Shown here: piece after piece, positions 1-58,995 of the stretch
How the letters are laid out: each line of letters begins with the position of its first letter
Numbering within the stretch: the first letter of the stretch is position 1
Source of the DNA: Myxococcota bacterium
Lineage (GTDB): Bacteria; Myxococcota_C; UBA6777
Direction: 5' to 3'
Length of the DNA stretch: 58,995 bases
NCBI GenBank assembly: GCA_023150835.1
Contig: JAKLKB010000025.1
Location: 1-58,995, forward strand
Notes under the pieces: generated by a model
What the model was told of the DNA's origin: nothing
The model's input: the letters and a program-made list of their open reading frames with translations, nothing else
Databases searched by the model: none
Program-made: the position numbers and the translations under genes

Positions 1-36
1 ACCCATCGAGTTTTCGTTGTTTTCTTCAACTGTCAT
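1..36 (-). CDS. Possible N-terminus of a leftward gene cut by the window edge
   Basis: Twelve codons open on the minus strand from an ATG at 36 down to the window edge (MTVEENNENSMG). A GAGGA-like ribosome binding site lies about a dozen bases upstream. A TTGACA hexamer lies at 71-66 on the same strand, but I see no good -10 after it. The fragment is too short for a family call and may be chance. Confidence 0.2.
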   Translation of the reverse strand, partial: MTVEENNENSMG

Positions 37-479
37 GTCGCGAGACGTTCCTCTGAGACCTCTCATGTCAAGGGCAAACAAGCCATGAAGCCCGATGATA
101 CCACGTTTTTAAAAAAAGACCTCAAAACACAACATGAGCCCCTCGTTATTTATGAGGTGATGTAAAAACCTTGTGTTGTGTGAGGTGTGCTTGCCAAGGG
201 GCGTGTGATTCGCGGGCGGTGTCGGGCATTCGTGGAGCGGCGGAGGGCGCGGATATTTCGGAAGGTCGGGGTGGAACGCGGGAAACGAAATCGAATGTGA
301 GGTTGCTTGGTTCGGTGGGTGGTTGGTTGCGAGGTGGTTTGGGCATGAGCGGTGGCTATCCTTTCGGTGAGAACGGGCGTTTGGACGGATCGCAACGTTT
401 GTATTGTGGTGCATGGTAGCGTTGTGGGGCGGCGAGGAAAAGGGGGCTGTTGTGTGGGTGGGAGGGAGAAGCGGCGGGA
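37..479. other. Region without a supported gene
   Basis: Short open frames exist on both strands (for example 109-414 minus and 171-419 plus). They are arginine- or proline-rich, mutually overlapping and lack ribosome binding sites or recognisable domains. I see no hairpin terminator, RNA gene or repeat copy here. It may be decayed DNA next to the nuclease/methyltransferase scar. Confidence 0.5.
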
Positions 480-1052
480 TCAGGCAGGATCTTTTTGTGC
501 GAGGCGTTCGACATCTGCGACGGAGAGACCGATCAGATCGGCGATGACTTGGACAGGCATCCCTCGTTCTAACAGACGGTGGATCATCTGCTTGTGGGCT
601 TCTTCGCGGCCTTCTTCACGGCCTTTTTGTATGCCTTTTTGCAAGCCTCGCTGTTCAAAAAACTCAACAAAGGGGTTGGGTTCAAGCATCGACATATGCA
701 CCTCCTCGAAAACGTTTTGCATCCCAAACATCCGCGCCAAAAAGAAGGCGGCGACCACCAAGAGATCTTGTTTGTGTTCTTTGGGGACGCTGCTTTCCAT
801 GATGGCATTGACCAACTCTTTGATAAAGGGGCGTTCCACTCCCTGCATCAAGGCAGCGAACGGCAACAAGTAGGGCGGAGCTTGTTTGATGAAGTCGTGG
901 GCTTTGTAGCCGCCGGGTAACCAGACTTCCTGCCAAGTGACGGAGGCGCGCTGCTTTCCGCGCACAACCATCGTTTCTTCGCGCTCACGTTGCCACGCCC
1001 CTGTCGGCCAGTAAGACGGGGCATGTTCACTGACGTACCAAACGAGGTGCAT
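480..1052 (-). pseudogene. C-terminal fragment of an Rpn/DUF4351-type PD-(D/E)XK nuclease (transposase-like)
   Basis: The in-frame stretch of about 190 codons has the C-terminal half typical of Rpn (recombination-promoting nuclease, YhgA-like) proteins. There is a helical region, a charged KGIQKGREEGREE stretch, then a small helix-turn-helix-like tail (MPVQVIADLIGLSVADVERL). The N-terminal PD-(D/E)XK nuclease core expected before this is missing. The sequence upstream of about 1053 instead reads as hsdM in another frame, so a deletion or rearrangement apparently joined two broken genes. The ATG at 1052 lies at the junction and is probably not a native start. Family assignment is from motif style only. 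The open frame extends back to 1151, but those codons belong to hsdM. Confidence 0.6.
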
Positions 1053-2314
1053 TGGTTTTTGGGGCCGTCTTTGATAAACCCGTTGCTTGCATCGATCAGA
1101 AAGATGCCTTGGCGGACAGAGGCTTCGGTCTTGTCGAGCAGGAGAATGCAAGCGGGGATACCTGTTCCATAAAAGAGGTTGGGGGGAAGGCCGATGATCG
1201 CTTGCAGATAACCATGTCGGATGAGTGATTTACGGATCTCAGCTTCGGCGTTCCCACGAAACAAAACGCCATGAGGCAGGATGCACGCGCCTTTTCCGTT
1301 TTGTTTGAGAGAGCGCAAGATGTGCAAGAGATAAGCATAATCGCCCTGTTTTTCGGGCGGAACGAGCTTCTGCTCCTTGTTGGGATCGTTCGTTTGTTGT
1401 TCGTCCCACAGGAGATCCATGTGAAAACGTTCGAATGGGTCTGCTTTGGGGGTGAGGCCCGTGCTCCAACGTTTGTCCGAGAAGGGCGGATTGGCGACCA
1501 CATAATCGAAGGTCTTGAGGACGTTGTTGTATCTCGGATCTTTGTGGGGCGGAACTCTGGGGATCGTGAACTGAGGATTGGCAAGGGTGTTGCCTTGTTT
1601 GATGGTGGCGGTGGGGTTGTTGTGGAGGATCATGTTCATGTGTGCGAGGGTTGCGGTGCTAACGTCTTTTTCCTGCCCGTACAGAGTGACGTCTGTTCCG
1701 GCTTCATCGGCGACTTTCAAGAGCAGGGAACCCGATCCACAAGTGGGATCGTAAACGCTGGTTGCGGCGCTGGTTTTGGCCTCTCGGATACCGAGTATTT
1801 GTGCGATCAAGCGGCTAACCTCGGCGGGTGTGTAAAACTGGCCCTTGCTTTTGCCGCTTTCTGTGGCGAAGTGGCGCATCAGGTATTCGTAGGCATCGCC
1901 GAGCAGATCGTCATCGCTTGCGCGATTTTTGGAGAAGTCGAGTTCTTTGTCTTCAAAGATGGCGATCAAGTTCGTGAGGCGATCCACCATCTCTTTGCCC
2001 GTTCCGAGTTTGTGGTCGTCGTTGAAGTCGGGCATCCCTGCAAGATTGTTTGCTTTTGCGAGAGGTTCGATCACTTTTTTGTTGATCTGGTCGCCGATAT
2101 CCTTTGTTCCCTTGAGTTTTACCATGTCTTGAAAAGACGCGCCTGTCGGGATCGTGACAGGAGCGTAGGGGTCGTCTGCGTGCTTGTCGCTGACGTATTT
2201 GATGAAGAGTAGGGTGAGGATATAGTCTTTGTACTGAGAAGCGTCCATGCCGCCGCGTAGCTCGTCACAAGAGCGCCAAAGAGAAGAGTAGAGTGCGGAC
2301 TTTTTGATGGCCAT
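1053..2314 (-). pseudogene. hsdM: Truncated type I restriction-modification DNA adenine methyltransferase HsdM
   Basis: N6-adenine methyltransferase subunit of a type I restriction-modification system. Start ATG at 2314 has a GGAGGA ribosome binding site at 2325-2330. An N-terminal helical HsdM domain (SLWRSCDELRGGMDASQY) is followed by the SAM-binding region (YDPTCGSGSLLLK) and the catalytic NPPF motif (VVANPPFSD). Homology runs smoothly to FLIDASNGFIKDGPKNQ near 1053. There the family would continue with an REQDIHKIVD-like segment and a further domain, but the frame turns into out-of-frame nuclease sequence; the open frame simply runs on to 848. No hsdS or hsdR lies in the window, so restriction is unlikely from this locus. 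The catalytic motif is intact, yet loss of the C-terminal part makes activity doubtful. Confidence 0.85.
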
Positions 2315-2413
2315 CGGTTGAGTTTCCTCCGAGTGTAGGGTTGAACGGGGGAACTCTGATAGCACAGTCTTGCTGGGGAAACCAGAAGGGGTGGTGCGTG
2401 GGATCTTGACTTT

Positions 2414-2484
2414 TTTGGGGGTTATGGAGGGCTTCGTCGAGCGGTCGTTTGGGGGTTATGGAGGGCTTTTCGTTGAGCGGTCGT
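2414..2484. repeat. Two-copy direct repeat
   Basis: Two near-identical copies of about 35 bp, each reading TTTGGGGGTTATGGAGGGCT and ending in GAGCGGTCGT, lie in tandem just upstream of hsdM. They differ by small indels. Function unknown; probably local duplication. Confidence 0.7.
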
Positions 2485-2500
2485 GTTGTTTTCCAAAAAG

Positions 2501-2623
2501 CCGTGTTCGCGGCACTTCACGCGGTGTGTTGGTGGGTTTGAAAAACGTCCGATCACTCCGCCAACACGGGGGTCAAGGGGCGAGAGTCCCTTGCGGGGCG
2601 TGGGGTGGAACCCCACAAAACAC
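2501..2623 (+). repeat. Dispersed structured repeat R1, copy 1
   Basis: Begins CCGTGTTCGC and ends with ACCCCACAAAACACG. It contains the shared core GGTTTGAAAAACGTC and two predicted stem-loops: AAGGGGCGAGAGTCCCTT at 2575-2592 and GTGGGGTGGAACCCCAC at 2600-2616. Other copies are at 9286, 15775 and, reversed, 34923 and 15171. Confidence 0.8.
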
Positions 2624-2713
2624 GAATGGCTGTGTGATTCTCAACGGGAAGTGAGAGGGTGTCTAGAGCAGCGATCTCTGAACGCGATATCTCCGCGTCA
2701 TGTATGATCGCAT

Positions 2714-2776
2714 GATGTAGGGGCGGTTCGCGAACCGCCCGATGGTTGGGCAGCCACAGGGGGCTGCCCCTACATA
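2714..2776. repeat. REP-like long hairpin
   Basis: ATGTAGGGGC at the left pairs with GCCCCTACAT at the right. Inside are a second palindrome (GGCGGTTCGCGAACCGCC) and GGGCAGCCACAGGGGGCTGCCC. The GTAGGGGCAGCC core is the same as in the R2 elements, and the sequence just after it (GGCGCACACAA, GGATATCGT) resembles the R2 right end. Confidence 0.6.
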
Positions 2777-3052
2777 TCGGCGCACACAACGGGCGGATAT
2801 CGTCTGGGAGGGGGGCTAGAAAAAGGTTTATTCTGGAGAGTCGCGATTGATCTGGGTATCGCTTAATGGGGCGAGGTACCAAACCCCGCCTCCTTAGCGC
2901 GGCTCTATGGACCCCGTATAAATGGGGCGATCAGCGTTTTTCAAAGCCAACAGCTCTATCGCTTGAACACTTGCGAACACGGCTTTTTTGTCTACGGATC
3001 GCTCCCGTATGTGTACGCTTCCAACAGATATCGCTGCTTTAGACACCCTCTG

Positions 3053-3167
3053 ATACGAAATCCGCAGGGCGCGTGATCCTAAAAGCGTAGGGGCAGCAAG
3101 GCGTGTCTGCCCAAGAATAGGGCGTTTACGTACGACCCTTCGTATACACATCACTCGGATCTCGTAT
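3053..3167. mobile_element. R2 MITE-like element, copy A
   Basis: 115 bp bounded by ATACGAAATCCG at the left and CGGATCTCGTAT at the right (imperfect terminal inverted repeats). Internal GTAGGGGCAG and CTGCCC form a small hairpin. It has no coding capacity. Copy B follows after a single base. Confidence 0.65.
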
Positions 3168-3168
3168 A

Positions 3169-3282
3169 ATACGAGATCCGCCCAGAGTGTGATCGCAAAA
3201 CGTAGGGGCAGCCCCCTGTGGCTGCCCAAGAATCGGGCGTCTACGCACTATCGTACGATCACAGATCACTCGGATATCGTAT
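3169..3282. mobile_element. R2 MITE-like element, copy B, abutting the A2M stop codon
   Basis: 114 bp bounded by ATACGAGATCCG and CGGATATCGTAT, with the internal palindrome GGGGCAGCCCCCTGTGGCTG. On the minus strand the A2M gene ends in TAA at 3284-3282, overlapping the final base of the element. The reading frame therefore terminates exactly at the element boundary. Confidence 0.65.
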
Positions 3283-6200
3283 TATTTGGAGGGAGGGGAG
3301 ATGAGGAGGGTGTATCCGGGGCTACGACCGAAGAAAGCGGGTTGGTACATGAGCTCAGCGCGGGCGGGCGGGTAAGTAAAGGTGCCTTGGGTGGTGGCAC
3401 GAGCGCGGAAGTAGAGGGTATGATCGCCGCTGGGCAGTACCTCGAAGAAGAAACGGACGCGGTCATCGAGGTATTCGGTGTGCGTGGGTTTGATCGAGTT
3501 TTCTTCGGTGCTGGCGGCGTCTTTGCCGGAGGTTTGGAGGTTGGGGTTCATGACTTCGAGTCCGGCAGCGAGGGGGACTTCGATGGCGACGTGGTAGAGC
3601 CTGCGATCGGTGAGGACACGAACTTGCTCTTGAAGGATGCTGCCAAAGGGGACGGTTTTACGGGCGGAGGGGAGGATCTCGTAGGTGCGTTCATCTTCGC
3701 CCTCGGCGAAGACTTGGGTTTGGCGTTGTACGGTGAGGCCGCGATTGAGGGCGGGGAGTTGGGCTCCTTGGGTTTGGGGGATGTAAGAGATACGAGCACG
3801 AACCCAAACAGGCTTGGCAAGGGCGGTTTGGCTTTGGAGGCGGAAGAGAGGGAGGGCGTCGGTGGCCGTTTGAATGGAGGCGATATCTTTGCCTTGCCCG
3901 AAGGTGGCAGAGTTTGTCCAATTGGCGGCCAAGAGGGAAGGCGTGGATTGGAGGACGACTTGTTGTGAGGGCTGGGGTCGGTTTTGGAGGTAAGCACGCA
4001 AAGCGAGGATGGCGCGGGCATTTTCTTGAGTGCTACCCCAAGACATATTGCCTGTGCCGTCATCACGCCAGCCATAACCGAGGCGTTGAGCGACCCGCTG
4101 ATCGAGGAGGGCGTCTTTGAGGGCGTCAAGGCGGGGATCTTTGGCGTTTGCGGAGGAGAGGGCTTCGAGAAGCCCCGAGAGAGTACGGGTTTGGCTGGAG
4201 AGGTAGTAGTCGTACCAGGTTTTGCGGAAGAAGTAGATGCCCCAAAGAGCGTATTGTTGTTGGCTGTTTTGGCGGAGATCCATGCGCGCCCAGAGTTCGT
4301 TGCTGAGCTCGGTGATGCGGCTGCTGTGTCGGGTGCGGTCAAGGGTCATCGCCAAGAGGACGCGGGTGCGTGCGAACAAGTCGATGTCGACGTTGTTTCG
4401 GCTTTCGTGGAGGCGTCGCAGGTATTCGGGTTCGTGGTGTCCAGCGAGAGCGAGGGAGTAAAGGAGTTCGCTGCGGGATTCGTGTTGATAGGCGGCATCG
4501 CGCCAAGCATAATCGGAGCGAAGGGCGCGGCGAAGGGCTGCGATGGGCTTGTCGATCAATTCGTTGGGGACGCTGATTCCGGCGCGTCGGGATTCGATCA
4601 GGAAGGGCAGGATATAAGCGGTCAGGGAGACGTTTCCGTTGGAACCCGGCCAATAGCCGAACAAGCCGTCTTCTCTGAGGACGCTAGACAGATGGCGGAT
4701 GGTGGAACGCACGGCGGCTTGGGTGCGTTGTGAGTTGGTGTGGGCGAGCGCAAACTGGCGCATGGTTTGTTCGAGCAGAACGAGCGGATAAGCGCGAGAG
4801 ACGCGCTGTTCGGTGCATCCGTAGGGGAATTCGAGAAGGCTGTCGAGAGCAGCGATCGTGCGAACAAGTTCGCTGCGTGTCGCGGCAAGGATCTCGATCT
4901 TTCCGCTGCCTTGGCGGATGGCTTCGGGCCATTGTTGGAGCAGGGCAAAGGGCGTATCGAGTGACGAGATCATCTGTTCACGAACGACAAAGACGCGGCG
5001 TGTATCGGGCTGTACGGGGACAGGGAAAGAGAAAGCGTCTTGTTCTTTGTCTTTGTGGCGTTTGACGCGGAGTTGGACCGTCACTTGTTTTTGGAAGCGG
5101 GTGGGGGTGGCCATCTCAAAGAAGACAGGGACGGCTTTTTGTTTGTCGAGTGCAAAGGGACGTTTGCGTGCGCCGACGATATCGAGTCCTCGTGTGGTGA
5201 GGGTGGCGGTGGCGGGGCCGCCGTCGCCTTCGGATACACGGGCGATACCACCCGAGACAAAGCGGTCCCCGGGGCGAACGAAGCGGGGGAGGGTGCGCTG
5301 CACCATGACGGGGAGGTTCACGAGCAAGTTGCGATAAGTGAAGCCGAATCGCTGGTCTCCGCTTGAAGCGACAGCGCGGACGACAAAGGTGGTGAGATCA
5401 TCGGGGAGTTTGAAGCGGACTTTGACGCGACCCGAAGGACCGACCTGAAGGGCGGGATTGTAATAGGCGACGCTTTTGAAGTTGCGTCGGATGTTCATGC
5501 CTTCTCCGCCTTGGAGACCTTCTTGATCGCCCCCGGGGGAGTCAGGGCGGCGTGCGATGCGTCCGATCACAAGGTTGCGTGTATCGCGCAGGCGGATACG
5601 CGAGCGGCGTTTGGAGACAAAAGCGTCGATGGGATCGAGCTTACCTTCGCGTCCGAGGGACAACACAGCGCGATCGACGGCCCAGAGGGTGACTTCGCCA
5701 GAGAGGAGATCTTTGTTGGGGGAGCGCAGGGCGACTTCGACTTCGATCTCTTGGCCGGGGCGAGCGCGTTCGGGCATTTTGAGGGCGACCATCACAAGGT
5801 TTTCGCGTGGGCTGACAGGGATCTGGATGCTAGAGGCGACGCTGCGGGGTCTTCCGGGATCGATGCCACGGCTTTTGGGGTTGGCGACGCGGCCACGCAT
5901 CAACAGCACATGGACGGGGAGGTTGGGGGCGAAGCGTTTGTGGATCGGGATCTCGATCATGCCCTGTCCAGCGCGGATATCGAGCCATTGGTAGCGGGTT
6001 TTTGCGGGGTCTTCGATGATCACCATCGCACGGGCGGTTTGGAAGGGGCTGCGCACAAGGATGCGGGCTTTTCCTCCGACGTAGTAAAGTTTTTCATCGA
6101 GGGTGAGTTGAAAGACCGAAGCTTCGGGGCGTTCCCACGCGACGCTTTGTTTTCCGCGAACATAGAGATCGACGGAGACGCTTTGGAGGCGGCCCATCTT

Positions 6201-9182
6201 GTCGCGTGCCTTGACGCGGAAGATGTAGACGCCGCTGCGTTGGGTTTGAAGAGGGCAGAGGACAGGTTGTTCGGCGGTGTTGACTTTGCAGGTGGCGACG
6301 ACTTTGTCGACGATATCGGTGCGGTATTTGACGCCGCCTTGGACGAAGTCGGTTTCGACGAGCTGGGAGTGCCATTCGCGGCGCAGGAGTTCGACTTCGA
6401 GGGGGACGTTTTGGATCAGTTTTCCGTGTATACCGACGGCGATGATCTCGGCTTGAAGGGGGCCGGGGGTCAGGTGGAAGCGGTTATCGAGCTTGACGCC
6501 GACGCTAAAAGGAGGAAGGACGCGGACGCTTTGGGTGTTGGTGATCTGCCGTCCATCGGTGCCTGTGACGGTGGCTTCGATATCAAAGCGGCGTGGGCGA
6601 AGTTCGAGGCTGCGGGTGGGATCGAGTTCGAGTTCTGCGATGCCGCGTGCGTTGAGTTTGTCGGTGCGGGTGATCACGGTGCGGCTGGTTTCTTGTTGGT
6701 CGTGACCAAAGCGGAAGTTAGAAGAGAAAAAGAAACCTTCGCGTCCTTGGGGGGTGTAGGAGATATCGTGTTCGACGACGTTCCATTTGACGGGTTGTTC
6801 GACGACCATCCCACCGGCATAATAACGCGCCATCGCCGAGACTTTGAATTTTTCATCGGCGGGGACTCTATCAGGAGCGATGACTTTGACCTCGAATTGG
6901 GGGATGCGGTACTCTTCGAGGCGGAAGCTGCGGCTTGCGAGGCTGCGTTCTTGGTTGTTGACGATCTCAAAGAGTGTCGCGGTGTAAGAGCCGACGGCGG
7001 GGTTTTCGTCGTGGAACTTGAGATAAAAGCTGCTGTGCTTGGTGAGGGTGATGTTGTAATCCCAGCGGCGCTCTTTGGGGCCGAAGATGCGGAGTTTGAG
7101 AGAGGCCTTGTGTGGATCGGCTTTTCGCAGTCGTCCGTTTTGAAGGGCGCGGACGATGCCTTTGAGGTGGACGGGTTCGGAGGGGCGGTAGACAGGGCGT
7201 TCGGTAAAGAGATGGGCGCGATAGAGTTCGGGTGCAGGCTGGGATTGTTTTTCATTGAGCCACCAAAGCCAACGGCGGGACGAAGGGTACCAGTGGTTGG
7301 ATACGAAGACGGGCGGCGGGCTGTGGGGATCGAGCAAAAGTTCGTCGTTGTGGAAACGCACGCGGATGCGATGAGGAGAGCCTTCGAGTCCGCCTTTTTT
7401 CATGGAGAAATAGACGAGGCCTTGGGCGTTTGTGCGACCTGTCCACAAGGAGCTCCATGCACCTTCGGCGTTTTTTTGATCGCTGCCTTCGAGGTGGACT
7501 TCGGCCCCTGCGAGGGGAGCGGCGGTTTTGAGAGAGGTGACGGAAAAGACGACTTGTTGGCCTTCTTCGACGGCGGTCAGAGAGAGGTCTGTCACTTGGA
7601 CAGCCACATAGCTGCGTTGTTTGGAGCCATCGAGGGTGCGAAGGCCGACAAGGAAGTGATTGGAAAGATGCGGATCGGTCTTGCCGTGTTGGAGTGAGGG
7701 AAGAGAAGGCGCGAAGTAGGCGGAGAGATCGAGACCAAAGTGATGGCCTTCGCCTTCGGGATCAGCGAGCAGAGGGACGATCTGAGAAAAGCGGGGGGTG
7801 CCAAGCCGTCGGATGTAGGCTTGGAGGCGTTCGGCCATCTGCTCGCGTGCGAAGTCTGCGGCAGGTTGGGGGCCTTCACCCGCAGGGGTGGGTTTTTGAT
7901 CTTCGTCCAGCAGCAGAGCGCCTTGGGGGAAGGGCCAAAAGCGGCGATCGCCCGCAGGGATCGGATAGATGCGCATATCGACGCGAGGGATGTTGCGGCT
8001 GTGGAGAGGCATCATCTGAGGCCCAAAGCGTTCGAGAAGCCCTTGTCCGCGTTCCCATCGGAGGAAAGGAGCTTTTTTACCAAAGAAGAAGTAGACGTGT
8101 TGTTGGCCTTTGTGTTGGAGAGGCTGTCCAGCGTCGTCTTGGAGAGGGAGTCCTTGGGCAGCGAGTGTGATCTGGTAGAGGGTGCTGCGGCTGTACTGGC
8201 CTTTGAGGACAAGGCGGTTGCCTTCGACGACAGGGTCGATGTTGGGGACGGTGGGGCTGAGGCGAACCATACGGCGCAAGAGTCCGGGGTTATTTTCGCC
8301 GAGGTTGCGAGAAAAGACCAAGGTGGGGTAGCTTGCGCCGCCTCCGCAATCAAGGGCGTTTTCTTGCGGGTAGCTTGCGCGTCCCCATGCGATGTCGACG
8401 TGGTGTTTGTCGCAGAGGAGTTTTTGGAGGAAGAAAGGAGAGCGGGTGCGGAAAGATCCGCTCCAGACGGGGATTGGTGTGTCGTTTTTGGCGGAGGATA
8501 GGGCAAGTTGGAGGGCGACGGTGATCTTGGTGGATTTGGGCAGAGGTTTGTTGAGCAAGATCCAGTAGCCCCATTGGCCTTTGTCGCTGGGGGCTTCTTT
8601 GAGTTGGAATTGGTTGGTGGGGAGTACGCGCTCTTGGCCGGAACCATCGACCCCGGGGAGGGGAGAGAGGCTGATCTGGAGGGATTCTTGGAGGGCGCGC
8701 AGGGGGAGCTTTTGATCGAAGGAAAGATAGAGGCGTTGAATGGTGCCGATCTCGGTGCTGCCATCGGCGGGGATGATCTGGTTGGGTTGCGGAAGCAAGG
8801 TGCGCAAATAGACGCTACCGCTGGTTTGATGGCGTTTTCCGTCGTGTGCTGTGATCTTCGTGACGACGGAAACATAGACACGGCTGAGAGGTTGCCATGC
8901 TTCGACGGGTCGAAAGACAAGGGTGCGTGCGTCGTGCCAACGGTAAACGCCCGGATAAGGGGGGATAATCTGCAAGAAGCGCTCACCTTGCGTTTCGGAG
9001 CCACCATCGTTGGGGCCGATATCGTGGGAAAAGATCACGGAGATCGGATCGAAGGCGCGGAGGTACTGGGTGGGAAGAAGCGTTGCTTTTGTTTCGGCGT
9101 GGGCGGAGATCGACGCACCAAACCATGCTGCGGTCATCCCAAGCAGCATTAGCCAGCGTCGCAGAGATCGTAGACTTTGCAT
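3282..9182 (-). CDS. Alpha-2-macroglobulin family protein with thioester (bacterial A2M, YfhM-like)
   Basis: Exported protease-trapping protein of about 1966 residues, the size usual for large bacterial A2Ms. The ATG at 9182 is preceded by AAAGGA and opens a Sec signal peptide ending SISAHA, without a lipobox Cys, so it is probably periplasmic or secreted and not lipid-anchored. The MG2 signature is visible (FTERPVYRPSEPVHLKG). The A2M domain follows (SGRVKVRFKLPDDLTTFVVR). The thioester motif YGCTEQ places Cys near residue 1456, followed by the helical thioester domain and a C-terminal receptor-like region. Known family role: cleavage of a bait region by an attacking protease exposes the Cys-Gln thioester, which traps the protease covalently. 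No pbpC neighbour, unlike the enterobacterial locus. The stop codon lies at the edge of an R2 element. Earlier in-frame starts (9305, 9221) would spoil the signal peptide. Confidence 0.92.
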   Translation of the reverse strand: MQSLRSLRRWLMLLGMTAAWFGASISAHAETKATLLPTQYLRAFDPISVIFSHDIGPNDGGSETQGERFLQIIPPYPGVYRWHDARTLVFRPVEAWQPLSRVYVSVVTKITAHDGKRHQTSGSVYLRTLLPQPNQIIPADGSTEIGTIQRLYLSFDQKLPLRALQESLQISLSPLPGVDGSGQERVLPTNQFQLKEAPSDKGQWGYWILLNKPLPKSTKITVALQLALSSAKNDTPIPVWSGSFRTRSPFFLQKLLCDKHHVDIAWGRASYPQENALDCGGGASYPTLVFSRNLGENNPGLLRRMVRLSPTVPNIDPVVEGNRLVLKGQYSRSTLYQITLAAQGLPLQDDAGQPLQHKGQQHVYFFFGKKAPFLRWERGQGLLERFGPQMMPLHSRNIPRVDMRIYPIPAGDRRFWPFPQGALLLDEDQKPTPAGEGPQPAADFAREQMAERLQAYIRRLGTPRFSQIVPLLADPEGEGHHFGLDLSAYFAPSLPSLQHGKTDPHLSNHFLVGLRTLDGSKQRSYVAVQVTDLSLTAVEEGQQVVFSVTSLKTAAPLAGAEVHLEGSDQKNAEGAWSSLWTGRTNAQGLVYFSMKKGGLEGSPHRIRVRFHNDELLLDPHSPPPVFVSNHWYPSSRRWLWWLNEKQSQPAPELYRAHLFTERPVYRPSEPVHLKGIVRALQNGRLRKADPHKASLKLRIFGPKERRWDYNITLTKHSSFYLKFHDENPAVGSYTATLFEIVNNQERSLASRSFRLEEYRIPQFEVKVIAPDRVPADEKFKVSAMARYYAGGMVVEQPVKWNVVEHDISYTPQGREGFFFSSNFRFGHDQQETSRTVITRTDKLNARGIAELELDPTRSLELRPRRFDIEATVTGTDGRQITNTQSVRVLPPFSVGVKLDNRFHLTPGPLQAEIIAVGIHGKLIQNVPLEVELLRREWHSQLVETDFVQGGVKYRTDIVDKVVATCKVNTAEQPVLCPLQTQRSGVYIFRVKARDKMGRLQSVSVDLYVRGKQSVAWERPEASVFQLTLDEKLYYVGGKARILVRSPFQTARAMVIIEDPAKTRYQWLDIRAGQGMIEIPIHKRFAPNLPVHVLLMRGRVANPKSRGIDPGRPRSVASSIQIPVSPRENLVMVALKMPERARPGQEIEVEVALRSPNKDLLSGEVTLWAVDRAVLSLGREGKLDPIDAFVSKRRSRIRLRDTRNLVIGRIARRPDSPGGDQEGLQGGEGMNIRRNFKSVAYYNPALQVGPSGRVKVRFKLPDDLTTFVVRAVASSGDQRFGFTYRNLLVNLPVMVQRTLPRFVRPGDRFVSGGIARVSEGDGGPATATLTTRGLDIVGARKRPFALDKQKAVPVFFEMATPTRFQKQVTVQLRVKRHKDKEQDAFSFPVPVQPDTRRVFVVREQMISSLDTPFALLQQWPEAIRQGSGKIEILAATRSELVRTIAALDSLLEFPYGCTEQRVSRAYPLVLLEQTMRQFALAHTNSQRTQAAVRSTIRHLSSVLREDGLFGYWPGSNGNVSLTAYILPFLIESRRAGISVPNELIDKPIAALRRALRSDYAWRDAAYQHESRSELLYSLALAGHHEPEYLRRLHESRNNVDIDLFARTRVLLAMTLDRTRHSSRITELSNELWARMDLRQNSQQQYALWGIYFFRKTWYDYYLSSQTRTLSGLLEALSSANAKDPRLDALKDALLDQRVAQRLGYGWRDDGTGNMSWGSTQENARAILALRAYLQNRPQPSQQVVLQSTPSLLAANWTNSATFGQGKDIASIQTATDALPLFRLQSQTALAKPVWVRARISYIPQTQGAQLPALNRGLTVQRQTQVFAEGEDERTYEILPSARKTVPFGSILQEQVRVLTDRRLYHVAIEVPLAAGLEVMNPNLQTSGKDAASTEENSIKPTHTEYLDDRVRFFFEVLPSGDHTLYFRARATTQGTFTYPPARAELMYQPAFFGRSPGYTLLISPPSK

Positions 9183-9285
9183 GCTGTTGTCCTTTGGCGT
9201 GAGGGTTAAAGAAACAGGCATCTGTCGGGTTGTGTGTTGATGAAACCATCGGTCGAACCGCGTGTTTGGATAGGTTGAGAAATCC

Positions 9286-9410
9286 CCGTGTTCGGGGAGG
9301 TTCAAGCGGTGTAGGCGTTGGTTTGAAAAACGTCTGTTTGTTCCGCCGACACGGGGTCAAGGGAGCAAAGCTCCCTTGTGGGGTGTGGGGTGACACCCCA
9401 CAAAAACACG
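9286..9410 (+). repeat. Dispersed structured repeat R1, copy 2
   Basis: Lies between the A2M gene and its upstream neighbour. It contains GGTTTGAAAAACGTC, the perfect hairpin AAGGGAGCAAAGCTCCCTT at 9359-9377, and GTGGGGTGACACCCCAC. Compared with copies 1, 3 and 4, both arms of the first stem are changed while pairing is kept. Confidence 0.8.
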
Positions 9411-9446
9411 CATCGAAAACATATCCACCGCGCAAATCCCGATGGT

Positions 9447-12400
9447 TTAAGGGGTTTGCTGCGTTAATTGGCGGAGGTATTCAGCGGGAGGTGCGTTGGG
9501 GGGTGGATTGAGTCCACGCACCTCGAAGGAGGCCGATGAGGCCGCAGCACTCGGAGAAAGGCGTGCTTTGAACCAGTATTCTCCTGCGGGCAGAGACTCG
9601 TACATCATGCAAGCGCGGGCGAGCGGCTGCATGGAGCGGTTGTACAAGACGCAGCGGGTTTTTTCGTGAGCAGCGACCAAACCAAGCCCGATCTTGGAGG
9701 CTTTGGGGACACGGACAGCAAACCACAGGGCGGAGCTTTGGGAGAGCAGGTAGGGTCCGTGGCGTCCTTCGGATTGCCAGACAAGGGGTTGTGTGGAAGC
9801 CAGAAGATGAACGGAGGCGGAGGTTTGGTGGCGATGGCGCAAGCCGATCCAGTAGTGTCCTTTGGTGAGGGGGAGGGACAGCGTACAGCCGTGAGGGGCG
9901 CTGTGACTAAAGAAGGCAGGTTTGCCGATCTCTCCGATGGCGCAAACAAGGGCGTTTCCATGTGCGCGGAAGGTGAGGACGTGTGTGTTGTCGGCTTGGT
10001 AACGGAAAAAGGCTTGGGTTCCTTTAAAGGTCGCGTGTCGTCCAAGAGCGGGGAAGGCAGAGAATGGCGAAGCGGAGGTTGCGTAAGGTGCGTTCCATCG
10101 GGCCTGATGGCGTTGCTGATGTTGTACAAGTGCGATGCGTCCGGCAAGGCGGCTGGTGTGGACAACGAAGATTGCGGAGCCTTGGAGGTGATCGAGTGGT
10201 TGCTTGCAACCGTCGAGGAATCGGCCTTGGGGGAGTTGGAGTTGACAGGAGAGGCCGCGCCCAAGGGCTTGGAGGGTGGTGTGAGCGAGCGGTAAGCGAA
10301 CAGGGACACGCAAGATCGGCTGCATGGAGGAAGCGGCCCATTCGTGCGAAGTATTGGGCGAGAGGGAGATCGGTGTGTTGTGGATCTCGTGAGCGGTGAA
10401 GGCGTATTGAAGGGGAGAATCACCTGCTTGGAGAGTGAGTGTGGCAGATGAGGGAAGAGGGAGAGACCACAAGCAGCTTTGTGTGGTGCCGGTACTTTGG
10501 CAAGAAGCGATCAGTTGTGTTCCTTGGTCGGAGGGAGAGGTCAACAGCGCAATCCCCGCGCCTTGGAGCGTGAGGTGTCCTTGGAGCCCGGTCCATCGGG
10601 GCATACGGATCTGGGTGGATTGTTTGGCTGCGAGCGTGTGGGTTCCCGTCTCGCCTGAAAAGGCTGTGTCGGAGGTGGTGGGCGTGGAAAGGTCGATGGG
10701 CTGGACCAAAATAGTGCCTTGACGGATCGTATCGGCGGCGCTTTCGCGGGGACGCCAGAGGCTGAGGGAGTGTTGCCCTGCCTTGAGGTAGGCGAGCAGG
10801 TGACAGCGGAGATCATCGCGTTGTGGGGGCCAGATCCCGCGTTGTGTGCCGATCTGACAGCCCCAACGAGAGCTACCTTCGCCACGTATCTCGATCTGGT
10901 AAAAGCCCTCTTTGGCGAGGGAGATCTGGAAGCGTTTGCTTTGATCGGCTGGGACTTGGATGGCGAAGCGATGGTTGGGAAGAAACGGAAATTCGGTGAT
11001 GTGGATCTGTAGGTTGTGGAGACCTTTTGCGCTGACGCCCAACCATCCGAGATGATGGCCTGCTTGGAGGCTCAAAGCCTCCGTACAAGAGACCCATCGC
11101 AGCGTGCCGCCGAGGGGAGCGAGGCCACAATAAGCTTGGGGGTGTCCTGTGACGTTCAGTTTGTAGATGCCGTCTTGGGGGATCGCGAAGTGCACAAATG
11201 CGTGATCGCGGCGACTTACGCGAAAGGTGTGGGGCTTGCCTTCTGTGATGGCGGTAGCAGGGAGGCTTTTGAGGCGTGCGTAGGCTTTGTGTGTTTGGCT
11301 GTAGAGAGAGCGAACGCGCCAACGGTATTGTCCGGGGCCAAGCAAACGGAACAGGGAGCATCTGCCCGAAGTACCGAGGACTTCTTGGGTTTGGACGTTT
11401 TCTAGCGCGCACCCAAGGTTTCTTCGGGAGCGTGTGTCGATCTGGATGGCAGTGATCTCTTGGAGTTGAAACAGCAAGCCTTGGATGGGTTCGCCTTGGA
11501 GATCGATGGTGGTGGACTTGGCTTGTGCAAAGGGTTGATCTTTGCCGGATGGACGGGACTTGAGAGAAAGCCATGTGCCTTTTCCAAGGCCGTTGAGGGT
11601 GAGGGTGTAGAGGCCCGCAGGCAAAAGCTCGGATAGACGGCAATCCCAGCGTTCTTTGCGCATATCGTCGTTGGTGCTGAGGATCTTTCCGTTGTCAGCG
11701 CGTGCAAGGGTACACCATACGTCGGGATCGCCTTCGGTTTGGAGATCGAGGCGAGCGCGTTCGTGGAGGCGGATCTGGAGGGTGGAAGGGACTTCGCGCC
11801 AAAGCCATGTGCCGGGGGCGCTTTCGATGACGCGCAGTCCGATCTCATAGCGCTCCTCTGTTTTGCTTTCGTTGTGTTGTACGGCCAATCGGTAGGTTCC
11901 GGCAGGAGTGCGGAAGGTGGCTTTTCCGTTTTTGATCTCGGCGATGAACTGCTTTCCAGCAAACAGGCGGCCTGTAAAGTCTTTGCTGAGCGTGGCTTCG
12001 AGGGTCATCTCGACAGGGATCTTGACCTCAAAAGCGTCCGCTCCAAGGGGCGAGATCTTGGTGTGATAAAGTCCGTACAACGGGAGCGTGGCGACGGATT
12101 CGCTGCTCTCGGGGCCACGCTCCAGCTCGATGGCTTGGAGCGAGACACTTTTTTGGCCTTGGAGGACGTTGGCGCGCAGGTGCGAAAGCAGAGCGGAGGG
12201 CGTAGAGGCCGAAGGCGTTTCGCTGTCATAACGGCGATAGCGTCGGTCGGTGGGTGAAGGGGTGGCGCTTTGGAGGGTGCGGGGGGCATCGGCGTTGGGA
12301 GCGGTGTAATAGGGATCGAAGGTATCAGCTTGTACTCCGTAGGCTTCATCGGGGAGAGGCCAAAAGAAGCGTACGCGATCGTTTTGATAGATCATGACGC

Positions 12401-14753
12401 GGTAGCGGGCCTCTTGGCGTGTGGGGAAGATCCACAAAGAGTAATCGCCGGCTTCAAGCTCTCCCATCCAACGGCAGGGTTTGCCCGAACTGATCGGCCA
12501 ATTGCCCTTGGCTTCGAGGCGGCAGATCAAGAGCTCGTCGTGGCTAAAGGTTTGAAGGGTGTATGGGGCGGTTTTGTAGACACGAAGGTTGTGATAACGT
12601 CCATGAGAAGGGCGAGTCAACGAGTACACACGCTTTTCTGGAGTAAGACGCGTGGCGTGGCCTTTTACGCTGAGGGGTTGGGCGAACAAGCGGAGAGCGC
12701 CGGAGCTTGCGCCTTGAGTGGCGACGCGCAGGCGGTATTCGCCGACGGGAAGGTACTGGATCATGAGGCAATTGTAGCCGGGACCGTTTTGGGCTTCTTG
12801 GAAGAGCTTGGGTTCGGCGGGGGTTTGTAGGGTGCAGGCGGTGCGTACGAGTCCTTGGGTCTCGATGCGATAAAGCCCGCTGCGCGTGACGTTCCAATGA
12901 AAGGTGCGTTGCTCACTGTGAGCGAGCGAAAAGGCGGTGGGGATTCGCAGCGGAAGATTGGGGAGTGCGGTGGGTTCGGGAGCTTCGGCAGAAAAGGGGT
13001 GTGTTTGAAAGGCTTGTGTGATGGCTTGGCGTGCCGAGGCGGGTGCAGAGGCTTTGTGAAAAGCTACGGAACCTGCGCGGACATGGCCGGGATCGCCTGT
13101 GTGTAGCACATAAAGTCCCGTTTGAAGGGCGACTTGGAAGCGGCATGGGCCTTGTTGGATGCGTGAGTGATCGGGATGGGGTGGGGTGTTGGGGGGGAGG
13201 ATATCGGGGATCAGTCGGCGTGACCAAGCGATACTTCCCGTGTTGTTGCCGGTGAGATGGATCTCGATCTTGTAGAGTCCGGCAGGGAGTTTGGAGACGA
13301 TCTTGCAGTTGCGTTTTTCACCGCCATCGTCGTTTTGAGCGATGCGTTCGCCTTTGTGGCTGACGATCGTGCAGATGGGATCTTGGCTTCCGTGGGTTTC
13401 GAGATGGATCGTGCCGGGATAGGGAAGGAAGAACCACTCGGCAAGACCGCCTTGTTGGAGCAGGGCGTGTTGTTTGTGGGGAGTCGCGGAGAGGGGGAGG
13501 GTGCGAGCTTGCAGGAGCTTGTGGGTGGTGGTGTCTTGCAGGAGGCAGCTTTGACCGAGGTTGTTGGCTTGGATGAAGTATTCGTCGGAGCGGAGGGTCT
13601 GTAACTCGTAAGCTCCCGTGATTCCTGCGTAGGTGGTGGCCGCGACGGTGGTTCCGAGAGAAACGGCGCTTTTTTGTGCAGGGAAGAGGTGATAGCCAAG
13701 GCTAATCGATTGTTGTGCGAAGCCGGTGGCGACGAGAAGATAGCGCTGGCCTGATTGTATTGTGGTGTTCTCACGGCAATGGAAGGATCGTTGGAAGCGG
13801 TAGCGATACATGGAGCAGGAGGAGATGAGCCGGTGGTTTCCGAGGGGATCAAAGAGGTAAAGGCGAAGCCCAAAGCGGCGGTCGCTTTGTCCGACAAAGA
13901 GCATACGAACGGAGGGTGCGGAGTGGGTTTGGGGGAGGGAGAAAGCAAATTCGCGGATTCCGTTGCTGGCGGTTGTGTGGGTTTGAAGCTGGGCGACAGG
14001 CAGGAAGGTTTCGCCGAAAGAGACGTAGGCATCGGCTTCTTGGGTGCTTTGACCACGAGGGGGAGGGAGGGAGGTGTCGCCGTAGAGGGCGAAATGGTAG
14101 ATGCCTGCTTCGAGGACGCCCGAAAGGTTGCAAGTGCGGTGGTAGCCTTGGTTGGAGTAGACGTTGGCGTTTTGGGCGGTGGTTTGGAGGCCGGTGGCCC
14201 ATCCGTGAGCATCAAAGAGGCGGCATGCGAAAACGGTCGGTCCCATCGAGCGGATCTGGACATGGCGGCGTTCTAGGACTTCGACGCGGTAGGTGTTGAA
14301 GTGGAGGCGCTTGAGTGAGGTGGTTTGTTCGACGCCTGATTTCAGGACTTCGCTGGCGGAGGCTTCGTAGCGCAGGAAATGAAGTTTGGTTTGTTGGAGT
14401 GTGCCTTGTTTTGCTCGGATCTCGATGCGGTAATCGCCCGCTGCGAGGTGGAGATCGAATCGGCAGTTTTTGCTTTGGCCGCTGTCGTCGTCGGTGGCGA
14501 AGAAGCCGCGCCAACGGTCAAATAGGCGGCATACGGTGTCGTTTTCGCCCGAAGTTTCGATGCGAAACTCACCTTTTTGCTTGACGCGCAAGACAAAGAA
14601 CAGGCGTTTTTGTTTCGTGATCTGGATGACTTCGCCTTCTTGAACTTCTCGATCAGCGGCTTGTGTTGGAGCGCTTGGTAGGAAGCACCCAAAACACAAG
14701 AGGATGGCGACAAGCCATCGGGGTGGTTTGCGGTCTTGCTTGTGATAGATCAT
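9447..14753 (-). CDS. Giant exported protein of repeated PPC-like beta domains
   Basis: About 1768 residues. The ATG at 14753 has AGGAG upstream and begins a signal peptide (hydrophobic core WLVAILLCFGCFL, likely cleavage after PTQA). The rest is a chain of roughly 100-residue beta-rich units. Each unit has the pattern Gly-x-Tyr/Phe-x-Ile/Leu, a Cys (for example DTVCRLF, DPICTIV, DVWCTLA), an Asp-rich turn (DDDSG, NDDGG, NDDM), a second Cys (NCRF, NCKI, DCRL) and then LPAGLYKIEI-like. This resembles bacterial pre-peptidase C-terminal (PPC) domains with a conserved disulphide, and at least ten units are recognisable. No protease or other catalytic motif is visible. It lies 264 bp upstream of the A2M gene on the same strand, so the two may be co-expressed. 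Function unknown; a surface scaffold or binding role is inference. Confidence 0.8.
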   Translation of the reverse strand: MIYHKQDRKPPRWLVAILLCFGCFLPSAPTQAADREVQEGEVIQITKQKRLFFVLRVKQKGEFRIETSGENDTVCRLFDRWRGFFATDDDSGQSKNCRFDLHLAAGDYRIEIRAKQGTLQQTKLHFLRYEASASEVLKSGVEQTTSLKRLHFNTYRVEVLERRHVQIRSMGPTVFACRLFDAHGWATGLQTTAQNANVYSNQGYHRTCNLSGVLEAGIYHFALYGDTSLPPPRGQSTQEADAYVSFGETFLPVAQLQTHTTASNGIREFAFSLPQTHSAPSVRMLFVGQSDRRFGLRLYLFDPLGNHRLISSCSMYRYRFQRSFHCRENTTIQSGQRYLLVATGFAQQSISLGYHLFPAQKSAVSLGTTVAATTYAGITGAYELQTLRSDEYFIQANNLGQSCLLQDTTTHKLLQARTLPLSATPHKQHALLQQGGLAEWFFLPYPGTIHLETHGSQDPICTIVSHKGERIAQNDDGGEKRNCKIVSKLPAGLYKIEIHLTGNNTGSIAWSRRLIPDILPPNTPPHPDHSRIQQGPCRFQVALQTGLYVLHTGDPGHVRAGSVAFHKASAPASARQAITQAFQTHPFSAEAPEPTALPNLPLRIPTAFSLAHSEQRTFHWNVTRSGLYRIETQGLVRTACTLQTPAEPKLFQEAQNGPGYNCLMIQYLPVGEYRLRVATQGASSGALRLFAQPLSVKGHATRLTPEKRVYSLTRPSHGRYHNLRVYKTAPYTLQTFSHDELLICRLEAKGNWPISSGKPCRWMGELEAGDYSLWIFPTRQEARYRVMIYQNDRVRFFWPLPDEAYGVQADTFDPYYTAPNADAPRTLQSATPSPTDRRYRRYDSETPSASTPSALLSHLRANVLQGQKSVSLQAIELERGPESSESVATLPLYGLYHTKISPLGADAFEVKIPVEMTLEATLSKDFTGRLFAGKQFIAEIKNGKATFRTPAGTYRLAVQHNESKTEERYEIGLRVIESAPGTWLWREVPSTLQIRLHERARLDLQTEGDPDVWCTLARADNGKILSTNDDMRKERWDCRLSELLPAGLYTLTLNGLGKGTWLSLKSRPSGKDQPFAQAKSTTIDLQGEPIQGLLFQLQEITAIQIDTRSRRNLGCALENVQTQEVLGTSGRCSLFRLLGPGQYRWRVRSLYSQTHKAYARLKSLPATAITEGKPHTFRVSRRDHAFVHFAIPQDGIYKLNVTGHPQAYCGLAPLGGTLRWVSCTEALSLQAGHHLGWLGVSAKGLHNLQIHITEFPFLPNHRFAIQVPADQSKRFQISLAKEGFYQIEIRGEGSSRWGCQIGTQRGIWPPQRDDLRCHLLAYLKAGQHSLSLWRPRESAADTIRQGTILVQPIDLSTPTTSDTAFSGETGTHTLAAKQSTQIRMPRWTGLQGHLTLQGAGIALLTSPSDQGTQLIASCQSTGTTQSCLWSLPLPSSATLTLQAGDSPLQYAFTAHEIHNTPISLSPNTSHEWAASSMQPILRVPVRLPLAHTTLQALGRGLSCQLQLPQGRFLDGCKQPLDHLQGSAIFVVHTSRLAGRIALVQHQQRHQARWNAPYATSASPFSAFPALGRHATFKGTQAFFRYQADNTHVLTFRAHGNALVCAIGEIGKPAFFSHSAPHGCTLSLPLTKGHYWIGLRHRHQTSASVHLLASTQPLVWQSEGRHGPYLLSQSSALWFAVRVPKASKIGLGLVAAHEKTRCVLYNRSMQPLARACMMYESLPAGEYWFKARLSPSAAASSASFEVRGLNPPPNAPPAEYLRQLTQQTP

Positions 14754-15336
14754 GCGAAAGGCTCCTGTCCTCGGCTGCTTTGGAGGCGTGTGTGGTTTGG
14801 GGCGACGAAGGGGAGAAGCATCAAACAAAGAGAGACGAATATGCAAACGTTCTGCGTCCGATGGTATCGAGCGCTTGGCAACAGACATACTTTTGCGGGA
14901 AAGCGCTCTTTGTGTAGCATGGTCCTTTCTTTGGCTCAAGTTGTTGGTGTGTGCGCGGGCTAGGGTACACCCTCTCTCGCAGGATGTGTGAGGCCGATAT
15001 CTCGGGGCTTTGCGTGAGGATGGCCACACAAGGCTAGAGTCGCACAAAAGGGTTTGCATCACGGACTTGCGCAAACACAAGTAGTTTGGCTTTGTGAAGC
15101 GGGTGTGAACGCTGATCAAATCGGCGGCGAATTATTTTAGACTTACGCGTAGGACTTACGCAGTTCGATGGTTTTGGTGGGGTGCCACCCCATGCGCGCT
15201 AGGGAGCAAGGCTCCTTTGACTTCGTATTGGCGGGGTGATCGAGGATGAGTCGGAGGGGGTGGGGTTGCGATCGAAGAGATTGCGTTTTATGGGTGGGCG
15301 GTTGAGTTGTGGTCGCGAACAAAAAGGAGAGCGGTT
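14754..15336. other. Divergent intergenic region
   Basis: Separates the minus-strand PPC-repeat gene from a plus-strand small gene. Open frames here are out-of-phase extensions without ribosome binding sites. The only recognised element is a reversed partial R1 copy at 15171-15245. Promoters for both flanking genes should lie here, but no clean -35/-10 pair was found. Confidence 0.5.
15171..15245 (-). repeat. Dispersed structured repeat R1, partial reversed copy 5
   Basis: Carries the two-hairpin half of R1 in reverse orientation: GGTGGGGTGCCACCCCAT, then AGGGAGCAAGGCTCCTTT, then CGTATTGGCGGGGTGATCG. The CCGTGTTCG end is not recognisable, so this copy is truncated or diverged. Confidence 0.6.
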
Positions 15337-15765
15337 TTGAGACGAGAAGAGATTACCCAAGCAGAAGCCGAAGAGATCGCGCAATTGATGCAACAGCGGC
15401 ATCAGTCCTATCTGAACGAGGGAGAATATTTTGAGGTGAGCGGTTATCGTTCATCGGGCGAAGTGTATACGCAAGTGATCCTGCGGAACGCCGAGGAAAG
15501 TCTGTATTATCCCGTCGAATGCCAGATGGATATGTTGCGCAGCGATATCGAAGGCCCGCTTGAAGCGATGTATTTGTTGTTGGACTTTCAAGATTATTAT
15601 TTTGGTCGGTATTTGAGCGAAGATCGGGATGTGTATTTGGCGATCGATTGGGCAGAATACCAATTTGAGGATCATGTGATCGTGGCGCGAGGGCAGATCT
15701 TCAATCGCAAGTTGGAGCAGATGGCGGATCGGTTGCTTGCAGGCGAAAAGCTCGGTGAATGTTGA
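15337..15765 (+). CDS. Hypothetical acidic protein (about 142 aa)
   Basis: I do not recognise a family. The best start is TTG at 15337, eight bases after AAAAGGAGA. The frame is open from a TTG at 15307, but that has no ribosome binding site. The product is acidic and soluble-looking, rich in Tyr, Asp and Glu (DFQDYYFGRYLSEDRDVY), with an N-terminal helix of Glu/Ala/Gln and no signal peptide, membrane segment or Cys cluster. R1 copy 3 begins about ten bases after its stop, and ung follows on the same strand 166 bp later. Codon use matches the neighbours, supporting a real gene. Confidence 0.65.
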   Translation: MRREEITQAEAEEIAQLMQQRHQSYLNEGEYFEVSGYRSSGEVYTQVILRNAEESLYYPVECQMDMLRSDIEGPLEAMYLLLDFQDYYFGRYLSEDRDVYLAIDWAEYQFEDHVIVARGQIFNRKLEQMADRLLAGEKLGEC

Positions 15766-15774
15766 GAAAACTCC

Positions 15775-15891
15775 CCGTGTTCGAGGCCATTCAAGCGAGA
15801 GAGTCGTTGGTGTGAAAAACCTGTGATCGCTTCGCCAATGCGGGGTCAAGGGGTCGAAGATCCCTTGCGGGGTGTGGGGTTGAAACCCCAC
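15775..15891 (+). repeat. Dispersed structured repeat R1, copy 3
   Basis: Sits between the hypothetical gene and ung. It has CCGTGTTCG, TGTGAAAAACCTGTGATCGC, the hairpin AAGGGGTCGAAGATCCCTT at 15848-15866 and GTGGGGTTGAAACCCCAC. The loop-closing pair of the second stem is T-A here but G-C in copy 2. Confidence 0.8.
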
Positions 15892-15931
15892 TTCAACCGA
15901 AGAGTCGGAGCACTTTGAGGCAGAGGAACAG

Positions 15932-16633
15932 ATGACAGAAAAAGAACAGAAACGAACAGGCCCTCAGATGGAAGCTTCGTGGTTGGCGGTGTTGGGGGAG
16001 GAGTTCAAACAGCCGTATATGGCGGATCTGCGGGCTTTTCTTCAAGAAGAAAAGAAAAATCATACGATCTATCCGCCGGGATCGTTGATGTTTCATGCGT
16101 TTGAGCGAACACCGTATGACAGGGTGCGTGTGGTGATCTTGGGACAAGACCCGTATCATGGGCCGGGTCAAGCGCATGGCTTGTGTTTTTCGGTGCCTGA
16201 TGGGGTACCGCCACCGCCCTCTTTGGTCAACGTCTTTCAGGAGATCCACAGCGACTTGGGCTTAGCGATTCCATCGCATGGGAACTTGACGCATTGGGCC
16301 GAACAAGGGGTGTTGTTGTTGAATGCGGTGTTGAGCGTGCGTGCGCGTCAAGCGAACTCGCATGCGGGTCGTGGGTGGGAGACCTTTACGGATCGTGTGA
16401 TCGAAGCGATCAACGAAGGGCGAGAGGGTGTGGTGTTTGTGTTGTGGGGGAAATATGCCCGAGAAAAAGCGGGGCGGGTGGATCGCAAGAAGCACTTGGT
16501 GTTGACGGCGGCGCATCCTTCGCCGCTTTCAGCGAGCAACGGATTTTTCGGATGCCGCCATTTTTCAAAGATCAACCAATACTTTACGGGGCGTGGTGGA
16601 GCGCCGATAGATTGGTCTCTTCCGCCTCGGTGA
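15932..16633 (+). CDS. ung: Uracil-DNA glycosylase, family 1
   Basis: Excises uracil from DNA to start base-excision repair. The 233-residue length is normal for the family. Diagnostic motifs are all present in order: the water-activating loop VVILGQDPYHG, the Phe/Pro-rich PPPPSL loop, the uracil-recognition strand LLLNAVLSVR, and the DNA-intercalation loop HPSPLSA. ATG at 15932 follows AGAGGAA. The 3' end overlaps the convergent metallophosphoesterase gene by 50 bases. Confidence 0.97.
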   Translation: MTEKEQKRTGPQMEASWLAVLGEEFKQPYMADLRAFLQEEKKNHTIYPPGSLMFHAFERTPYDRVRVVILGQDPYHGPGQAHGLCFSVPDGVPPPPSLVNVFQEIHSDLGLAIPSHGNLTHWAEQGVLLLNAVLSVRARQANSHAGRGWETFTDRVIEAINEGREGVVFVLWGKYAREKAGRVDRKKHLVLTAAHPSPLSASNGFFGCRHFSKINQYFTGRGGAPIDWSLPPR

Positions 16634-18182
16634 CGAGACTCGGGGTTGAGGATAGGAGCTCCGAGGCAAGCAAGTGGGGCGTGGCTTGAAGTGTCCAGTT
16701 GGCGAGGTGGACGTAGGTGGTGTGATCGGTGTGCGCGATGATCACGAAGGGTTGGATTTGAGGGAGTGCCGCAGGGCGGTGTGTCGGGGCTTTTGGGGCT
16801 TTTGATGCAGAGGGGGGCGTCTTCGGATTTGGTGTGGTGGGTGTTGTTGTGTGTTGTGGAAGGGGGGTGATGGTGGGGCGGTTGTTGTGGGAGATGTGGT
16901 TGATTTCTTCGGATGGATGGGCAAGAGCGGCGCTCCATGTTCCGAGATTGATGTAGAGGTGTTTGTTGGAGAGGGGTTGCCGCTCGAAGAGGTGGTTGTG
17001 CCCGAAGATCGTGAGTGGGACGCGAAGTTGTTCGGTGATGTGTAGGGCTGCTGTGATCAGGCCGGGTGCTGCGGTGGTTGCGGGGAAGCGGCGTGCGAGG
17101 CGCAGATAGGTCCAGACAAAACTGCAAGAGATCATCGTGAGGAAAGCTGCGGTAGCATGGGGAGAACGCGCAGATCGCAAGCAGATCGCCACAAGCCACG
17201 CCGTCAACGAGACCAAGAGCAGACGGTCGAGATAGAGAAGTTGGACGAGATCGAAAGTGCGTGCGTAAAGGGGCGGTGCATGGCGTTTTTGGAGGGCATC
17301 GAGGCGTTGTGCGCAAAGGCCATGACGCGAGGCGATCTGGTCGAGGTCTTGGGGGGAGAGATGCGTCGTGCGTTGTTGCCAAGAGAGCCAAAACAGCCGA
17401 TAAATCGAGTCAAACGCCACACGAAACATCAGAGATTGCAAACGCAGCGGCTGGCGCAGGATGTGGCGAAAGATATCGTAAGTTCGCCAATGATCGGCTT
17501 CGTGGTGTCCGACGCTGGCGAAGGATTCTTGGCAGCGGTACTGGGCTTCTACGGCGAGATGGCTGACCGAACGCATGGAGGTGTGGAGGTCGGGTTGCAA
17601 GAAAGATTCGACCGTACACAGGCGATCGTGGAGGTGTCCGTGTTCGATGTGAAGGATGCCTTCTTCGGCATAGTACCAAGGGCAGAAGTGGAGTTGTTGG
17701 TGGAGTGTCGAAAGAAGAGAGTCACAATGGGCTTTGAGGGCGATCTGGCGGATCTGCTCGTAGAAGAGGCATTGAACGGAAGGGAGGTTGAGTTCGGCGT
17801 CGTGGTTTCCGGTGATGATGTAGATCTGGTGACCAGCGTGCATGAATGTCACCATCGCCCGAAAGATCCGAGGATACAGCGCGATCAGATGGCGTAGCTT
17901 GAGCAGGGCGCCCTCTTGATCCCATGCGGGGACGTACCATCGGTCGTCTTCGTAGGGGACGTGGGCGTGCATCAAGTCGAGCAGGTCGCCTGCGATCACC
18001 AAGCGCCACGGCTTGTTGTGGTGGGTGTGTTGGGTGTAGTAGTGCAAGAAAGCGGAAAACTGTTGATCTTGGAAGGAGACACGTTGTTGAACGGAGGCGC
18101 GGTCTTCTTGGGGGACTTGTTCGCCGAGGTGCAGGTCGCTGAGAACAAGAAGATTGTGCGAGGGGGGTTCTGGGTTCAACAT
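16584..18182 (-). CDS. Membrane-inserted calcineurin-like metallophosphoesterase (LpxH-like motif set)
   Basis: About 532 residues, start ATG at 18182 with AAGGAG upstream. Metal-binding motifs of the calcineurin-like fold are seen in order: LSDLHLGE (DxH), IAGDLLDL (GDxxD), ITGNHDAE (GNHD), an HGHLHD segment and GHNHLFER (GHxH). Between the last two motifs are two hydrophobic helices (LLLVSLTAWLVAICLRSA and AFLTMISCSFVWTYL). The final GHxH therefore lies after a membrane insertion within the catalytic domain. A Pro/Thr-rich linker and a C-terminal tail follow. No signal peptide, so the catalytic face is probably cytoplasmic. The substrate is unknown; the motif order is shared with UDP-2,3-diacylglucosamine hydrolases, but this protein is twice their length. 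Confidence 0.85.
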   Translation of the reverse strand: MLNPEPPSHNLLVLSDLHLGEQVPQEDRASVQQRVSFQDQQFSAFLHYYTQHTHHNKPWRLVIAGDLLDLMHAHVPYEDDRWYVPAWDQEGALLKLRHLIALYPRIFRAMVTFMHAGHQIYIITGNHDAELNLPSVQCLFYEQIRQIALKAHCDSLLSTLHQQLHFCPWYYAEEGILHIEHGHLHDRLCTVESFLQPDLHTSMRSVSHLAVEAQYRCQESFASVGHHEADHWRTYDIFRHILRQPLRLQSLMFRVAFDSIYRLFWLSWQQRTTHLSPQDLDQIASRHGLCAQRLDALQKRHAPPLYARTFDLVQLLYLDRLLLVSLTAWLVAICLRSARSPHATAAFLTMISCSFVWTYLRLARRFPATTAAPGLITAALHITEQLRVPLTIFGHNHLFERQPLSNKHLYINLGTWSAALAHPSEEINHISHNNRPTITPLPQHTTTPTTPNPKTPPSASKAPKAPTHRPAALPQIQPFVIIAHTDHTTYVHLANWTLQATPHLLASELLSSTPSLVTEAEETNLSALHHAP

Positions 18183-18836
18183 GATCGGCTCCTTGTGGGC
18201 GTTTGTTCCCTGTGTAGATGCTTGGGAGAAGGGAACGGGTGTGGTCTTCCTTTTTCTTTTGCGCCTTGCTCTTGACAAGGGGGTGACAGGGGATCAAATT
18301 CGCGGCCACTTTTGGGCTGACATCGGTCAGCCGAGGGTCTTTGCGGCTTTCTCGATGTTTCTTGCGGGCGGCTGATTGGGCGTTGACATCGCGTTTTTCG
18401 ATGGTTTCGCTTGGAACGCTCTGAAGCTCCTTCTTAGAAGAATGGTCTTCTTGAGATTCTTCTCGGAAGAACGGTCTTTTTTGTTGTGTATCTTTTGCAA
18501 CGAGGTGGATCGTTGATGAGACGTCCGATTTGTTGAGCGAGTCGTTGCCCTTGACAGAGGAAACCACCTCTTGCTAAAAAAGGCAACTTTGTGTTTTGTT
18601 GTCCAGAGGGTTGATTTGGATGCACCGCAAGACACAAGGCGGAACGGGCTGAGAAAGATCTTGTGAAGAAGATTTTTTCCTCGCCGTCAAGACATCCAGA
18701 GAGGCTGTGTGCCACCACAAACACACCGGCTGCTTGGATGGTTCCGTAAGAGGGAAGTGGTGCGATATCAAAACGCCGTGAGGATACGGCACCAGCGGGC
18801 AAAACCCCGTTGGGAGGGATGGAAGGAGTTGCGCAG
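18183..18836. other. Divergent intergenic region
   Basis: No convincing gene. The minus-strand frames at 18327-18635 and 18434-18802 are low-quality and overlap each other. Visible features are a pair of imperfect repeats around 18427-18482 (TTCTT, GAAGAA, GGTCTT motifs) and a possible promoter at 18551-18580. Confidence 0.5.
18551..18580 (+). promoter_or_regulatory. Possible sigma-70 promoter upstream of the DksA-like gene
   Basis: TTGACA at 18551-18556, an 18-base spacer and TAAAAA at 18575-18580. It would give a leader of roughly 250 bases before the zinc-finger gene. The spacer contains the short palindrome GAGGAAACCACCTC. Confidence 0.3.
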
Positions 18837-19259
18837 ATGGGACATTATCTGACACCTGAGCAAAGAAAAGAGGTTGAAGAGATCCTTGAATCGAAAAAGG
18901 ATCAGCTTTTGCGGGCGGCTCGCCAAAGTATCTCCGAACAAGTGAACGCGGGGGAGCCTTTGCCTGCGGACTCGATCGATATCTCGACAGACGAGAGCTT
19001 GCAGGTGACAGAACTGCGCCTCCGCGACCGTGAAAAATATCTGCTTTCCAAGATCGAAAAAGCCTTGCTGCGGATGAAAACCGATCCCGAATTTGGCTAC
19101 TGCACCGAGTGCGGTGTGGAGATCGGTTATCCACGTCTCAAAGCCCGTCCGATGGCGGATCTGTGCATCGATTGCAAAGAAGAGCAAGAACGCGAAGAAA
19201 AGCGCTTGCCTGATCGCCGCCAAGAAGAAGAACGCAACAGCCGCAGCTTTTTCCCTTGA
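18837..19259 (+). CDS. DksA/TraR family C4 zinc-finger protein
   Basis: About 140 residues; ATG at 18837 follows GGAAGGAG by eight bases. An N-terminal helical hairpin carries an acidic tip (DSIDIS, matching the DxxDxA-type tip that reaches the RNA polymerase secondary channel). It is followed by a four-Cys zinc finger (CTEC, then CIDC after 17 residues) and a charged C-terminal helix. Known family role: binds RNA polymerase and, with ppGpp, adjusts transcription initiation. Whether this is the primary DksA or one of several paralogues cannot be told from the window. The downstream region is a 16-bp minisatellite. Confidence 0.9.
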   Translation: MGHYLTPEQRKEVEEILESKKDQLLRAARQSISEQVNAGEPLPADSIDISTDESLQVTELRLRDREKYLLSKIEKALLRMKTDPEFGYCTECGVEIGYPRLKARPMADLCIDCKEEQEREEKRLPDRRQEEERNSRSFFP

Positions 19260-19323
19260 GCAAGCAAGCGATGGTGGGTTTTCTTTTTTCGCTTCCAACA
19301 AGACATCGCGGGGTGTGGGGATC

Positions 19324-19491
19324 GTCGCTGTGTTAAAGCATCGCTGTGTTAAAGCGTCGCTGTGTTAAAGCGTCGCTGTGTTAAAGCGTCGCTGTGTTAA
19401 AGCGTCGCTGTGTTAAAGCGTCGCTGTGTTAAAGCGTCGCTGTGCTAAAGCGTCGTTGTGCTAAAGCGTCGTTGTGCTAAAGCGTCGCTGT
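19324..19491. repeat. 16-bp tandem repeat (minisatellite), about 10.5 copies
   Basis: The unit GTCGCTGTGTTAAAGC is repeated from 19324. Copies 1 and 3-7 are identical, copy 2 has one change, and later copies carry T-to-C or C-to-T changes (GTGCTAAAGCGTCGTT). The array fills the gap between the 3' ends of two convergent genes. No spacers are present, so it is not CRISPR. Length polymorphism between strains is likely. Confidence 0.95.
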
Positions 19492-19505
19492 TTTTGAGGG
19501 GTGGG

Positions 19506-20591
19506 TTATCTTTTGAGTTGTTTTCGAAAAGACTCGATGGCGTCAATGTGACCGAGGACGATCAACGTCGTCAAGGCTTCAAACGTGTGATGTGGGGAGG
19601 GATTATAAGACCAAGAGGCGTGATTGGGCGAGTACACGGCGAGCAAAAGAAGTTCTCTTTGCCGAAGATCGGTCTCGCTGAGTTGTTTTCCGATATAAGA
19701 CGAGCGTTCGGGGAGAGTGAATTCTTCGATGCAGAGGTTGAGTTCGTTGTTTTTTGTGAGGAGATCGAGGAATTGGACAACGTGGGGGCGAACAAGCTCG
19801 GCGGCGATGCGGATGCCTCCGATGTAGTTGGGGGAAACGACTTGGTTGGCCCCTGCGCTTTTCAGTTTTTCAAAGGCGTTTAATTCGATGGCTTTGGACA
19901 CGATCTTGAGGCGGGGGTTCATACGCCTTGCGCTGATGGGGATAAACGGATTGTCTTTGTCCGAGGAAAGCAAGGTGACCAATCCGTAGGCGTGTTCGAT
20001 GCCCGCTTTTCGGAGGATCGCTTCTTCGGTGGCGTCTCCGATCACGGCGGGAAACTGGCCGAATTGGTCTTGCAAGAATTTGATGCGCGTGGCGTTGGTA
20101 TCGACGACGATGATATCGTGTTGCGAGTCGAGCAGTTCTTTGACCACATAGATGCCGGTTTCACCGCCACCACAGACGATGATGTGGTCTTTTTGTTTAG
20201 AGCTAAGGTACTCCATGGTTCGCTTCCACCAAAGGTCTTGGAACTCTCGACCGAGAAATACGGCCGTAATGGTCGAGATGAAGTAATAGTTGATCCACAT
20301 ACTGGCAAATAGAAGAAACACCATAAAAGGCCGACCATAGGGGCTTTCGTAGATCGGGATGGTCTCTCCGAAACCAGCGGTGGAGATGGCGATGACGGTC
20401 ATATAAAAGCACTCAAAGAAAGGCCATCGTCCTTGCCCGATTAGGTAAAAGCCTTCGGTACCGATGCCAAGGAGAACAAGCATACTGAGGGTGGCGTTGC
20501 GCAGGCGACGCCATGTTTCGCGTGTTGGGCTGGTGGGATCGCGGAGTTCGTAGTAGAGAAATCCGAAGGTGGCTTGGAAGTATCGTCGCAT
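19506..20591 (-). CDS. Potassium channel protein with RCK (TrkA-N/TrkA-C) domains
   Basis: Two-helix ion channel fused to a cytoplasmic RCK gate, about 361 residues. A first hydrophobic helix (TLSMLVLLGIGTEGFYLI) and pore helix precede the selectivity filter STAGFGE, which has GFG where classic channels have GYG. The inner helix and a Rossmann TrkA-N domain follow (IIVCGGGETGIYVVKEL, with acidic VVDTN after beta-2), and a TrkA-C domain ends the protein. The start is ATG at 20591 or TTG at 20606; neither has a clear ribosome binding site. The gene directly upstream on the same strand is the FHA-TPR protein, whose stop at 20649 is 42-58 bases away, so the pair may be co-transcribed. Ion selectivity is inferred from fold, not shown. 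Confidence 0.9.
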   Translation of the reverse strand: MRRYFQATFGFLYYELRDPTSPTRETWRRLRNATLSMLVLLGIGTEGFYLIGQGRWPFFECFYMTVIAISTAGFGETIPIYESPYGRPFMVFLLFASMWINYYFISTITAVFLGREFQDLWWKRTMEYLSSKQKDHIIVCGGGETGIYVVKELLDSQHDIIVVDTNATRIKFLQDQFGQFPAVIGDATEEAILRKAGIEHAYGLVTLLSSDKDNPFIPISARRMNPRLKIVSKAIELNAFEKLKSAGANQVVSPNYIGGIRIAAELVRPHVVQFLDLLTKNNELNLCIEEFTLPERSSYIGKQLSETDLRQRELLLLAVYSPNHASWSYNPSPHHTFEALTTLIVLGHIDAIESFRKQLKR

Positions 20592-20648
20592 GGTGCTTTC
20601 ACGCAAAGCCTCGGTGGGAAGGGTATGTTTGGATGTGGAGGTGGGGGG

Positions 20649-22427
20649 TTAGTTAAGGAGTTGTTTGGCCTTTTGGTGGAGGGGATCGGAAGAGGGGAGG
20701 ATGCGCATGACCTGCATGAGCAGTCGTTTGGCTTCGTTGTTGTCGACGTCTTTGAGGACTTGGGCTTCTTCGAGCATTTTTTTTGCGCCGCTGCGGATCT
20801 GCGAGAGGCTGTTTTTGATCAAAGCGTTGGCGGGGTCGAGTTGGCTGGCCTCTTTGAGATCGTTGAAGGCGGCCATGTATTGTTTGCTGCCGATCAGGCT
20901 CGTGCCACGTTTGTGCAAGACGCGGGCGTAGGAACGCGCATAATAAGAGCGGCGACCTCCCCCAAGGCTGCGATCGGCACGCGCAGCGCGTGAAAGGTGG
21001 CTGATGGCCCGCGATGTCTCGTCCGAAGCAGCCGCGCTCATGCCGACGTTGACGTTACGTTGAAATTCGGTGACATGGCGTTTGTATTTTGCGGCATTTT
21101 TTCGGACACCTCGGGAACTTCCGCTGCTTTCAAGGCGGCGGAAGTAGATGATCGCTTCGGCATATCGACCGCTGTTGTAAAGGGACACGCCTTGTTGAAG
21201 ATTTCCTGAGCTGGGGCGTCGGTTGGAGCGCCGGTTGGAGCGTCGGGTGGGGCGTTGTTCGGGTGGGGTGTCTGGCTTTTTTTCTTCGATCTTGACGGTG
21301 GTTCCGGCTTCGATCTTTTGTTTGAGGTCGAGGGCTTCTTTGTAGTCGGGATCGATCTTGAGGATGGATTGGATGTGCTTGTTGGCGAGGTCGGGTTGGT
21401 TTGCAGCGACGGCGAGGTTGGCGGCAGCGAGTTTGGGCTGGATCTCTTTTTTATAGATGCGTTGTTGAAGCTGGCGTGCGTTGTGAAAAGAGTCCGTATC
21501 TTCGGGGATTTTGGTGAGGAGGCGCATGGCATCAACGGGTTTGTCTTCGTCGACATACAGGGTGCGAGCGCGTTGGAGCATATTTTGGGCGGAGAGTTCC
21601 TTACTAACGAGGCGGACATAACCGAGGATATCGGAGCGTATGGGATTGCCTTCGGTGACGCTTGCGGCCATACGAAGGGCTTGATCGGCCTCGACCCATT
21701 TTTTGTCTTTCATCAGGGCTTTTCCTCGATTGAAGTGTTCGAGGGCGACTTCAAGAGGGGTGGATTTTTTTTCGGGGGGTGGTTGTGTTTTCGGGTAATA
21801 ATAGCGATACCCCACATAGCCGAGGCCACCAAGGGCGATGAAGCCCACCAAAAAGACGATAAGCCCAAGAGCCGAACGTTCGGACTTTTTGGGAGACTCT
21901 TTGATCGGTGCGATCGGCAGGGCTTGGGGGAGTATGTCGCTGGACGCCGCCCGTTGTTCGTCTTCGGCGGCGTCTTGCTTTGGTGCATTCGGGGCGTCTT
22001 TTTCGGCGTTGGCGAGGTGATCGGGGACCATGAAATAAAGGCGAGAGTTTCCGACAACGAGTTCTTCGCCGCCGGTCAGCCAGCCTTCTGTGGAGAATTC
22101 GCCGTTCACTTGTGTGCCGTTGCCGCTGTTGAGATCTTGATACCAAAACAATTTGCCATCGGTGTTGATGGCCATGTGATGGCGGGAGACGGCGCGATCT
22201 TCGAGCGAGATATCGTTGTCTTCGGCGCGACCGACCATGACTTCGCCACGGATCGGGCATTCCCATTCTTCTCCTGTGGGATCGACCACCAGCAAGCGGT
22301 GTTCTTGGGCGATCTCAGGAGTGTTTCGGGGATAGCGTTTGCTGAGTTTGACGGCGACATCGTCGATAAGGACAGTCTGTTCTACTTTACCGAATTGGCG
22401 ACCAAAGTCCCGATCAAACGCGCTCAT
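20649..22427 (-). CDS. FHA-domain, single-span membrane protein with TPR-like C-terminus
   Basis: About 592 residues; ATG at 22427 after AAAGGA. Residues 30-130 form a canonical FHA phosphothreonine-binding domain: VMVGRAEDNDISL (Gly-Arg), AVSRHHMAI (Ser/His) and GNGTQVNGE (Asn-Gly). A Pro/Ala/Asp linker leads to one transmembrane helix (LGLIVFLVGFIALGGLGYVGY). A C-terminal half of TPR-like helical repeats follows, interrupted by an Arg/Ser-rich stretch (RSNRRSNRRPSS). Topology is inferred: FHA inside, TPR outside. Such proteins read Ser/Thr kinase output and two such kinases lie in this window, but pairing is not shown. Located immediately upstream of the K+ channel gene. Confidence 0.85.
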   Translation of the reverse strand: MSAFDRDFGRQFGKVEQTVLIDDVAVKLSKRYPRNTPEIAQEHRLLVVDPTGEEWECPIRGEVMVGRAEDNDISLEDRAVSRHHMAINTDGKLFWYQDLNSGNGTQVNGEFSTEGWLTGGEELVVGNSRLYFMVPDHLANAEKDAPNAPKQDAAEDEQRAASSDILPQALPIAPIKESPKKSERSALGLIVFLVGFIALGGLGYVGYRYYYPKTQPPPEKKSTPLEVALEHFNRGKALMKDKKWVEADQALRMAASVTEGNPIRSDILGYVRLVSKELSAQNMLQRARTLYVDEDKPVDAMRLLTKIPEDTDSFHNARQLQQRIYKKEIQPKLAAANLAVAANQPDLANKHIQSILKIDPDYKEALDLKQKIEAGTTVKIEEKKPDTPPEQRPTRRSNRRSNRRPSSGNLQQGVSLYNSGRYAEAIIYFRRLESSGSSRGVRKNAAKYKRHVTEFQRNVNVGMSAAASDETSRAISHLSRAARADRSLGGGRRSYYARSYARVLHKRGTSLIGSKQYMAAFNDLKEASQLDPANALIKNSLSQIRSGAKKMLEEAQVLKDVDNNEAKRLLMQVMRILPSSDPLHQKAKQLLN

Positions 22428-22730
22428 ACTTGCATCCTTTTGTCCGATGTTGACGGTGGGCTTGGTGGCGGCCAGCTCGCCGCACGTTTGTGACGTGCTG
22501 TTTGAAAACAAGCAGGATGTCCCAAGCGCCAAGCCTGTAGGATATCTCGGCATCATAACGCAGCGAAGATCGGATTGCAAGGCAAGGCACTGAAAAGACT
22601 GTGATCTTGGGTAGTTAGAAATCGACGAAAGGCCGATGCGGAGGGGAGTCGTAGCGATCGTGCCGTGATGGCTGGGGCTTGGCGGCGAGACGCGATGCCC
22701 TGAGAGAGGGGAGCCGCAGCGATCGTGCCG

Positions 22731-23243
22731 TTATGGCTCGATGGTGTGGGCGGCGTCGAGTTCTTCTTGGGAAGAGGTGGCGGCGTCTTGAAAAAGCAAA
22801 AGAACCCCTTCCGTTTGGGTATCGAGTTCGAGCAATTGAAAGGTGTTGTGGCGGGCTTCCCATGTATCAAGGACGGTGGATTCGTCGCAGACAGCGGCTT
22901 CGTCGAGGATCTCAAAATGCCAAAGGATCAGAGCGGGCAGATGGCTGAGGTGATCGACAACAAAAACAGCCTTGCGTTGGGGATCATCGTAGTGGTAGAC
23001 GAGAAAACAGCGCGAGGATTGTTCGGGGCAAAAGCGAAACGGTGGGAGGTGTTGTTCGAGGTCGATCCATCCGTCCCGTTGGACAAGTAAGAAGCTTTCA
23101 TTTTCGATAAGGAAGATATCTTGGAGCGAAAAGAGGCTTTGGATGCCGTAGGTTTGTTGCACCCACTGAAGGGCGCGTCCTGTGGAGGATGCAGAGATCA
23201 GGAGGGAGGGAGTGTTGGGCCAAGTCACTTCAAAGAGAGCCAT
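22731..23243 (-). CDS. Hypothetical protein (about 170 aa)
   Basis: No family recognised. The start is uncertain. ATG at 23243 (MALFEVTWP) and ATG at 23285 are both in frame and both begin ATGGCTCTCT, and neither has a strong ribosome binding site. The product is soluble-looking, with alternating hydrophobic strands (LLVQRDGWIDL, CFLVYHYDD, AVFVVDHL) and an acidic tail. A regulator or small adaptor fold is possible but not supported. It lies downstream of the subtilisin-like protease gene on the same strand, with a gap of about 60-100 bases. Four hundred bases of hairpin-poor sequence separate it from the FHA-TPR gene. Confidence 0.6.
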   Translation of the reverse strand: MALFEVTWPNTPSLLISASSTGRALQWVQQTYGIQSLFSLQDIFLIENESFLLVQRDGWIDLEQHLPPFRFCPEQSSRCFLVYHYDDPQRKAVFVVDHLSHLPALILWHFEILDEAAVCDESTVLDTWEARHNTFQLLELDTQTEGVLLLFQDAATSSQEELDAAHTIEP

Positions 23244-23344
23244 GAGGACACCGTGGTTTGGGATCTTTGTTGGCGAGAGAGCCATGAGAGAAGATCGTCG
23301 TTTTTGTTTCTATGGTCGATCTGAGAGGAAAAGGCAAGGAGGGA

Positions 23345-25879
23345 TCAAGTGCGGTGTTTTTTCTTGCGCAGGAAGAGAAGAAAAAACAGGCAGAAGAAGG
23401 GCCACAAAGAAAGAGGCGAAGAGGAGAAGGGCTGGCATCCAGAGAGCCAAGGGCCGTTGGGATAGGGGCGAAAGAGCAGGGTGGGTTGGGTTTCGAGGAG
23501 GTTTCCGTTAATCCAAGCGCGGAGGGTGGCTTGGGCGGGAGTGTGGGGAGCGCGCAGGCGGAGTTGATAGATGCCTTCGCTGGCTCCGCGTGGGGGGCCG
23601 AGGACTTCGCCGTGTGTGCTTTCGACACGGATCAACAGGTCATCGCGGGTGATCGCGACGCCGTCTCGATCTTTTGGGATCAAGAAGATCGTGGTTTCAG
23701 AACGCCCATCTGCGGGGAGTTGTGGATGGAGGACGCCAAAGGAAGAGGTATTTGGATCTGGGGCGGTGGCGCTTTGTTTTTGGAGGGTTTGGAGTGCGCG
23801 CAACAGGTCGATTTTTCCGAACCCCCAGAGGGGGTGATAGAGTTGTTGTGTGGTGGTGGTGTCTGCGCGAGCGCTGCGGATCAGCAGATTGCGGACTTGT
23901 TCGAGGTCCAATTGAGGGGATTGTTGGAGCAACAAGGCGATCGCCCCTGCGACGTGAGGGGCGGCTTGGCTGGTTCCTTGGGAGATGTGGTAGGCGGGGG
24001 TATCGAGTTGTGCGCGAAGAGGGGGAGTTTGTGTGCTGGAGGTGGTGGAGGCGATGTACATCCCGGGTGCGGATAGATCGGGTTTGGGGCGTCCGTCGGG
24101 GGTGGGTCCTTGGCTGGAAAAGCTGGAGAGTGTGCCTGTTGGGATGGATTCTTGGGCGAGTTGCCCCTCTGCGTTTTGCCACGCTGTTCGGGCATTATAC
24201 GAACCCACCGTGATGACGGAGGCCGCAGAACCCGGCATGGCGATGGTGTAGCCCGTCGTTGGGGGATCCAGAAAAAAGGCGCTGCTTTCGGGGAGGCGTG
24301 TCTGGGCGATCCAGATATGGAGCGGGTGCGCGGTTCCTTGCGCTTCGATAGTCCAAGTGCCGGTGGCAAGGGGAGAAGACGGGCTGTTGGACAGCAACAG
24401 CGCCCAAAGGCGTCGGGTGGGTGGTGTGCCATCTGTGCGTGTCGAGACGGCCAATGTTCCAACGTCGCTAACGATGGGCGTTTCCGTGCCTTGGTTTGCC
24501 TCAATCCGTGCGATCTCCTGTCCGTTGGGAGCGCGGATCGAGAAAGCCAAGGAGGCTTGTGCGTCACTCCAACATTCAAGAAGGACGCGGGCGGGGGCTT
24601 TTTCTGCGGAGAGGGGCTGTTGTCCCGGGATCACCAGTTTGATCCTTGCGGGCGCTTCGGGATGCGCCCATCCTCCCCAATAGATCGAGCGATCACCTTC
24701 GTTTCCGGCAGAGGCAACCAAGATCTGTCCGGGGAGCTTGGAGCCGGCATAAGCCGCCATCGCACGTTCCAAGAGCGTACTTCCATCGTGAGGGCCTTGG
24801 TGGCCGCCGAGCGAAAGATTGATCACATAGGGTTTTCGGGATAGTTTGGCGAATTGGTGAACGAATGCGACGGATTCAAGGAGATCTCCGCTATCGAATT
24901 CGCCTTGTCCATCGCGTAGAGCCTTGACGATCACGAGATCTGCGCGTGGAGCCATCCCCACATAAGGCGAGTCGCCCTCTTTGCTTTTCCCGTTGCCTGC
25001 GGCGATTCCAGCGACATGCGTTCCGTGTCCTGAGGTATCTTGGTGGAGGAGAGGTGTGTTGTTTTGGAGGGCTTGATCGATCTCTGGTTTGAGGAATAGG
25101 CGGGGAGGGCGTTTGCTTTCGACGGCGGGGAGAGAATAGTCCAACACGGCCAATACACGGGAGCTTCCATCAAAACGCCGAAACGCTGGATGTCGAAGAT
25201 CAAGGCCCGAGTCGATCACGCCGATGATCACGCCGCGCCCGTCGAGTCCGTACGTGACGCGGCTTTGTGGAACGCCGATTAGCGGGGCACTGACGTTGAG
25301 ATGAGGCTTGAGTGGCTCGCTGAGGGCGATCGCACGGGGCGGATCGGAAGAATGAAGCAGCGTATCGATCGCAGAAAGCGGCATCCAAGCGGCAAACACT
25401 CCGTTGCTTTGTGCGGATACTTCGATCCCTTGGGCTTGTAGCTCCTGATGAGTTTGGGGGGTAGCGTCGAGGAGAACGCGGAATATCGGGACATTTTCGA
25501 TGACTTGGTAATGGGTAAGTGGAGCAAGCCACGCAGGAAAAGACAGCGGGGTGGAAGGAAAAAGCGATGAGGCAGAAGGTAGGAGAAAGGTAGAGGTTGG
25601 CGGGGGTTTTTGGATTTGTGGCGAAGATGTCGGGTGTTTGGGGCGATGGATTGGAGAAAAAGACAGGCGTATGGGCGGGTTTTGCAACGAAGGGAGGGAA
25701 GGGCGTTGAGACAGCCAAAGTGTCAGACGGCTATCGAGGGAGACGTGTGCAGAGGGTGTGATGCGAGCGGGTGGGGGTGGGGAGCAAGCCCAAAGGCAAA
25801 ACAACAGAAGAAGGAAAAGCAGACGATACAACAGAAGAGGGAAAAGCAGACGATACAACGAACAGAGCCTTTGGCGCAC
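23345..25879 (-). CDS. Subtilisin-like (S8) serine protease lipoprotein with C-terminal membrane anchor
   Basis: Up to 844 residues. The start is GTG 25879 or, better placed after AAAGG, TTG 25858. The signal peptide contains a perfect nine-residue duplication (YRLLFPLLL/YRLLFLLLL) and ends in a lipobox LWAC. A Pro-rich linker and an I9-like propeptide region precede the peptidase. The catalytic triad is visible: Asp in GVIDSGLDL, His in SGHGTHVAGIA, Ser in GTSQAAPHVAGA, with the oxyanion Asn in VASAGNEGD. A PA-like or beta insertion of about 180 residues lies between the His and Ser regions. An Ig-like domain follows. The last 25 residues are a hydrophobic helix ending RKKKHRT after a Gly-Cys, resembling a MYXO-CTERM-style sorting tail. 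Having both a lipobox and a C-terminal anchor is unusual. Confidence 0.9.
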   Translation of the reverse strand: MRQRLCSLYRLLFPLLLYRLLFLLLLFCLWACSPPPPARITPSAHVSLDSRLTLWLSQRPSLPSLQNPPIRLSFSPIHRPKHPTSSPQIQKPPPTSTFLLPSASSLFPSTPLSFPAWLAPLTHYQVIENVPIFRVLLDATPQTHQELQAQGIEVSAQSNGVFAAWMPLSAIDTLLHSSDPPRAIALSEPLKPHLNVSAPLIGVPQSRVTYGLDGRGVIIGVIDSGLDLRHPAFRRFDGSSRVLAVLDYSLPAVESKRPPRLFLKPEIDQALQNNTPLLHQDTSGHGTHVAGIAAGNGKSKEGDSPYVGMAPRADLVIVKALRDGQGEFDSGDLLESVAFVHQFAKLSRKPYVINLSLGGHQGPHDGSTLLERAMAAYAGSKLPGQILVASAGNEGDRSIYWGGWAHPEAPARIKLVIPGQQPLSAEKAPARVLLECWSDAQASLAFSIRAPNGQEIARIEANQGTETPIVSDVGTLAVSTRTDGTPPTRRLWALLLSNSPSSPLATGTWTIEAQGTAHPLHIWIAQTRLPESSAFFLDPPTTGYTIAMPGSAASVITVGSYNARTAWQNAEGQLAQESIPTGTLSSFSSQGPTPDGRPKPDLSAPGMYIASTTSSTQTPPLRAQLDTPAYHISQGTSQAAPHVAGAIALLLQQSPQLDLEQVRNLLIRSARADTTTTQQLYHPLWGFGKIDLLRALQTLQKQSATAPDPNTSSFGVLHPQLPADGRSETTIFLIPKDRDGVAITRDDLLIRVESTHGEVLGPPRGASEGIYQLRLRAPHTPAQATLRAWINGNLLETQPTLLFRPYPNGPWLSGCQPFSSSPLSLWPFFCLFFLLFLRKKKHRT

Positions 25880-25923
25880 AATCGGCGCTTTTGGGGAGGC
25901 GCTTTTTGGAGGGCGAAGAAGGG

Positions 25924-26919
25924 TTATTCTTTTTTCTCTTCCTCGGCCTTTTTCTTAGCTTCTTCTTCGGCTTTTTTCTTGGCGGCTTCTTCTTCTTTGC
26001 GTTTCTTTTCTTCTTCGGCGGCGCGTTTTTTGGCTTCCGCGAAGCGTTTGCGCTCGCCTTCGATATCGGAGATAGACTTGGCGACGGTCTCGTGTTGTTT
26101 CGCGATCTGGATGCGGAAGAATTCGGCTTGAGAGATCCAAGCGGGGCCGTGCATAACTTCGGCGGAGACGATGAAGGTGAAAAACAGTTGGACCCAGACG
26201 ATATGAGAGCCCGTCAAGGCGGTCGAAAGAAAAGCTCCTTGTTGGTACACGATCATGACCACACCAAACAAGATGCTTGAAGAGACAAAGATTCCAAGGA
26301 GGGGAGAAGCGTACACCAGAGGGAACGTGAACAAACCGATCCCGACGCTGACAAAGATCGCACGTGCGATGGTGTTTTTCGGATTGGCGCGGTCCGTGAG
26401 TTTCAGCAAGACAAACAACAGCAAACCGCCAAGCAAGACGGAGGCGATCAAGAAGGCGGCAAAGGCGGTGAGAAATCCGCCGATCTGCCCAGCTTGTTCA
26501 GCTTGCTTTTTCAAGGAGACGAGTTGATCGGTGCATTTGTTGGCTTCCTTGACGTTGCAGCCTGCTTTGACGACACAGTCCAAGTATTTTTTTTGGCGGC
26601 CTGCAAACACATCGTCGCACAAACGTTGCGCAGTAGAGAGCATCTCTTTGAAGTTTTTGTGCGCTTCGCCCGGGGTGTAGCATGACGCAAAAGCCTCGCC
26701 GGGGGGTTGGGTGCAGATCTGCCCAGCGGTACATTGGTTTCCTTCGCCGCGCTTGCAAGTGGCTTCTTGTTTTTCGCCAAAATCGGCGAGGACCTTGTCT
26801 TCGCAAGCGGCGAGTTGTTCGGCGTATTGGGAGCAAGATGGTTTGGCGCAACCCTGCGTAAGCGCACCGAGAGGGAGCAGGCTTGAAAAAAGCAGCAAGC
26901 ACAAGAACTTTCTGGTCAT
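25924..26919 (-). CDS. Cys-rich lipoprotein with four membrane helices and KKAEEE coiled tail
   Basis: About 331 residues, unrecognised family. ATG at 26919 starts a lipoprotein signal (CLLLFSSLLPLGALTQGC). About 130 residues follow with ten or so Cys (CSQYAEQLAACEDK, QRLCDDVF, CVVKAGC), an arrangement suggesting disulphide-bonded helices outside the cytoplasm. Then come about four hydrophobic segments (AFLIASVLLGGLLLFVLL, AIFVSVGIGLFTFPLVYA and others). The C-terminus of roughly 60 residues is a highly charged coiled coil (AKKKAEEEAKKKAEEE). It is 44 bases upstream of the protease gene on the same strand and probably co-transcribed with it. A 24-bp direct repeat lies in its 5' flank. Confidence 0.75.
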   Translation of the reverse strand: MTRKFLCLLLFSSLLPLGALTQGCAKPSCSQYAEQLAACEDKVLADFGEKQEATCKRGEGNQCTAGQICTQPPGEAFASCYTPGEAHKNFKEMLSTAQRLCDDVFAGRQKKYLDCVVKAGCNVKEANKCTDQLVSLKKQAEQAGQIGGFLTAFAAFLIASVLLGGLLLFVLLKLTDRANPKNTIARAIFVSVGIGLFTFPLVYASPLLGIFVSSSILFGVVMIVYQQGAFLSTALTGSHIVWVQLFFTFIVSAEVMHGPAWISQAEFFRIQIAKQHETVAKSISDIEGERKRFAEAKKRAAEEEKKRKEEEAAKKKAEEEAKKKAEEEKKE

Positions 26920-27027
26920 GGAGATCAACCTTTTTTTGTGTACGGGTCGATATGTGGAGGACGTGATACGTTGCGTTTGTAAAACAAAAGACGAAGCGTC
27001 ACAAGGGAGCGAAAAAAACAAGCCGCA

Positions 27028-27075
27028 GATCGTTTGCAAAAGGTCGGTACGGATCGTTTGCAAAAGGTCGGTAGC
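27028..27075. repeat. 24-bp direct repeat, two copies
   Basis: GATCGTTTGCAAAAGGTCGG occurs twice in tandem with a 24-bp period (27028-27051 and 27052-27075). It lies in the gap between the kinase stop and the Cys-rich lipoprotein start. It could be a paired regulator site upstream of the lipoprotein gene or a simple duplication. Confidence 0.8.
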
Positions 27076-27129
27076 GACGCGCCTTCGCTCGAATTTGAGG
27101 GGCGATTGTAGCGATGGGGTTGGGCAGGG

Positions 27130-28890
27130 TCAATACTTTTTTCCGGTAGCGGGTCGCAGGGGGGATTGGAGGGAGGAGGTTTGGTAGAAGGGAAGGGCTT
27201 TTTGGAGCATATCGTGAAGAAGTTGCTCGAAAGACATCTGATGTTTTTCGGCGAGGGACTTGAGGTGTTTGTATTGGGCGCTGCGAAAGCGGAGGGTGTA
27301 GAGGATCTCGCTATCTTGGGCGTGGGGGGCCGAGTCGATCTCTTCGGAAGATCCAGCCGAGGGTGCGGGGGCAAGCGCGGTGGGGCCTTCGGGAAAGGGA
27401 TCACCTTGGAAAAGAGAGGGATCAAAATCGTCCAAAGATTCGGGGGAAGCCGAAGGTAGCGGAGGTTTGGGGCCGATGGTGCGTTCGTCGGTTTCGGAGA
27501 GTGTCGCGGAAGGGAGCATCTCGACAGAGGGCGGTTCATCGGGGGCGATATCTTCGGAGGAGAGGGCGGCAAGATCGGGGTCGGTGTCTAGATCAACAAG
27601 GCGCAGCGGCTTTCGCGGGGCGAGATCGTGGGTGTCTGGCTCGGAGAAATCGTCTTCGGGAGGGCGAAGAGGAGAGAGAGCTTGGGAAGACAGCGGGGTG
27701 GGATCGGGGACAGCGGCCATGTGAGCGGAGGTGAATTCGAGGGCTTGTTGGGTTCCGAGGATCTCTGCGATCTGTTTTTCGATGTAGCGGTTTTCGCGGG
27801 TGATCTCGTCGGCAAAGAGCTGCTTGATAAAGTTGGAGAGGTGGAGGTTGGTGGGATTAAAGGGAAAACGGGAGAGCAGATTATTGAGTTCGTATTGGAT
27901 CTCCCAAGCGTTTTGGTAGCGGGCTTCGGGATCTTTGGCGAGGGCTTTGAGGATGATCGGCTCGATCTCCCAAGGAAAGTCTTCTTTGAAGTAAGAAGGC
28001 GGATAGATCGGCCCTTCGGCGATCGACTTGAGGATGGCGAGTTCGTTTTCGCCCGAGAACAGGCGATAGCCCGTCACGAGTTCGTAAAAGACGATCCCAA
28101 GGCTAAAGATATCGGAGCGTTGGTCGACTTCGCCATCAAGGATCTGTTCAGGCGACATATACGAGACTTTGCCTTTGAGCGTGCCTTCTTGCGTTTGTTC
28201 GAGGCTGTTGGCTGCCTTGGCGATCCCAAAGTCGAGGACTTTGACGCCGCCATCGAAGGAAACAAAAATGTTTTGAGGCGAGATATCGCGGTGGACGAGG
28301 TGGAGGGGGTTTCCGAGATGGTCGGTTTTGCAGTGCGCGTAGTAGAGACCTTCGCAGACTTGGGAGATGATCTTGATCGCGTATTCGATGGGAAAAGGGA
28401 TCTTTTCGGTTTGTGCTTTGAGGGCGATCTCGGACAGATCGCGCCCGTTGATGTACTCCATCGCGATAAAGTAGGAGTCCTCGATCTTTCCCATATCATA
28501 GATTTGGACGATATGCGGGTGGTTGAGCTGGGCAGCGAGGCGCGCTTCGTTGAGGAACATCTTGACGAAGCTGCGTTCTTTGGCGAGGTGAGGCTTGATC
28601 TTTTTGATCACGACGATCTTGGCGAAACCTTCGGGGCCTGCGAGGTGCGCAAGCCAGATCTCCGCCATGCCACCAACGGCAAGTTGTTCGATCAGGGTGT
28701 AGCGTCCGAGCTTTTGTCCACGGGCCAAGATGGTGTCCTCGATGCCTAGAAGTTGAGGCGCTGTGTATCGTGTGGATGAGTACGAAAGACCCGCCTTTTG
28801 CGCCTGAAGGATGGCTGAGGAATCTAACACAGAGACTTTTGCAAAGACAAGGCAGATCGTGGAAGGTGTAGAAAAAGCGTGACTACGCAC
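27130..28890 (-). CDS. Ser/Thr protein kinase (Hanks type) with C-terminal ribbon-helix-helix-like segment
   Basis: Kinase domain elements are clear: LAVGGMAEIWLA (P-loop), VIKKIK (catalytic Lys), HRDISPQN (catalytic loop), DFGIAK (Mg-binding), SPEQ. HRDISPQN in place of HRDLKPEN is common in myxobacterial kinases. After the kinase comes an acidic, Pro/Ser-rich linker of about 150 residues with no membrane helix. The last 50 residues read YTLRFRSAQYKHLKSLAEKH then MSFEQLLHDMLQKAL, which looks like a strand-helix-helix of the Arc/CopG type. The start is uncertain: the frame is open from 28890, but TTG at 28728 follows GAGGA and removes an unconserved leader of about 54 residues. Downstream of the HEAT-repeat gene on the same strand. 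Confidence 0.9.
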   Translation of the reverse strand: MRSHAFSTPSTICLVFAKVSVLDSSAILQAQKAGLSYSSTRYTAPQLLGIEDTILARGQKLGRYTLIEQLAVGGMAEIWLAHLAGPEGFAKIVVIKKIKPHLAKERSFVKMFLNEARLAAQLNHPHIVQIYDMGKIEDSYFIAMEYINGRDLSEIALKAQTEKIPFPIEYAIKIISQVCEGLYYAHCKTDHLGNPLHLVHRDISPQNIFVSFDGGVKVLDFGIAKAANSLEQTQEGTLKGKVSYMSPEQILDGEVDQRSDIFSLGIVFYELVTGYRLFSGENELAILKSIAEGPIYPPSYFKEDFPWEIEPIILKALAKDPEARYQNAWEIQYELNNLLSRFPFNPTNLHLSNFIKQLFADEITRENRYIEKQIAEILGTQQALEFTSAHMAAVPDPTPLSSQALSPLRPPEDDFSEPDTHDLAPRKPLRLVDLDTDPDLAALSSEDIAPDEPPSVEMLPSATLSETDERTIGPKPPLPSASPESLDDFDPSLFQGDPFPEGPTALAPAPSAGSSEEIDSAPHAQDSEILYTLRFRSAQYKHLKSLAEKHQMSFEQLLHDMLQKALPFYQTSSLQSPLRPATGKKY

Positions 28891-28902
28891 TCATGGGACC
28901 GC

Positions 28903-30468
28903 TTAGCGAAATCCCTCGGAAGCTTCGGTGTTTTCAGCAGCATCCAAAGCGTCGGTAGAAAACCCCATGCCTTGCTCAAGCAGCCGATCGATGGTTTCTT
29001 CGTCTGTGATGCGCTCTAAAAGGGCGTAGGTACGGTCTTGGAGGCGTGCGTCAGAAAACCGCAGCAAGCCTTCTGCAAGCGCTGTCATCGCATTCTTCGC
29101 CTCCGAGGGCAAGATATCTTCGAGTAGAGCGAGGCTTGCTTCATAGATATCCGCTTCGGTCGTTTGGTGGAGGACGTTGATGATCTCAGCGGCCAATGCT
29201 TCGGATGGGGCCAAGGCCAGTTTTTTTAAGATCCGCAAGGCCATCACCACTTCGTGCGAAAAAGAGGATCGCAAAAAAGGCTGCAACTCTAGCAACAACA
29301 AGCGATCCGCAGGGGAGCCGTCCACAAGGCACGACAAGGCTTCCAACAGATATGCGCGCATCTCGACTTTCTCGCTGCGGTGCAGCGCGTCCAAGACCGC
29401 ACGCAACTGCTCTTTGTCCCGAGCAGTCAGGACTTTTGCGAGCAAACGTCCCGCCTCCAACCGCACCCCCTCGTTTGGGTCGGTCAGCGTTTCTGCGATG
29501 ATCTGGGCAAGCGGGCCTTTGTGTGCGTGAACAAGGCCGCGCAGTGCGGCTTTGCGGATCTCTGCTTCTTCTGTGAACAACAAGCGTCGATACGTCTCAA
29601 ACAACGCGCTAGGATCGGCCTCGTGAAGCTGTTCAAGTGAACGTAACGCGACCAAACGACGCCCAAGCAGGTTTCTTGGTTCCGAGATGATCTCTTCAAG
29701 AGGGCGGCTGGCTTCCTCGCGGATCTGACGCAATAGCGGTGTCATCTCGGCGAGTGTCGAGGTTCCTGCGTCCCGTAGCTGTGGGAGCAATCCGACCAAT
29801 ACATCTGGCCATGCCCGATCTATCGGAGTGTTCAGCGGTTCCGCGATGTCTCGATGCGTCGATTGCGTCGATTGCGTCGATTGCATCGATTGCGTTTGTT
29901 GTGATCGAACTTGCAAGCGAGCCGCGGCAGCCAAGGTCTCTGCTTGTAATGGTGGAATCCCTGATGTGGTCGGTCGATTTGTCTCTTGGAGGATACGCTC
30001 GCACTCTTCGCGCACCAAGCGATCGGGATCTTGCAGAAGGTAGCGCAAGATCGGCAAAACATCGAGAGTTCCGATCTTTCCGAGACCGATCACGGCCAAT
30101 CGTCGCACGCTCGGCGAGGTATCGCGGCTAAAAAACAGCAACAGATCCAACAGATCAAAGTCGCCAGCCCACTCTTTCCCTTCTATGAGCGAGACCAAGA
30201 CATCCAACAGGATCTCTTTGTTTTCCGCCGACGCTCCCGCCCTCCCAAGCAACGAGATCAGGTGCGGTAGCGCTTCCAAAGCGTGCATCTGTTTGAGGAC
30301 CAACGCCGCGTTACGCCGCAGGCGCTCGCCCCCCTCTTCGATGGAACGCAGCAACGGGATCATCGCTGTTTCGCCGATCGCTGCGAGCGCATGGCTCGCA
30401 CCGCGCACATCCTCTTGCCACTCGCTGTCGAGATCTCTCAAGAGTCGTATGACCACATCCTCAGTCAT
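28903..30468 (-). CDS. HEAT-repeat protein
   Basis: About 521 residues, ATG at 30468 (an in-frame TTG at 30480 is less likely). It is built of paired helices typical of HEAT/PBS-lyase repeats, for example SVRRLAVIGLGKIGTLDVLP, EIRKAALRGLVHAHKG and GVRLEAGRLLAKVL. No catalytic motif, signal peptide or membrane helix; probably a cytoplasmic scaffold. Around residues 195-205 a short QST repeat is encoded by a 9-bp tandem repeat (29857-29892). It ends just before the Ser/Thr kinase frame opens, so kinase and scaffold may work together. That is inference from position only. Confidence 0.85.
   Translation of the reverse strand: MTEDVVIRLLRDLDSEWQEDVRGASHALAAIGETAMIPLLRSIEEGGERLRRNAALVLKQMHALEALPHLISLLGRAGASAENKEILLDVLVSLIEGKEWAGDFDLLDLLLFFSRDTSPSVRRLAVIGLGKIGTLDVLPILRYLLQDPDRLVREECERILQETNRPTTSGIPPLQAETLAAAARLQVRSQQTQSMQSTQSTQSTHRDIAEPLNTPIDRAWPDVLVGLLPQLRDAGTSTLAEMTPLLRQIREEASRPLEEIISEPRNLLGRRLVALRSLEQLHEADPSALFETYRRLLFTEEAEIRKAALRGLVHAHKGPLAQIIAETLTDPNEGVRLEAGRLLAKVLTARDKEQLRAVLDALHRSEKVEMRAYLLEALSCLVDGSPADRLLLLELQPFLRSSFSHEVVMALRILKKLALAPSEALAAEIINVLHQTTEADIYEASLALLEDILPSEAKNAMTALAEGLLRFSDARLQDRTYALLERITDEETIDRLLEQGMGFSTDALDAAENTEASEGFR
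29857..29892. repeat. 9-bp tandem repeat inside the HEAT gene
   Basis: CGTCGATTG three times followed by CATCGATTG. On the minus strand it encodes the low-complexity QSTQSTQST linker between two HEAT blocks. Copy-number change would alter linker length in steps of three residues without a frameshift. Confidence 0.85.
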
Positions 30469-30659
30469 CTCAGCCCCCAAAGGCTTGCTTTGGTTGAATC
30501 TCGGGTCTTGCTTCTTTGACCATCTTTAAAAAACACCGCGCCCCCTGTCAAGCGAACCTTACAAGGACGCGCTTTCAAACCGACGCCGCAATATGCACCC
30601 CAAACAGATCGCCCCAAGCCTGCCGAGAGGCCCATCCATCCAACACCGCTACACTTCTT

Positions 30660-32204
30660 TTATCGAGAGGCCCACGCGCCCAAAGCCGCAGCATACACTT
30701 CTTTTAACGGGATCCCGTGTTGCTCTGCCAGTTGTCGACAAGACGCATATTCGGGCGCAAACTGCACCACTTCGTCTCCGCGACGCCCAAGCTTGATCGA
30801 GACAAGCCCCCATGGTGTTTGTACTTCGGCAAACGATCGCTCTAATACACGCCGTTGGACGGGGAAAAAGCGAAACCCTAACGTCGAAGACTCCCGAAAC
30901 AACAGGTCTTCGACCACTCCAAGCTTTGATGCTGAACACAACAAAGATAGCTGATGCGCGGCTCGGCCTTTTTTCATCTGGATCGCACCCTGCCAAACGT
31001 CCCGTGCGCCCGCATCCCACAAACGCTCGCAAACATACGCCAGTTGCTCAGGACTCATGTCGTCTAGGTTCACTTCGACTTGCAAGAGATCCCCTTCCTC
31101 CCGATGCTCTGACAACGAGCGACCCAGCACCAATCGCAAAAGATTCGGCCTATCCGACAATTGGCGCTCGCCTGCTCCATAGCCCACGCTTTGCAACGTA
31201 AAAGACGGAAACGACACAAATTCCTCCGCCATCGCAGCCACAATCGCCGCTCCTGTGGGAGTCACCAACTCGACCGATAATCCGCTGTCATAGACAGGAA
31301 CACCGCGCAAGATCTCCAACGTCGCAGGCGCAGGCAACGGCAGGCGACCATGTTGGCATCGCACAAAACCCCGACTCATCGGCAAAGGAGAACAAGTCAC
31401 TTTCTCTATCCCCAACGCCTCAAGCCCGATCGCGACCCCCACGATATCCACAATCGAGTCGACCGCACCGACTTCATGAAACGAAACTTTTTCCACACTC
31501 ATCCCATGCACCGCAGCTTCGGCTTGGGCTAAACGCAAAAAGATCGCTTGCGCTCGTTCCTTGACACCTCTTGGCAAGCCGCTTCGCTCGATCATTGAGC
31601 GGATATCCGCGTAGCTTCGGTGGCTTCCATCCTCGATTGAGCCTTCGTGGTGGTGTCCGTGTTCATGGACGTGTTGGTGATCGTGTCCGTATTCATGGGT
31701 GTGTTGGTGGTGTCCGTGTGGATGGGCATATTGGTGATCGCGATCGTGGCCGTGTTCGTGGGTGTGTTGGTGATCGCGATCGTGGCCGTGTTCATGGGTG
31801 TGTTGGTGATCGTGGCGTCCGTGCTCATGGGTGTGTTGGTGATCGTGGTGGCCGTGCTCATGGGTGTGTTGGTGATCGTGGTGGCCGTGCTCATGGGTGT
31901 GTTGGTGATCGTGGTGATGATCGTGCGGATGGGTGTGCTTGTGTTGAGGGCCATGTTCGTGGACGTGTGTGTGTGTGTGTGTCGGTTCGAGTGGCTTCGA
32001 AGGGTGAGAGGGATGCAAGAGGACACGAAGTTTAACAGCATCAAGAACACCGACCATCCGACGTTCTGCATGGATCTCATAACCTGACAGATCCAACAGG
32101 GCCAGTCCGTCGCGTAAAACATCGAGAGAGACGCCGATATCCAACAACGCCCCCAAGGTCATATCACCGCTAACACCGCTAAAACAATCAAAGTGCAACC
32201 ACAT
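30660..32204 (-). CDS. larC: LarC, nickel-pincer cofactor (Ni-SCS) cyclometallase, with very long His-rich insert
   Basis: LarC inserts nickel into pyridinium-3,5-bisthiocarboxylate mononucleotide to finish the lactate racemase-type cofactor. The N-terminus (HFDCFSGVSGDMTLGAL) and C-terminal parts (HEVGAVDSIVDIVG, VELVTPTGAAIVA, VEVNLDDMSPEQL) match the family. It is a single uninterrupted frame, unlike the frameshifted lactobacillar gene. Residues 75-187 are about half histidine, mostly an 11- or 12-residue repeat (DHQHTHEHGHH). Short His clusters occur in other LarC, UreE and HypB proteins and are linked to nickel storage; this one is exceptionally long. The ATG overlaps the end of larB by 17 bases, so the two are translationally coupled. 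larE and larA are not in the window. Confidence 0.96.
   Translation of the reverse strand: MWLHFDCFSGVSGDMTLGALLDIGVSLDVLRDGLALLDLSGYEIHAERRMVGVLDAVKLRVLLHPSHPSKPLEPTHTHTHVHEHGPQHKHTHPHDHHHDHQHTHEHGHHDHQHTHEHGHHDHQHTHEHGRHDHQHTHEHGHDRDHQHTHEHGHDRDHQYAHPHGHHQHTHEYGHDHQHVHEHGHHHEGSIEDGSHRSYADIRSMIERSGLPRGVKERAQAIFLRLAQAEAAVHGMSVEKVSFHEVGAVDSIVDIVGVAIGLEALGIEKVTCSPLPMSRGFVRCQHGRLPLPAPATLEILRGVPVYDSGLSVELVTPTGAAIVAAMAEEFVSFPSFTLQSVGYGAGERQLSDRPNLLRLVLGRSLSEHREEGDLLQVEVNLDDMSPEQLAYVCERLWDAGARDVWQGAIQMKKGRAAHQLSLLCSASKLGVVEDLLFRESSTLGFRFFPVQRRVLERSFAEVQTPWGLVSIKLGRRGDEVVQFAPEYASCRQLAEQHGIPLKEVYAAALGAWASR
31644..31982. repeat. 33/36-bp in-frame tandem repeats encoding the LarC His-rich insert
   Basis: Near-perfect 33-bp units (for example around 31800-31920, each containing CATGGGTGTGTTGGTGATCG) encode DHQHTHEHGHH. 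Two 36-bp variants encode the DRDHQ form. The purity of adjacent units suggests recent slippage or expansion. Confidence 0.9.
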
Positions 32205-32973
32205 CCAAAGCGTCCTTTTCTTTGCGCTGGCGGTTGATCAAAGAAGCCGCGTAGGCCGCCCCGAAACCGTTGTCGATATTGACCACCGTGATCCCCGCTG
32301 CGCAGCTTGTCAGCATCGACATCAGCGCAACGAATCCCCCCGCCCCAACGCCGTATCCGATACTTGTCGGAACAGCGATCACCGGGCGATCGACCAGCCC
32401 CGCAACGACCGAAGGCAACGCGCCTTCCATCCCCGCAACCACGATCAAGACTTCCGCAAGGCGGATGCGTTCGATCTCGCCCAACAGTCGGTGCAGTCCT
32501 GCCACTCCGATATCCGCCACGATCGACGTGCGGTTGCCCATCAATCGCAACGTTACTTCGGCCTCTCGTGCGATCGGAAGATCCGAAGTCCCCGCTGCCA
32601 AGATCAACACTTCACCACGACCCCGATCCGCGATGGGTTCGGTGGCGCGGTACAAACAGCGAGACGGTCCATCGTACACAGCATCCGAAACCACCGCACG
32701 CACGGCTGCTGCTTGGTTCGCATCAGCCCGAGTCGCCAAGACGACCGTGTGATGGGCGGCAAGATGTGCAAAGATCGCCGCTACTTGTTCAGGCGTCTTC
32801 CCCTGTGCAAAGATAACCTCCGGAAATCCCCGACGTAGCGCTCGATGATGATCGACTCGGCTTTCTTCCAACGATGCGTAGGGCAGGATCGCCAAGCGCT
32901 TTAACGCCTCTTCGACCGACAAGGCATCACCCTTGACTTGCTCCAACAACGCCCGTATCGCTTGTTCTTCCAC
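32188..32973 (-). CDS. larB: LarB, pyridinium-3,5-biscarboxylic acid mononucleotide synthase
   Basis: First enzyme of nickel-pincer cofactor synthesis: carboxylates and hydrolyses nicotinic acid adenine dinucleotide. 261 residues, the family's normal size. The N-terminal part contains RRGFPEVIFAQGKTPEQ. The C-terminal half is the PurE/AIR-carboxylase-like domain (VLILAAGTSDLPIAREAEVT, VVAGMEGALPSVVAGL, VPTSIGYGVG, NIDNGFGAAYAA). It is followed by overlapping larC and divergent from the metzincin gene with a gap of about 180 bases. The HypE/LarE-type sulphur insertase and the enzyme that uses the cofactor must be elsewhere. Confidence 0.96.
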   Translation of the reverse strand: MEEQAIRALLEQVKGDALSVEEALKRLAILPYASLEESRVDHHRALRRGFPEVIFAQGKTPEQVAAIFAHLAAHHTVVLATRADANQAAAVRAVVSDAVYDGPSRCLYRATEPIADRGRGEVLILAAGTSDLPIAREAEVTLRLMGNRTSIVADIGVAGLHRLLGEIERIRLAEVLIVVAGMEGALPSVVAGLVDRPVIAVPTSIGYGVGAGGFVALMSMLTSCAAGITVVNIDNGFGAAYAASLINRQRKEKDALDVVAL

Positions 32974-33153
32974 GCTTCATGCTCCTTTGCCCTTGGATTC
33001 TATCCCCAAAAGACTTGCCTTCTCTTGGAGAATTGCCACCCTCATGTCAAGGATGTTTGTGGTCTTGCGATACCCTTTTTTATCAACGCCACAAGCTGCT
33101 CTGCCCCGTTCAACACAACGCACTCCGCCTCTGCGAATAGAAGGACGTTGCTC

Positions 33154-33981
33154 ATGGCTCTCTCTCTTCGTTTCTTGGCTTTTGTTTCGTTTTGCATCGC
33201 TCTCTGCGCTTTCCCTATTCTTCCCCAAGCCTTCGTTCGCACCAAAGCCACCACCCCCGACGGCAAAGAAGTGGCCCTCTTTTGGAACGAATTCCCCATC
33301 AAATACTTCATCAACAAAGCCGGTAGCCCTGACATATCCGACCTCGAAGGGACTTACGATGCGATCAAAGCCAGCTTCCAAGCGTGGATGAATCCCGGGT
33401 GTGGCTGCTTTCAAGCCGAGTTTGTCGGATTGACCGACCTCGCGGAAACTGGATACAACCAAGACAAACCCGCCGAAGATCAAAATGTCATCTTCTTTCG
33501 ACAAGGCGATTGGACCCACAACCGCCAAGCCGTCGCCGTCACCAGCGTCGTCTACAGCCGCAGCACAGGACAGATCTTCGGCTTTGATATCGAGATCAAC
33601 GATCGCGACTATCGCTTCAGCCTCGATGGCAGCAGCGTTCCCGGTGTTCCCCGACCCATCGCTACCATCGACCTCCAAAACACCCTCACGCACGAAGCCG
33701 GACATGCTCTTGGCCTCGATCACAGCGAAAACAAATCTGCGACCATGTACGCTTCCGCTCCCCCCGGCGAAACCTCCAAACGCCAACTTCATTCCGACGA
33801 TATCGAGGGCCTTTGTTCTATCTACCGCAAAGAAACCGCAAGCCAGACCTGCCAGATCTCTCGCTCAGAACAATTCCTCAAAGGCACAGGATGCGCCTGT
33901 CAGTCTTCTTCACCCTCCAATCACCCCTTCCTTCCGCTATTTGCGCTCTTTGTCTTGCTCTTTTGGCGGCGACGCGCTTAG
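33154..33981 (+). CDS. Matrixin-like metzincin protease with MYXO-CTERM-like tail
   Basis: About 275 residues. ATG at 33154 follows AGAAGGA and begins a signal peptide (FLAFVSFCIALCAFPILPQA). The zinc-binding signature HEAGHALGLDH is complete and is followed by a plausible Met-turn (SATMY), placing it in the M10/M57-like metzincins. The C-terminus has GTGCACQ, a Ser/Pro linker, a hydrophobic stretch (FLPLFALFVLLF) and RRRA, the Cys-hydrophobic-Arg pattern of MYXO-CTERM sorting tails. It is therefore probably surface-attached. There is no obvious cysteine-switch propeptide. The longer open frame back to 32938 overlaps larB antisense and is not used. Confidence 0.9.
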   Translation: MALSLRFLAFVSFCIALCAFPILPQAFVRTKATTPDGKEVALFWNEFPIKYFINKAGSPDISDLEGTYDAIKASFQAWMNPGCGCFQAEFVGLTDLAETGYNQDKPAEDQNVIFFRQGDWTHNRQAVAVTSVVYSRSTGQIFGFDIEINDRDYRFSLDGSSVPGVPRPIATIDLQNTLTHEAGHALGLDHSENKSATMYASAPPGETSKRQLHSDDIEGLCSIYRKETASQTCQISRSEQFLKGTGCACQSSSPSNHPFLPLFALFVLLFWRRRA

Positions 33982-34418
33982 GCCATCCATATGCTTTCCT
34001 ACACCCTCCCCATGCCTTCTGTAATGCGAGTAATCACTTTATTGAATCTTTGTTCTAAAATATAACTTCTTGAGAGTAGAAACATTTTTCTGTGATCAAA
34101 ATTTGAGATCCATCTAAAACGCAGCCAAAATGCAAGCAACGTTTGCTTGACTCAAGTCGATGATCTGTGCGACCTTCGAGGCCGCTCAAAAAGAGCGAAG
34201 AATCAAGTTGGCAAAGAAAGTGCAAGCACACACGCCGCACACCAACTCCCCTCTTTCTTGCTGTGCATGTCTTGATGGAACGCTTCTTTTTCCCGCGAAC
34301 CCAAAAGACCCCAAACACCACTTGACCCCGACATCATCGCCAAGGCAAGGAGTCCTAAGACGCGATGTCGAGGCTCCCACACTCAAGGTGTGCGGATTAC
34401 CCGTCAAGGAGACACGAC
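33982..34418. other. Intergenic region with AT-rich core
   Basis: Between the metzincin and PilZ genes. 34040-34130 is distinctly AT-rich for this window (AAAATATAACTTCTTGAGAG). It is followed by a near-palindrome GCAAGCAACGTTTGCTTG at 34132-34150 that could be an operator. No gene supported. Confidence 0.45.
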
Positions 34419-34832
34419 ATGACCGATCAATCCACAGAGCGCCGCAACTACGTACGTCTTCCCCTCAAAGACATGATGGTTCGTTACGGCCACGAAGGTC
34501 AGGTCTACTTTGGCAGTTGCCAAAACCTCAGCCCCGGCGGCCTTTTCATCGCAACCAAAACCCCTGCTCCCTACGGCTCCGAAGTGACCCTCAAGTTCAC
34601 ACTCCCGGGCCATGAAAATACACTCCAAGCCAAAGGGCTTGTTGTTCGCGTGAATCGCGACACACGCAACCGTTCCACCCCAAACAACGCCCCCGGTATG
34701 CACGTGCGCTTCACCAAGATGACAGCCACCACCAAAGAAGAACTCAAGCGCTTTCTCGTCCCCCGCTTGCGCGAACTTGTGATCCGACGACTCGCCGAAC
34801 GCCAACGCGCCACCAAAAAAGAACAACCCTGA
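34419..34832 (+). CDS. PilZ-domain c-di-GMP-binding protein
   Basis: About 137 residues, single PilZ domain. ATG at 34419 has AAGGAG upstream. The c-di-GMP motif RRNYVRLP (RxxxR type) and the later NLSPGGLFI (D/NxSxxG type) are present, so binding is likely. The size and C-terminal RELVIRRLAE helix fit the stand-alone PilZ proteins common in myxobacteria, where they act in motility and surface signalling. No neighbouring diguanylate cyclase. Followed by a repeat-rich gap with R1 and R2 copies. Confidence 0.9.
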   Translation: MTDQSTERRNYVRLPLKDMMVRYGHEGQVYFGSCQNLSPGGLFIATKTPAPYGSEVTLKFTLPGHENTLQAKGLVVRVNRDTRNRSTPNNAPGMHVRFTKMTATTKEELKRFLVPRLRELVIRRLAERQRATKKEQP

Positions 34833-34922
34833 TCTCCTTCCCCGCTCTACCTCCCTCTCCCTCCTTCCTCTTCTCTCTTTTTCTTTTTGATTCTCAACAA
34901 ACTTATCGCATTTGGGCTTGTT

Positions 34923-35039
34923 TTGTGGGGTTCCACCCCACGCCCCGCAAGAGGGCACTGCCCTCTTGGCTCCGTGTTGGGCGGGTCGTTCAGACGTTTT
35001 TACACAAACGGCTCTGCCGCTTGAAGCGGCGCGAACACG
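34923..35039 (-). repeat. Dispersed structured repeat R1, copy 4 (reversed)
   Basis: Read on the minus strand it matches the R1 order: CCGTGTTCG-like end, AAAAACGTC core, then hairpins. On the plus strand the hairpins are GTGGGGTTCCACCCCAC at 34925-34941 and AAGAGGGCACTGCCCTCTT at 34949-34967. The second stem uses different bases from copies 1-3 but pairs perfectly. Confidence 0.8.
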
Positions 35040-35107
35040 AGGGGTTTGTTGGTTGTGCTCGTGTGTGGCGGCCCTGCTCCTCGGAGCGGCGCGAACACGG
35101 GGGGGTT

Positions 35108-35222
35108 ATACGAAATCCGCCCATCGCGTGATCAAACGATGTAGGGGCAGCCCCCTGTGGCTGCCCGATGATAGGGCGTCTACGTACTATCCTTGTGTGT
35201 ACACATCACTCGGATATCGTAT
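35108..35222. mobile_element. R2 MITE-like element, copy C
   Basis: 115 bp from ATACGAAATCCG to CGGATATCGTAT with the internal GTAGGGGCAGCCCCCTGTGG palindrome. It sits among R1 fragments, suggesting these gaps are tolerant landing sites. Confidence 0.65.
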
Positions 35223-35337
35223 GATGGGTTACGTTTGTTTGTGGTGGCTCTGCCGATCGAAGTGGCGGAGATACGGGGGGTTGGTTGGCTGCGTCGGTGA
35301 GTGATAAGTTTTCTTATCGCGATGACAAGAGAAGTAA

Positions 35338-37506
35338 TCAGGGGATAGACCACAAACAAACAATGCGATCTTGGCCGACAGAGGCCACCCAACGACCGTC
35401 TGGTGATGCGCGAACGTCCGAGATCGGCGCTGTGTGGGATTTTCCGACGGTGAGGATGCGTCCTTGTGAAGACCAAAAGTGCAACGTGCCGTCTTCTCCG
35501 CCCGAGACAAAGACGCTGCCTCCGCGCACGACTTCACAAGCGTGGATCGGGCCTTCGTGGCCGCGCATCTGTAGGAGGGGTTGATGGACGGGGATTCCCC
35601 ACAGCGAAAAGGTCCCATCTTCCGCGCCCATCAAGAAACGCTGACCATCTGGCAAAAAACACAAACACAAGGCAGGAGAAGAAAGCGCCACGGTTTGTTC
35701 GGGGGGACCAAGGCGTTTGCCTACAAACAGCGTCCCTTCTTCGCTGCTTGCGACATAACGCTCGCTGGTGTTCGAAAAATCTCCCGTCAACAACGCACGC
35801 GAACTGAGAGCGTTGGCTGAACGCGTCTGGATCTGGGAGGTGATCTGGCGGATCTGGCCGTCCCATCCGAAGCCACAGATCTCTTCGCCCCACCGAGACC
35901 ATGTTGTTCCACCTTCTCCGATACGCCCTTGCATCCGAGGCTGTGGAGCTTCTATTGACCAGCGCAAGCCCAATCCTCCGCGATCCATCGAGACAAGATC
36001 ACCGTTGGGCAAAAACAAGCACGCTTCGACCACATCTTCATGGCCGATCAACATCTGCTGGAGATCACCCGAAGGCAACGACCAGATCGCGATGCTGTGA
36101 TCCCAACTGCCCGTCGCAAGGAAGCGGCTGTCCAAGGAGAAGGCACACACCGACAGCCAATCTTCTTGGGCTTCAAGCGTGAGCGTGGGTTCGATGTGTT
36201 CGCTCGCAAAGCGCGGAATGGGGGGGATCTGTGTGGAGGGGTCTGTGGGCGGAGCGGGTTGGGAAGTTGTGAGGCCAGAGGCGATTAATCCAGCGGAAGC
36301 AAGGGCAGAACGCAAGGCGCGGATCATCTCGGTTGCGCTGGCATAGCGTTCTTCAGGTTTCCAATGGATCGACTTGGAAAAGATCGCGTCGACTTGGGCA
36401 GGCAAGGTGTTGATCATCCCCGATGGTCCGGGCATTCCGCCTTGGTAGAGATGACCTGTCAACAACTGGTACGTTAAGATCCCAAGCGCGTAGATATCAG
36501 CGGTGTGACTGACTTGACCGCCGCGCATCTGCTCGGGGGCCATGTAATAGACCGTCCCGACAAAGCCCGTGTGATGCTGAGGTTGGTTGTCTTGCAAGAG
36601 CTTGGCGAGGCCAAAGTCCATCAGCTTGACTTCTTGTTGGGGTGTCAACATCACGTTGCCGGGCTTGAGGTCGCGGTGGACGATGCCCTTTTTGTGCGCG
36701 AAGTCGAGGATCTCGGCCAAGGTTTCTAAGATCGTGATCGTCTCTGTGAGGGCGAGTGGAGGCTCTTTTTGGGCAGCACGCGCTGATTGAAGCCGCTGTT
36801 CTAGGCTTTCGCCCTCGACGTACTCCATCGTAAAGAAGACAGTCTGGGTCTCGGGATCTTCGTCTACAGCGTAGGTTCGGACGATCCCGGGGTGGGTGAG
36901 CTTTTCATTGACGTTGAGTTCGTGGAGAAAGCGCGCTTTGATCGATGGATCGTTGGCGAGTTGAGGGTGGATGCGCTTGAGCGCCAGCTCGCGCTCGCGT
37001 ACCAGATCGAACACAAGATACACTTCGCCCATGCCACCGCGCCCAAGCAATCGCACGATCCGATAACGTCCACGCAATACTTGCCCAACCTCCAAGACCC
37101 CGAAGGATGGGATGGTTTGAGGCGATGAGCCTTCCGCCCAGTTCTTGCCGCCCGATGCGGGGGGTTCGATCGATATCCCACCTTGTTGGGGAGGGAGTAC
37201 TTGGGTTGGGGGGGTTGCTTGCATCGCAGCGTTGCGATCGATCCCTGCCCCGCCTGTCATAAACAGATCCGCCCCACGAACGCGAGCGGTCGGAGCAGGT
37301 GGAGCGTTTGTGGGCGAAGAGGCGTCGGGAGCCGAGGATGCGCCGCTTCCGAGGCCACCCCCCGAAGTGCTTGCGCTCACGGCGGATTGACGCAGTTGTG
37401 CCAACAACTGGGTCTTTTCACGCGCACATTCTTCGTCCGAGATCAGTCCCTCCGAGCGCAATTGTTCGAGTGTACGGATGGCTTCTTTGATCTGGTCAAT
37501 GTTCAT
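35338..37506 (-). CDS. Ser/Thr protein kinase with C-terminal WD40 repeats
   Basis: 722 residues. ATG at 37506 follows AAGGGA. Residues 1-40 form a short helical SHOCT-like segment (RTLEQLRSEGLISDEEC), followed by a Gly/Ala/Ser/Pro linker. The kinase domain spans roughly 145-410: LGRGGMGEVYLVFD, catalytic Lys in LALKRIH, HRDLKPGN, DFGLAK, APEQ; all key residues are present. After a Pro/Thr linker come about 280 residues of WD40-type repeats (GSWDHSIAIWS, GAEDGTFSLWG, GGEDGTLHFWS, GQDRIVCLWS), probably a beta-propeller that binds partners or substrates. No transmembrane helix, so cytoplasmic. It follows the FHA gene after 68 bases on the same strand; the pair is a likely operon. Confidence 0.95.
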   Translation of the reverse strand: MNIDQIKEAIRTLEQLRSEGLISDEECAREKTQLLAQLRQSAVSASTSGGGLGSGASSAPDASSPTNAPPAPTARVRGADLFMTGGAGIDRNAAMQATPPTQVLPPQQGGISIEPPASGGKNWAEGSSPQTIPSFGVLEVGQVLRGRYRIVRLLGRGGMGEVYLVFDLVRERELALKRIHPQLANDPSIKARFLHELNVNEKLTHPGIVRTYAVDEDPETQTVFFTMEYVEGESLEQRLQSARAAQKEPPLALTETITILETLAEILDFAHKKGIVHRDLKPGNVMLTPQQEVKLMDFGLAKLLQDNQPQHHTGFVGTVYYMAPEQMRGGQVSHTADIYALGILTYQLLTGHLYQGGMPGPSGMINTLPAQVDAIFSKSIHWKPEERYASATEMIRALRSALASAGLIASGLTTSQPAPPTDPSTQIPPIPRFASEHIEPTLTLEAQEDWLSVCAFSLDSRFLATGSWDHSIAIWSLPSGDLQQMLIGHEDVVEACLFLPNGDLVSMDRGGLGLRWSIEAPQPRMQGRIGEGGTTWSRWGEEICGFGWDGQIRQITSQIQTRSANALSSRALLTGDFSNTSERYVASSEEGTLFVGKRLGPPEQTVALSSPALCLCFLPDGQRFLMGAEDGTFSLWGIPVHQPLLQMRGHEGPIHACEVVRGGSVFVSGGEDGTLHFWSSQGRILTVGKSHTAPISDVRASPDGRWVASVGQDRIVCLWSIP

Positions 37507-37574
37507 CGCGATCCCTTCGATGTATCCGATAGAATGAGGGGGAGATGATTTTGCATGAGCAGGGAATGGTTTGA

Positions 37575-39506
37575 TCAGTTTGGTGGGAAGGCCCAGATCG
37601 TTTTTTGCCCCACCTCAAGGCGCAAGCCGTGTTCCAAAGGCATGACCTCTTGCAAGGGAGAGCCGTTAAGGATGACGCCTTTGTCTGAAGGTAGGAACGA
37701 CAGTCGAGAGCCGTCGCGCCGCATCCGCAAGTGTTGACCGCGCATCCCTCCTCCTGAAAAGGCAAGGTGATCTCGCGACGAGCCGCCCAACGTCACTTCT
37801 GCGCCGTTGTCGATGCACAGGTATTCTTCGCGACCAGCAAAGTTATCGACACGCCGCAAGCGCCATCCCACGGGGGTTCCCGCATCGTTGCGCAAGATCG
37901 TGTAGGACAGTTTGACCACACCAGCAGGTGCGATGATCGCGCCTTCCGCAATGTCGATCAGATGGCCTTTGGCGATGCGTTCGCCGTTGATCAGCGTCCC
38001 TTTGCTGCTTTTGTCGAGCAGCTTGAGTCCACCATTCACCCAGATCAGTTCGAGGTGTTGGCCGGAGATATCAAGTGCTGGATGGCAAGCGCTTGTTCCT
38101 TGCCAGTTTTGCCACTCGGGGTTGTGGACATCGGGAGGATCGGGCAAAGGATACCAATACAACACGAGATCATTGCTGCTGTGGCGTCCCAGACAAACGC
38201 GGTTGCTCATGTAGAGGTAGTAGGTACGAGGATCTTCGCCTTCGCGTCCCATCACTTCCAATATCGCGTGTGGCACTTTCGGGCGTGTGGGCTGCGCGTT
38301 TTGTGCCGAGGACGCGGAGATCGGCAAGGGAGAGTTTCGACTGGCTGCGATGATCTGCTCGACTTGGGTGTGCTGGAGGCCCAACCTTCCGGCGTTTTCG
38401 CGCAAGACGTTTTGCCAATGCGATTCGGATTGATTCGGGAAGGTGGTTCGGAGCATCGTACGTGCGACTTGTCGCGATTCGGACTCTGCGGAACCACGCT
38501 GGATATGGTGCCACAGCGACGCCATGAGGCTCTTGACCTCGCGCAATTCGTTTTCGATCTGTTGGGATTTATCGAGAATTTTGTCACGTGCGTCGTCGAT
38601 TTTGTCGACAATACGTTGCTCAACACCCGCCAAGCTGCGCTCAAACGCTTGTGTTGCGGCTTGGGCTTCTTTCAGCACGTCATCACGCAACAGTGCCAAT
38701 TGTTCCCGATAGATCGACGATTGCGCGGTCAATTGTTTTTGGCGAGCCTGTGCATCCGCCCCTGCCGTTCCGAGAGAGAGTTGCTGTGTGAGTTCAGCCA
38801 ATTGGCGATTGGTTTGTTCGACGGCTTCTTGGAGTGCATGGCGCTCGCGTTCGGCTTCTTTGATTGAGCGCGCAAGGTGCATTTGTTGGAATTCTTCGTA
38901 GATGGCTTTGACTTCTTTGGATTGTGCCATCCGCTGACGAAAGAAATACAAGATCGCTTGAAATAGCAGGTTTTGGAAGCGGAACAGTTCTTTGACACGC
39001 GGTGGGATCTCGCCAAGATCGTGGATCTTGCGCAACAACAGCGCTTCGCTTTCATTCATGCGGCTCTCTGCGGATTGGATCTCTCCTTCCGAAAAGAAGG
39101 CGTGAACATCCGATTCTTGGGGAGTGAGATCGCCGATGATCTCTTCGAGGTTTTTGAGGATGCGTTTGATCGCAGCATCGGATTCTTTGGCGAGTTCTGC
39201 GCGATCAAGGGTGGGGTATTTGGCAAAGAAGGGTTCGAGGTATTGGGTCTTGAACTCCTCGACAAACTCTTTGCTGACTCGCGACTTGGTGATGCTTTTC
39301 CAAACGCTCGGATTGAGGCCCATGTTGATGGCCGCAAGCGCATCTTGGGCGGCCTCTTCCATCGCATCTTTGAGATGTTTGCCGGATTGCAGGTAGTGCG
39401 TCGCCACTTTCTTGACGACGTTACCGATCAATTGCTTCGGCAAGATCTTGAGTACCATCGGGCTTCCAAGCAGCGACATCACCCCTAAACTTGCGATCCC
39501 TTTCAT
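37575..39506 (-). CDS. Coiled-coil protein with two C-terminal FHA domains
   Basis: About 643 residues; ATG at 39506 after AAAAGGAG. The N-terminal 200 residues are helical with a short hydrophobic patch (LGVMSLLGSPMVLKI). Residues about 200-350 form a long Gln/Glu-rich coiled coil (HALQEAVEQTNRQLAELTQQ). Near the C-terminus lie two FHA-like domains. The first has VCLGRHSSNDLVL, SGQHLELIW and KGTLINGE with an insertion after the Arg strand. The second, LGGSSRDHLAF, GQHLRM and KGVILNG, lacks the conserved Gly-Arg and may not bind phosphothreonine. Directly upstream of the WD40 kinase, so it is a good candidate substrate or adaptor for it. Confidence 0.88.
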   Translation of the reverse strand: MKGIASLGVMSLLGSPMVLKILPKQLIGNVVKKVATHYLQSGKHLKDAMEEAAQDALAAINMGLNPSVWKSITKSRVSKEFVEEFKTQYLEPFFAKYPTLDRAELAKESDAAIKRILKNLEEIIGDLTPQESDVHAFFSEGEIQSAESRMNESEALLLRKIHDLGEIPPRVKELFRFQNLLFQAILYFFRQRMAQSKEVKAIYEEFQQMHLARSIKEAERERHALQEAVEQTNRQLAELTQQLSLGTAGADAQARQKQLTAQSSIYREQLALLRDDVLKEAQAATQAFERSLAGVEQRIVDKIDDARDKILDKSQQIENELREVKSLMASLWHHIQRGSAESESRQVARTMLRTTFPNQSESHWQNVLRENAGRLGLQHTQVEQIIAASRNSPLPISASSAQNAQPTRPKVPHAILEVMGREGEDPRTYYLYMSNRVCLGRHSSNDLVLYWYPLPDPPDVHNPEWQNWQGTSACHPALDISGQHLELIWVNGGLKLLDKSSKGTLINGERIAKGHLIDIAEGAIIAPAGVVKLSYTILRNDAGTPVGWRLRRVDNFAGREEYLCIDNGAEVTLGGSSRDHLAFSGGGMRGQHLRMRRDGSRLSFLPSDKGVILNGSPLQEVMPLEHGLRLEVGQKTIWAFPPN

Positions 39507-39697
39507 CCCTTCTCTCCTTTTCGCGGCGCATCCGAGGATATCCACCACCCCGTTCTCCGCTTCGCTTGGGGGTGACAGAGCACTTTTGCCACAACCCTCA
39601 AGACGTTGCCAAACCCTCGATCATGACAAATCAACATAGCAAACCTTACAAAGCGATGGAAGACTGGCAGCCCTATTCCTCTAAAAAAACCCACGCA

Positions 39698-39870
39698 TGA
39701 TGTTGCCGCCAAAACCTGCGCCCCCTCAAATTGCAACGCATCTCGTTGTTCGTTGCCGTTTATGCGCCAGCAAGAGGCCAAAATCACCGCTCTCACGCAG
39801 CGTATCTCGTTGCCGATCATGCACGATGCCGCCGCCGAAATCTGTGCTCCTACGCAGCGCATCTTGTCGC
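39698..39870. repeat. Three degenerate repeats of 53-64 bp
   Basis: On the minus strand each unit begins GATGCGCTGCGT, GATACGCTGCGT or GATGCGTTGCAA. Each then has an AGATTTCGGC-, TGATTTTGGC- or AGGTTTTGGC-like middle and, in two units, ends in GGCAACGA. In one frame two units read DALRRSTDFG and DTLRESGDFG, so this may be a decayed repeat-protein gene. Confidence 0.5.
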
Positions 39871-39956
39871 GGTTCTGGCTTTTTCTTCTTTGTCCTTGTT
39901 TGCCAAGCCGATCGCTGTTTGATCGCCAAAAGGGGTGGAGCGATTGTGTTGCCTCG

Positions 39957-39984
39957 TTGACATCTCTGTGTGGGTTCGTATAAC
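39957..39984 (+). promoter_or_regulatory. Sigma-70-like promoter for the C2-like exported protein
   Basis: Perfect -35 TTGACA at 39957-39962, a 16-base spacer, then -10 TATAAC at 39979-39984. It would give a leader of about 115 bases to the ATG at 40106. This is the best promoter match found in the window. Confidence 0.6.
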
Positions 39985-40105
39985 AGACGGCGCACGCGCA
40001 GATAGAATAAATGTGCTGGCTGTCTTGTCCTAGATGGCGCGATTCGCGTTGTGCGTCGCTGCAACGGAATGGACGCACAACAAAACACTCTGGAGGAACC
40101 GACTG

Positions 40106-41077
40106 ATGAAGAAGTTAATTTTTGGTTTGGCTGTGCTTGCCGCGGCGTGGCTCGTGAATCCCATGCTGGGCGCTGCTGATGGTGTGAAGTACATCAAGAT
40201 CACCATCAAAAGCGCGAAACTATGGCCCGTGAAGCCAGATGGCCGTTGCTGGGATCCCCCTTGCTTTGGCAAAAAGTACGAGCTTCCCGCTCGTGGTGCT
40301 GCGGATTACCAAAAGTATTTTGAAGACAAAAATTTCCAAATGCTTTGTAACCCCAAATCGCCTGTTGCTCCCGACGGTCTCGTCGAGATCAAGATCGGCG
40401 CTTACGAAGTTTTTCGCACCGACAAGATCAACAACAACTGCACCCCCGAGTGGAACGTCAGCCACACCTTCCGCGTCGGACCCAACGATCCCTTCACCGT
40501 CAAAGTTCTCGACAACGACGGTGGCGCTGGCATCCAAGTCAAGACCGATGAGATCGGTACCTACAGCGCCCCCACCGTCCCCGCAGAGCTGATGAACGGC
40601 GGCAAACTCGTTCTCAAAAGCTTCGGCCAAGTCGAAGAACTCGTCCTCGAAGCCCAAGTCGTCGAGCGCCCCAAGATCGATCCGACCTCTTGCGATGGTG
40701 TGTATACCGTTCGTATCGTCGAGTACGAAGTCAAAGACAAAAAAGAAAATGGCAAGCCTTGGGACTGGGGCTTTGGTCGCGCAAAACTTCCTGACGTCGT
40801 GATCAAAGTCAAGATCGGCAAAAACGAGATCGTCACCCCCAAAGTTCAAGACACAGCCGCTCACGTCTTTACCAGCGCCGAAGGCAAAACCTTTGCGATC
40901 AAAAAAGGCGAAGAAATCAACGTTGAAGTGCTTGATTCGGATCTCAATAAGTATGAAACCATCGGTCAAACCGCTGAAAGTGACGTGTGCAAAGTCCTCA
41001 ACGCCGGCGGAAAATACGTCTTCGCTAACTTTGGCCAAGTGATCAAAGTGGTTGTCCTCTTCGAAAAGAAAAAGTAA
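40106..41077 (+). CDS. Exported protein with two C2-like domains
   Basis: About 323 residues. ATG at 40106 follows TGGAGGA. Signal peptide (LIFGLAVLAAAWLVNPML, cleavage near GAADG). Two related halves of about 140 residues each have C2-like beta patterns. The first runs from YIKITIKSAKLWPVKPDG through DPFTVKVLDNDGG, with four Cys. The second runs from VYTVRIVEYEVKDKK through EINVEVLDSDLNK. Both end in a similar segment (VLKSFGQVEELVL, VFANFGQVIKVVV), which supports internal duplication. Acidic loops could bind calcium, as in C2 domains. No enzyme motif. The strong promoter upstream suggests an abundant periplasmic or secreted product. The frame is open from 40034, but that start lacks a ribosome binding site. 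Confidence 0.8.
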   Translation: MKKLIFGLAVLAAAWLVNPMLGAADGVKYIKITIKSAKLWPVKPDGRCWDPPCFGKKYELPARGAADYQKYFEDKNFQMLCNPKSPVAPDGLVEIKIGAYEVFRTDKINNNCTPEWNVSHTFRVGPNDPFTVKVLDNDGGAGIQVKTDEIGTYSAPTVPAELMNGGKLVLKSFGQVEELVLEAQVVERPKIDPTSCDGVYTVRIVEYEVKDKKENGKPWDWGFGRAKLPDVVIKVKIGKNEIVTPKVQDTAAHVFTSAEGKTFAIKKGEEINVEVLDSDLNKYETIGQTAESDVCKVLNAGGKYVFANFGQVIKVVVLFEKKK

Positions 41078-41300
41078 CCCGCTCCGCTTGATTGTCTGCT
41101 TTCCTTTGTCCTCGCCTTCTCCTTTGCTTCTCCTCGCCTGCTTTGCTCGATGTTCTCCATCTCAAATAGCTTCTTTTCTCGTGTAGAAAAAACGCTGCGT
41201 CTCAACGCTTGCTTTTTGTGTGGGGGAATGCTACACATTCCGCTCTTGAAACACATCGCGTCTTGCTTCCCATCCACCACGTTGATCTATGGAGGTTTCG

Positions 41301-42044
41301 ATGAGCGAAAAAGCACCGAGTCTCGAACAGCTTGCGAAAAAAGAAGGCACCACTCCCCCCAACGCGCCCTTGGATACACACGAAGTCATTCGTTTTATTA
41401 GCCACAGCCAGTTGTTTTATTATTGGCCGGTGTGGATCACCAGCTTGATCTTTGCGGTGATTACACGCTTTCAGGGCAAAGAATTTGTGGTCAACGAACA
41501 AAAGGTCTACTTCGTGACCTCGCCCGGTCTTGGTCTGGCATTTTTGATCATCTTGCTCGCGGTCGTGCTCTTCACGTCCGTCAACGTTCGGGGCCTTTGG
41601 GCTGCGTTGGTTGCGGCTTCGATGGTGATCCTCGGTTTGCTCTTTCACTTCTTTAGTGTCTGGGCACCGATCCTGAGTTTTCTCGGTGGTTTGAGCTTTT
41701 ACATGAGCTACCACTTTTACCTGACCACAGGGCTGGTTCTCGGCATCTTCTGGTTTGTGGTGTTTTTCGTATTCGATCAGCGCCACTACATCGAGTTTCG
41801 ACCGACCCAGATCACCATCGTCGAAGAAGTCGGCGACGGGGCGCGCAACTACGATACAACGGGCCTTGTCTTTGACAAAAAGCGTGACAACTTCTTCCAA
41901 CATTTGATCTTGGGCTTTGGTTCAGGCGACCTCAAGATCACCACAGGCGGCGCACAGCGCGAAGAGATCTACTTCCCCAACGTCCTCAACATCAACCACC
42001 GCATCGATCAGATCAAGCGTATCCGCGAACAGCGAGGTCGCTAA
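41301..42044 (+). CDS. Four-helix inner-membrane protein with PH-like cytoplasmic domain
   Basis: About 247 residues, unrecognised at gene level. ATG at 41301 is chosen because GGAGG lies inside the upstream ATGGAGGTTTCG; ATG 41289 lacks such a site. After a 30-residue polar start come hydrophobic segments (LFYYWPVWITSLIFAVI, GLAFLIILLAVVLFTS, LWAALVAASMVILGLLF, FYLTTGLVLGIFWFVVFFVF). A C-terminal strand-rich region (YIEFRPTQITIVEEVGDG, FGSGDLKITTGG) then resembles bacterial PH domains. The stop is nine bases before the tmk start, so co-transcription is likely. Confidence 0.75.
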   Translation: MSEKAPSLEQLAKKEGTTPPNAPLDTHEVIRFISHSQLFYYWPVWITSLIFAVITRFQGKEFVVNEQKVYFVTSPGLGLAFLIILLAVVLFTSVNVRGLWAALVAASMVILGLLFHFFSVWAPILSFLGGLSFYMSYHFYLTTGLVLGIFWFVVFFVFDQRHYIEFRPTQITIVEEVGDGARNYDTTGLVFDKKRDNFFQHLILGFGSGDLKITTGGAQREEIYFPNVLNINHRIDQIKRIREQRGR

Positions 42045-42053
42045 ACACCCCGC

Positions 42054-42731
42054 ATGTCCGCCATATCCCCCGCTTTCTCTCCCACCGATCCTCTCCATCC
42101 CATCCCCACCGATTTTTTGGATATCCAAGATCTTCCCGGTCGCTTTTTTGTCTTCGAAGGGATCGATGGTTCGGGCAAATCCACGCAATGCCACTCGCTT
42201 GCGATGACGCTGCGCGAACAAGGCCACCATGTGATCGAGACTCGCGAACCCACAGACGGTCCTTGGGGGCGGCAGCTTCGAGCGCTTGCTCAACAAGGCC
42301 AACGGCTCGAACCCTCCGAAGAACTCGAATACTTCGTGCGCGATCGAAAGGCTCATCTCCAAGATCGGATCCTTCCTCGACTTCGCCAAGGTTCGATTGT
42401 CTTACAGGATCGGTACTTTCCATCAAGTATGGCCTACCAAGGCAGCCGAGGACTTGCGCTTCAGACCATCCTTTCGGCTCACTTGGGTTGGGCTCCTCTC
42501 CCCCACGCCTTTTTCTTTCTTCGTCTCTCGCCTCAACAAGCCCTTCAACGCATCACCGAAAGGCGTCAAGTTCCCGATGCTTTTGAAACGCTCGAAGGAC
42601 TCCAACGTTGCGAGGCGATCTTTTCCACGTTATCTCTGCCTCGTTGGTTCGCCCTTGACGCATCCCAGCCCATCGATGCTCTTCAACAAGCCATCCTGCA
42701 CATCGTACAGCCCTTGCTTCCGCCTCGATAA
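42054..42731 (+). CDS. tmk: Thymidylate kinase
   Basis: Phosphorylates dTMP to dTDP in DNA precursor synthesis. 225 residues, including an unusual N-terminal extension of about 30 residues before the P-loop FEGIDGSGKST. The dTMP-binding REPTDGPWG, the DRYFPSSMAYQG motif and a C-terminal helix match Tmk. The ribosome binding site is weak, consistent with coupling to the membrane protein nine bases upstream. A shorter start cannot be excluded because no better ATG lies before the P-loop. Confidence 0.93.
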   Translation: MSAISPAFSPTDPLHPIPTDFLDIQDLPGRFFVFEGIDGSGKSTQCHSLAMTLREQGHHVIETREPTDGPWGRQLRALAQQGQRLEPSEELEYFVRDRKAHLQDRILPRLRQGSIVLQDRYFPSSMAYQGSRGLALQTILSAHLGWAPLPHAFFFLRLSPQQALQRITERRQVPDAFETLEGLQRCEAIFSTLSLPRWFALDASQPIDALQQAILHIVQPLLPPR

Positions 42732-42831
42732 CCTTGCAAAAGAACGCTCTCTTGAAAATGTCCAAATGCTCCGACAATGGGGAGAGAAGGAGCCTGTGCG
42801 TTGCCTTCGGTGCCTTGGTTGGTTTGCGTTT

Positions 42832-42954
42832 ATACGAAATCCGCCCGTCGTGTGGTTGTAAAACGTAGGGGTAGCCCCCTGTGGCTGCCAGAGAATCGGG
42901 CAATTACAGCGAATCGCACCGACCCTTCACTCACACACCTCTCGGATATCGTAT
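42832..42954. mobile_element. R2 MITE-like element, copy D, abutting the TPR gene stop codon
   Basis: 123 bp from ATACGAAATCCG to CGGATATCGTAT with internal GTAGGGGTAGCCCCCTGTGG. Its last base is the first base, on the plus strand, of the TTA that encodes the TAA stop of the leftward TPR gene (42956-42954), the same arrangement as copy B at the A2M gene. Confidence 0.65.
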
Positions 42955-44015
42955 TAGGCGGAGCCTTCGTTGGCGGCTTCAAGGAGGGCAGGGCAGGGGG
43001 GAGGTTGAGAGAGCGGGGGTTGGGTGGTGGGGTCCATCTTGCGGAGGCTGTCTTGTGGGATGTAGGAGGCTTCTTCTTGGAGGATCTGTTTCACTTCCGA
43101 CGAGATCTCTTCGTCAGAGAAGCAAAGGCGCTCGATGTTCCAGTGGTAGATGGTCAGTCGCTTGCGGGGTTTGGGTCCGATCGAAGGCAAAAATGAATGA
43201 TGTTCGGTGAGGATCGAGACACGACGCGGATCGTGAGGAAAGGTTTGCAAGACCTGCTCGTCAGGGTAAGGCTCCACCACAACGCTCAAATAGCCGAGCG
43301 CATCGCGGAGATAGGTGCGTGCTAACTGCTCGACCAATCGCCGAAAATGATCGAACCGATAGCGGCACTGCGGGGGATTTTGGGTGTCGAGCTTGTACAC
43401 AAGTGAAAAGGCCGCATAGGTGGCCTCTTTGTTTCCATGACTTTCGTGCGCGACGCCTAAATAAAAATGGGCGTCTGCGTGGTGCGGTTCTTTTTCTGTC
43501 AGATAGGTCAAAAGAGGGATGGCCTCGTCGAACATCTCTTGTTGAACAGCACACCAGCCCGCAAGAAAGAGTAGGTGGGGGTCTTCGGGGTGGCGCTTTC
43601 GTGCGCGATGCAAAAACAACCACGCATCGTAACATCGTTGTCGATCGATCAGCGCCTCGGCTTGAAGACGGTAAGCGCGTAGCTCTTGGGTCTTGGTCAA
43701 GCCTCTTGCGCGAAACAATCGAGACAGTCGGTGCAGCCCGTCTACGGGGCGCCGCAGTCGGTTGATCAAAAGATCGGCAGCTTCCAACAAAGACCACGGA
43801 TGATAGGGCTTGTTTTCGATACGCGCATCGAGAACGCGAATGGCCATCTCGTATTGATCGAGTTCTTGGAGGATGCGGATCTGTAAAACACAAGCGTCGT
43901 CGTCCTGAGGGCAGAGGTGGATCGCGGCCTTGGCTGCACGCAAGGCGCGTTCAAGCTCTCCGCGCTCTCTGGCTTCACGCGCTTTCTGCATGTATTTCTC
44001 AAAAAGAGTGTTCAT
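42954..44015 (-). CDS. TPR protein with degenerate metallopeptidase (zincin, PF06262-like) C-terminal domain
   Basis: About 353 residues; ATG at 44015, ribosome binding site weak. The first 200 residues are TPR helices (EARERGELERALRAAKAAI, ADAHFYLGVAHESHGNKEAT). The C-terminal 130 residues resemble the one-domain zincin family that reads ...VVVxxxPxxxxL... then LTIYRRNIER... then HExGHxxG. Here the family landmarks VVVEPYPDEQVL and LTIYHWNIERL are followed by ILQEEASYIPQD where HELGHxxGxxE is expected. Both zinc-binding histidines are therefore missing and the domain is probably catalytically dead. The stop codon coincides with an R2 element boundary. Divergent from rimO across 274 bases. 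Confidence 0.75.
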   Translation of the reverse strand: MNTLFEKYMQKAREARERGELERALRAAKAAIHLCPQDDDACVLQIRILQELDQYEMAIRVLDARIENKPYHPWSLLEAADLLINRLRRPVDGLHRLSRLFRARGLTKTQELRAYRLQAEALIDRQRCYDAWLFLHRARKRHPEDPHLLFLAGWCAVQQEMFDEAIPLLTYLTEKEPHHADAHFYLGVAHESHGNKEATYAAFSLVYKLDTQNPPQCRYRFDHFRRLVEQLARTYLRDALGYLSVVVEPYPDEQVLQTFPHDPRRVSILTEHHSFLPSIGPKPRKRLTIYHWNIERLCFSDEEISSEVKQILQEEASYIPQDSLRKMDPTTQPPLSQPPPCPALLEAANEGSA

Positions 44016-44071
44016 GGTGTCGTCACGGCAAGAACGTAGAGAGTGGTTCGGAAAAGACGGATAGTGGGTCG

Positions 44072-44101
44072 AGTATGCACAATCCTTTCTGAAAGCGTCA
44101 A
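44072..44101 (-). promoter_or_regulatory. Possible sigma-70 promoter for the TPR gene
   Basis: On the minus strand TTGACG (44101-44096), an 18-base spacer and CATACT (44077-44072) lie 57 bases upstream of the ATG at 44015. Reasonable match and position. Confidence 0.45.
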
Positions 44102-44289
44102 GCAAAAAACACATCGACTCTTGACAGGAGCCAGATTTTTTTGCAAGACAAGCTCCCCCCGAAGTGCTCGAAGCCATCCATGCGCAGTAGCGCACGATGG
44201 CAGGCTTCAACACACCACAGGACGGCGACTCATCGCGCCTACCCTACCCAAACACCTCTTGTTTTCTAGATCGCCTAAGCGAGGCAAGT

Positions 44290-45702
44290 ATGTCAAAAAA
44301 AAAGCTTTATTTTGTGTCCCTTGGCTGCCCTAAAAACCGCGTCGATAGCGAGATGATGCTTGGTATGGCTGGCCAATCAGGGTACGAGATCGTCGACGAG
44401 GCCGAAGGCGCAGACCTTCTCGTCGTTAATACATGCAGTTTCATCGAGCAAGCCCGCCAAGAATCCGTCGATGTCATCCTCGATCTGGCCGAACTACGCA
44501 GCGCGCACGAAGGCAAAAAGCTCGTGGTCGCCGGCTGCCTCTCGCAACGTTATCCAGAACAACTCAAAGAAGAACTCCCCGAAGTCGATCACTTCCTTGG
44601 GACGGGACAGATCCATCGCTTCCAAGAGATCTTGGCCGAAGAGGCCCCCCGTGATCTCGCCAGCAGCGCTCCCGGATGGCTCTATACACACAACAGCCCG
44701 CGCCTACAATCCACTCCTTTCTACACCGCCTACGTCAAGATCGCCGAAGGATGCGATCGCACCTGTTCTTTTTGTGCGATCCCTTCTTTTCGTGGCAAAC
44801 AAAAGTCCCGTCCCATCGAGGATATCGTTGAGGAGGTTCGCCAACTTTGCTCGCGTGGCGTCAAAGAGATCAATCTGATCGCACAAGAACTCAACGGCTA
44901 CGGGCGTGATCTGCCCAAATCTCCCACAGGCGCTCGCATCGAACTGGCCGATCTGCTCGAAGCTCTCGAACAAGTCGCCCCCGGGCCTTTTTGGATCCGC
45001 TTGTTGTATATGTACCCTCATGGCTTTACCGACCGATTGATCGGGGCGATCGCCAACTCCAAGCGTGTGATCCCTTACATCGATATGCCTCTTCAACACG
45101 CCAGCGACGCCGTCTTGCGTCGGATGCGACGGGCCGGAACCCAACAAGATATCCGACAACTACTCGATAAACTTCGTGGGGCTGTCCCCGGGATCACTTT
45201 GCGTAGCACCTTCCTCGTTGGTTTCCCCGGTGAAACCGAAGCAGACTTTCAACAGCTTTACGATTTTCTCCAAGAACAACGCTTCGATCGCGTCGGTATC
45301 TTCGCCTTTTCCCGCGAAGAAGGTACCGCCTCCCACGACTTGCCCGATCAAGTCGATCCCGAAGTCGCCGAAGAACGCCGACGCATCCTGTACGAACTCC
45401 AAACCGAGATCTCCAAAAACAATCTAACACGCTATCTTGGCCGAACAATCGAGGTGATCGTCGAAGGCGTCTCCGAAGAAAGCGACCTTCTTCTCGAAGG
45501 CCGTTTTGCAGGACAAGCTCCCGATATCGACGGAACCATCTACATCAACGACGGACAGGCCAGCCCGGGAAGCATCGTTCAAGTCGAGATCGAACAAACC
45601 GGCGATCACGATCTTGTCGGTGGCATCGTCGCCCACGGCCCCCTCCGACCCGTTGCGATCTCCCTCCCCCCGCTCGTCCTACAACACAGCGAATCCCCCT
45701 AA
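44290..45702 (+). CDS. rimO: Ribosomal protein S12 methylthiotransferase RimO
   Basis: Radical-SAM enzyme that adds a methylthio group to the conserved Asp of ribosomal protein S12. About 470 residues from ATG at 44290, preceded by GAGGCAA. The N-terminal UPF0004 domain has its three cluster cysteines (VSLGCPKNRVDSE, VNTCSF, AGCLSQRY). The radical-SAM CxxxCxxC is EGCDRTCSFCAIPSFRG. The RimO-specific RLLYMYPHG and YIDMPLQHAS follow, and a TRAM domain ends the protein (IEVIVEGVSEES). The conserved GCPKNRVDSE distinguishes it from MiaB. The 93-base open extension upstream of the ATG is not conserved in style. Confidence 0.96.
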   Translation: MSKKKLYFVSLGCPKNRVDSEMMLGMAGQSGYEIVDEAEGADLLVVNTCSFIEQARQESVDVILDLAELRSAHEGKKLVVAGCLSQRYPEQLKEELPEVDHFLGTGQIHRFQEILAEEAPRDLASSAPGWLYTHNSPRLQSTPFYTAYVKIAEGCDRTCSFCAIPSFRGKQKSRPIEDIVEEVRQLCSRGVKEINLIAQELNGYGRDLPKSPTGARIELADLLEALEQVAPGPFWIRLLYMYPHGFTDRLIGAIANSKRVIPYIDMPLQHASDAVLRRMRRAGTQQDIRQLLDKLRGAVPGITLRSTFLVGFPGETEADFQQLYDFLQEQRFDRVGIFAFSREEGTASHDLPDQVDPEVAEERRRILYELQTEISKNNLTRYLGRTIEVIVEGVSEESDLLLEGRFAGQAPDIDGTIYINDGQASPGSIVQVEIEQTGDHDLVGGIVAHGPLRPVAISLPPLVLQHSESP

Positions 45703-45707
45703 AGAAA

Positions 45708-45775
45708 CCCGCCCACCATGCCTATCCGTGACGTTCACAAACCCGCCCACCGTGCCTATCCGTGACGTTTACAAA
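45708..45775. repeat. 34-bp tandem repeat at the 3' end of the cpoB-like gene
   Basis: ACCCGCCCACC(A/G)TGCCTATC and CGTGACGTT(C/T)ACAAA occur twice in tandem. A third, diverged copy (TGCCTATTCACGGCGCTTACAAAAG) forms the last codons and stop of the cpoB-like gene at 45781. The array therefore seems to have grown from the gene end. Confidence 0.8.
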
Positions 45776-45780
45776 AATGC

Positions 45781-46659
45781 CTATTCACGGCGCTTACAAA
45801 AGCGTTTGTAGCCGCGATAAAACCGTTTGCCATCTTCCGCAAGCTTGGGCTCTTGGCGGCGGTAGCGTGACAACTGCAAAAAGTAGCGCCGCCCTGCTTG
45901 ACATTGGCCTTCTTGGTAGCTCAAAAGGCCGAGACGAAGCAGAGCGCGTGGCACTTCGGATTCGTTCGGATATTTCTTGATAATCGTGTTGTAGGCGATC
46001 AACGCTGCGCTGATCTCTTTGCGCTTGCGGTGGATATCGCCGATGTACAAAAAGGCGTTGTCTGCGAGCGGATGCGAACCAAAGTTCTGCGTAAACTTTT
46101 GGAAGTCTTTCATGGCTTCGTCGTGTTTTTCGGCTTTGTAAGCATCTCGTGCGCGTGCAAACAACTTGGCGGGGATGGCTTGCTCGGCAAGCATCTTCTG
46201 ATTGCGCAAGAGCTCTTCGTAACGCTTTTGGATCTCTTGGTACTTTTTCTCTTGTTCAGGCTGTTTTTGCAGCACGTCTTTGATGGTTTGTTGGAGTTCG
46301 TCCACCTGACCCAGAGACTTTTGGAAGTTTTCTTGCAGCTTTTGCATGGTGGTGAACATCTCGGCCACGCCGCCTTGTCCTTGCTGCACAGTGCCTTTGA
46401 GTTCTTTGAGCGCAGAGCTTGAGCGCGCCAGCTCCGCACGGGTCTTGGCCAGTTCTGCTTTCAATCGCACCACATCGCCCTTGTAGTGGTCTTCTAGCTT
46501 CGCCACTCGCTCGCGTTGTTCTCGCTTAAACTGTGAAAACTCCGCTTCGAGTGCTTTGCGTGAGGACTCTTCTTTTTTGAGTTCACTGACGGTCGCAAAA
46601 CATCCAAAAAGCGGCAAGGAAACCGCAACTGCCATCAACACTCTTGCCCATCTTGTCAC
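45781..46659 (-). CDS. CpoB/YbgF-like TPR lipoprotein, second copy
   Basis: About 292 residues. The GTG at 46659 is chosen because GGAGG lies at 46670-46666 and it begins a clean lipoprotein signal (VLMAVAVSLPLFGC). Upstream in-frame ATGs lack these features. A long coiled coil (about 30-170; ELKKEESSRKALEAEFSQFK) precedes the three TPRs of the CpoB/YbgF family (KLFARARDAYKAEKHDEAM, PLADNAFLYIGDIHRKRKE, SEVPRALLRLGLLSYQEG). CpoB coordinates Tol-Pal with peptidoglycan synthesis. It is 67 bases downstream of another cpoB-like gene and in the same direction as pal. It differs from E. coli CpoB in being lipid-anchored and in its C-terminal Arg/Lys-rich end. Confidence 0.85.
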   Translation of the reverse strand: MTRWARVLMAVAVSLPLFGCFATVSELKKEESSRKALEAEFSQFKREQRERVAKLEDHYKGDVVRLKAELAKTRAELARSSSALKELKGTVQQGQGGVAEMFTTMQKLQENFQKSLGQVDELQQTIKDVLQKQPEQEKKYQEIQKRYEELLRNQKMLAEQAIPAKLFARARDAYKAEKHDEAMKDFQKFTQNFGSHPLADNAFLYIGDIHRKRKEISAALIAYNTIIKKYPNESEVPRALLRLGLLSYQEGQCQAGRRYFLQLSRYRRQEPKLAEDGKRFYRGYKRFCKRRE

Positions 46660-46726
46660 CAAATACCTCCCGACATCCGCGCCCATTGTAGAGCCAAAAG
46701 CCCGTCGTGGCGGAGATAAACAGATC

Positions 46727-47536
46727 TTAACGCCCACACAAGCTGCGCACATTGCGGAGTTTTTCGCGTGCTTCTTCTTTGAGCGGAGAAGAGGGAAAGC
46801 GCTTGATCAACAAACGCAAAAAGGCTTTCCCTGCGTTGCAATCTTTCATCTTATAAAAGACTTGGCCTAGCTTCAGGTACGCTTTATCGACTTGATCGCC
46901 GTCCTTAAACTTTTTGAGCACAGCGTTGTAGTACATGCTTGCTTGCACGTAGTTGTTCAGTTCAACAAAGCAGTCGCCCATCAAGATATAAGCGTCGTCC
47001 GTATAAGGATCGCTCGGATACTTCTTGATAAACTCTTTAAGCCGATCGCGAGCCGTTTCGTATTGCTTGTTGTCAAACAATGCCTTGGCCGCCTTGTACA
47101 ACCCTTCGGTCGAGACGATCTGGACGGTGGTTGTGCCGTCTGCTTTTTTGGCCGCAGGGTCGCCAAAGCTCGCACTATAGGCCGCGTACAGCTTCTCGTG
47201 CTGTTCTTTGAGCGTGTTAAAGGACTGCTCCAACACCTGATAACGCCCCAACAATTGTTGGTGATCTCGCCGTATCTCGTCGAGCTTTGCGTCAAACTCT
47301 GCGAAGTTCACACGCCCTTCTTTTGTAAAGTTTTTGAGTACCTTGTTGATCTTGACCAGCTCGCTTTGTGCTTTGGCCATGTCTGACAAAAGCTGCTGCT
47401 GTTTGGTCGTCAGATCGGCGATCTGGCCTTTTATCCGCGTTTGTCGCGTTTCAACCTTTTGCAGATCGCCTTGGGTGGCACAGCCCCAAGAACCCCACAC
47501 CACCATAAAACACAGCAGGATATGTTCGGCCTTCAT
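46727..47536 (-). CDS. CpoB/YbgF-like TPR lipoprotein, first copy
   Basis: About 269 residues. ATG at 47536 follows CGGAGAA and starts a lipoprotein signal ending GSWGC. A coiled coil (IKGQIADLTTKQQQLLSDMA) is followed by TPRs (GLYKAAKALFDNKQYETA, YTDDAYILMGDCFVELNN, VDKAYLKLGQVFYKMKDC). Gene order pal-cpoB matches the end of classical tol-pal loci, but tolQRAB are not in the window. The paralogue immediately downstream shows the same architecture with divergent sequence, suggesting an old duplication. Confidence 0.87.
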   Translation of the reverse strand: MKAEHILLCFMVVWGSWGCATQGDLQKVETRQTRIKGQIADLTTKQQQLLSDMAKAQSELVKINKVLKNFTKEGRVNFAEFDAKLDEIRRDHQQLLGRYQVLEQSFNTLKEQHEKLYAAYSASFGDPAAKKADGTTTVQIVSTEGLYKAAKALFDNKQYETARDRLKEFIKKYPSDPYTDDAYILMGDCFVELNNYVQASMYYNAVLKKFKDGDQVDKAYLKLGQVFYKMKDCNAGKAFLRLLIKRFPSSPLKEEAREKLRNVRSLCGR

Positions 47537-47601
47537 CCAATTCTCCGATATCTTCAACACCCCATCACTCCGTGATGCGGGCTGAGAACCCACAAACAAA
47601 C

Positions 47602-47633
47602 AAGCCCCGAAGGGATGTCTCTCTTCAGGGCTT
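47602..47633. terminator. Hairpin between pal and cpoB, terminator- or attenuator-like
   Basis: AAGCCC-GAAG pairs with CTTC-GGGCTT around a ten-base loop (one bulged pair). It is followed by TTTT on the plus strand and by a T-rich GTTTGTTTG on the minus strand. On the minus strand it lies about 60 bases after the pal stop and could dampen read-through into the cpoB pair. Confidence 0.5.
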
Positions 47634-47695
47634 TTAAGAGCCACCTCATCTACGCAGCACATCGCATAGACGGGACAAGTTTCGAGCTTCTTCTG

Positions 47696-48601
47696 TCAAG
47701 GACAGCCATCGCGCAAGTCAAACACGGCTCGGCGGTTCTTTTGGTGTTGCTCATCTGTCGAAGCATTCGGCACTTCGGGTTCTTCTTTGCCTTTGGACAC
47801 CACCGTACAAAAGCGATCTTTTTCCACACCCAGTTTCGTGAGGTACGAACGGGCAGACTTTGCGCGGCGCTCCCCAAGGCGGATGTTAAACTCGCGTGTT
47901 CCGCGTTCGTCGGCGTGGCCTGTGATCACGATCTTCTTGTCTTTCATCTTGGTGATGCAAGTGATGTTTTCTTTCAAGGTCTCTTTGGCATCGCTGCGGA
48001 TAAACGAGCGGTTGTAGTCGTAGTATACTTTCTTCAACTCGCAAGCATCTTCGACACACTGGCCGTTTTCGCACTTTTTGCCCGCTGCACAAGGTTTGGA
48101 ACCCGAGCAACCACCGACGCATTGGCGTTCACATGCACCCGAACCTGTCGACTTGCAGATCTGTTGACCCGGGCAGTCCGAGTCTTGTCCACATGGTGGA
48201 GGCTTGTCGATGCACTGATGACTTTTGCAGACTTTGCAGACATCCCCATCACAAGGGTTGTCGCCGTCGTTTTCGCAGATCCACTTGCATCCCAACGTCG
48301 TTGGATCGCAGCGTTTTCCGCCCGGACAAGTGACGTCGCCACAGGTCTTTTCAACACACTTGTAGCCTTCGCATTTTTGGCGATCACCGCAATCTTTTTC
48401 GTTGCGGCATTCTTGACATTGTCCTTGGACACAAAAGTAGTTTTTCTTTGTCGCGTTGCCTTCTTTGTCGGGGCGGCAATGCTTATCGCTATCACATTTG
48501 GGCCACGGGGGTTCACAGGCCGCGAACACGATCCAACCCACACCAAGCACAGACAACAGCAACCACCTGCGGACGAGCGCCGCAAGATTCGTAGCGTACA
48601 T
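47696..48601 (-). CDS. pal: Pal-like peptidoglycan-associated lipoprotein with Cys-rich N-terminal region
   Basis: About 301 residues; ATG at 48601 is six bases after GGAG (ATG 48607 is too close). Lipobox VFAAC. Residues 30-190 contain about 25 Cys in CxxDxxC-type units (CDSDKHC, CRNEKDCGDRQKC, CPGGKRC, CAAGKKCENGQC), similar to the repeats in the window's VWA/MopE protein and unusual for Pal. The C-terminal 110 residues are a standard OmpA/Pal peptidoglycan-binding domain (YYDYNRSFI, GHADERGTREFNIRLGERRA, NRRAVFDL), though two extra Cys occur in it. Probable role: tether of the outer membrane to peptidoglycan. It heads the pal-cpoB-cpoB group. Confidence 0.9.
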   Translation of the reverse strand: MYATNLAALVRRWLLLSVLGVGWIVFAACEPPWPKCDSDKHCRPDKEGNATKKNYFCVQGQCQECRNEKDCGDRQKCEGYKCVEKTCGDVTCPGGKRCDPTTLGCKWICENDGDNPCDGDVCKVCKSHQCIDKPPPCGQDSDCPGQQICKSTGSGACERQCVGGCSGSKPCAAGKKCENGQCVEDACELKKVYYDYNRSFIRSDAKETLKENITCITKMKDKKIVITGHADERGTREFNIRLGERRAKSARSYLTKLGVEKDRFCTVVSKGKEEPEVPNASTDEQHQKNRRAVFDLRDGCP

Positions 48602-48901
48602 GTTCATCTCCTACGCGATACATCGAGAAGTCGAGAATTCAAGGCCAGTGAGTACGCGCTGAGGCTGCGGAATTCTCTCTTTCGCTTCAACAAGGCTTCT
48701 TGAACAGAACCTTCTATTCAAAAAGGTACAAAGCTGTTTTTTTTGGTATCTGATCATCCAAACGGTGTCAACTTTACTGCTTTTTTTCGTTCCATCCTGC
48801 GTTTCGGGATGTCTCCTTTGGGTCGAATGACACGGCGCGATCTCACAAACCACGCTCGATGTCAAGAGCGGCGATGACTTCCCGTCGGTTGGGAAGCGAG
48901 A
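48602..48901. other. Intergenic region upstream of pal
   Basis: Lies between pal and the histidine-kinase stop codon, both on the minus strand. A TTGACA at 48771-48766 (minus), followed after 17 bases by TACCAA, is a weak promoter candidate for pal. No gene supported. Confidence 0.4.
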
Positions 48902-50269
48902 TCATGTATCTTTGTTCGCTGCGGATTGCAATGGAAAACGCACACAAAAACAAGCCCCTCCCCATCTTTCGGAGGTCGTCACTTTGATATCCCCTTGGTA
49001 AGATTGAAGGATCTGCGTCACGCTATACAGACCAAGCCCTGCTCCGCTCATGTTCCTCTTCCACATCTGCTCTCGATCGTTTTGCGCTGCATCTGGCGAG
49101 CCTGCTTCTCTTTGTGTTGTAATCGGCGGCAGATTCGGCGTTTTAGATGTCGATTCGGTGGCAAGGCGTTTGGTGGTGAAAAAAGGGTCAAAGATCCGTT
49201 CACGCAACGCGATTGGAACTCCCGGCCCGTTGTCGTGAAGTTCAAATCCGATGTATCGGGCCTCTGCAAACACGCGCAAGTGTAGTTTGGGTTCGGGTGT
49301 CTCGATCATCGCATCCAAGGCGTTGCGCACCAAGTTTCCAAAGATCTGGGAGATGTCCACATAATTCGCCCTGATCGAGGGCATCTCTTTCGGAAGATCG
49401 AGCGAGACTTGAACGCAATGACGTAAAAAGGGGTCTGCTTGCAAAAAGGTGAGTTCTTGTTGGAGGGCTTCTGCGAGGTTCAGGGGCCGTCGTTCGGGAT
49501 CTTGTTCCATGCGGCTTTTGGAGATCAGATTCTCGATCAACGCTTGAATCCGATTCATTGCTTCGTGGATCGTGCGCATCGAAGGCCGCCATGCGATCGG
49601 TGGAAAGCCGCGTTCTTCTTCAAATTGTTCAAGGGAGTCGCACAATTGTTCGATATGCCCCAAGATCAAACCAAGCGGCGTGTTGAGGTTGTGGCAGATC
49701 CCTTGTACCAAAGCTCCGATGGCTGCTTGTTTTTGTTGGCGCAGCAGATCTTCTTGGGTCAGGCGCAGGTGTTTGTTGGCCTCTCGCAGATCGCGCTCTG
49801 TCTCCCGAAGCTTGGCGTTGCTTTCTTCGAGTTCTTCTAAATAGCGCTTGGCGGTCTTTTGAAGACGATGCCTTTCGAGACCTTTGGCTGCGATATCGAG
49901 CAGGTCTTCGGGCAGGCAAGGCTTTAAGATCAAGTAGTACAGATCTAGCCGATTGATCGCTTTGACCGCGTCTGCTTTCTCGACTCTCCCCGAGATCATG
50001 ATCTGTGTCGCCAGCGGCTGGATTTGTTTGGCTTGTTCGAGGACTTCGATCCCCGTCAGGTGCGGCGTGTTCTCCAGTTTGAAGTCCACCAGCATCAAAC
50101 CCACGGGATGTTGCTTCAAAAAATCCAACGCTTCTTGAGCGTGCGAAAAGCCGTGGACATTCCATGTCTTGTTCATACGAAGATTTCCGACGAGTCCCCG
50201 CAAGACTTGTGCTTCGTTGTCTAAAACGAGGATCTCTTCTTGTTCTGTCTTGCGCTGTACGGGTTGCAT
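48902..50269 (-). CDS. Soluble receiver-histidine kinase hybrid
   Basis: About 455 residues, ATG at 50269 after GGAG. The N-terminal receiver domain has the acidic pocket and phospho-acceptor Asp in LMLVDFKLE and the switch Lys in LILKPCLP. A coiled-coil linker (LEELEESNAKLRETERDLRE) follows. The HisKA H-box carries the phospho-His in GICHNLNTPL. The HATPase domain has N-box NLVRNALDAM, G1 DNGPGV, F-box FDPFFTTK and G2 GAGLGLYSV. No membrane helix, so it is cytoplasmic and driven by an upstream kinase or ligand through its receiver. An unusual polar insertion of about 35 residues sits in the ATP lid. No partner response regulator is adjacent. Confidence 0.93.
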   Translation of the reverse strand: MQPVQRKTEQEEILVLDNEAQVLRGLVGNLRMNKTWNVHGFSHAQEALDFLKQHPVGLMLVDFKLENTPHLTGIEVLEQAKQIQPLATQIMISGRVEKADAVKAINRLDLYYLILKPCLPEDLLDIAAKGLERHRLQKTAKRYLEELEESNAKLRETERDLREANKHLRLTQEDLLRQQKQAAIGALVQGICHNLNTPLGLILGHIEQLCDSLEQFEEERGFPPIAWRPSMRTIHEAMNRIQALIENLISKSRMEQDPERRPLNLAEALQQELTFLQADPFLRHCVQVSLDLPKEMPSIRANYVDISQIFGNLVRNALDAMIETPEPKLHLRVFAEARYIGFELHDNGPGVPIALRERIFDPFFTTKRLATESTSKTPNLPPITTQREAGSPDAAQNDREQMWKRNMSGAGLGLYSVTQILQSYQGDIKVTTSERWGGACFCVRFPLQSAANKDT

Positions 50270-50651
50270 CGTGCTCTTCTCTCCACTTCTTAGATCGTAT
50301 CTTCCCACAAAAACACAGGAAATCGCGCTCTTTCTTTTTTGCTCTGGCTTGACACTTCTTTTCAAAACAGGCAAAAAAAAGAGTGCAAACATCGCTTCGA
50401 TGGGTCACTCTCGGACCACGGAGTGTTGCGCTTGATCGCCTTGGCTCTCTAAAAGCAACACAAATGTTTCCCGAATGGAAGAGAGCATACACCAAAGAAG
50501 CCCATACTCCGAAAGAAAACCGCGCAACTGATTCGTACTTTGTCTTGTGCTTGATACACACAACAGATTCGATCCCATACCCAACATACCGATCCAACGG
50601 ATCGCGCTCATCGAATATGGACCGCCACCCAACACGCAAGGAGCAAATCGC
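50270..50651. other. Divergent intergenic region
   Basis: Separates the histidine kinase from the rightward MopE-repeat locus. It holds no supported gene or repeat copy. A TTGACA near 50349 (plus) has no matching -10. Control signals for the surface-protein locus should be here but could not be pinned down. Confidence 0.4.
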
Positions 50652-53600
50652 ATGAATCAACGTCGTCTTCCCAACACTTCGATCCCTTGGTGGGGAGGGG
50701 CCTTGACCTTCCTTGCCGTGATGATCGGGCTACTCGCGTATGCTCCCGATGTACGCGCTCAATCTGCAAACTGCCAAGCCCCTAACCTCATGATGATCCT
50801 CGACCAATCCGGCAGTATGCAGCCTTCTTATGGGTATGTAAACAGCGGTCGGGCTTGTTCTGCCGCATCCCAATGCTCCCCGATGTTACGGACGTATCAG
50901 CCTTACCCCGGTTATACGCCGCGTTACACATACCAATGCACATCCAGCACTTGCCGCTATGGTCGGTGGGATGTGGCCGTCAACGCCCTTAAAGAAGTGG
51001 CCTACCAGTACGGTGGAACCGCAGGACAAAACTATGCCGATCGCAAGATCCGCTTTGGCTTGACGCTGTTCAGCAGCGGTGCCACTGTCACCAACAACAT
51101 CGTCTCTGATCCTCCGGCGATTAGCACGACGCTCAGCAGCAGCAGTGCCGGCGGCGGCACCAACTACACCGCCGCCTTTCAAGCCGCTCGCACTCATCTC
51201 CAAACGGTTGTGAATGCTGATACGATCAAAAACCGCCCCACCCACATCATGTTTATCACAGACGGTGATCCCGGCGATGGATGCGCTGATGACAACACCG
51301 CGAACTCTGTTCCTATTGTTCGTGACCTTTACAACGGTACAGGCAGCAACCGTCTGGTTGATAACCTCGGCAACGTCTATCGCGTCAAGACTTACGTGAT
51401 CGGTTTCGGTTCGGGTCTTAGTGTAAACGGCCAAGCCTGCTTGAACCTTCTTGCCAAGCTCGGCGGCACCCAACGTTGTGATCCGTCGATCTCTGGCTGT
51501 GTCGCTTACTATGCCGCTGACAACAGCACCCAGCTACAAAATGCGATGAACGCCATCATCAACAACGCCACCCAAGAAGTGTGTGATGGTCTTGACAACG
51601 ACTGCGACGGCCAAGTCGACAACGGCATCGCTGGAACAGGCGTCGCTTGCACCACCGGTCAAGCAGGCATCTGTAGCGCAGGAACCACCCAATGTACGGG
51701 CGGTGGTGGCCTCCAATGTGTCCGCACTTCCGCACCGCGCACCGAGACCTGCAATGGCCTTGATGACAACTGCAACGGAAGCGTCGACGAAAACAACGCG
51801 GGCGGCGGCGGCGCTTGCAATACCGGAAAACTGGGCATCTGTAGTGCCGGTGTCCTCCAATGCCAAAGCGGCGCACTTCGCTGCGTCCAATCCAATCAAC
51901 CCCGCACCGAGACCTGCAACGGCCTTGATGACGACTGCAACGGAACCATCGACGAAAACAACCCGGGCGGCGGTGGTGCTTGTACGACCGGTCAACAGGG
52001 CGTTTGTAGCGCAGGCACACGACAGTGCCAAAACGGCGCGTTGGCTTGCGTCCGTACCACCAACCCCTCCGCCGAAAAGTGCAACGGTATCGACGATGAC
52101 TGCGACGGAACCATCGACAACGGATTTGCAAATCTCGGTCAGACCTGCAATGCTGGACAAGGTGCCTGCGGAAACAGCGGTCAATATGTCTGTAATTCGG
52201 CAGGCACGGGGACTGTGTGCAACGTCCAACCCGGTGTGCCTTCTCCTGAGATCTGCAACGGCATCGACGACAACTGCAATGGAACCATCGACGAAAACAA
52301 CCCGGGCGGCGGTGGTGCTTGTACGACCGGTCAACAGGGCGTTTGTAGCGCAGGTACACTCCAATGCCAAAGCGGGCGATTGAATTGCGTCCGAACGATC
52401 GCACCCAGTACGGAAAAATGCGATGGTCTCGACAATGATTGCAATGGCCAGATCGATGAAAATAACCCGGGTGGTGGTGGCGCTTGCAACACAGGTGAAA
52501 AGGGCGTCTGTTCCGCAGGGACACAACGATGCCAAAACGGCGCGCTGGCTTGTGTGCGCTCGGTCAACCCAAGCCCTGAAAAGTGCGATGGTCTTGACAA
52601 CAACTGCGACGGCCAAGTCGACGAAGGAAACCCCGATGGTGGAGCGGCTTGTACCACCAGCGAACCCGGTATTTGTGGACCCGGAGCCCAACAATGCCGC
52701 AACGGTGCGCTGCGTTGTATCCGCATCAAAAACCCCGAACCCGAAGAGTGCGATGGCATCGACAACAACTGCAACGGACAGATCGACGAAGACTTCACCA
52801 ACCTCGGACAAGCCTGCAAGGGTGGCACGGGTGGATGTGAACGCTCTGGAAAGTTCGTCTGTACGCCCGACAAAAAAGCAACCACGTGCGACGCCGTCGC
52901 AGGAAACCCCACCCCCGAGGATTGCAACGGCAAAGACGACGATTGCAACGGCCAGATCGACGATGGCCTCACCCGTAATTGCCAAACCAGTTGCGAAAGT
53001 GGTGTCGAGCTTTGCCAAAACGGCAAGTGGCAGGCCTGTACCGCCAAACAGCCCCAGCCCGAAACCTGCAACAACGTGGATGATGACTGCAACGGTACCA
53101 TCGACGACGGTTTGACGCAGCCTTGTTCGACCGCTTGTGGCAACGGCACTGAAGAATGTCGCGCCGGAAAATGGGTGTTTTGCACCGCGACTAAACCAGA
53201 AGCCGAAGTCTGCGATGGCAAAGACAACGATTGCAACGGCAAAATCGATGACGGCATCCCCGACAAACCTTGCGCGGGTGCCTGTGGCCAAGGCAAAGCT
53301 TCTTGCGTCAACGGCCAATTCAGCGGCTGTTCGGGGCCTCAACCTGAACCCGAGATCTGCGACGGCAAAGACAACGATTGCAACGGCCTGATCGACGACA
53401 AGCTCTTCCGTGTCTGCAAGTCCGATTGCGGCGAAGGCGAAGAGATCTGCCAAAATGGTCAATGGTCGACTTGTAATGCCCCCAAACCCAAAACCGAAGT
53501 CTGCAACGGCCTTGATGACGATTGTGACGGAAAGACCGACAACAACGCTCCCTGTCCCTCCGGTGAAGCCTGTATCCAAGGGGCTTGTCGTCGAAACTGT

Positions 53601-54494
53601 CGCAACGGCGAATGCCCACGCGGTCAAGACTGTCGCGACAACGTCTGCTACGGCTGCGACAACGTCGTCTGCCCCTCCGACAAAAAATGCCAAGACGGGA
53701 TTTGTGTCGATGCTTGCATCGGCGTCACTTGCCCTGCGGGTGAAGCCTGTAAAAACGGAAAATGCGTCGAAGACAACTGCTATGGCCTTGGTTGTCCAAA
53801 CGGCCAACTTTGTCAAAACGGCAAATGTATCAGCGATCCTTGCAAAGGGATCTCTTGTGCGACCAACCAATTCTGCAAAGAAGGCAAGTGCGTAGATATC
53901 TGTGATCCGAAAACTTGTTCTTCTTCCCAAAGCTGCGGAAGTAGCGGCCAATGCGTCGATGATCCCTGCAAAGGTGTTTCCTGCGATCCCGGCAAGGTCT
54001 GCAACGACAAAGGCCAGTGTATCGGCGATCCTTGTGCGGGTGTTCAATGCCCAAGCGGTCGTGTCTGCAAAGAAGGCAAGTGCGGAGATGATCCTTGTCT
54101 TGCGGTCTCTTGCCCAACACAAAGCCGTTGTGTTAATGGTGTTTGTGTGAAAGATCCAACGACTGGCGAACCCGGCAGCGAACAAACTGGACAAGAACAA
54201 ACCCAAGGCGAGAACAACACCAACGACGGCCAAAACGATGGAAGTCCCAACCCCGACGATCCCAACACCAACAAAGAATCCACGGACCCCACCGAAAACG
54301 GCCAAAACTCCGAACAAGATATCACCAACGGCGACAAAAATATCGGCGGAAACAGCCCCGATACTCCCGGCTCAGAACGCTATCAATCGCCCGCTGGTTG
54401 TGGCTGTGATGCCCAGTCGCCCGTCACCTTCTCGCTTCTCCTCTTCCTCTTGTTCCTCTTCCCCCTTGCTCGCCGCCGGAGAACTCGCGCCTAG
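50652..54494 (+). CDS. Exported VWA protein with 13 MopE-type metal-binding repeats and MYXO-CTERM tail
   Basis: About 1280 residues; ATG at 50652 after AAGGAG. Signal peptide ends PDVRA. Residues about 40-300 are a von Willebrand A domain with the MIDAS motif (MILDQSGSM) and ITDGDPGDG. Then come 13 repeats of the pattern C(D/N)G-x-D-(D/N)-(D/N)-C-(D/N)-G-x-(I/V/T)-D (for example CDGLDNDCDGQVD, CNGIDDNCNGTID), the motif of the copper-binding MopE family. The early spacers contain GGGGACTTGQQGVCSAG-like units. A second Cys-rich block of about eight short repeats follows (CKGISCATNQFCKEGKC). A Gly/Asn/Asp-rich linker leads to AGCGCDAQ, a hydrophobic helix and RRRRTRA, a classic MYXO-CTERM sorting tail. 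Likely displayed on the cell surface; ligand unknown. Confidence 0.92.
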   Translation: MNQRRLPNTSIPWWGGALTFLAVMIGLLAYAPDVRAQSANCQAPNLMMILDQSGSMQPSYGYVNSGRACSAASQCSPMLRTYQPYPGYTPRYTYQCTSSTCRYGRWDVAVNALKEVAYQYGGTAGQNYADRKIRFGLTLFSSGATVTNNIVSDPPAISTTLSSSSAGGGTNYTAAFQAARTHLQTVVNADTIKNRPTHIMFITDGDPGDGCADDNTANSVPIVRDLYNGTGSNRLVDNLGNVYRVKTYVIGFGSGLSVNGQACLNLLAKLGGTQRCDPSISGCVAYYAADNSTQLQNAMNAIINNATQEVCDGLDNDCDGQVDNGIAGTGVACTTGQAGICSAGTTQCTGGGGLQCVRTSAPRTETCNGLDDNCNGSVDENNAGGGGACNTGKLGICSAGVLQCQSGALRCVQSNQPRTETCNGLDDDCNGTIDENNPGGGGACTTGQQGVCSAGTRQCQNGALACVRTTNPSAEKCNGIDDDCDGTIDNGFANLGQTCNAGQGACGNSGQYVCNSAGTGTVCNVQPGVPSPEICNGIDDNCNGTIDENNPGGGGACTTGQQGVCSAGTLQCQSGRLNCVRTIAPSTEKCDGLDNDCNGQIDENNPGGGGACNTGEKGVCSAGTQRCQNGALACVRSVNPSPEKCDGLDNNCDGQVDEGNPDGGAACTTSEPGICGPGAQQCRNGALRCIRIKNPEPEECDGIDNNCNGQIDEDFTNLGQACKGGTGGCERSGKFVCTPDKKATTCDAVAGNPTPEDCNGKDDDCNGQIDDGLTRNCQTSCESGVELCQNGKWQACTAKQPQPETCNNVDDDCNGTIDDGLTQPCSTACGNGTEECRAGKWVFCTATKPEAEVCDGKDNDCNGKIDDGIPDKPCAGACGQGKASCVNGQFSGCSGPQPEPEICDGKDNDCNGLIDDKLFRVCKSDCGEGEEICQNGQWSTCNAPKPKTEVCNGLDDDCDGKTDNNAPCPSGEACIQGACRRNCRNGECPRGQDCRDNVCYGCDNVVCPSDKKCQDGICVDACIGVTCPAGEACKNGKCVEDNCYGLGCPNGQLCQNGKCISDPCKGISCATNQFCKEGKCVDICDPKTCSSSQSCGSSGQCVDDPCKGVSCDPGKVCNDKGQCIGDPCAGVQCPSGRVCKEGKCGDDPCLAVSCPTQSRCVNGVCVKDPTTGEPGSEQTGQEQTQGENNTNDGQNDGSPNPDDPNTNKESTDPTENGQNSEQDITNGDKNIGGNSPDTPGSERYQSPAGCGCDAQSPVTFSLLLFLLFLFPLARRRRTRA

Positions 54495-54518
54495 TCCAAA
54501 CCAAAGGTGGCGCCCCGT

Positions 54519-55214
54519 ATGAAACTCTCCGTTCTCCTCCTCCGCTTCCTCTGTTTTTTCTTGCTTGTCTCCCTTGTCGCTTGCCAAACCACCGTCAAGC
54601 TCGAAGCCCCCACCTGCAACCTCAGCGATCTCCCGCCCAATGGTACCGCCAAATCCCAATTCAAAACCTTCCAAAACACCCCATCCGCCAAGCTATACGG
54701 CTGCGTGCTTGCTTTTTGGAACAATCAAACCGATGTCGTCCAACCCGTCGTCCTCAACCCCGATGGAGCCGTCAAAGGGCGCAGCGCAAGCAGCGAAGAC
54801 GCTCCCCTCGCTTTGGAGATCCCCGCCAACGCAAAGCAACAGACCTTGTTGTTTCGGATGTACCTCTTGCGCCCCTCTCAAAGCGAACAGCCCAACGCCC
54901 TCTCTTTTGAGGCCCATCGCGGCGTCTGTCCCAAGATGGGCTTCCTTGACTACGACTGTTTCAAGCCCGATAACGACGAAAAGTGCTGGCTTGCGATCTC
55001 TTTCCAACCCAAGGCCATCCCCGCCAACCTCAACGTCTATCAGCTCGATCCCACCAACAACACCACCTGCAAGATCTGCTCACCCGAGATCTGCGACAAC
55101 CTAGACAACAATTGCAACGGCATGATCGACGAATTTGACGAAGAAAACGGGCGCACCGCTTGCCCTATCGCCGAAGCAAGCGCCGCAAAAGACGGCGGAC
55201 CCGATCAACCCTAA
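54519..55214 (+). CDS. Lipoprotein with a single MopE-type motif
   Basis: About 231 residues, unrecognised apart from the motif. ATG at 54519 (a GTG at 54507 is in frame) begins a lipoprotein signal ending SLVAC. A beta-rich domain with several Cys occupies the middle (GCVLAFWNNQTD, GFLDYDCFKPDNDEKC). One repeat, ICDNLDNNCNGMIDE, lies near the C-terminus. It is 24 bases after the VWA/MopE gene and is followed by another MopE-repeat gene, so all three probably form one operon. It may be an anchor or partner for the larger repeat proteins. Confidence 0.8.
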   Translation: MKLSVLLLRFLCFFLLVSLVACQTTVKLEAPTCNLSDLPPNGTAKSQFKTFQNTPSAKLYGCVLAFWNNQTDVVQPVVLNPDGAVKGRSASSEDAPLALEIPANAKQQTLLFRMYLLRPSQSEQPNALSFEAHRGVCPKMGFLDYDCFKPDNDEKCWLAISFQPKAIPANLNVYQLDPTNNTTCKICSPEICDNLDNNCNGMIDEFDEENGRTACPIAEASAAKDGGPDQP

Positions 55215-55364
55215 TCAACGGGAGCGCCGCAAAAGACGGTGGACCCGATTAATCCGAATTTTCTGCCCCTATCCGCTTGTCCATCAACCTCCAAGATGGC
55301 GCTTCGCGCCCGAGCGAAGCCAAAAACAGACGCCGCGCTGGCGTTGTCGTATGAGGTTTATTCC

Positions 55365-58352
55365 ATGCAAAAGCTTTTTCCTCTTTTGTTTGTTTCCATG
55401 TTGTGGATCTGGGGATGCCCCGAAGACCCCCGACGAAAGTGTCTCCAAAAAACCGACTGCAACCCGGGCGAAACCTGCACCCAAGGCTACTGCACAGGCG
55501 CAAGCAATTCTTGCTCCCCCGGACAAACTCGCCCTTGCTACACAGGCCCCGAAAACACTCGTGGCAAAGGCACTTGTCGCGATGGCACCGAAAGCTGTAG
55601 CGCCAACAACACATGGAGCGGCCAATGCCAAGGTGAAGTCCTCCCCACCCAAGAGATCTGCGGGGATGGCAAGGACAACGACTGCAACGGCACCATCGAC
55701 GATAGTACACCAAGTGCCGAGATCTGCGACGGCATCGACAACGATTGCAACGGTAAAGTCGACGATGATCCCGCCACAGGCCAGTCCCTGACACGCACTT
55801 GCTACACCGGCACCCAAGGCACCGCCGGAAAAGGCGCGTGCAAGTCTGGAACACAAGTCTGCAAAGATGGCAAATGGCCCGATGCTTGCGCGGGAGAAGT
55901 CATCCCCAAAGCCGAACTTTGCAACAACCAGATCGACGACGATTGCGATGGCACCGTCGATAACGTCGCTGATCTTGGAAAACCTTGTCGCGATCCGAGC
56001 AAACAAGGGGCTTGTCAAGATGGTCTCTATGCTTGTGATGCTCAAGGCAACCGCATCTGCAAGTCTACCGCTCAAACCAGCCCCGAAGATTGCAACGGAA
56101 AAGACGATGATTGCGACGGAAAAGTCGACAACATCGAAAATACCCCCGACCCGATCCGCCGCTCTTGTCCTACCTACCCCGGCCCCCCCGGCACCCAAGG
56201 CGTCGGTGAATGCAAAGCGGGCGTTCAACTCTGCCAAAATGCCCAATGGAACACCACCTGTAGCGAACAAGTCGTCCCACAAACCGAAGTCTGCGATGGC
56301 AAAGACAACGATTGCGACGGCCAGATCGACAACCAAGCCGGAAGCAACGAAAAACTCGCTCAGCCTTGTTATACTGGGCCCCAAGGCACTCAAAACGTCG
56401 GCCTTTGTAAGGGGGGCAATCAACGCTGTGAAGGCGGCAAATGGGGCGATTGCCAAGGCCAGATCATCCCCCGCGATGAACTTTGCGCAAACAACCAAGA
56501 CGAAGATTGCGATGGCAAGGTCGATAACGTCCGATTTATCGGTGAACGCTGCCTCGATCGTACCCGAAAAGGCATCTGCCAAGCCGGAATCTACCAATGC
56601 CAAGGCGCAAACCGCATCTGCAAGCAAACCACCCAATCCGCAACTGAAGTGTGCAACGGCCAAGATGACGATTGTGACGGACAGACCGACAATATCAACG
56701 GTACCACCAACGCCATCGAACGCGATTGCTACAGCCCGGGCGGAACCCCCCGTGGCAACTGCAAGCGCGGCAAACAAACTTGCCAAAATGGCCTATGGAG
56801 CGACGAGTGCAAAGGTGAGATCACGCCCTATCCAGAAGTGTGCAACGGCCAAGATGACGATTGCAACGGTCAAGTCGATGATGGCGGAGCCTGTGCAGCT
56901 TGCACTTCCGGCCAAAGCCGCGATTGCTACAACGGACCCACAAGCACCCGAAAACGCGGAAACTGCAAAGACGGAAAAGAGCTTTGCCAAAACTCCAAGT
57001 GGAGCGGCGTTTGTAACAACGCCGTCATCCCCGCCGTCGAAGATTGCAACGGCCAAGACGACGATTGTGACGGTCAGACCGACAACATCCCCGCCTCCAA
57101 CTATGCTCTGCGAAAACCTTGTTATGATGGCCCCGCTGGAACCCAAGATGTCGGCCTTTGTGCGGGCGGCTTCAACCTCTGCCTCAATGGCCGTTGGGAG
57201 ACCAATTGCTATGGCGCAACCCTCCCAAAAGCCGAGATCTGCGACGGCAAAGACAACAACTGCGACGGCAAAGTCGACGAAGGTAGCGCTTGCCAAACTA
57301 CCGAACGCAAGATCGGTGAAAGCTGCTCCAACGATCCCACCGCTCCTGCCGGACTCAAATGCGGCTTTGGCCTCCAATGCGTCTCCGCAAGCGATGACGA
57401 TCCCGCTTCTTTCTGCTACCAAAAGTGCGGATCTCCCGCAGCTTGCGCCAACAACACCGATGGTCGAGTCTTTTGCGCCCCGCTCTCCACGACCCTGAGC
57501 ATCTGCATCGCTCAGGCCGATGAAGCCGAGTTTTGCGACGTTGAACAAAGTATCCTCTGTAAGCCCGGCTTTGTTTGCGATAGCAATGCCCGTCGCTGCC
57601 GAAAACCCAGCGAAGCCGGACCGCTCCAACCTTGCGCTGGTAGCACAGGCTACACTTGCGACAAACAGCACGTCTGCACCATCCTCACCGTCGGCTCTCG
57701 CTCGGGTTTCTGTCTAAAACGCTGCAACACCAGCCAAGACTGCGGTACGGGCCTTTGTCTCAAGATCAGCGCACAAGATAGCGTTTGCATCCCCGCTGGA
57801 AACCGCAACGTCGATGAAGCCTGCGGACGTGCCGATGAAAGCAGCACTTTCCAATCCGAACGACTCTGCAAACAAGGCTTCTTTTGCGTTCGCACCGACC
57901 TCACCAACTCCGATGGCATCTGTTCTGTCCCGATCCTCGACTGCTCCGTCGGCTGTCCGGGCGGGCGCACGTGCGTCAATATCGGTGGCGGCTTCTTTTG
58001 TATGCGACCCTGTTCCGCTGGTTGCCTCCCCAACACCGAATGCACCGTCGCGGCCGGCAGCCAAGTCTGCACCGCCAAAACTCCCCCCGGTTCCGTTCCT
58101 TTCGGCGGGATCTGCGAACCCACCAACCGATGCCTCCAAGATCTCTCTTGTCTCAGCACAGGTGGCGCTTCCGTCGGATACTGCTCCAAACCCTGCACCT
58201 CCAACGCCAACTGTCCCACCTCTCCCCCGGGTGCTCGCTGCCAAAATGTCGGCGGCAACACCAGCGCTTGCGTCTTCCCCTGCACCTCCAACGCCAACTG
58301 CCCCACCGGTCTGATCTGCTCCATCAACGATGGACTCTGCCTCGCTCCTTAA
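55365..58352 (+). CDS. Cys-rich lipoprotein with 10 MopE-type repeats
   Basis: About 995 residues. ATG at 55365 follows GAGG and opens a lipoprotein signal (LLFVSMLWIWGC). The first 650 residues alternate ten C-x-G-x-D-(D/N)-(D/N)-C-(D/N)-G-x-x-D motifs (CDGIDNDCNGKVD, CNGQDDDCDGQTD and so on) with a second conserved unit of the type CYTGPxGTxxVGxCKxGxQ-C-xxGxW. The last 330 residues are a different Cys-rich region (CSVGCPGGRTC, CTSNANCPTSPPG, CTSNANCPTG) without a C-terminal anchor, so attachment is by lipid at the N-terminus. It converges on the DsbA-like gene. Codon use is C-rich compared with minus-strand genes of the left half. Metal binding is inferred from the MopE motif. Confidence 0.9.
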   Translation: MQKLFPLLFVSMLWIWGCPEDPRRKCLQKTDCNPGETCTQGYCTGASNSCSPGQTRPCYTGPENTRGKGTCRDGTESCSANNTWSGQCQGEVLPTQEICGDGKDNDCNGTIDDSTPSAEICDGIDNDCNGKVDDDPATGQSLTRTCYTGTQGTAGKGACKSGTQVCKDGKWPDACAGEVIPKAELCNNQIDDDCDGTVDNVADLGKPCRDPSKQGACQDGLYACDAQGNRICKSTAQTSPEDCNGKDDDCDGKVDNIENTPDPIRRSCPTYPGPPGTQGVGECKAGVQLCQNAQWNTTCSEQVVPQTEVCDGKDNDCDGQIDNQAGSNEKLAQPCYTGPQGTQNVGLCKGGNQRCEGGKWGDCQGQIIPRDELCANNQDEDCDGKVDNVRFIGERCLDRTRKGICQAGIYQCQGANRICKQTTQSATEVCNGQDDDCDGQTDNINGTTNAIERDCYSPGGTPRGNCKRGKQTCQNGLWSDECKGEITPYPEVCNGQDDDCNGQVDDGGACAACTSGQSRDCYNGPTSTRKRGNCKDGKELCQNSKWSGVCNNAVIPAVEDCNGQDDDCDGQTDNIPASNYALRKPCYDGPAGTQDVGLCAGGFNLCLNGRWETNCYGATLPKAEICDGKDNNCDGKVDEGSACQTTERKIGESCSNDPTAPAGLKCGFGLQCVSASDDDPASFCYQKCGSPAACANNTDGRVFCAPLSTTLSICIAQADEAEFCDVEQSILCKPGFVCDSNARRCRKPSEAGPLQPCAGSTGYTCDKQHVCTILTVGSRSGFCLKRCNTSQDCGTGLCLKISAQDSVCIPAGNRNVDEACGRADESSTFQSERLCKQGFFCVRTDLTNSDGICSVPILDCSVGCPGGRTCVNIGGGFFCMRPCSAGCLPNTECTVAAGSQVCTAKTPPGSVPFGGICEPTNRCLQDLSCLSTGGASVGYCSKPCTSNANCPTSPPGARCQNVGGNTSACVFPCTSNANCPTGLICSINDGLCLAP

Positions 58353-58388
58353 CTTTATATGTTGGCGCACACGATCGGCTGATTTCGT
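58353..58388. repeat. Possible decayed right end of an R2-type element
   Basis: TATGTTGGCGCACACGATCG followed by GGCTGATTTCGTA resembles the ACATATCGGCGCACACAA and GGCGGATATCGT segments next to the hairpin at 2714-2803. It fills the short gap after the MopE-repeat gene. Weak similarity only. Confidence 0.35.
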
Positions 58389-58413
58389 AGAAGTCCTGTA
58401 CAGAGAAGAAGCG

Positions 58414-58995
58414 TTAGGGAGAAGCAGGCAGAAGGATGCCTTGTTTCCAGAGTTCTTGTCGGAAGACGCGGAGGACGTGGTCGTAAGATTGGGGTTGGAG
58501 GAGGACGCGGCCATTGATGAAGACTGTGGGGACGCCGCGAACGCCGATGGCTTGGCCTTGTTGGGCGTTGATCTGGACGCGGCGTTGGAAGCTGTGTCGG
58601 TCGAGTTCAGCGGAAAGCCAGTCCGTATCGAGTCCGACTTCGCGGGCGAGGGAGAGAAGTTCACCGCGTAGGAGGCGTTGTTGTTGACGGAAGAGGATGG
58701 AGTAGACGGGCCAGAACTTGCGTTGGGCTTGGGCGGCGGCGGCGAGTTCAGCGGCGCGTGTGCCTTCGGCGTGGATGCCGATGGGGTAGAACTTGAAGTA
58801 AAAGCGGATGTGTTGGGGATGATGGGCAAGAAGCTTTTCGAGGGAGAGGAAGGCTTGTCGGCAGGGGACGCAAGTAAAATCGGAGAATTCGACGATCTGG
58901 ACGGGAGCATCACCGGGTCCACGATAGGGGATACCTTCGGTGTAAGCGAAAGGAAGGTGGATGTATCGCCGTTGTGCGACGGCTTCGGGGGCGGC
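58414..58995 (-). CDS. DsbA-family thioredoxin-fold protein, 5' end beyond the window
   Basis: A continuous frame of 193 codons runs from the window edge to TAA at 58416-58414, with no start in view. It reads as a DsbA-type fold. The sequence IVEFSDFTCVPC places a CVPC active site in the usual position after the first strand. A helical insert follows (AEGTRAAELAAAAQAQ, KFWPVYSILFRQQQRL). GVRGVPTVFINGR then supplies the cis-Pro loop, and a last helix ends in QELWKQGILLP. Likely role: periplasmic thiol-disulphide chemistry. The many Cys-rich exported proteins beside it make a local oxidoreductase plausible. Whether it is an oxidase, isomerase or part of a fusion cannot be judged without the N-terminus. 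Confidence 0.85.
   Translation of the reverse strand, partial: AAPEAVAQRRYIHLPFAYTEGIPYRGPGDAPVQIVEFSDFTCVPCRQAFLSLEKLLAHHPQHIRFYFKFYPIGIHAEGTRAAELAAAAQAQRKFWPVYSILFRQQQRLLRGELLSLAREVGLDTDWLSAELDRHSFQRRVQINAQQGQAIGVRGVPTVFINGRVLLQPQSYDHVLRVFRQELWKQGILLPASP

Follow-up and report, generated by a model that had tools for sequence, protein, structure and literature searches.

The locus analysed here raises the question of what a dispersed, folded intergenic repeat (in the following called R1) is, and at which level its fold is kept. R1 lies in a stretch of 58,995 nt from a Myxococcota bacterium (contig JAKLKB010000025.1), here called the window. An earlier note, made from the letters of this DNA, had listed five places with a shared end, a shared core and two adjacent hairpins, and had read compensatory changes as selection on a folded form, either RNA or cruciform. 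Our analysis points to R1 being a mobile DNA element, small, non-autonomous and confined to a single genus, with a triplex-like fold selected in propagating lineages and inserted copies decaying neutrally (probability roughly 0.6).

All five places exist. With a covariance model of R1, four were identified as full-length copies scoring 106-146 bits and one as truncated; a decayed sixth copy and a fragment were added. The copies and associated elements in the window are:

9283..9407, plus strand: full-length copy of 125 nt, used as reference, between two large minus-strand genes (BLAST and covariance model)
2498..2622, plus strand: full-length copy, C97 with a loop-centre G (covariance model)
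15772..15897, plus strand: full-length copy with a 4-nt hairpin-B loop, breaking the 97:111 rule described below (covariance model)
34919..35043, minus strand: full-length copy, C97 with a loop-centre G (covariance model)
15173..15242, minus strand: truncated copy, 3′ half only, model positions 53-123 (covariance model)
15150..15166, plus strand: terminal inverted repeat (TIR) TAGGACTTACGCAGTTC, lying past the truncated copy on its 3′ side
2865..2983, minus strand: decayed sixth copy, absent from the congener (covariance model)
35069..35107, minus strand: R1 5′-end fragment adjoining the copy at 34919-35043

The stem variants quoted earlier are correct. The end CCGTGTTCG, described as common to all five copies, is missing from the minus-strand copy at 15171, which consists of the 3′ half only, and the proposed core TTTGAAAAACGTC has no more than two exact occurrences among the copies, at 2537 and 9322. 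The sole congener, a Myxococcota-labelled MAG (G001), shares the reference copy (G001:C230:8101-8225) and possesses an intact R1 (G001:C230:2202-2323) where the copy in the window is truncated.

The R1 unit is about 125 nt long, and its structured strand reads 5′-CCCCGTG...CACAAAA-3′. A 5′ domain consists of helix P1 (CCCCGTRTT/ARYACGGGG) and, nested inside it, helix P2 (GCGR/YCGC). Then follow hairpin A (CAAGGGRGC-nnn-GCTCCCTTG), nt 97, a GGGG tract, hairpin B (GTGGGGY-nRn-RCCCCAC) and AAAA. The two adjacent hairpins noted before are thus both present, but they undercount the structure, which includes the 5′ domain as well. In the reference copy, all on the plus strand, the parts are:

9284..9292, plus strand: 5′ strand of P1, pairing with 9348-9356
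9306..9309, plus strand: 5′ strand of P2, GCGG, pairing with 9343-9346 and containing the covarying pair 27-61
9343..9356, plus strand: 3′ strands of P2 and P1, with a terminal GGGG
9358..9378, plus strand: hairpin A, CAAGGGAGC-AAA-GCTCCCTTG
9379..9379, plus strand: Y97 (T here), covarying with the loop centre at 9393
9380..9383, plus strand: GGGG tract, proposed third strand
9385..9401, plus strand: hairpin B, GTGGGGT-GAC-ACCCCAC, with the loop-centre A at 9393

There are four G tracts on one strand of R1; parsed copies are of the form 4-3-4-4 in 134 of 137 cases and 5-3-5-5 in one. A weak candidate helix P3 (GTT/AAC) was rejected, with low pairing and covariation that was not significant. 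At five loci (L002, L007, L015, L023, L025), tandem duplications of 15-40 nt start from the CACAAAA end, as if replication slips at the hairpin.

Five copies were far too few. The covariance model, searched genome-wide and in relatives as had been proposed, revealed a large family: the 7.56-Mb genome of the window (G000) contains at least 330 R1 copies and probably 600-750, a range scaled from the sampled density and biased upwards, as contigs were chosen for having matches. From 647 first-look candidates 43 scored BLAST matches were obtained genome-wide, the covariance model gave at least 150 matches in G000 and 106 copies in 1.217 Mb, and the hairpin-A frame occurs 330 times in this genome; these high counts, together with zero matches to the reversed control pattern, show that R1 is not a product of chance. 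R1 density in the congener is similar. Among the other three genomes of the family, two yielded no covariance-model match, the third yielded three weak ones, and none contained the hairpin-A frame; the phylum-level set comprised only five genomes of a very sparsely sampled lineage, to which R1 adds a high-copy mobile element. Across the domain, the hairpin-A frame was found in 0 of 381 sampled genomes, and the covariance model gave eight weak matches in 36 genomes, all in a single one (G027). Viral contigs contained no hairpin-A match, and viral spread of hairpin A was rejected on this basis. The earlier statement that no named family corresponds to R1 held up: no Rfam family was detected in the window, R1 stayed below the gathering thresholds of the covariance models (best E 0.57), and the openly accessible literature, including a search by sequence words, yielded no description of R1 or of a matching repeat family.

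About half of the R1 copies are embedded in a 166-nt MITE-like unit bounded by inverted repeats TAGGASTTACGCAGTTG at a fixed distance. Among the CGA/CGG-typed copies, 41 carry both terminal repeats, 50 carry one and the rest none. Target duplications of 5-6 bp (TCAACA, TGAAAA, CGTTT) were seen only for copies with TIRs, and clean empty sites in the congener document insertion of the whole unit with the duplications TCAACA and TGAAAA. In about 200 kb of aligned synteny between both species, 14 copies are shared, ten are restricted to G000 and six to G001; with 16 of 30 comparable sites species-specific, R1 is therefore mobile. The 166-nt unit with its repeats and duplications would be moved in trans by a putative transposase. 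The hairpins are not simply the inverted ends of a transposon, an alternative raised at the outset, because the TIRs are separate sequences outside R1.

Similar to bacterial MITEs, R1 is short and non-coding, has TIRs and 5-6 bp duplications, occurs in hundreds of intergenic copies and has a sister MITE with the same TIR. It differs in having an internal fold, separate from the TIRs, that is conserved and covaries, in the TIR-less half of the copies and in that no autonomous partner was found in 1.5 Mb. The cores of TIR-less copies are equally conserved (80% vs 81.5% consensus frequency); decay of the terminal repeats therefore cannot be the whole story, and TIR-driven transposition alone is insufficient. 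In this class no clean insertion junctions were seen. No autonomous partner with the TIRs of R1 appeared in 1.5 Mb scanned, and TIR pairs 1.2-2.1 kb apart (G000 C102:3512-5571, C111:29691-31705, C183:3022-4235) enclose no PF01609 match; PF01609 matches were not located between TIR pairs, and an IS4-type partner was rejected.

The sister MITE (112 nt, core GTAGGGGCGGTTCGCGAACCGCCC) is found at G000_C70:30546, G000_C201:65231, G001_C136:4167 and elsewhere. At two spots (G000_C87:17734/G001_C55:4352 and G000_C199:10461/G001_C81:6631) both species have neighbouring, equally oriented R1 insertions within one intergenic site, but the flanks differ or the points of insertion are offset by a few bases, which suggests hot spots where R1 has inserted repeatedly or been replaced. 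The copies at G000_C70:59060, G000_C235:6449, G000_C199:195 and G001_C422:125 share extended modules in their 3′ flanks (CGCGCCTTGTTAAGG.GGAAAC..., GGCGTTAGGTGAAGCGG...), and composite repeats thus exist.

To analyse covariation within the genus, we aligned 223 R1 copies and evaluated 7381 column pairs against a null model in which the tree and each column's count of changes are preserved. Three pairs survived, with E values of about 0.03-0.07 that are only approximate because they derive from 30 simulated alignments: 109-113, the closing pair of hairpin B (C:G 112, T:A 101), 97-111 (T:A 101, C:G 93) and 27-61 in P2 (A:T 121, G:C 83). The covariation suspected before is thus real in this alignment, and so is the closing-pair change of the second stem. 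For the first stem, hairpin A, the claimed compensatory change did not reach significance under the tree-preserving null (83-89, E about 5); a large part of the variation in this stem consists of founder states. The pair 97-111 was unexpected and is non-nested, joining the base after hairpin A to the centre of the hairpin-B loop. Its link is present in every subfamily stratum, and the tree shows about 36 changes of its state. Nucleotide 109, which lies between both positions, is independent of 97 (CC 67, TT 52, CT 51, TC 50), which argues against simple linkage. The exceptions are C.A in eight cases and T.G in one.

These data bear on the reading of R1 as an ordinary MITE that spread from few source copies, with subfamily history appearing as covariation. 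The TIRs, the target duplications and the 112-nt sister MITE agree with it, as does the tracking of subfamilies by P2 types. We nevertheless regard it as quite unlikely, given the three pairs that survive a tree-preserving null, the recurrent 97/111 changes, linked in every stratum while nt 109 is not, and the recurrence of the 97:111 rule in other phyla.

Outside the genus, the hairpin A+B module was found without the 5′ domain of R1, in multiple copies, in MAGs of Bacillota and Chloroflexota (Anaerolineae, two Defluviitaleaceae and Ruminococcus). The scan pattern left the tested positions free. Removal of shifted repeats and most duplicates left 49 entries, of which 46 were parsed; two of the three others break the frame. 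Position 97 is complementary to the loop centre in all 46 (C:G 41, T:A 5), and positions 98:108:114 are A:A:T in 20, G:G:C in 20 and G:G:T in four, with two exceptions. Because all T97 cases belong to a single genome and the A:A:T state occurs in two phyla, these counts represent few independent events outside the genus. The lengths of the third-strand and stem tracts match in 44 of 46 entries, with a turn of 3-4 nt. Within-genome permutation gave p<=5e-5, also with the 35 unique entries. Within the genus, positions 98 and 108 hardly vary and their association was not significant (p=0.25); the triad rule thus rests on the other phyla. A corresponding third strand on hairpin A was rejected (71:82, p=0.19). 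In Ruminococcus, the hairpin units are repeated in tandem. In Defluviitaleaceae and Anaerolineae, a further hairpin, rich in either A/T or G/C, usually stands ahead of the GGGGTCAAGGGG module (L317, L321, L325 and L329, upstream of GGGG; L320, L324, L328 and L332), and these elements are thus multi-hairpin mosaics as well.

Whether DNA triplexes form and have a role in living cells is a long-standing question, with evidence mainly from in vitro work and from abundance. The R1 module contains a mirror repeat R-GGG...GGG-R whose third strand would be antiparallel to the purine strand, the G.G-C / A.A-T pattern of purine-motif triplexes. After folding of the structured strand into the 5′ domain, hairpin A and hairpin B, the GGGG before hairpin B would lie antiparallel on the GGGG/CCCC stem as a purine-motif intrastrand triplex. 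This geometry would bring nt 97 to the loop, where a Watson-Crick pair with the loop centre 111 could cap the triplex. The predicted R1 triplex would have only four triads and would have to open the conserved pairs 103-119 and 104-118 at the foot of the stem. By sequence pattern and triad covariation, a single strand of the module holds the three blocks for G.G-C / A.A-T triads that characterise purine-motif intrastrand triplex (PIT) elements, though with only 4-5 triads compared to the six or more demanded by ITxF. Purine-motif triplexes form in DNA, not in RNA (PMC4666352). Part of the fold is better read as a putative DNA triplex than as the RNA or cruciform first suggested.

The closest system in kind is the E. 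coli BoxC/PIT/TM_ECO element of enterobacteria (Holder et al. 2015, PMC4666352), which forms triplexes in vitro, occupies unstable loci and has no function found. Both are high-copy intergenic repeats with a G/C-rich purine-motif intrastrand triplex pattern and 3-nt loops, unstable between related strains, and the TTA and CCG loop types of BoxC/TM_ECO recall the T:A / C:G alternation of R1. TM_ECO, however, has C-G-G triads, nine in number, a 3′ third strand and no transposon association found, whereas the R1 module has 4-5 G-G-C triads, a 5′ third strand, a linker-to-loop pair and the companion hairpin A, and lies partly in a MITE. The BoxC/TM_ECO pattern CCCTCNCCC-N3-6-GGGNGAGGG-N3-GGGNGAGGG had no match in 2.6 Mb. 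When the E. coli relative was footprinted in vivo, no stable triplex was seen (PMC4666352).

Tentatively, and at somewhat less than even odds, hairpin B may represent a cross-phylum class of capped purine-motif DNA triplexes with a 5′ third strand, in which selection keeps triads and cap, apparently for propagation. If true, the covariation would be evolutionary evidence for a functional DNA triplex; the same hairpin module in unrelated phyla offers an evolutionary handle on whether such structures matter in cells. Loop, linker and stem bases changing together across phyla also specify exact mutants, of which matched ones should work and mixed ones fail.

The four G tracts on one strand could alternatively form a G-quadruplex, or a protein could read nt 97 and 111 together, its contacts coupling the two bases. 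Of all alternatives we consider this the least probable: 108:114 and 109:113 covary as Watson-Crick pairs that a quadruplex would break, and 97:111 is strictly complementary, with two states, across phyla.

As an RNA element, R1 would be transcribed, and its hairpins, together with a pseudoknot of a single pair and triples between linker and stem, would work as RNA, for example by stabilising or terminating the mRNA of the neighbouring gene. Folding z-scores of -1.9 to -6.1 and the closeness of copies to stop codons fit this, and founder states of the G.T/G.U type (8-68, 10-66, 82-90) make the strand directional. Near stop codons, though, the reverse complement is read and not the structured strand; the 97:111 exceptions lie in the wrong direction for RNA wobble, Rfam gave no match, orthologous copies are not conserved beyond their flanks, and the antiparallel G.G-C / A.A-T arrangement is a DNA triplex pattern. 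The test for an intrinsic terminator failed, as there is no U tract: the letters after hairpin B are AAAA on the structured strand and ACCCCAC on the opposite one. An RNA role is therefore unlikely.

R1 also resembles REP, BIME and REPIN sequences in its high-copy intergenic palindromic units and in the tandem hairpin units of Ruminococcus, without a GTAG/CGTC tag, alternating inverted units or a convincing RAYT in G000 and G001. A REP-like element would be moved as ssDNA by a Y1 (RAYT/IS200-type) transposase reading a tetranucleotide plus hairpin. The GGGG-plus-hairpin units, the sharp ends of TIR-less copies and the direction of the structured strand are compatible with this. It is very unlikely, however, as Y1_Tnp (PF01797) has only two marginal matches (23-24 bits) in G000 and none in G001, and sister genera with RAYTs have no R1. 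RU-1 and RU-2 (ERIC-type) are likewise intergenic mobile repeats, 100-170 nt in length (PMC2759123).

Returning to R1 as a mobile DNA element with a selected fold, we compared placement and decay of the copies. By our own codon-based gene predictions, with 79% coding sequence, only 15 of 223 copies overlap called genes. The median distance from the antisense stop codon to the R1 3′ end is 44 nt compared to 102 nt under random placement, and orientation relative to neighbours is biased (79:46, p=0.004). Copies that have terminal repeats and copies that lack them show the same bias, which may reflect target preference or tolerance. New copies would be retained between genes, with a preference for sites about 44 nt downstream of the stop codon of a gene antisense to R1.

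Identity between orthologous copies is 85.7% in the cores and 87.8% in the flanks. The claim that the folded form is selected stands in that the fold appears constrained in propagating lineages; selection at each site was rejected, core identity not exceeding that of the flanks. On the structured strand the founder polymorphisms (8-68, 10-66, 82-90) are of the G.T kind, while late decay in most stems, among them hairpins A and B and P2, yields A.C and G.T mismatches in equal numbers. Orthologous copies lose identity much as their flanks do; selection on the fold therefore appears to act during spread, with neutrality afterwards, suggesting selection at the level of propagation while single copies rot. 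The fold might be met, for example, as single-stranded DNA by a transposase or a replication enzyme, and inserted copies would then decay neutrally.

Further repeats and elements accompany R1. A second MITE-like family of about 115 nt (ends ATACGAAATCCGC / CGGATATCGTAT, core GTAGGGGCAGCCCCCTGTGGCTGCCC) is located in the window at 3053-3285, 35108-35244, 42832-42976 and 2660-2803 and is likewise polymorphic between the two species. A congener-only insertion of about 1.75 kb (G001:C256, about 9150-10900) looks like an IS607/TnpB-type element, with a TnpB-like gene after a small resolvase-like one. At 51563-57290, the window encodes large proteins with many NGxDDDCNG/CDGxDNDCDG repeats, similar to the MopE-type metal-binding repeats of Myxococcota. 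A 16-nt tandem repeat (CGTCGCTGTGTTAAAG) lies between genes at 19323-19498, and 33-nt repeats occupy 31620-31946, where the minus strand codes for a histidine-rich stretch.
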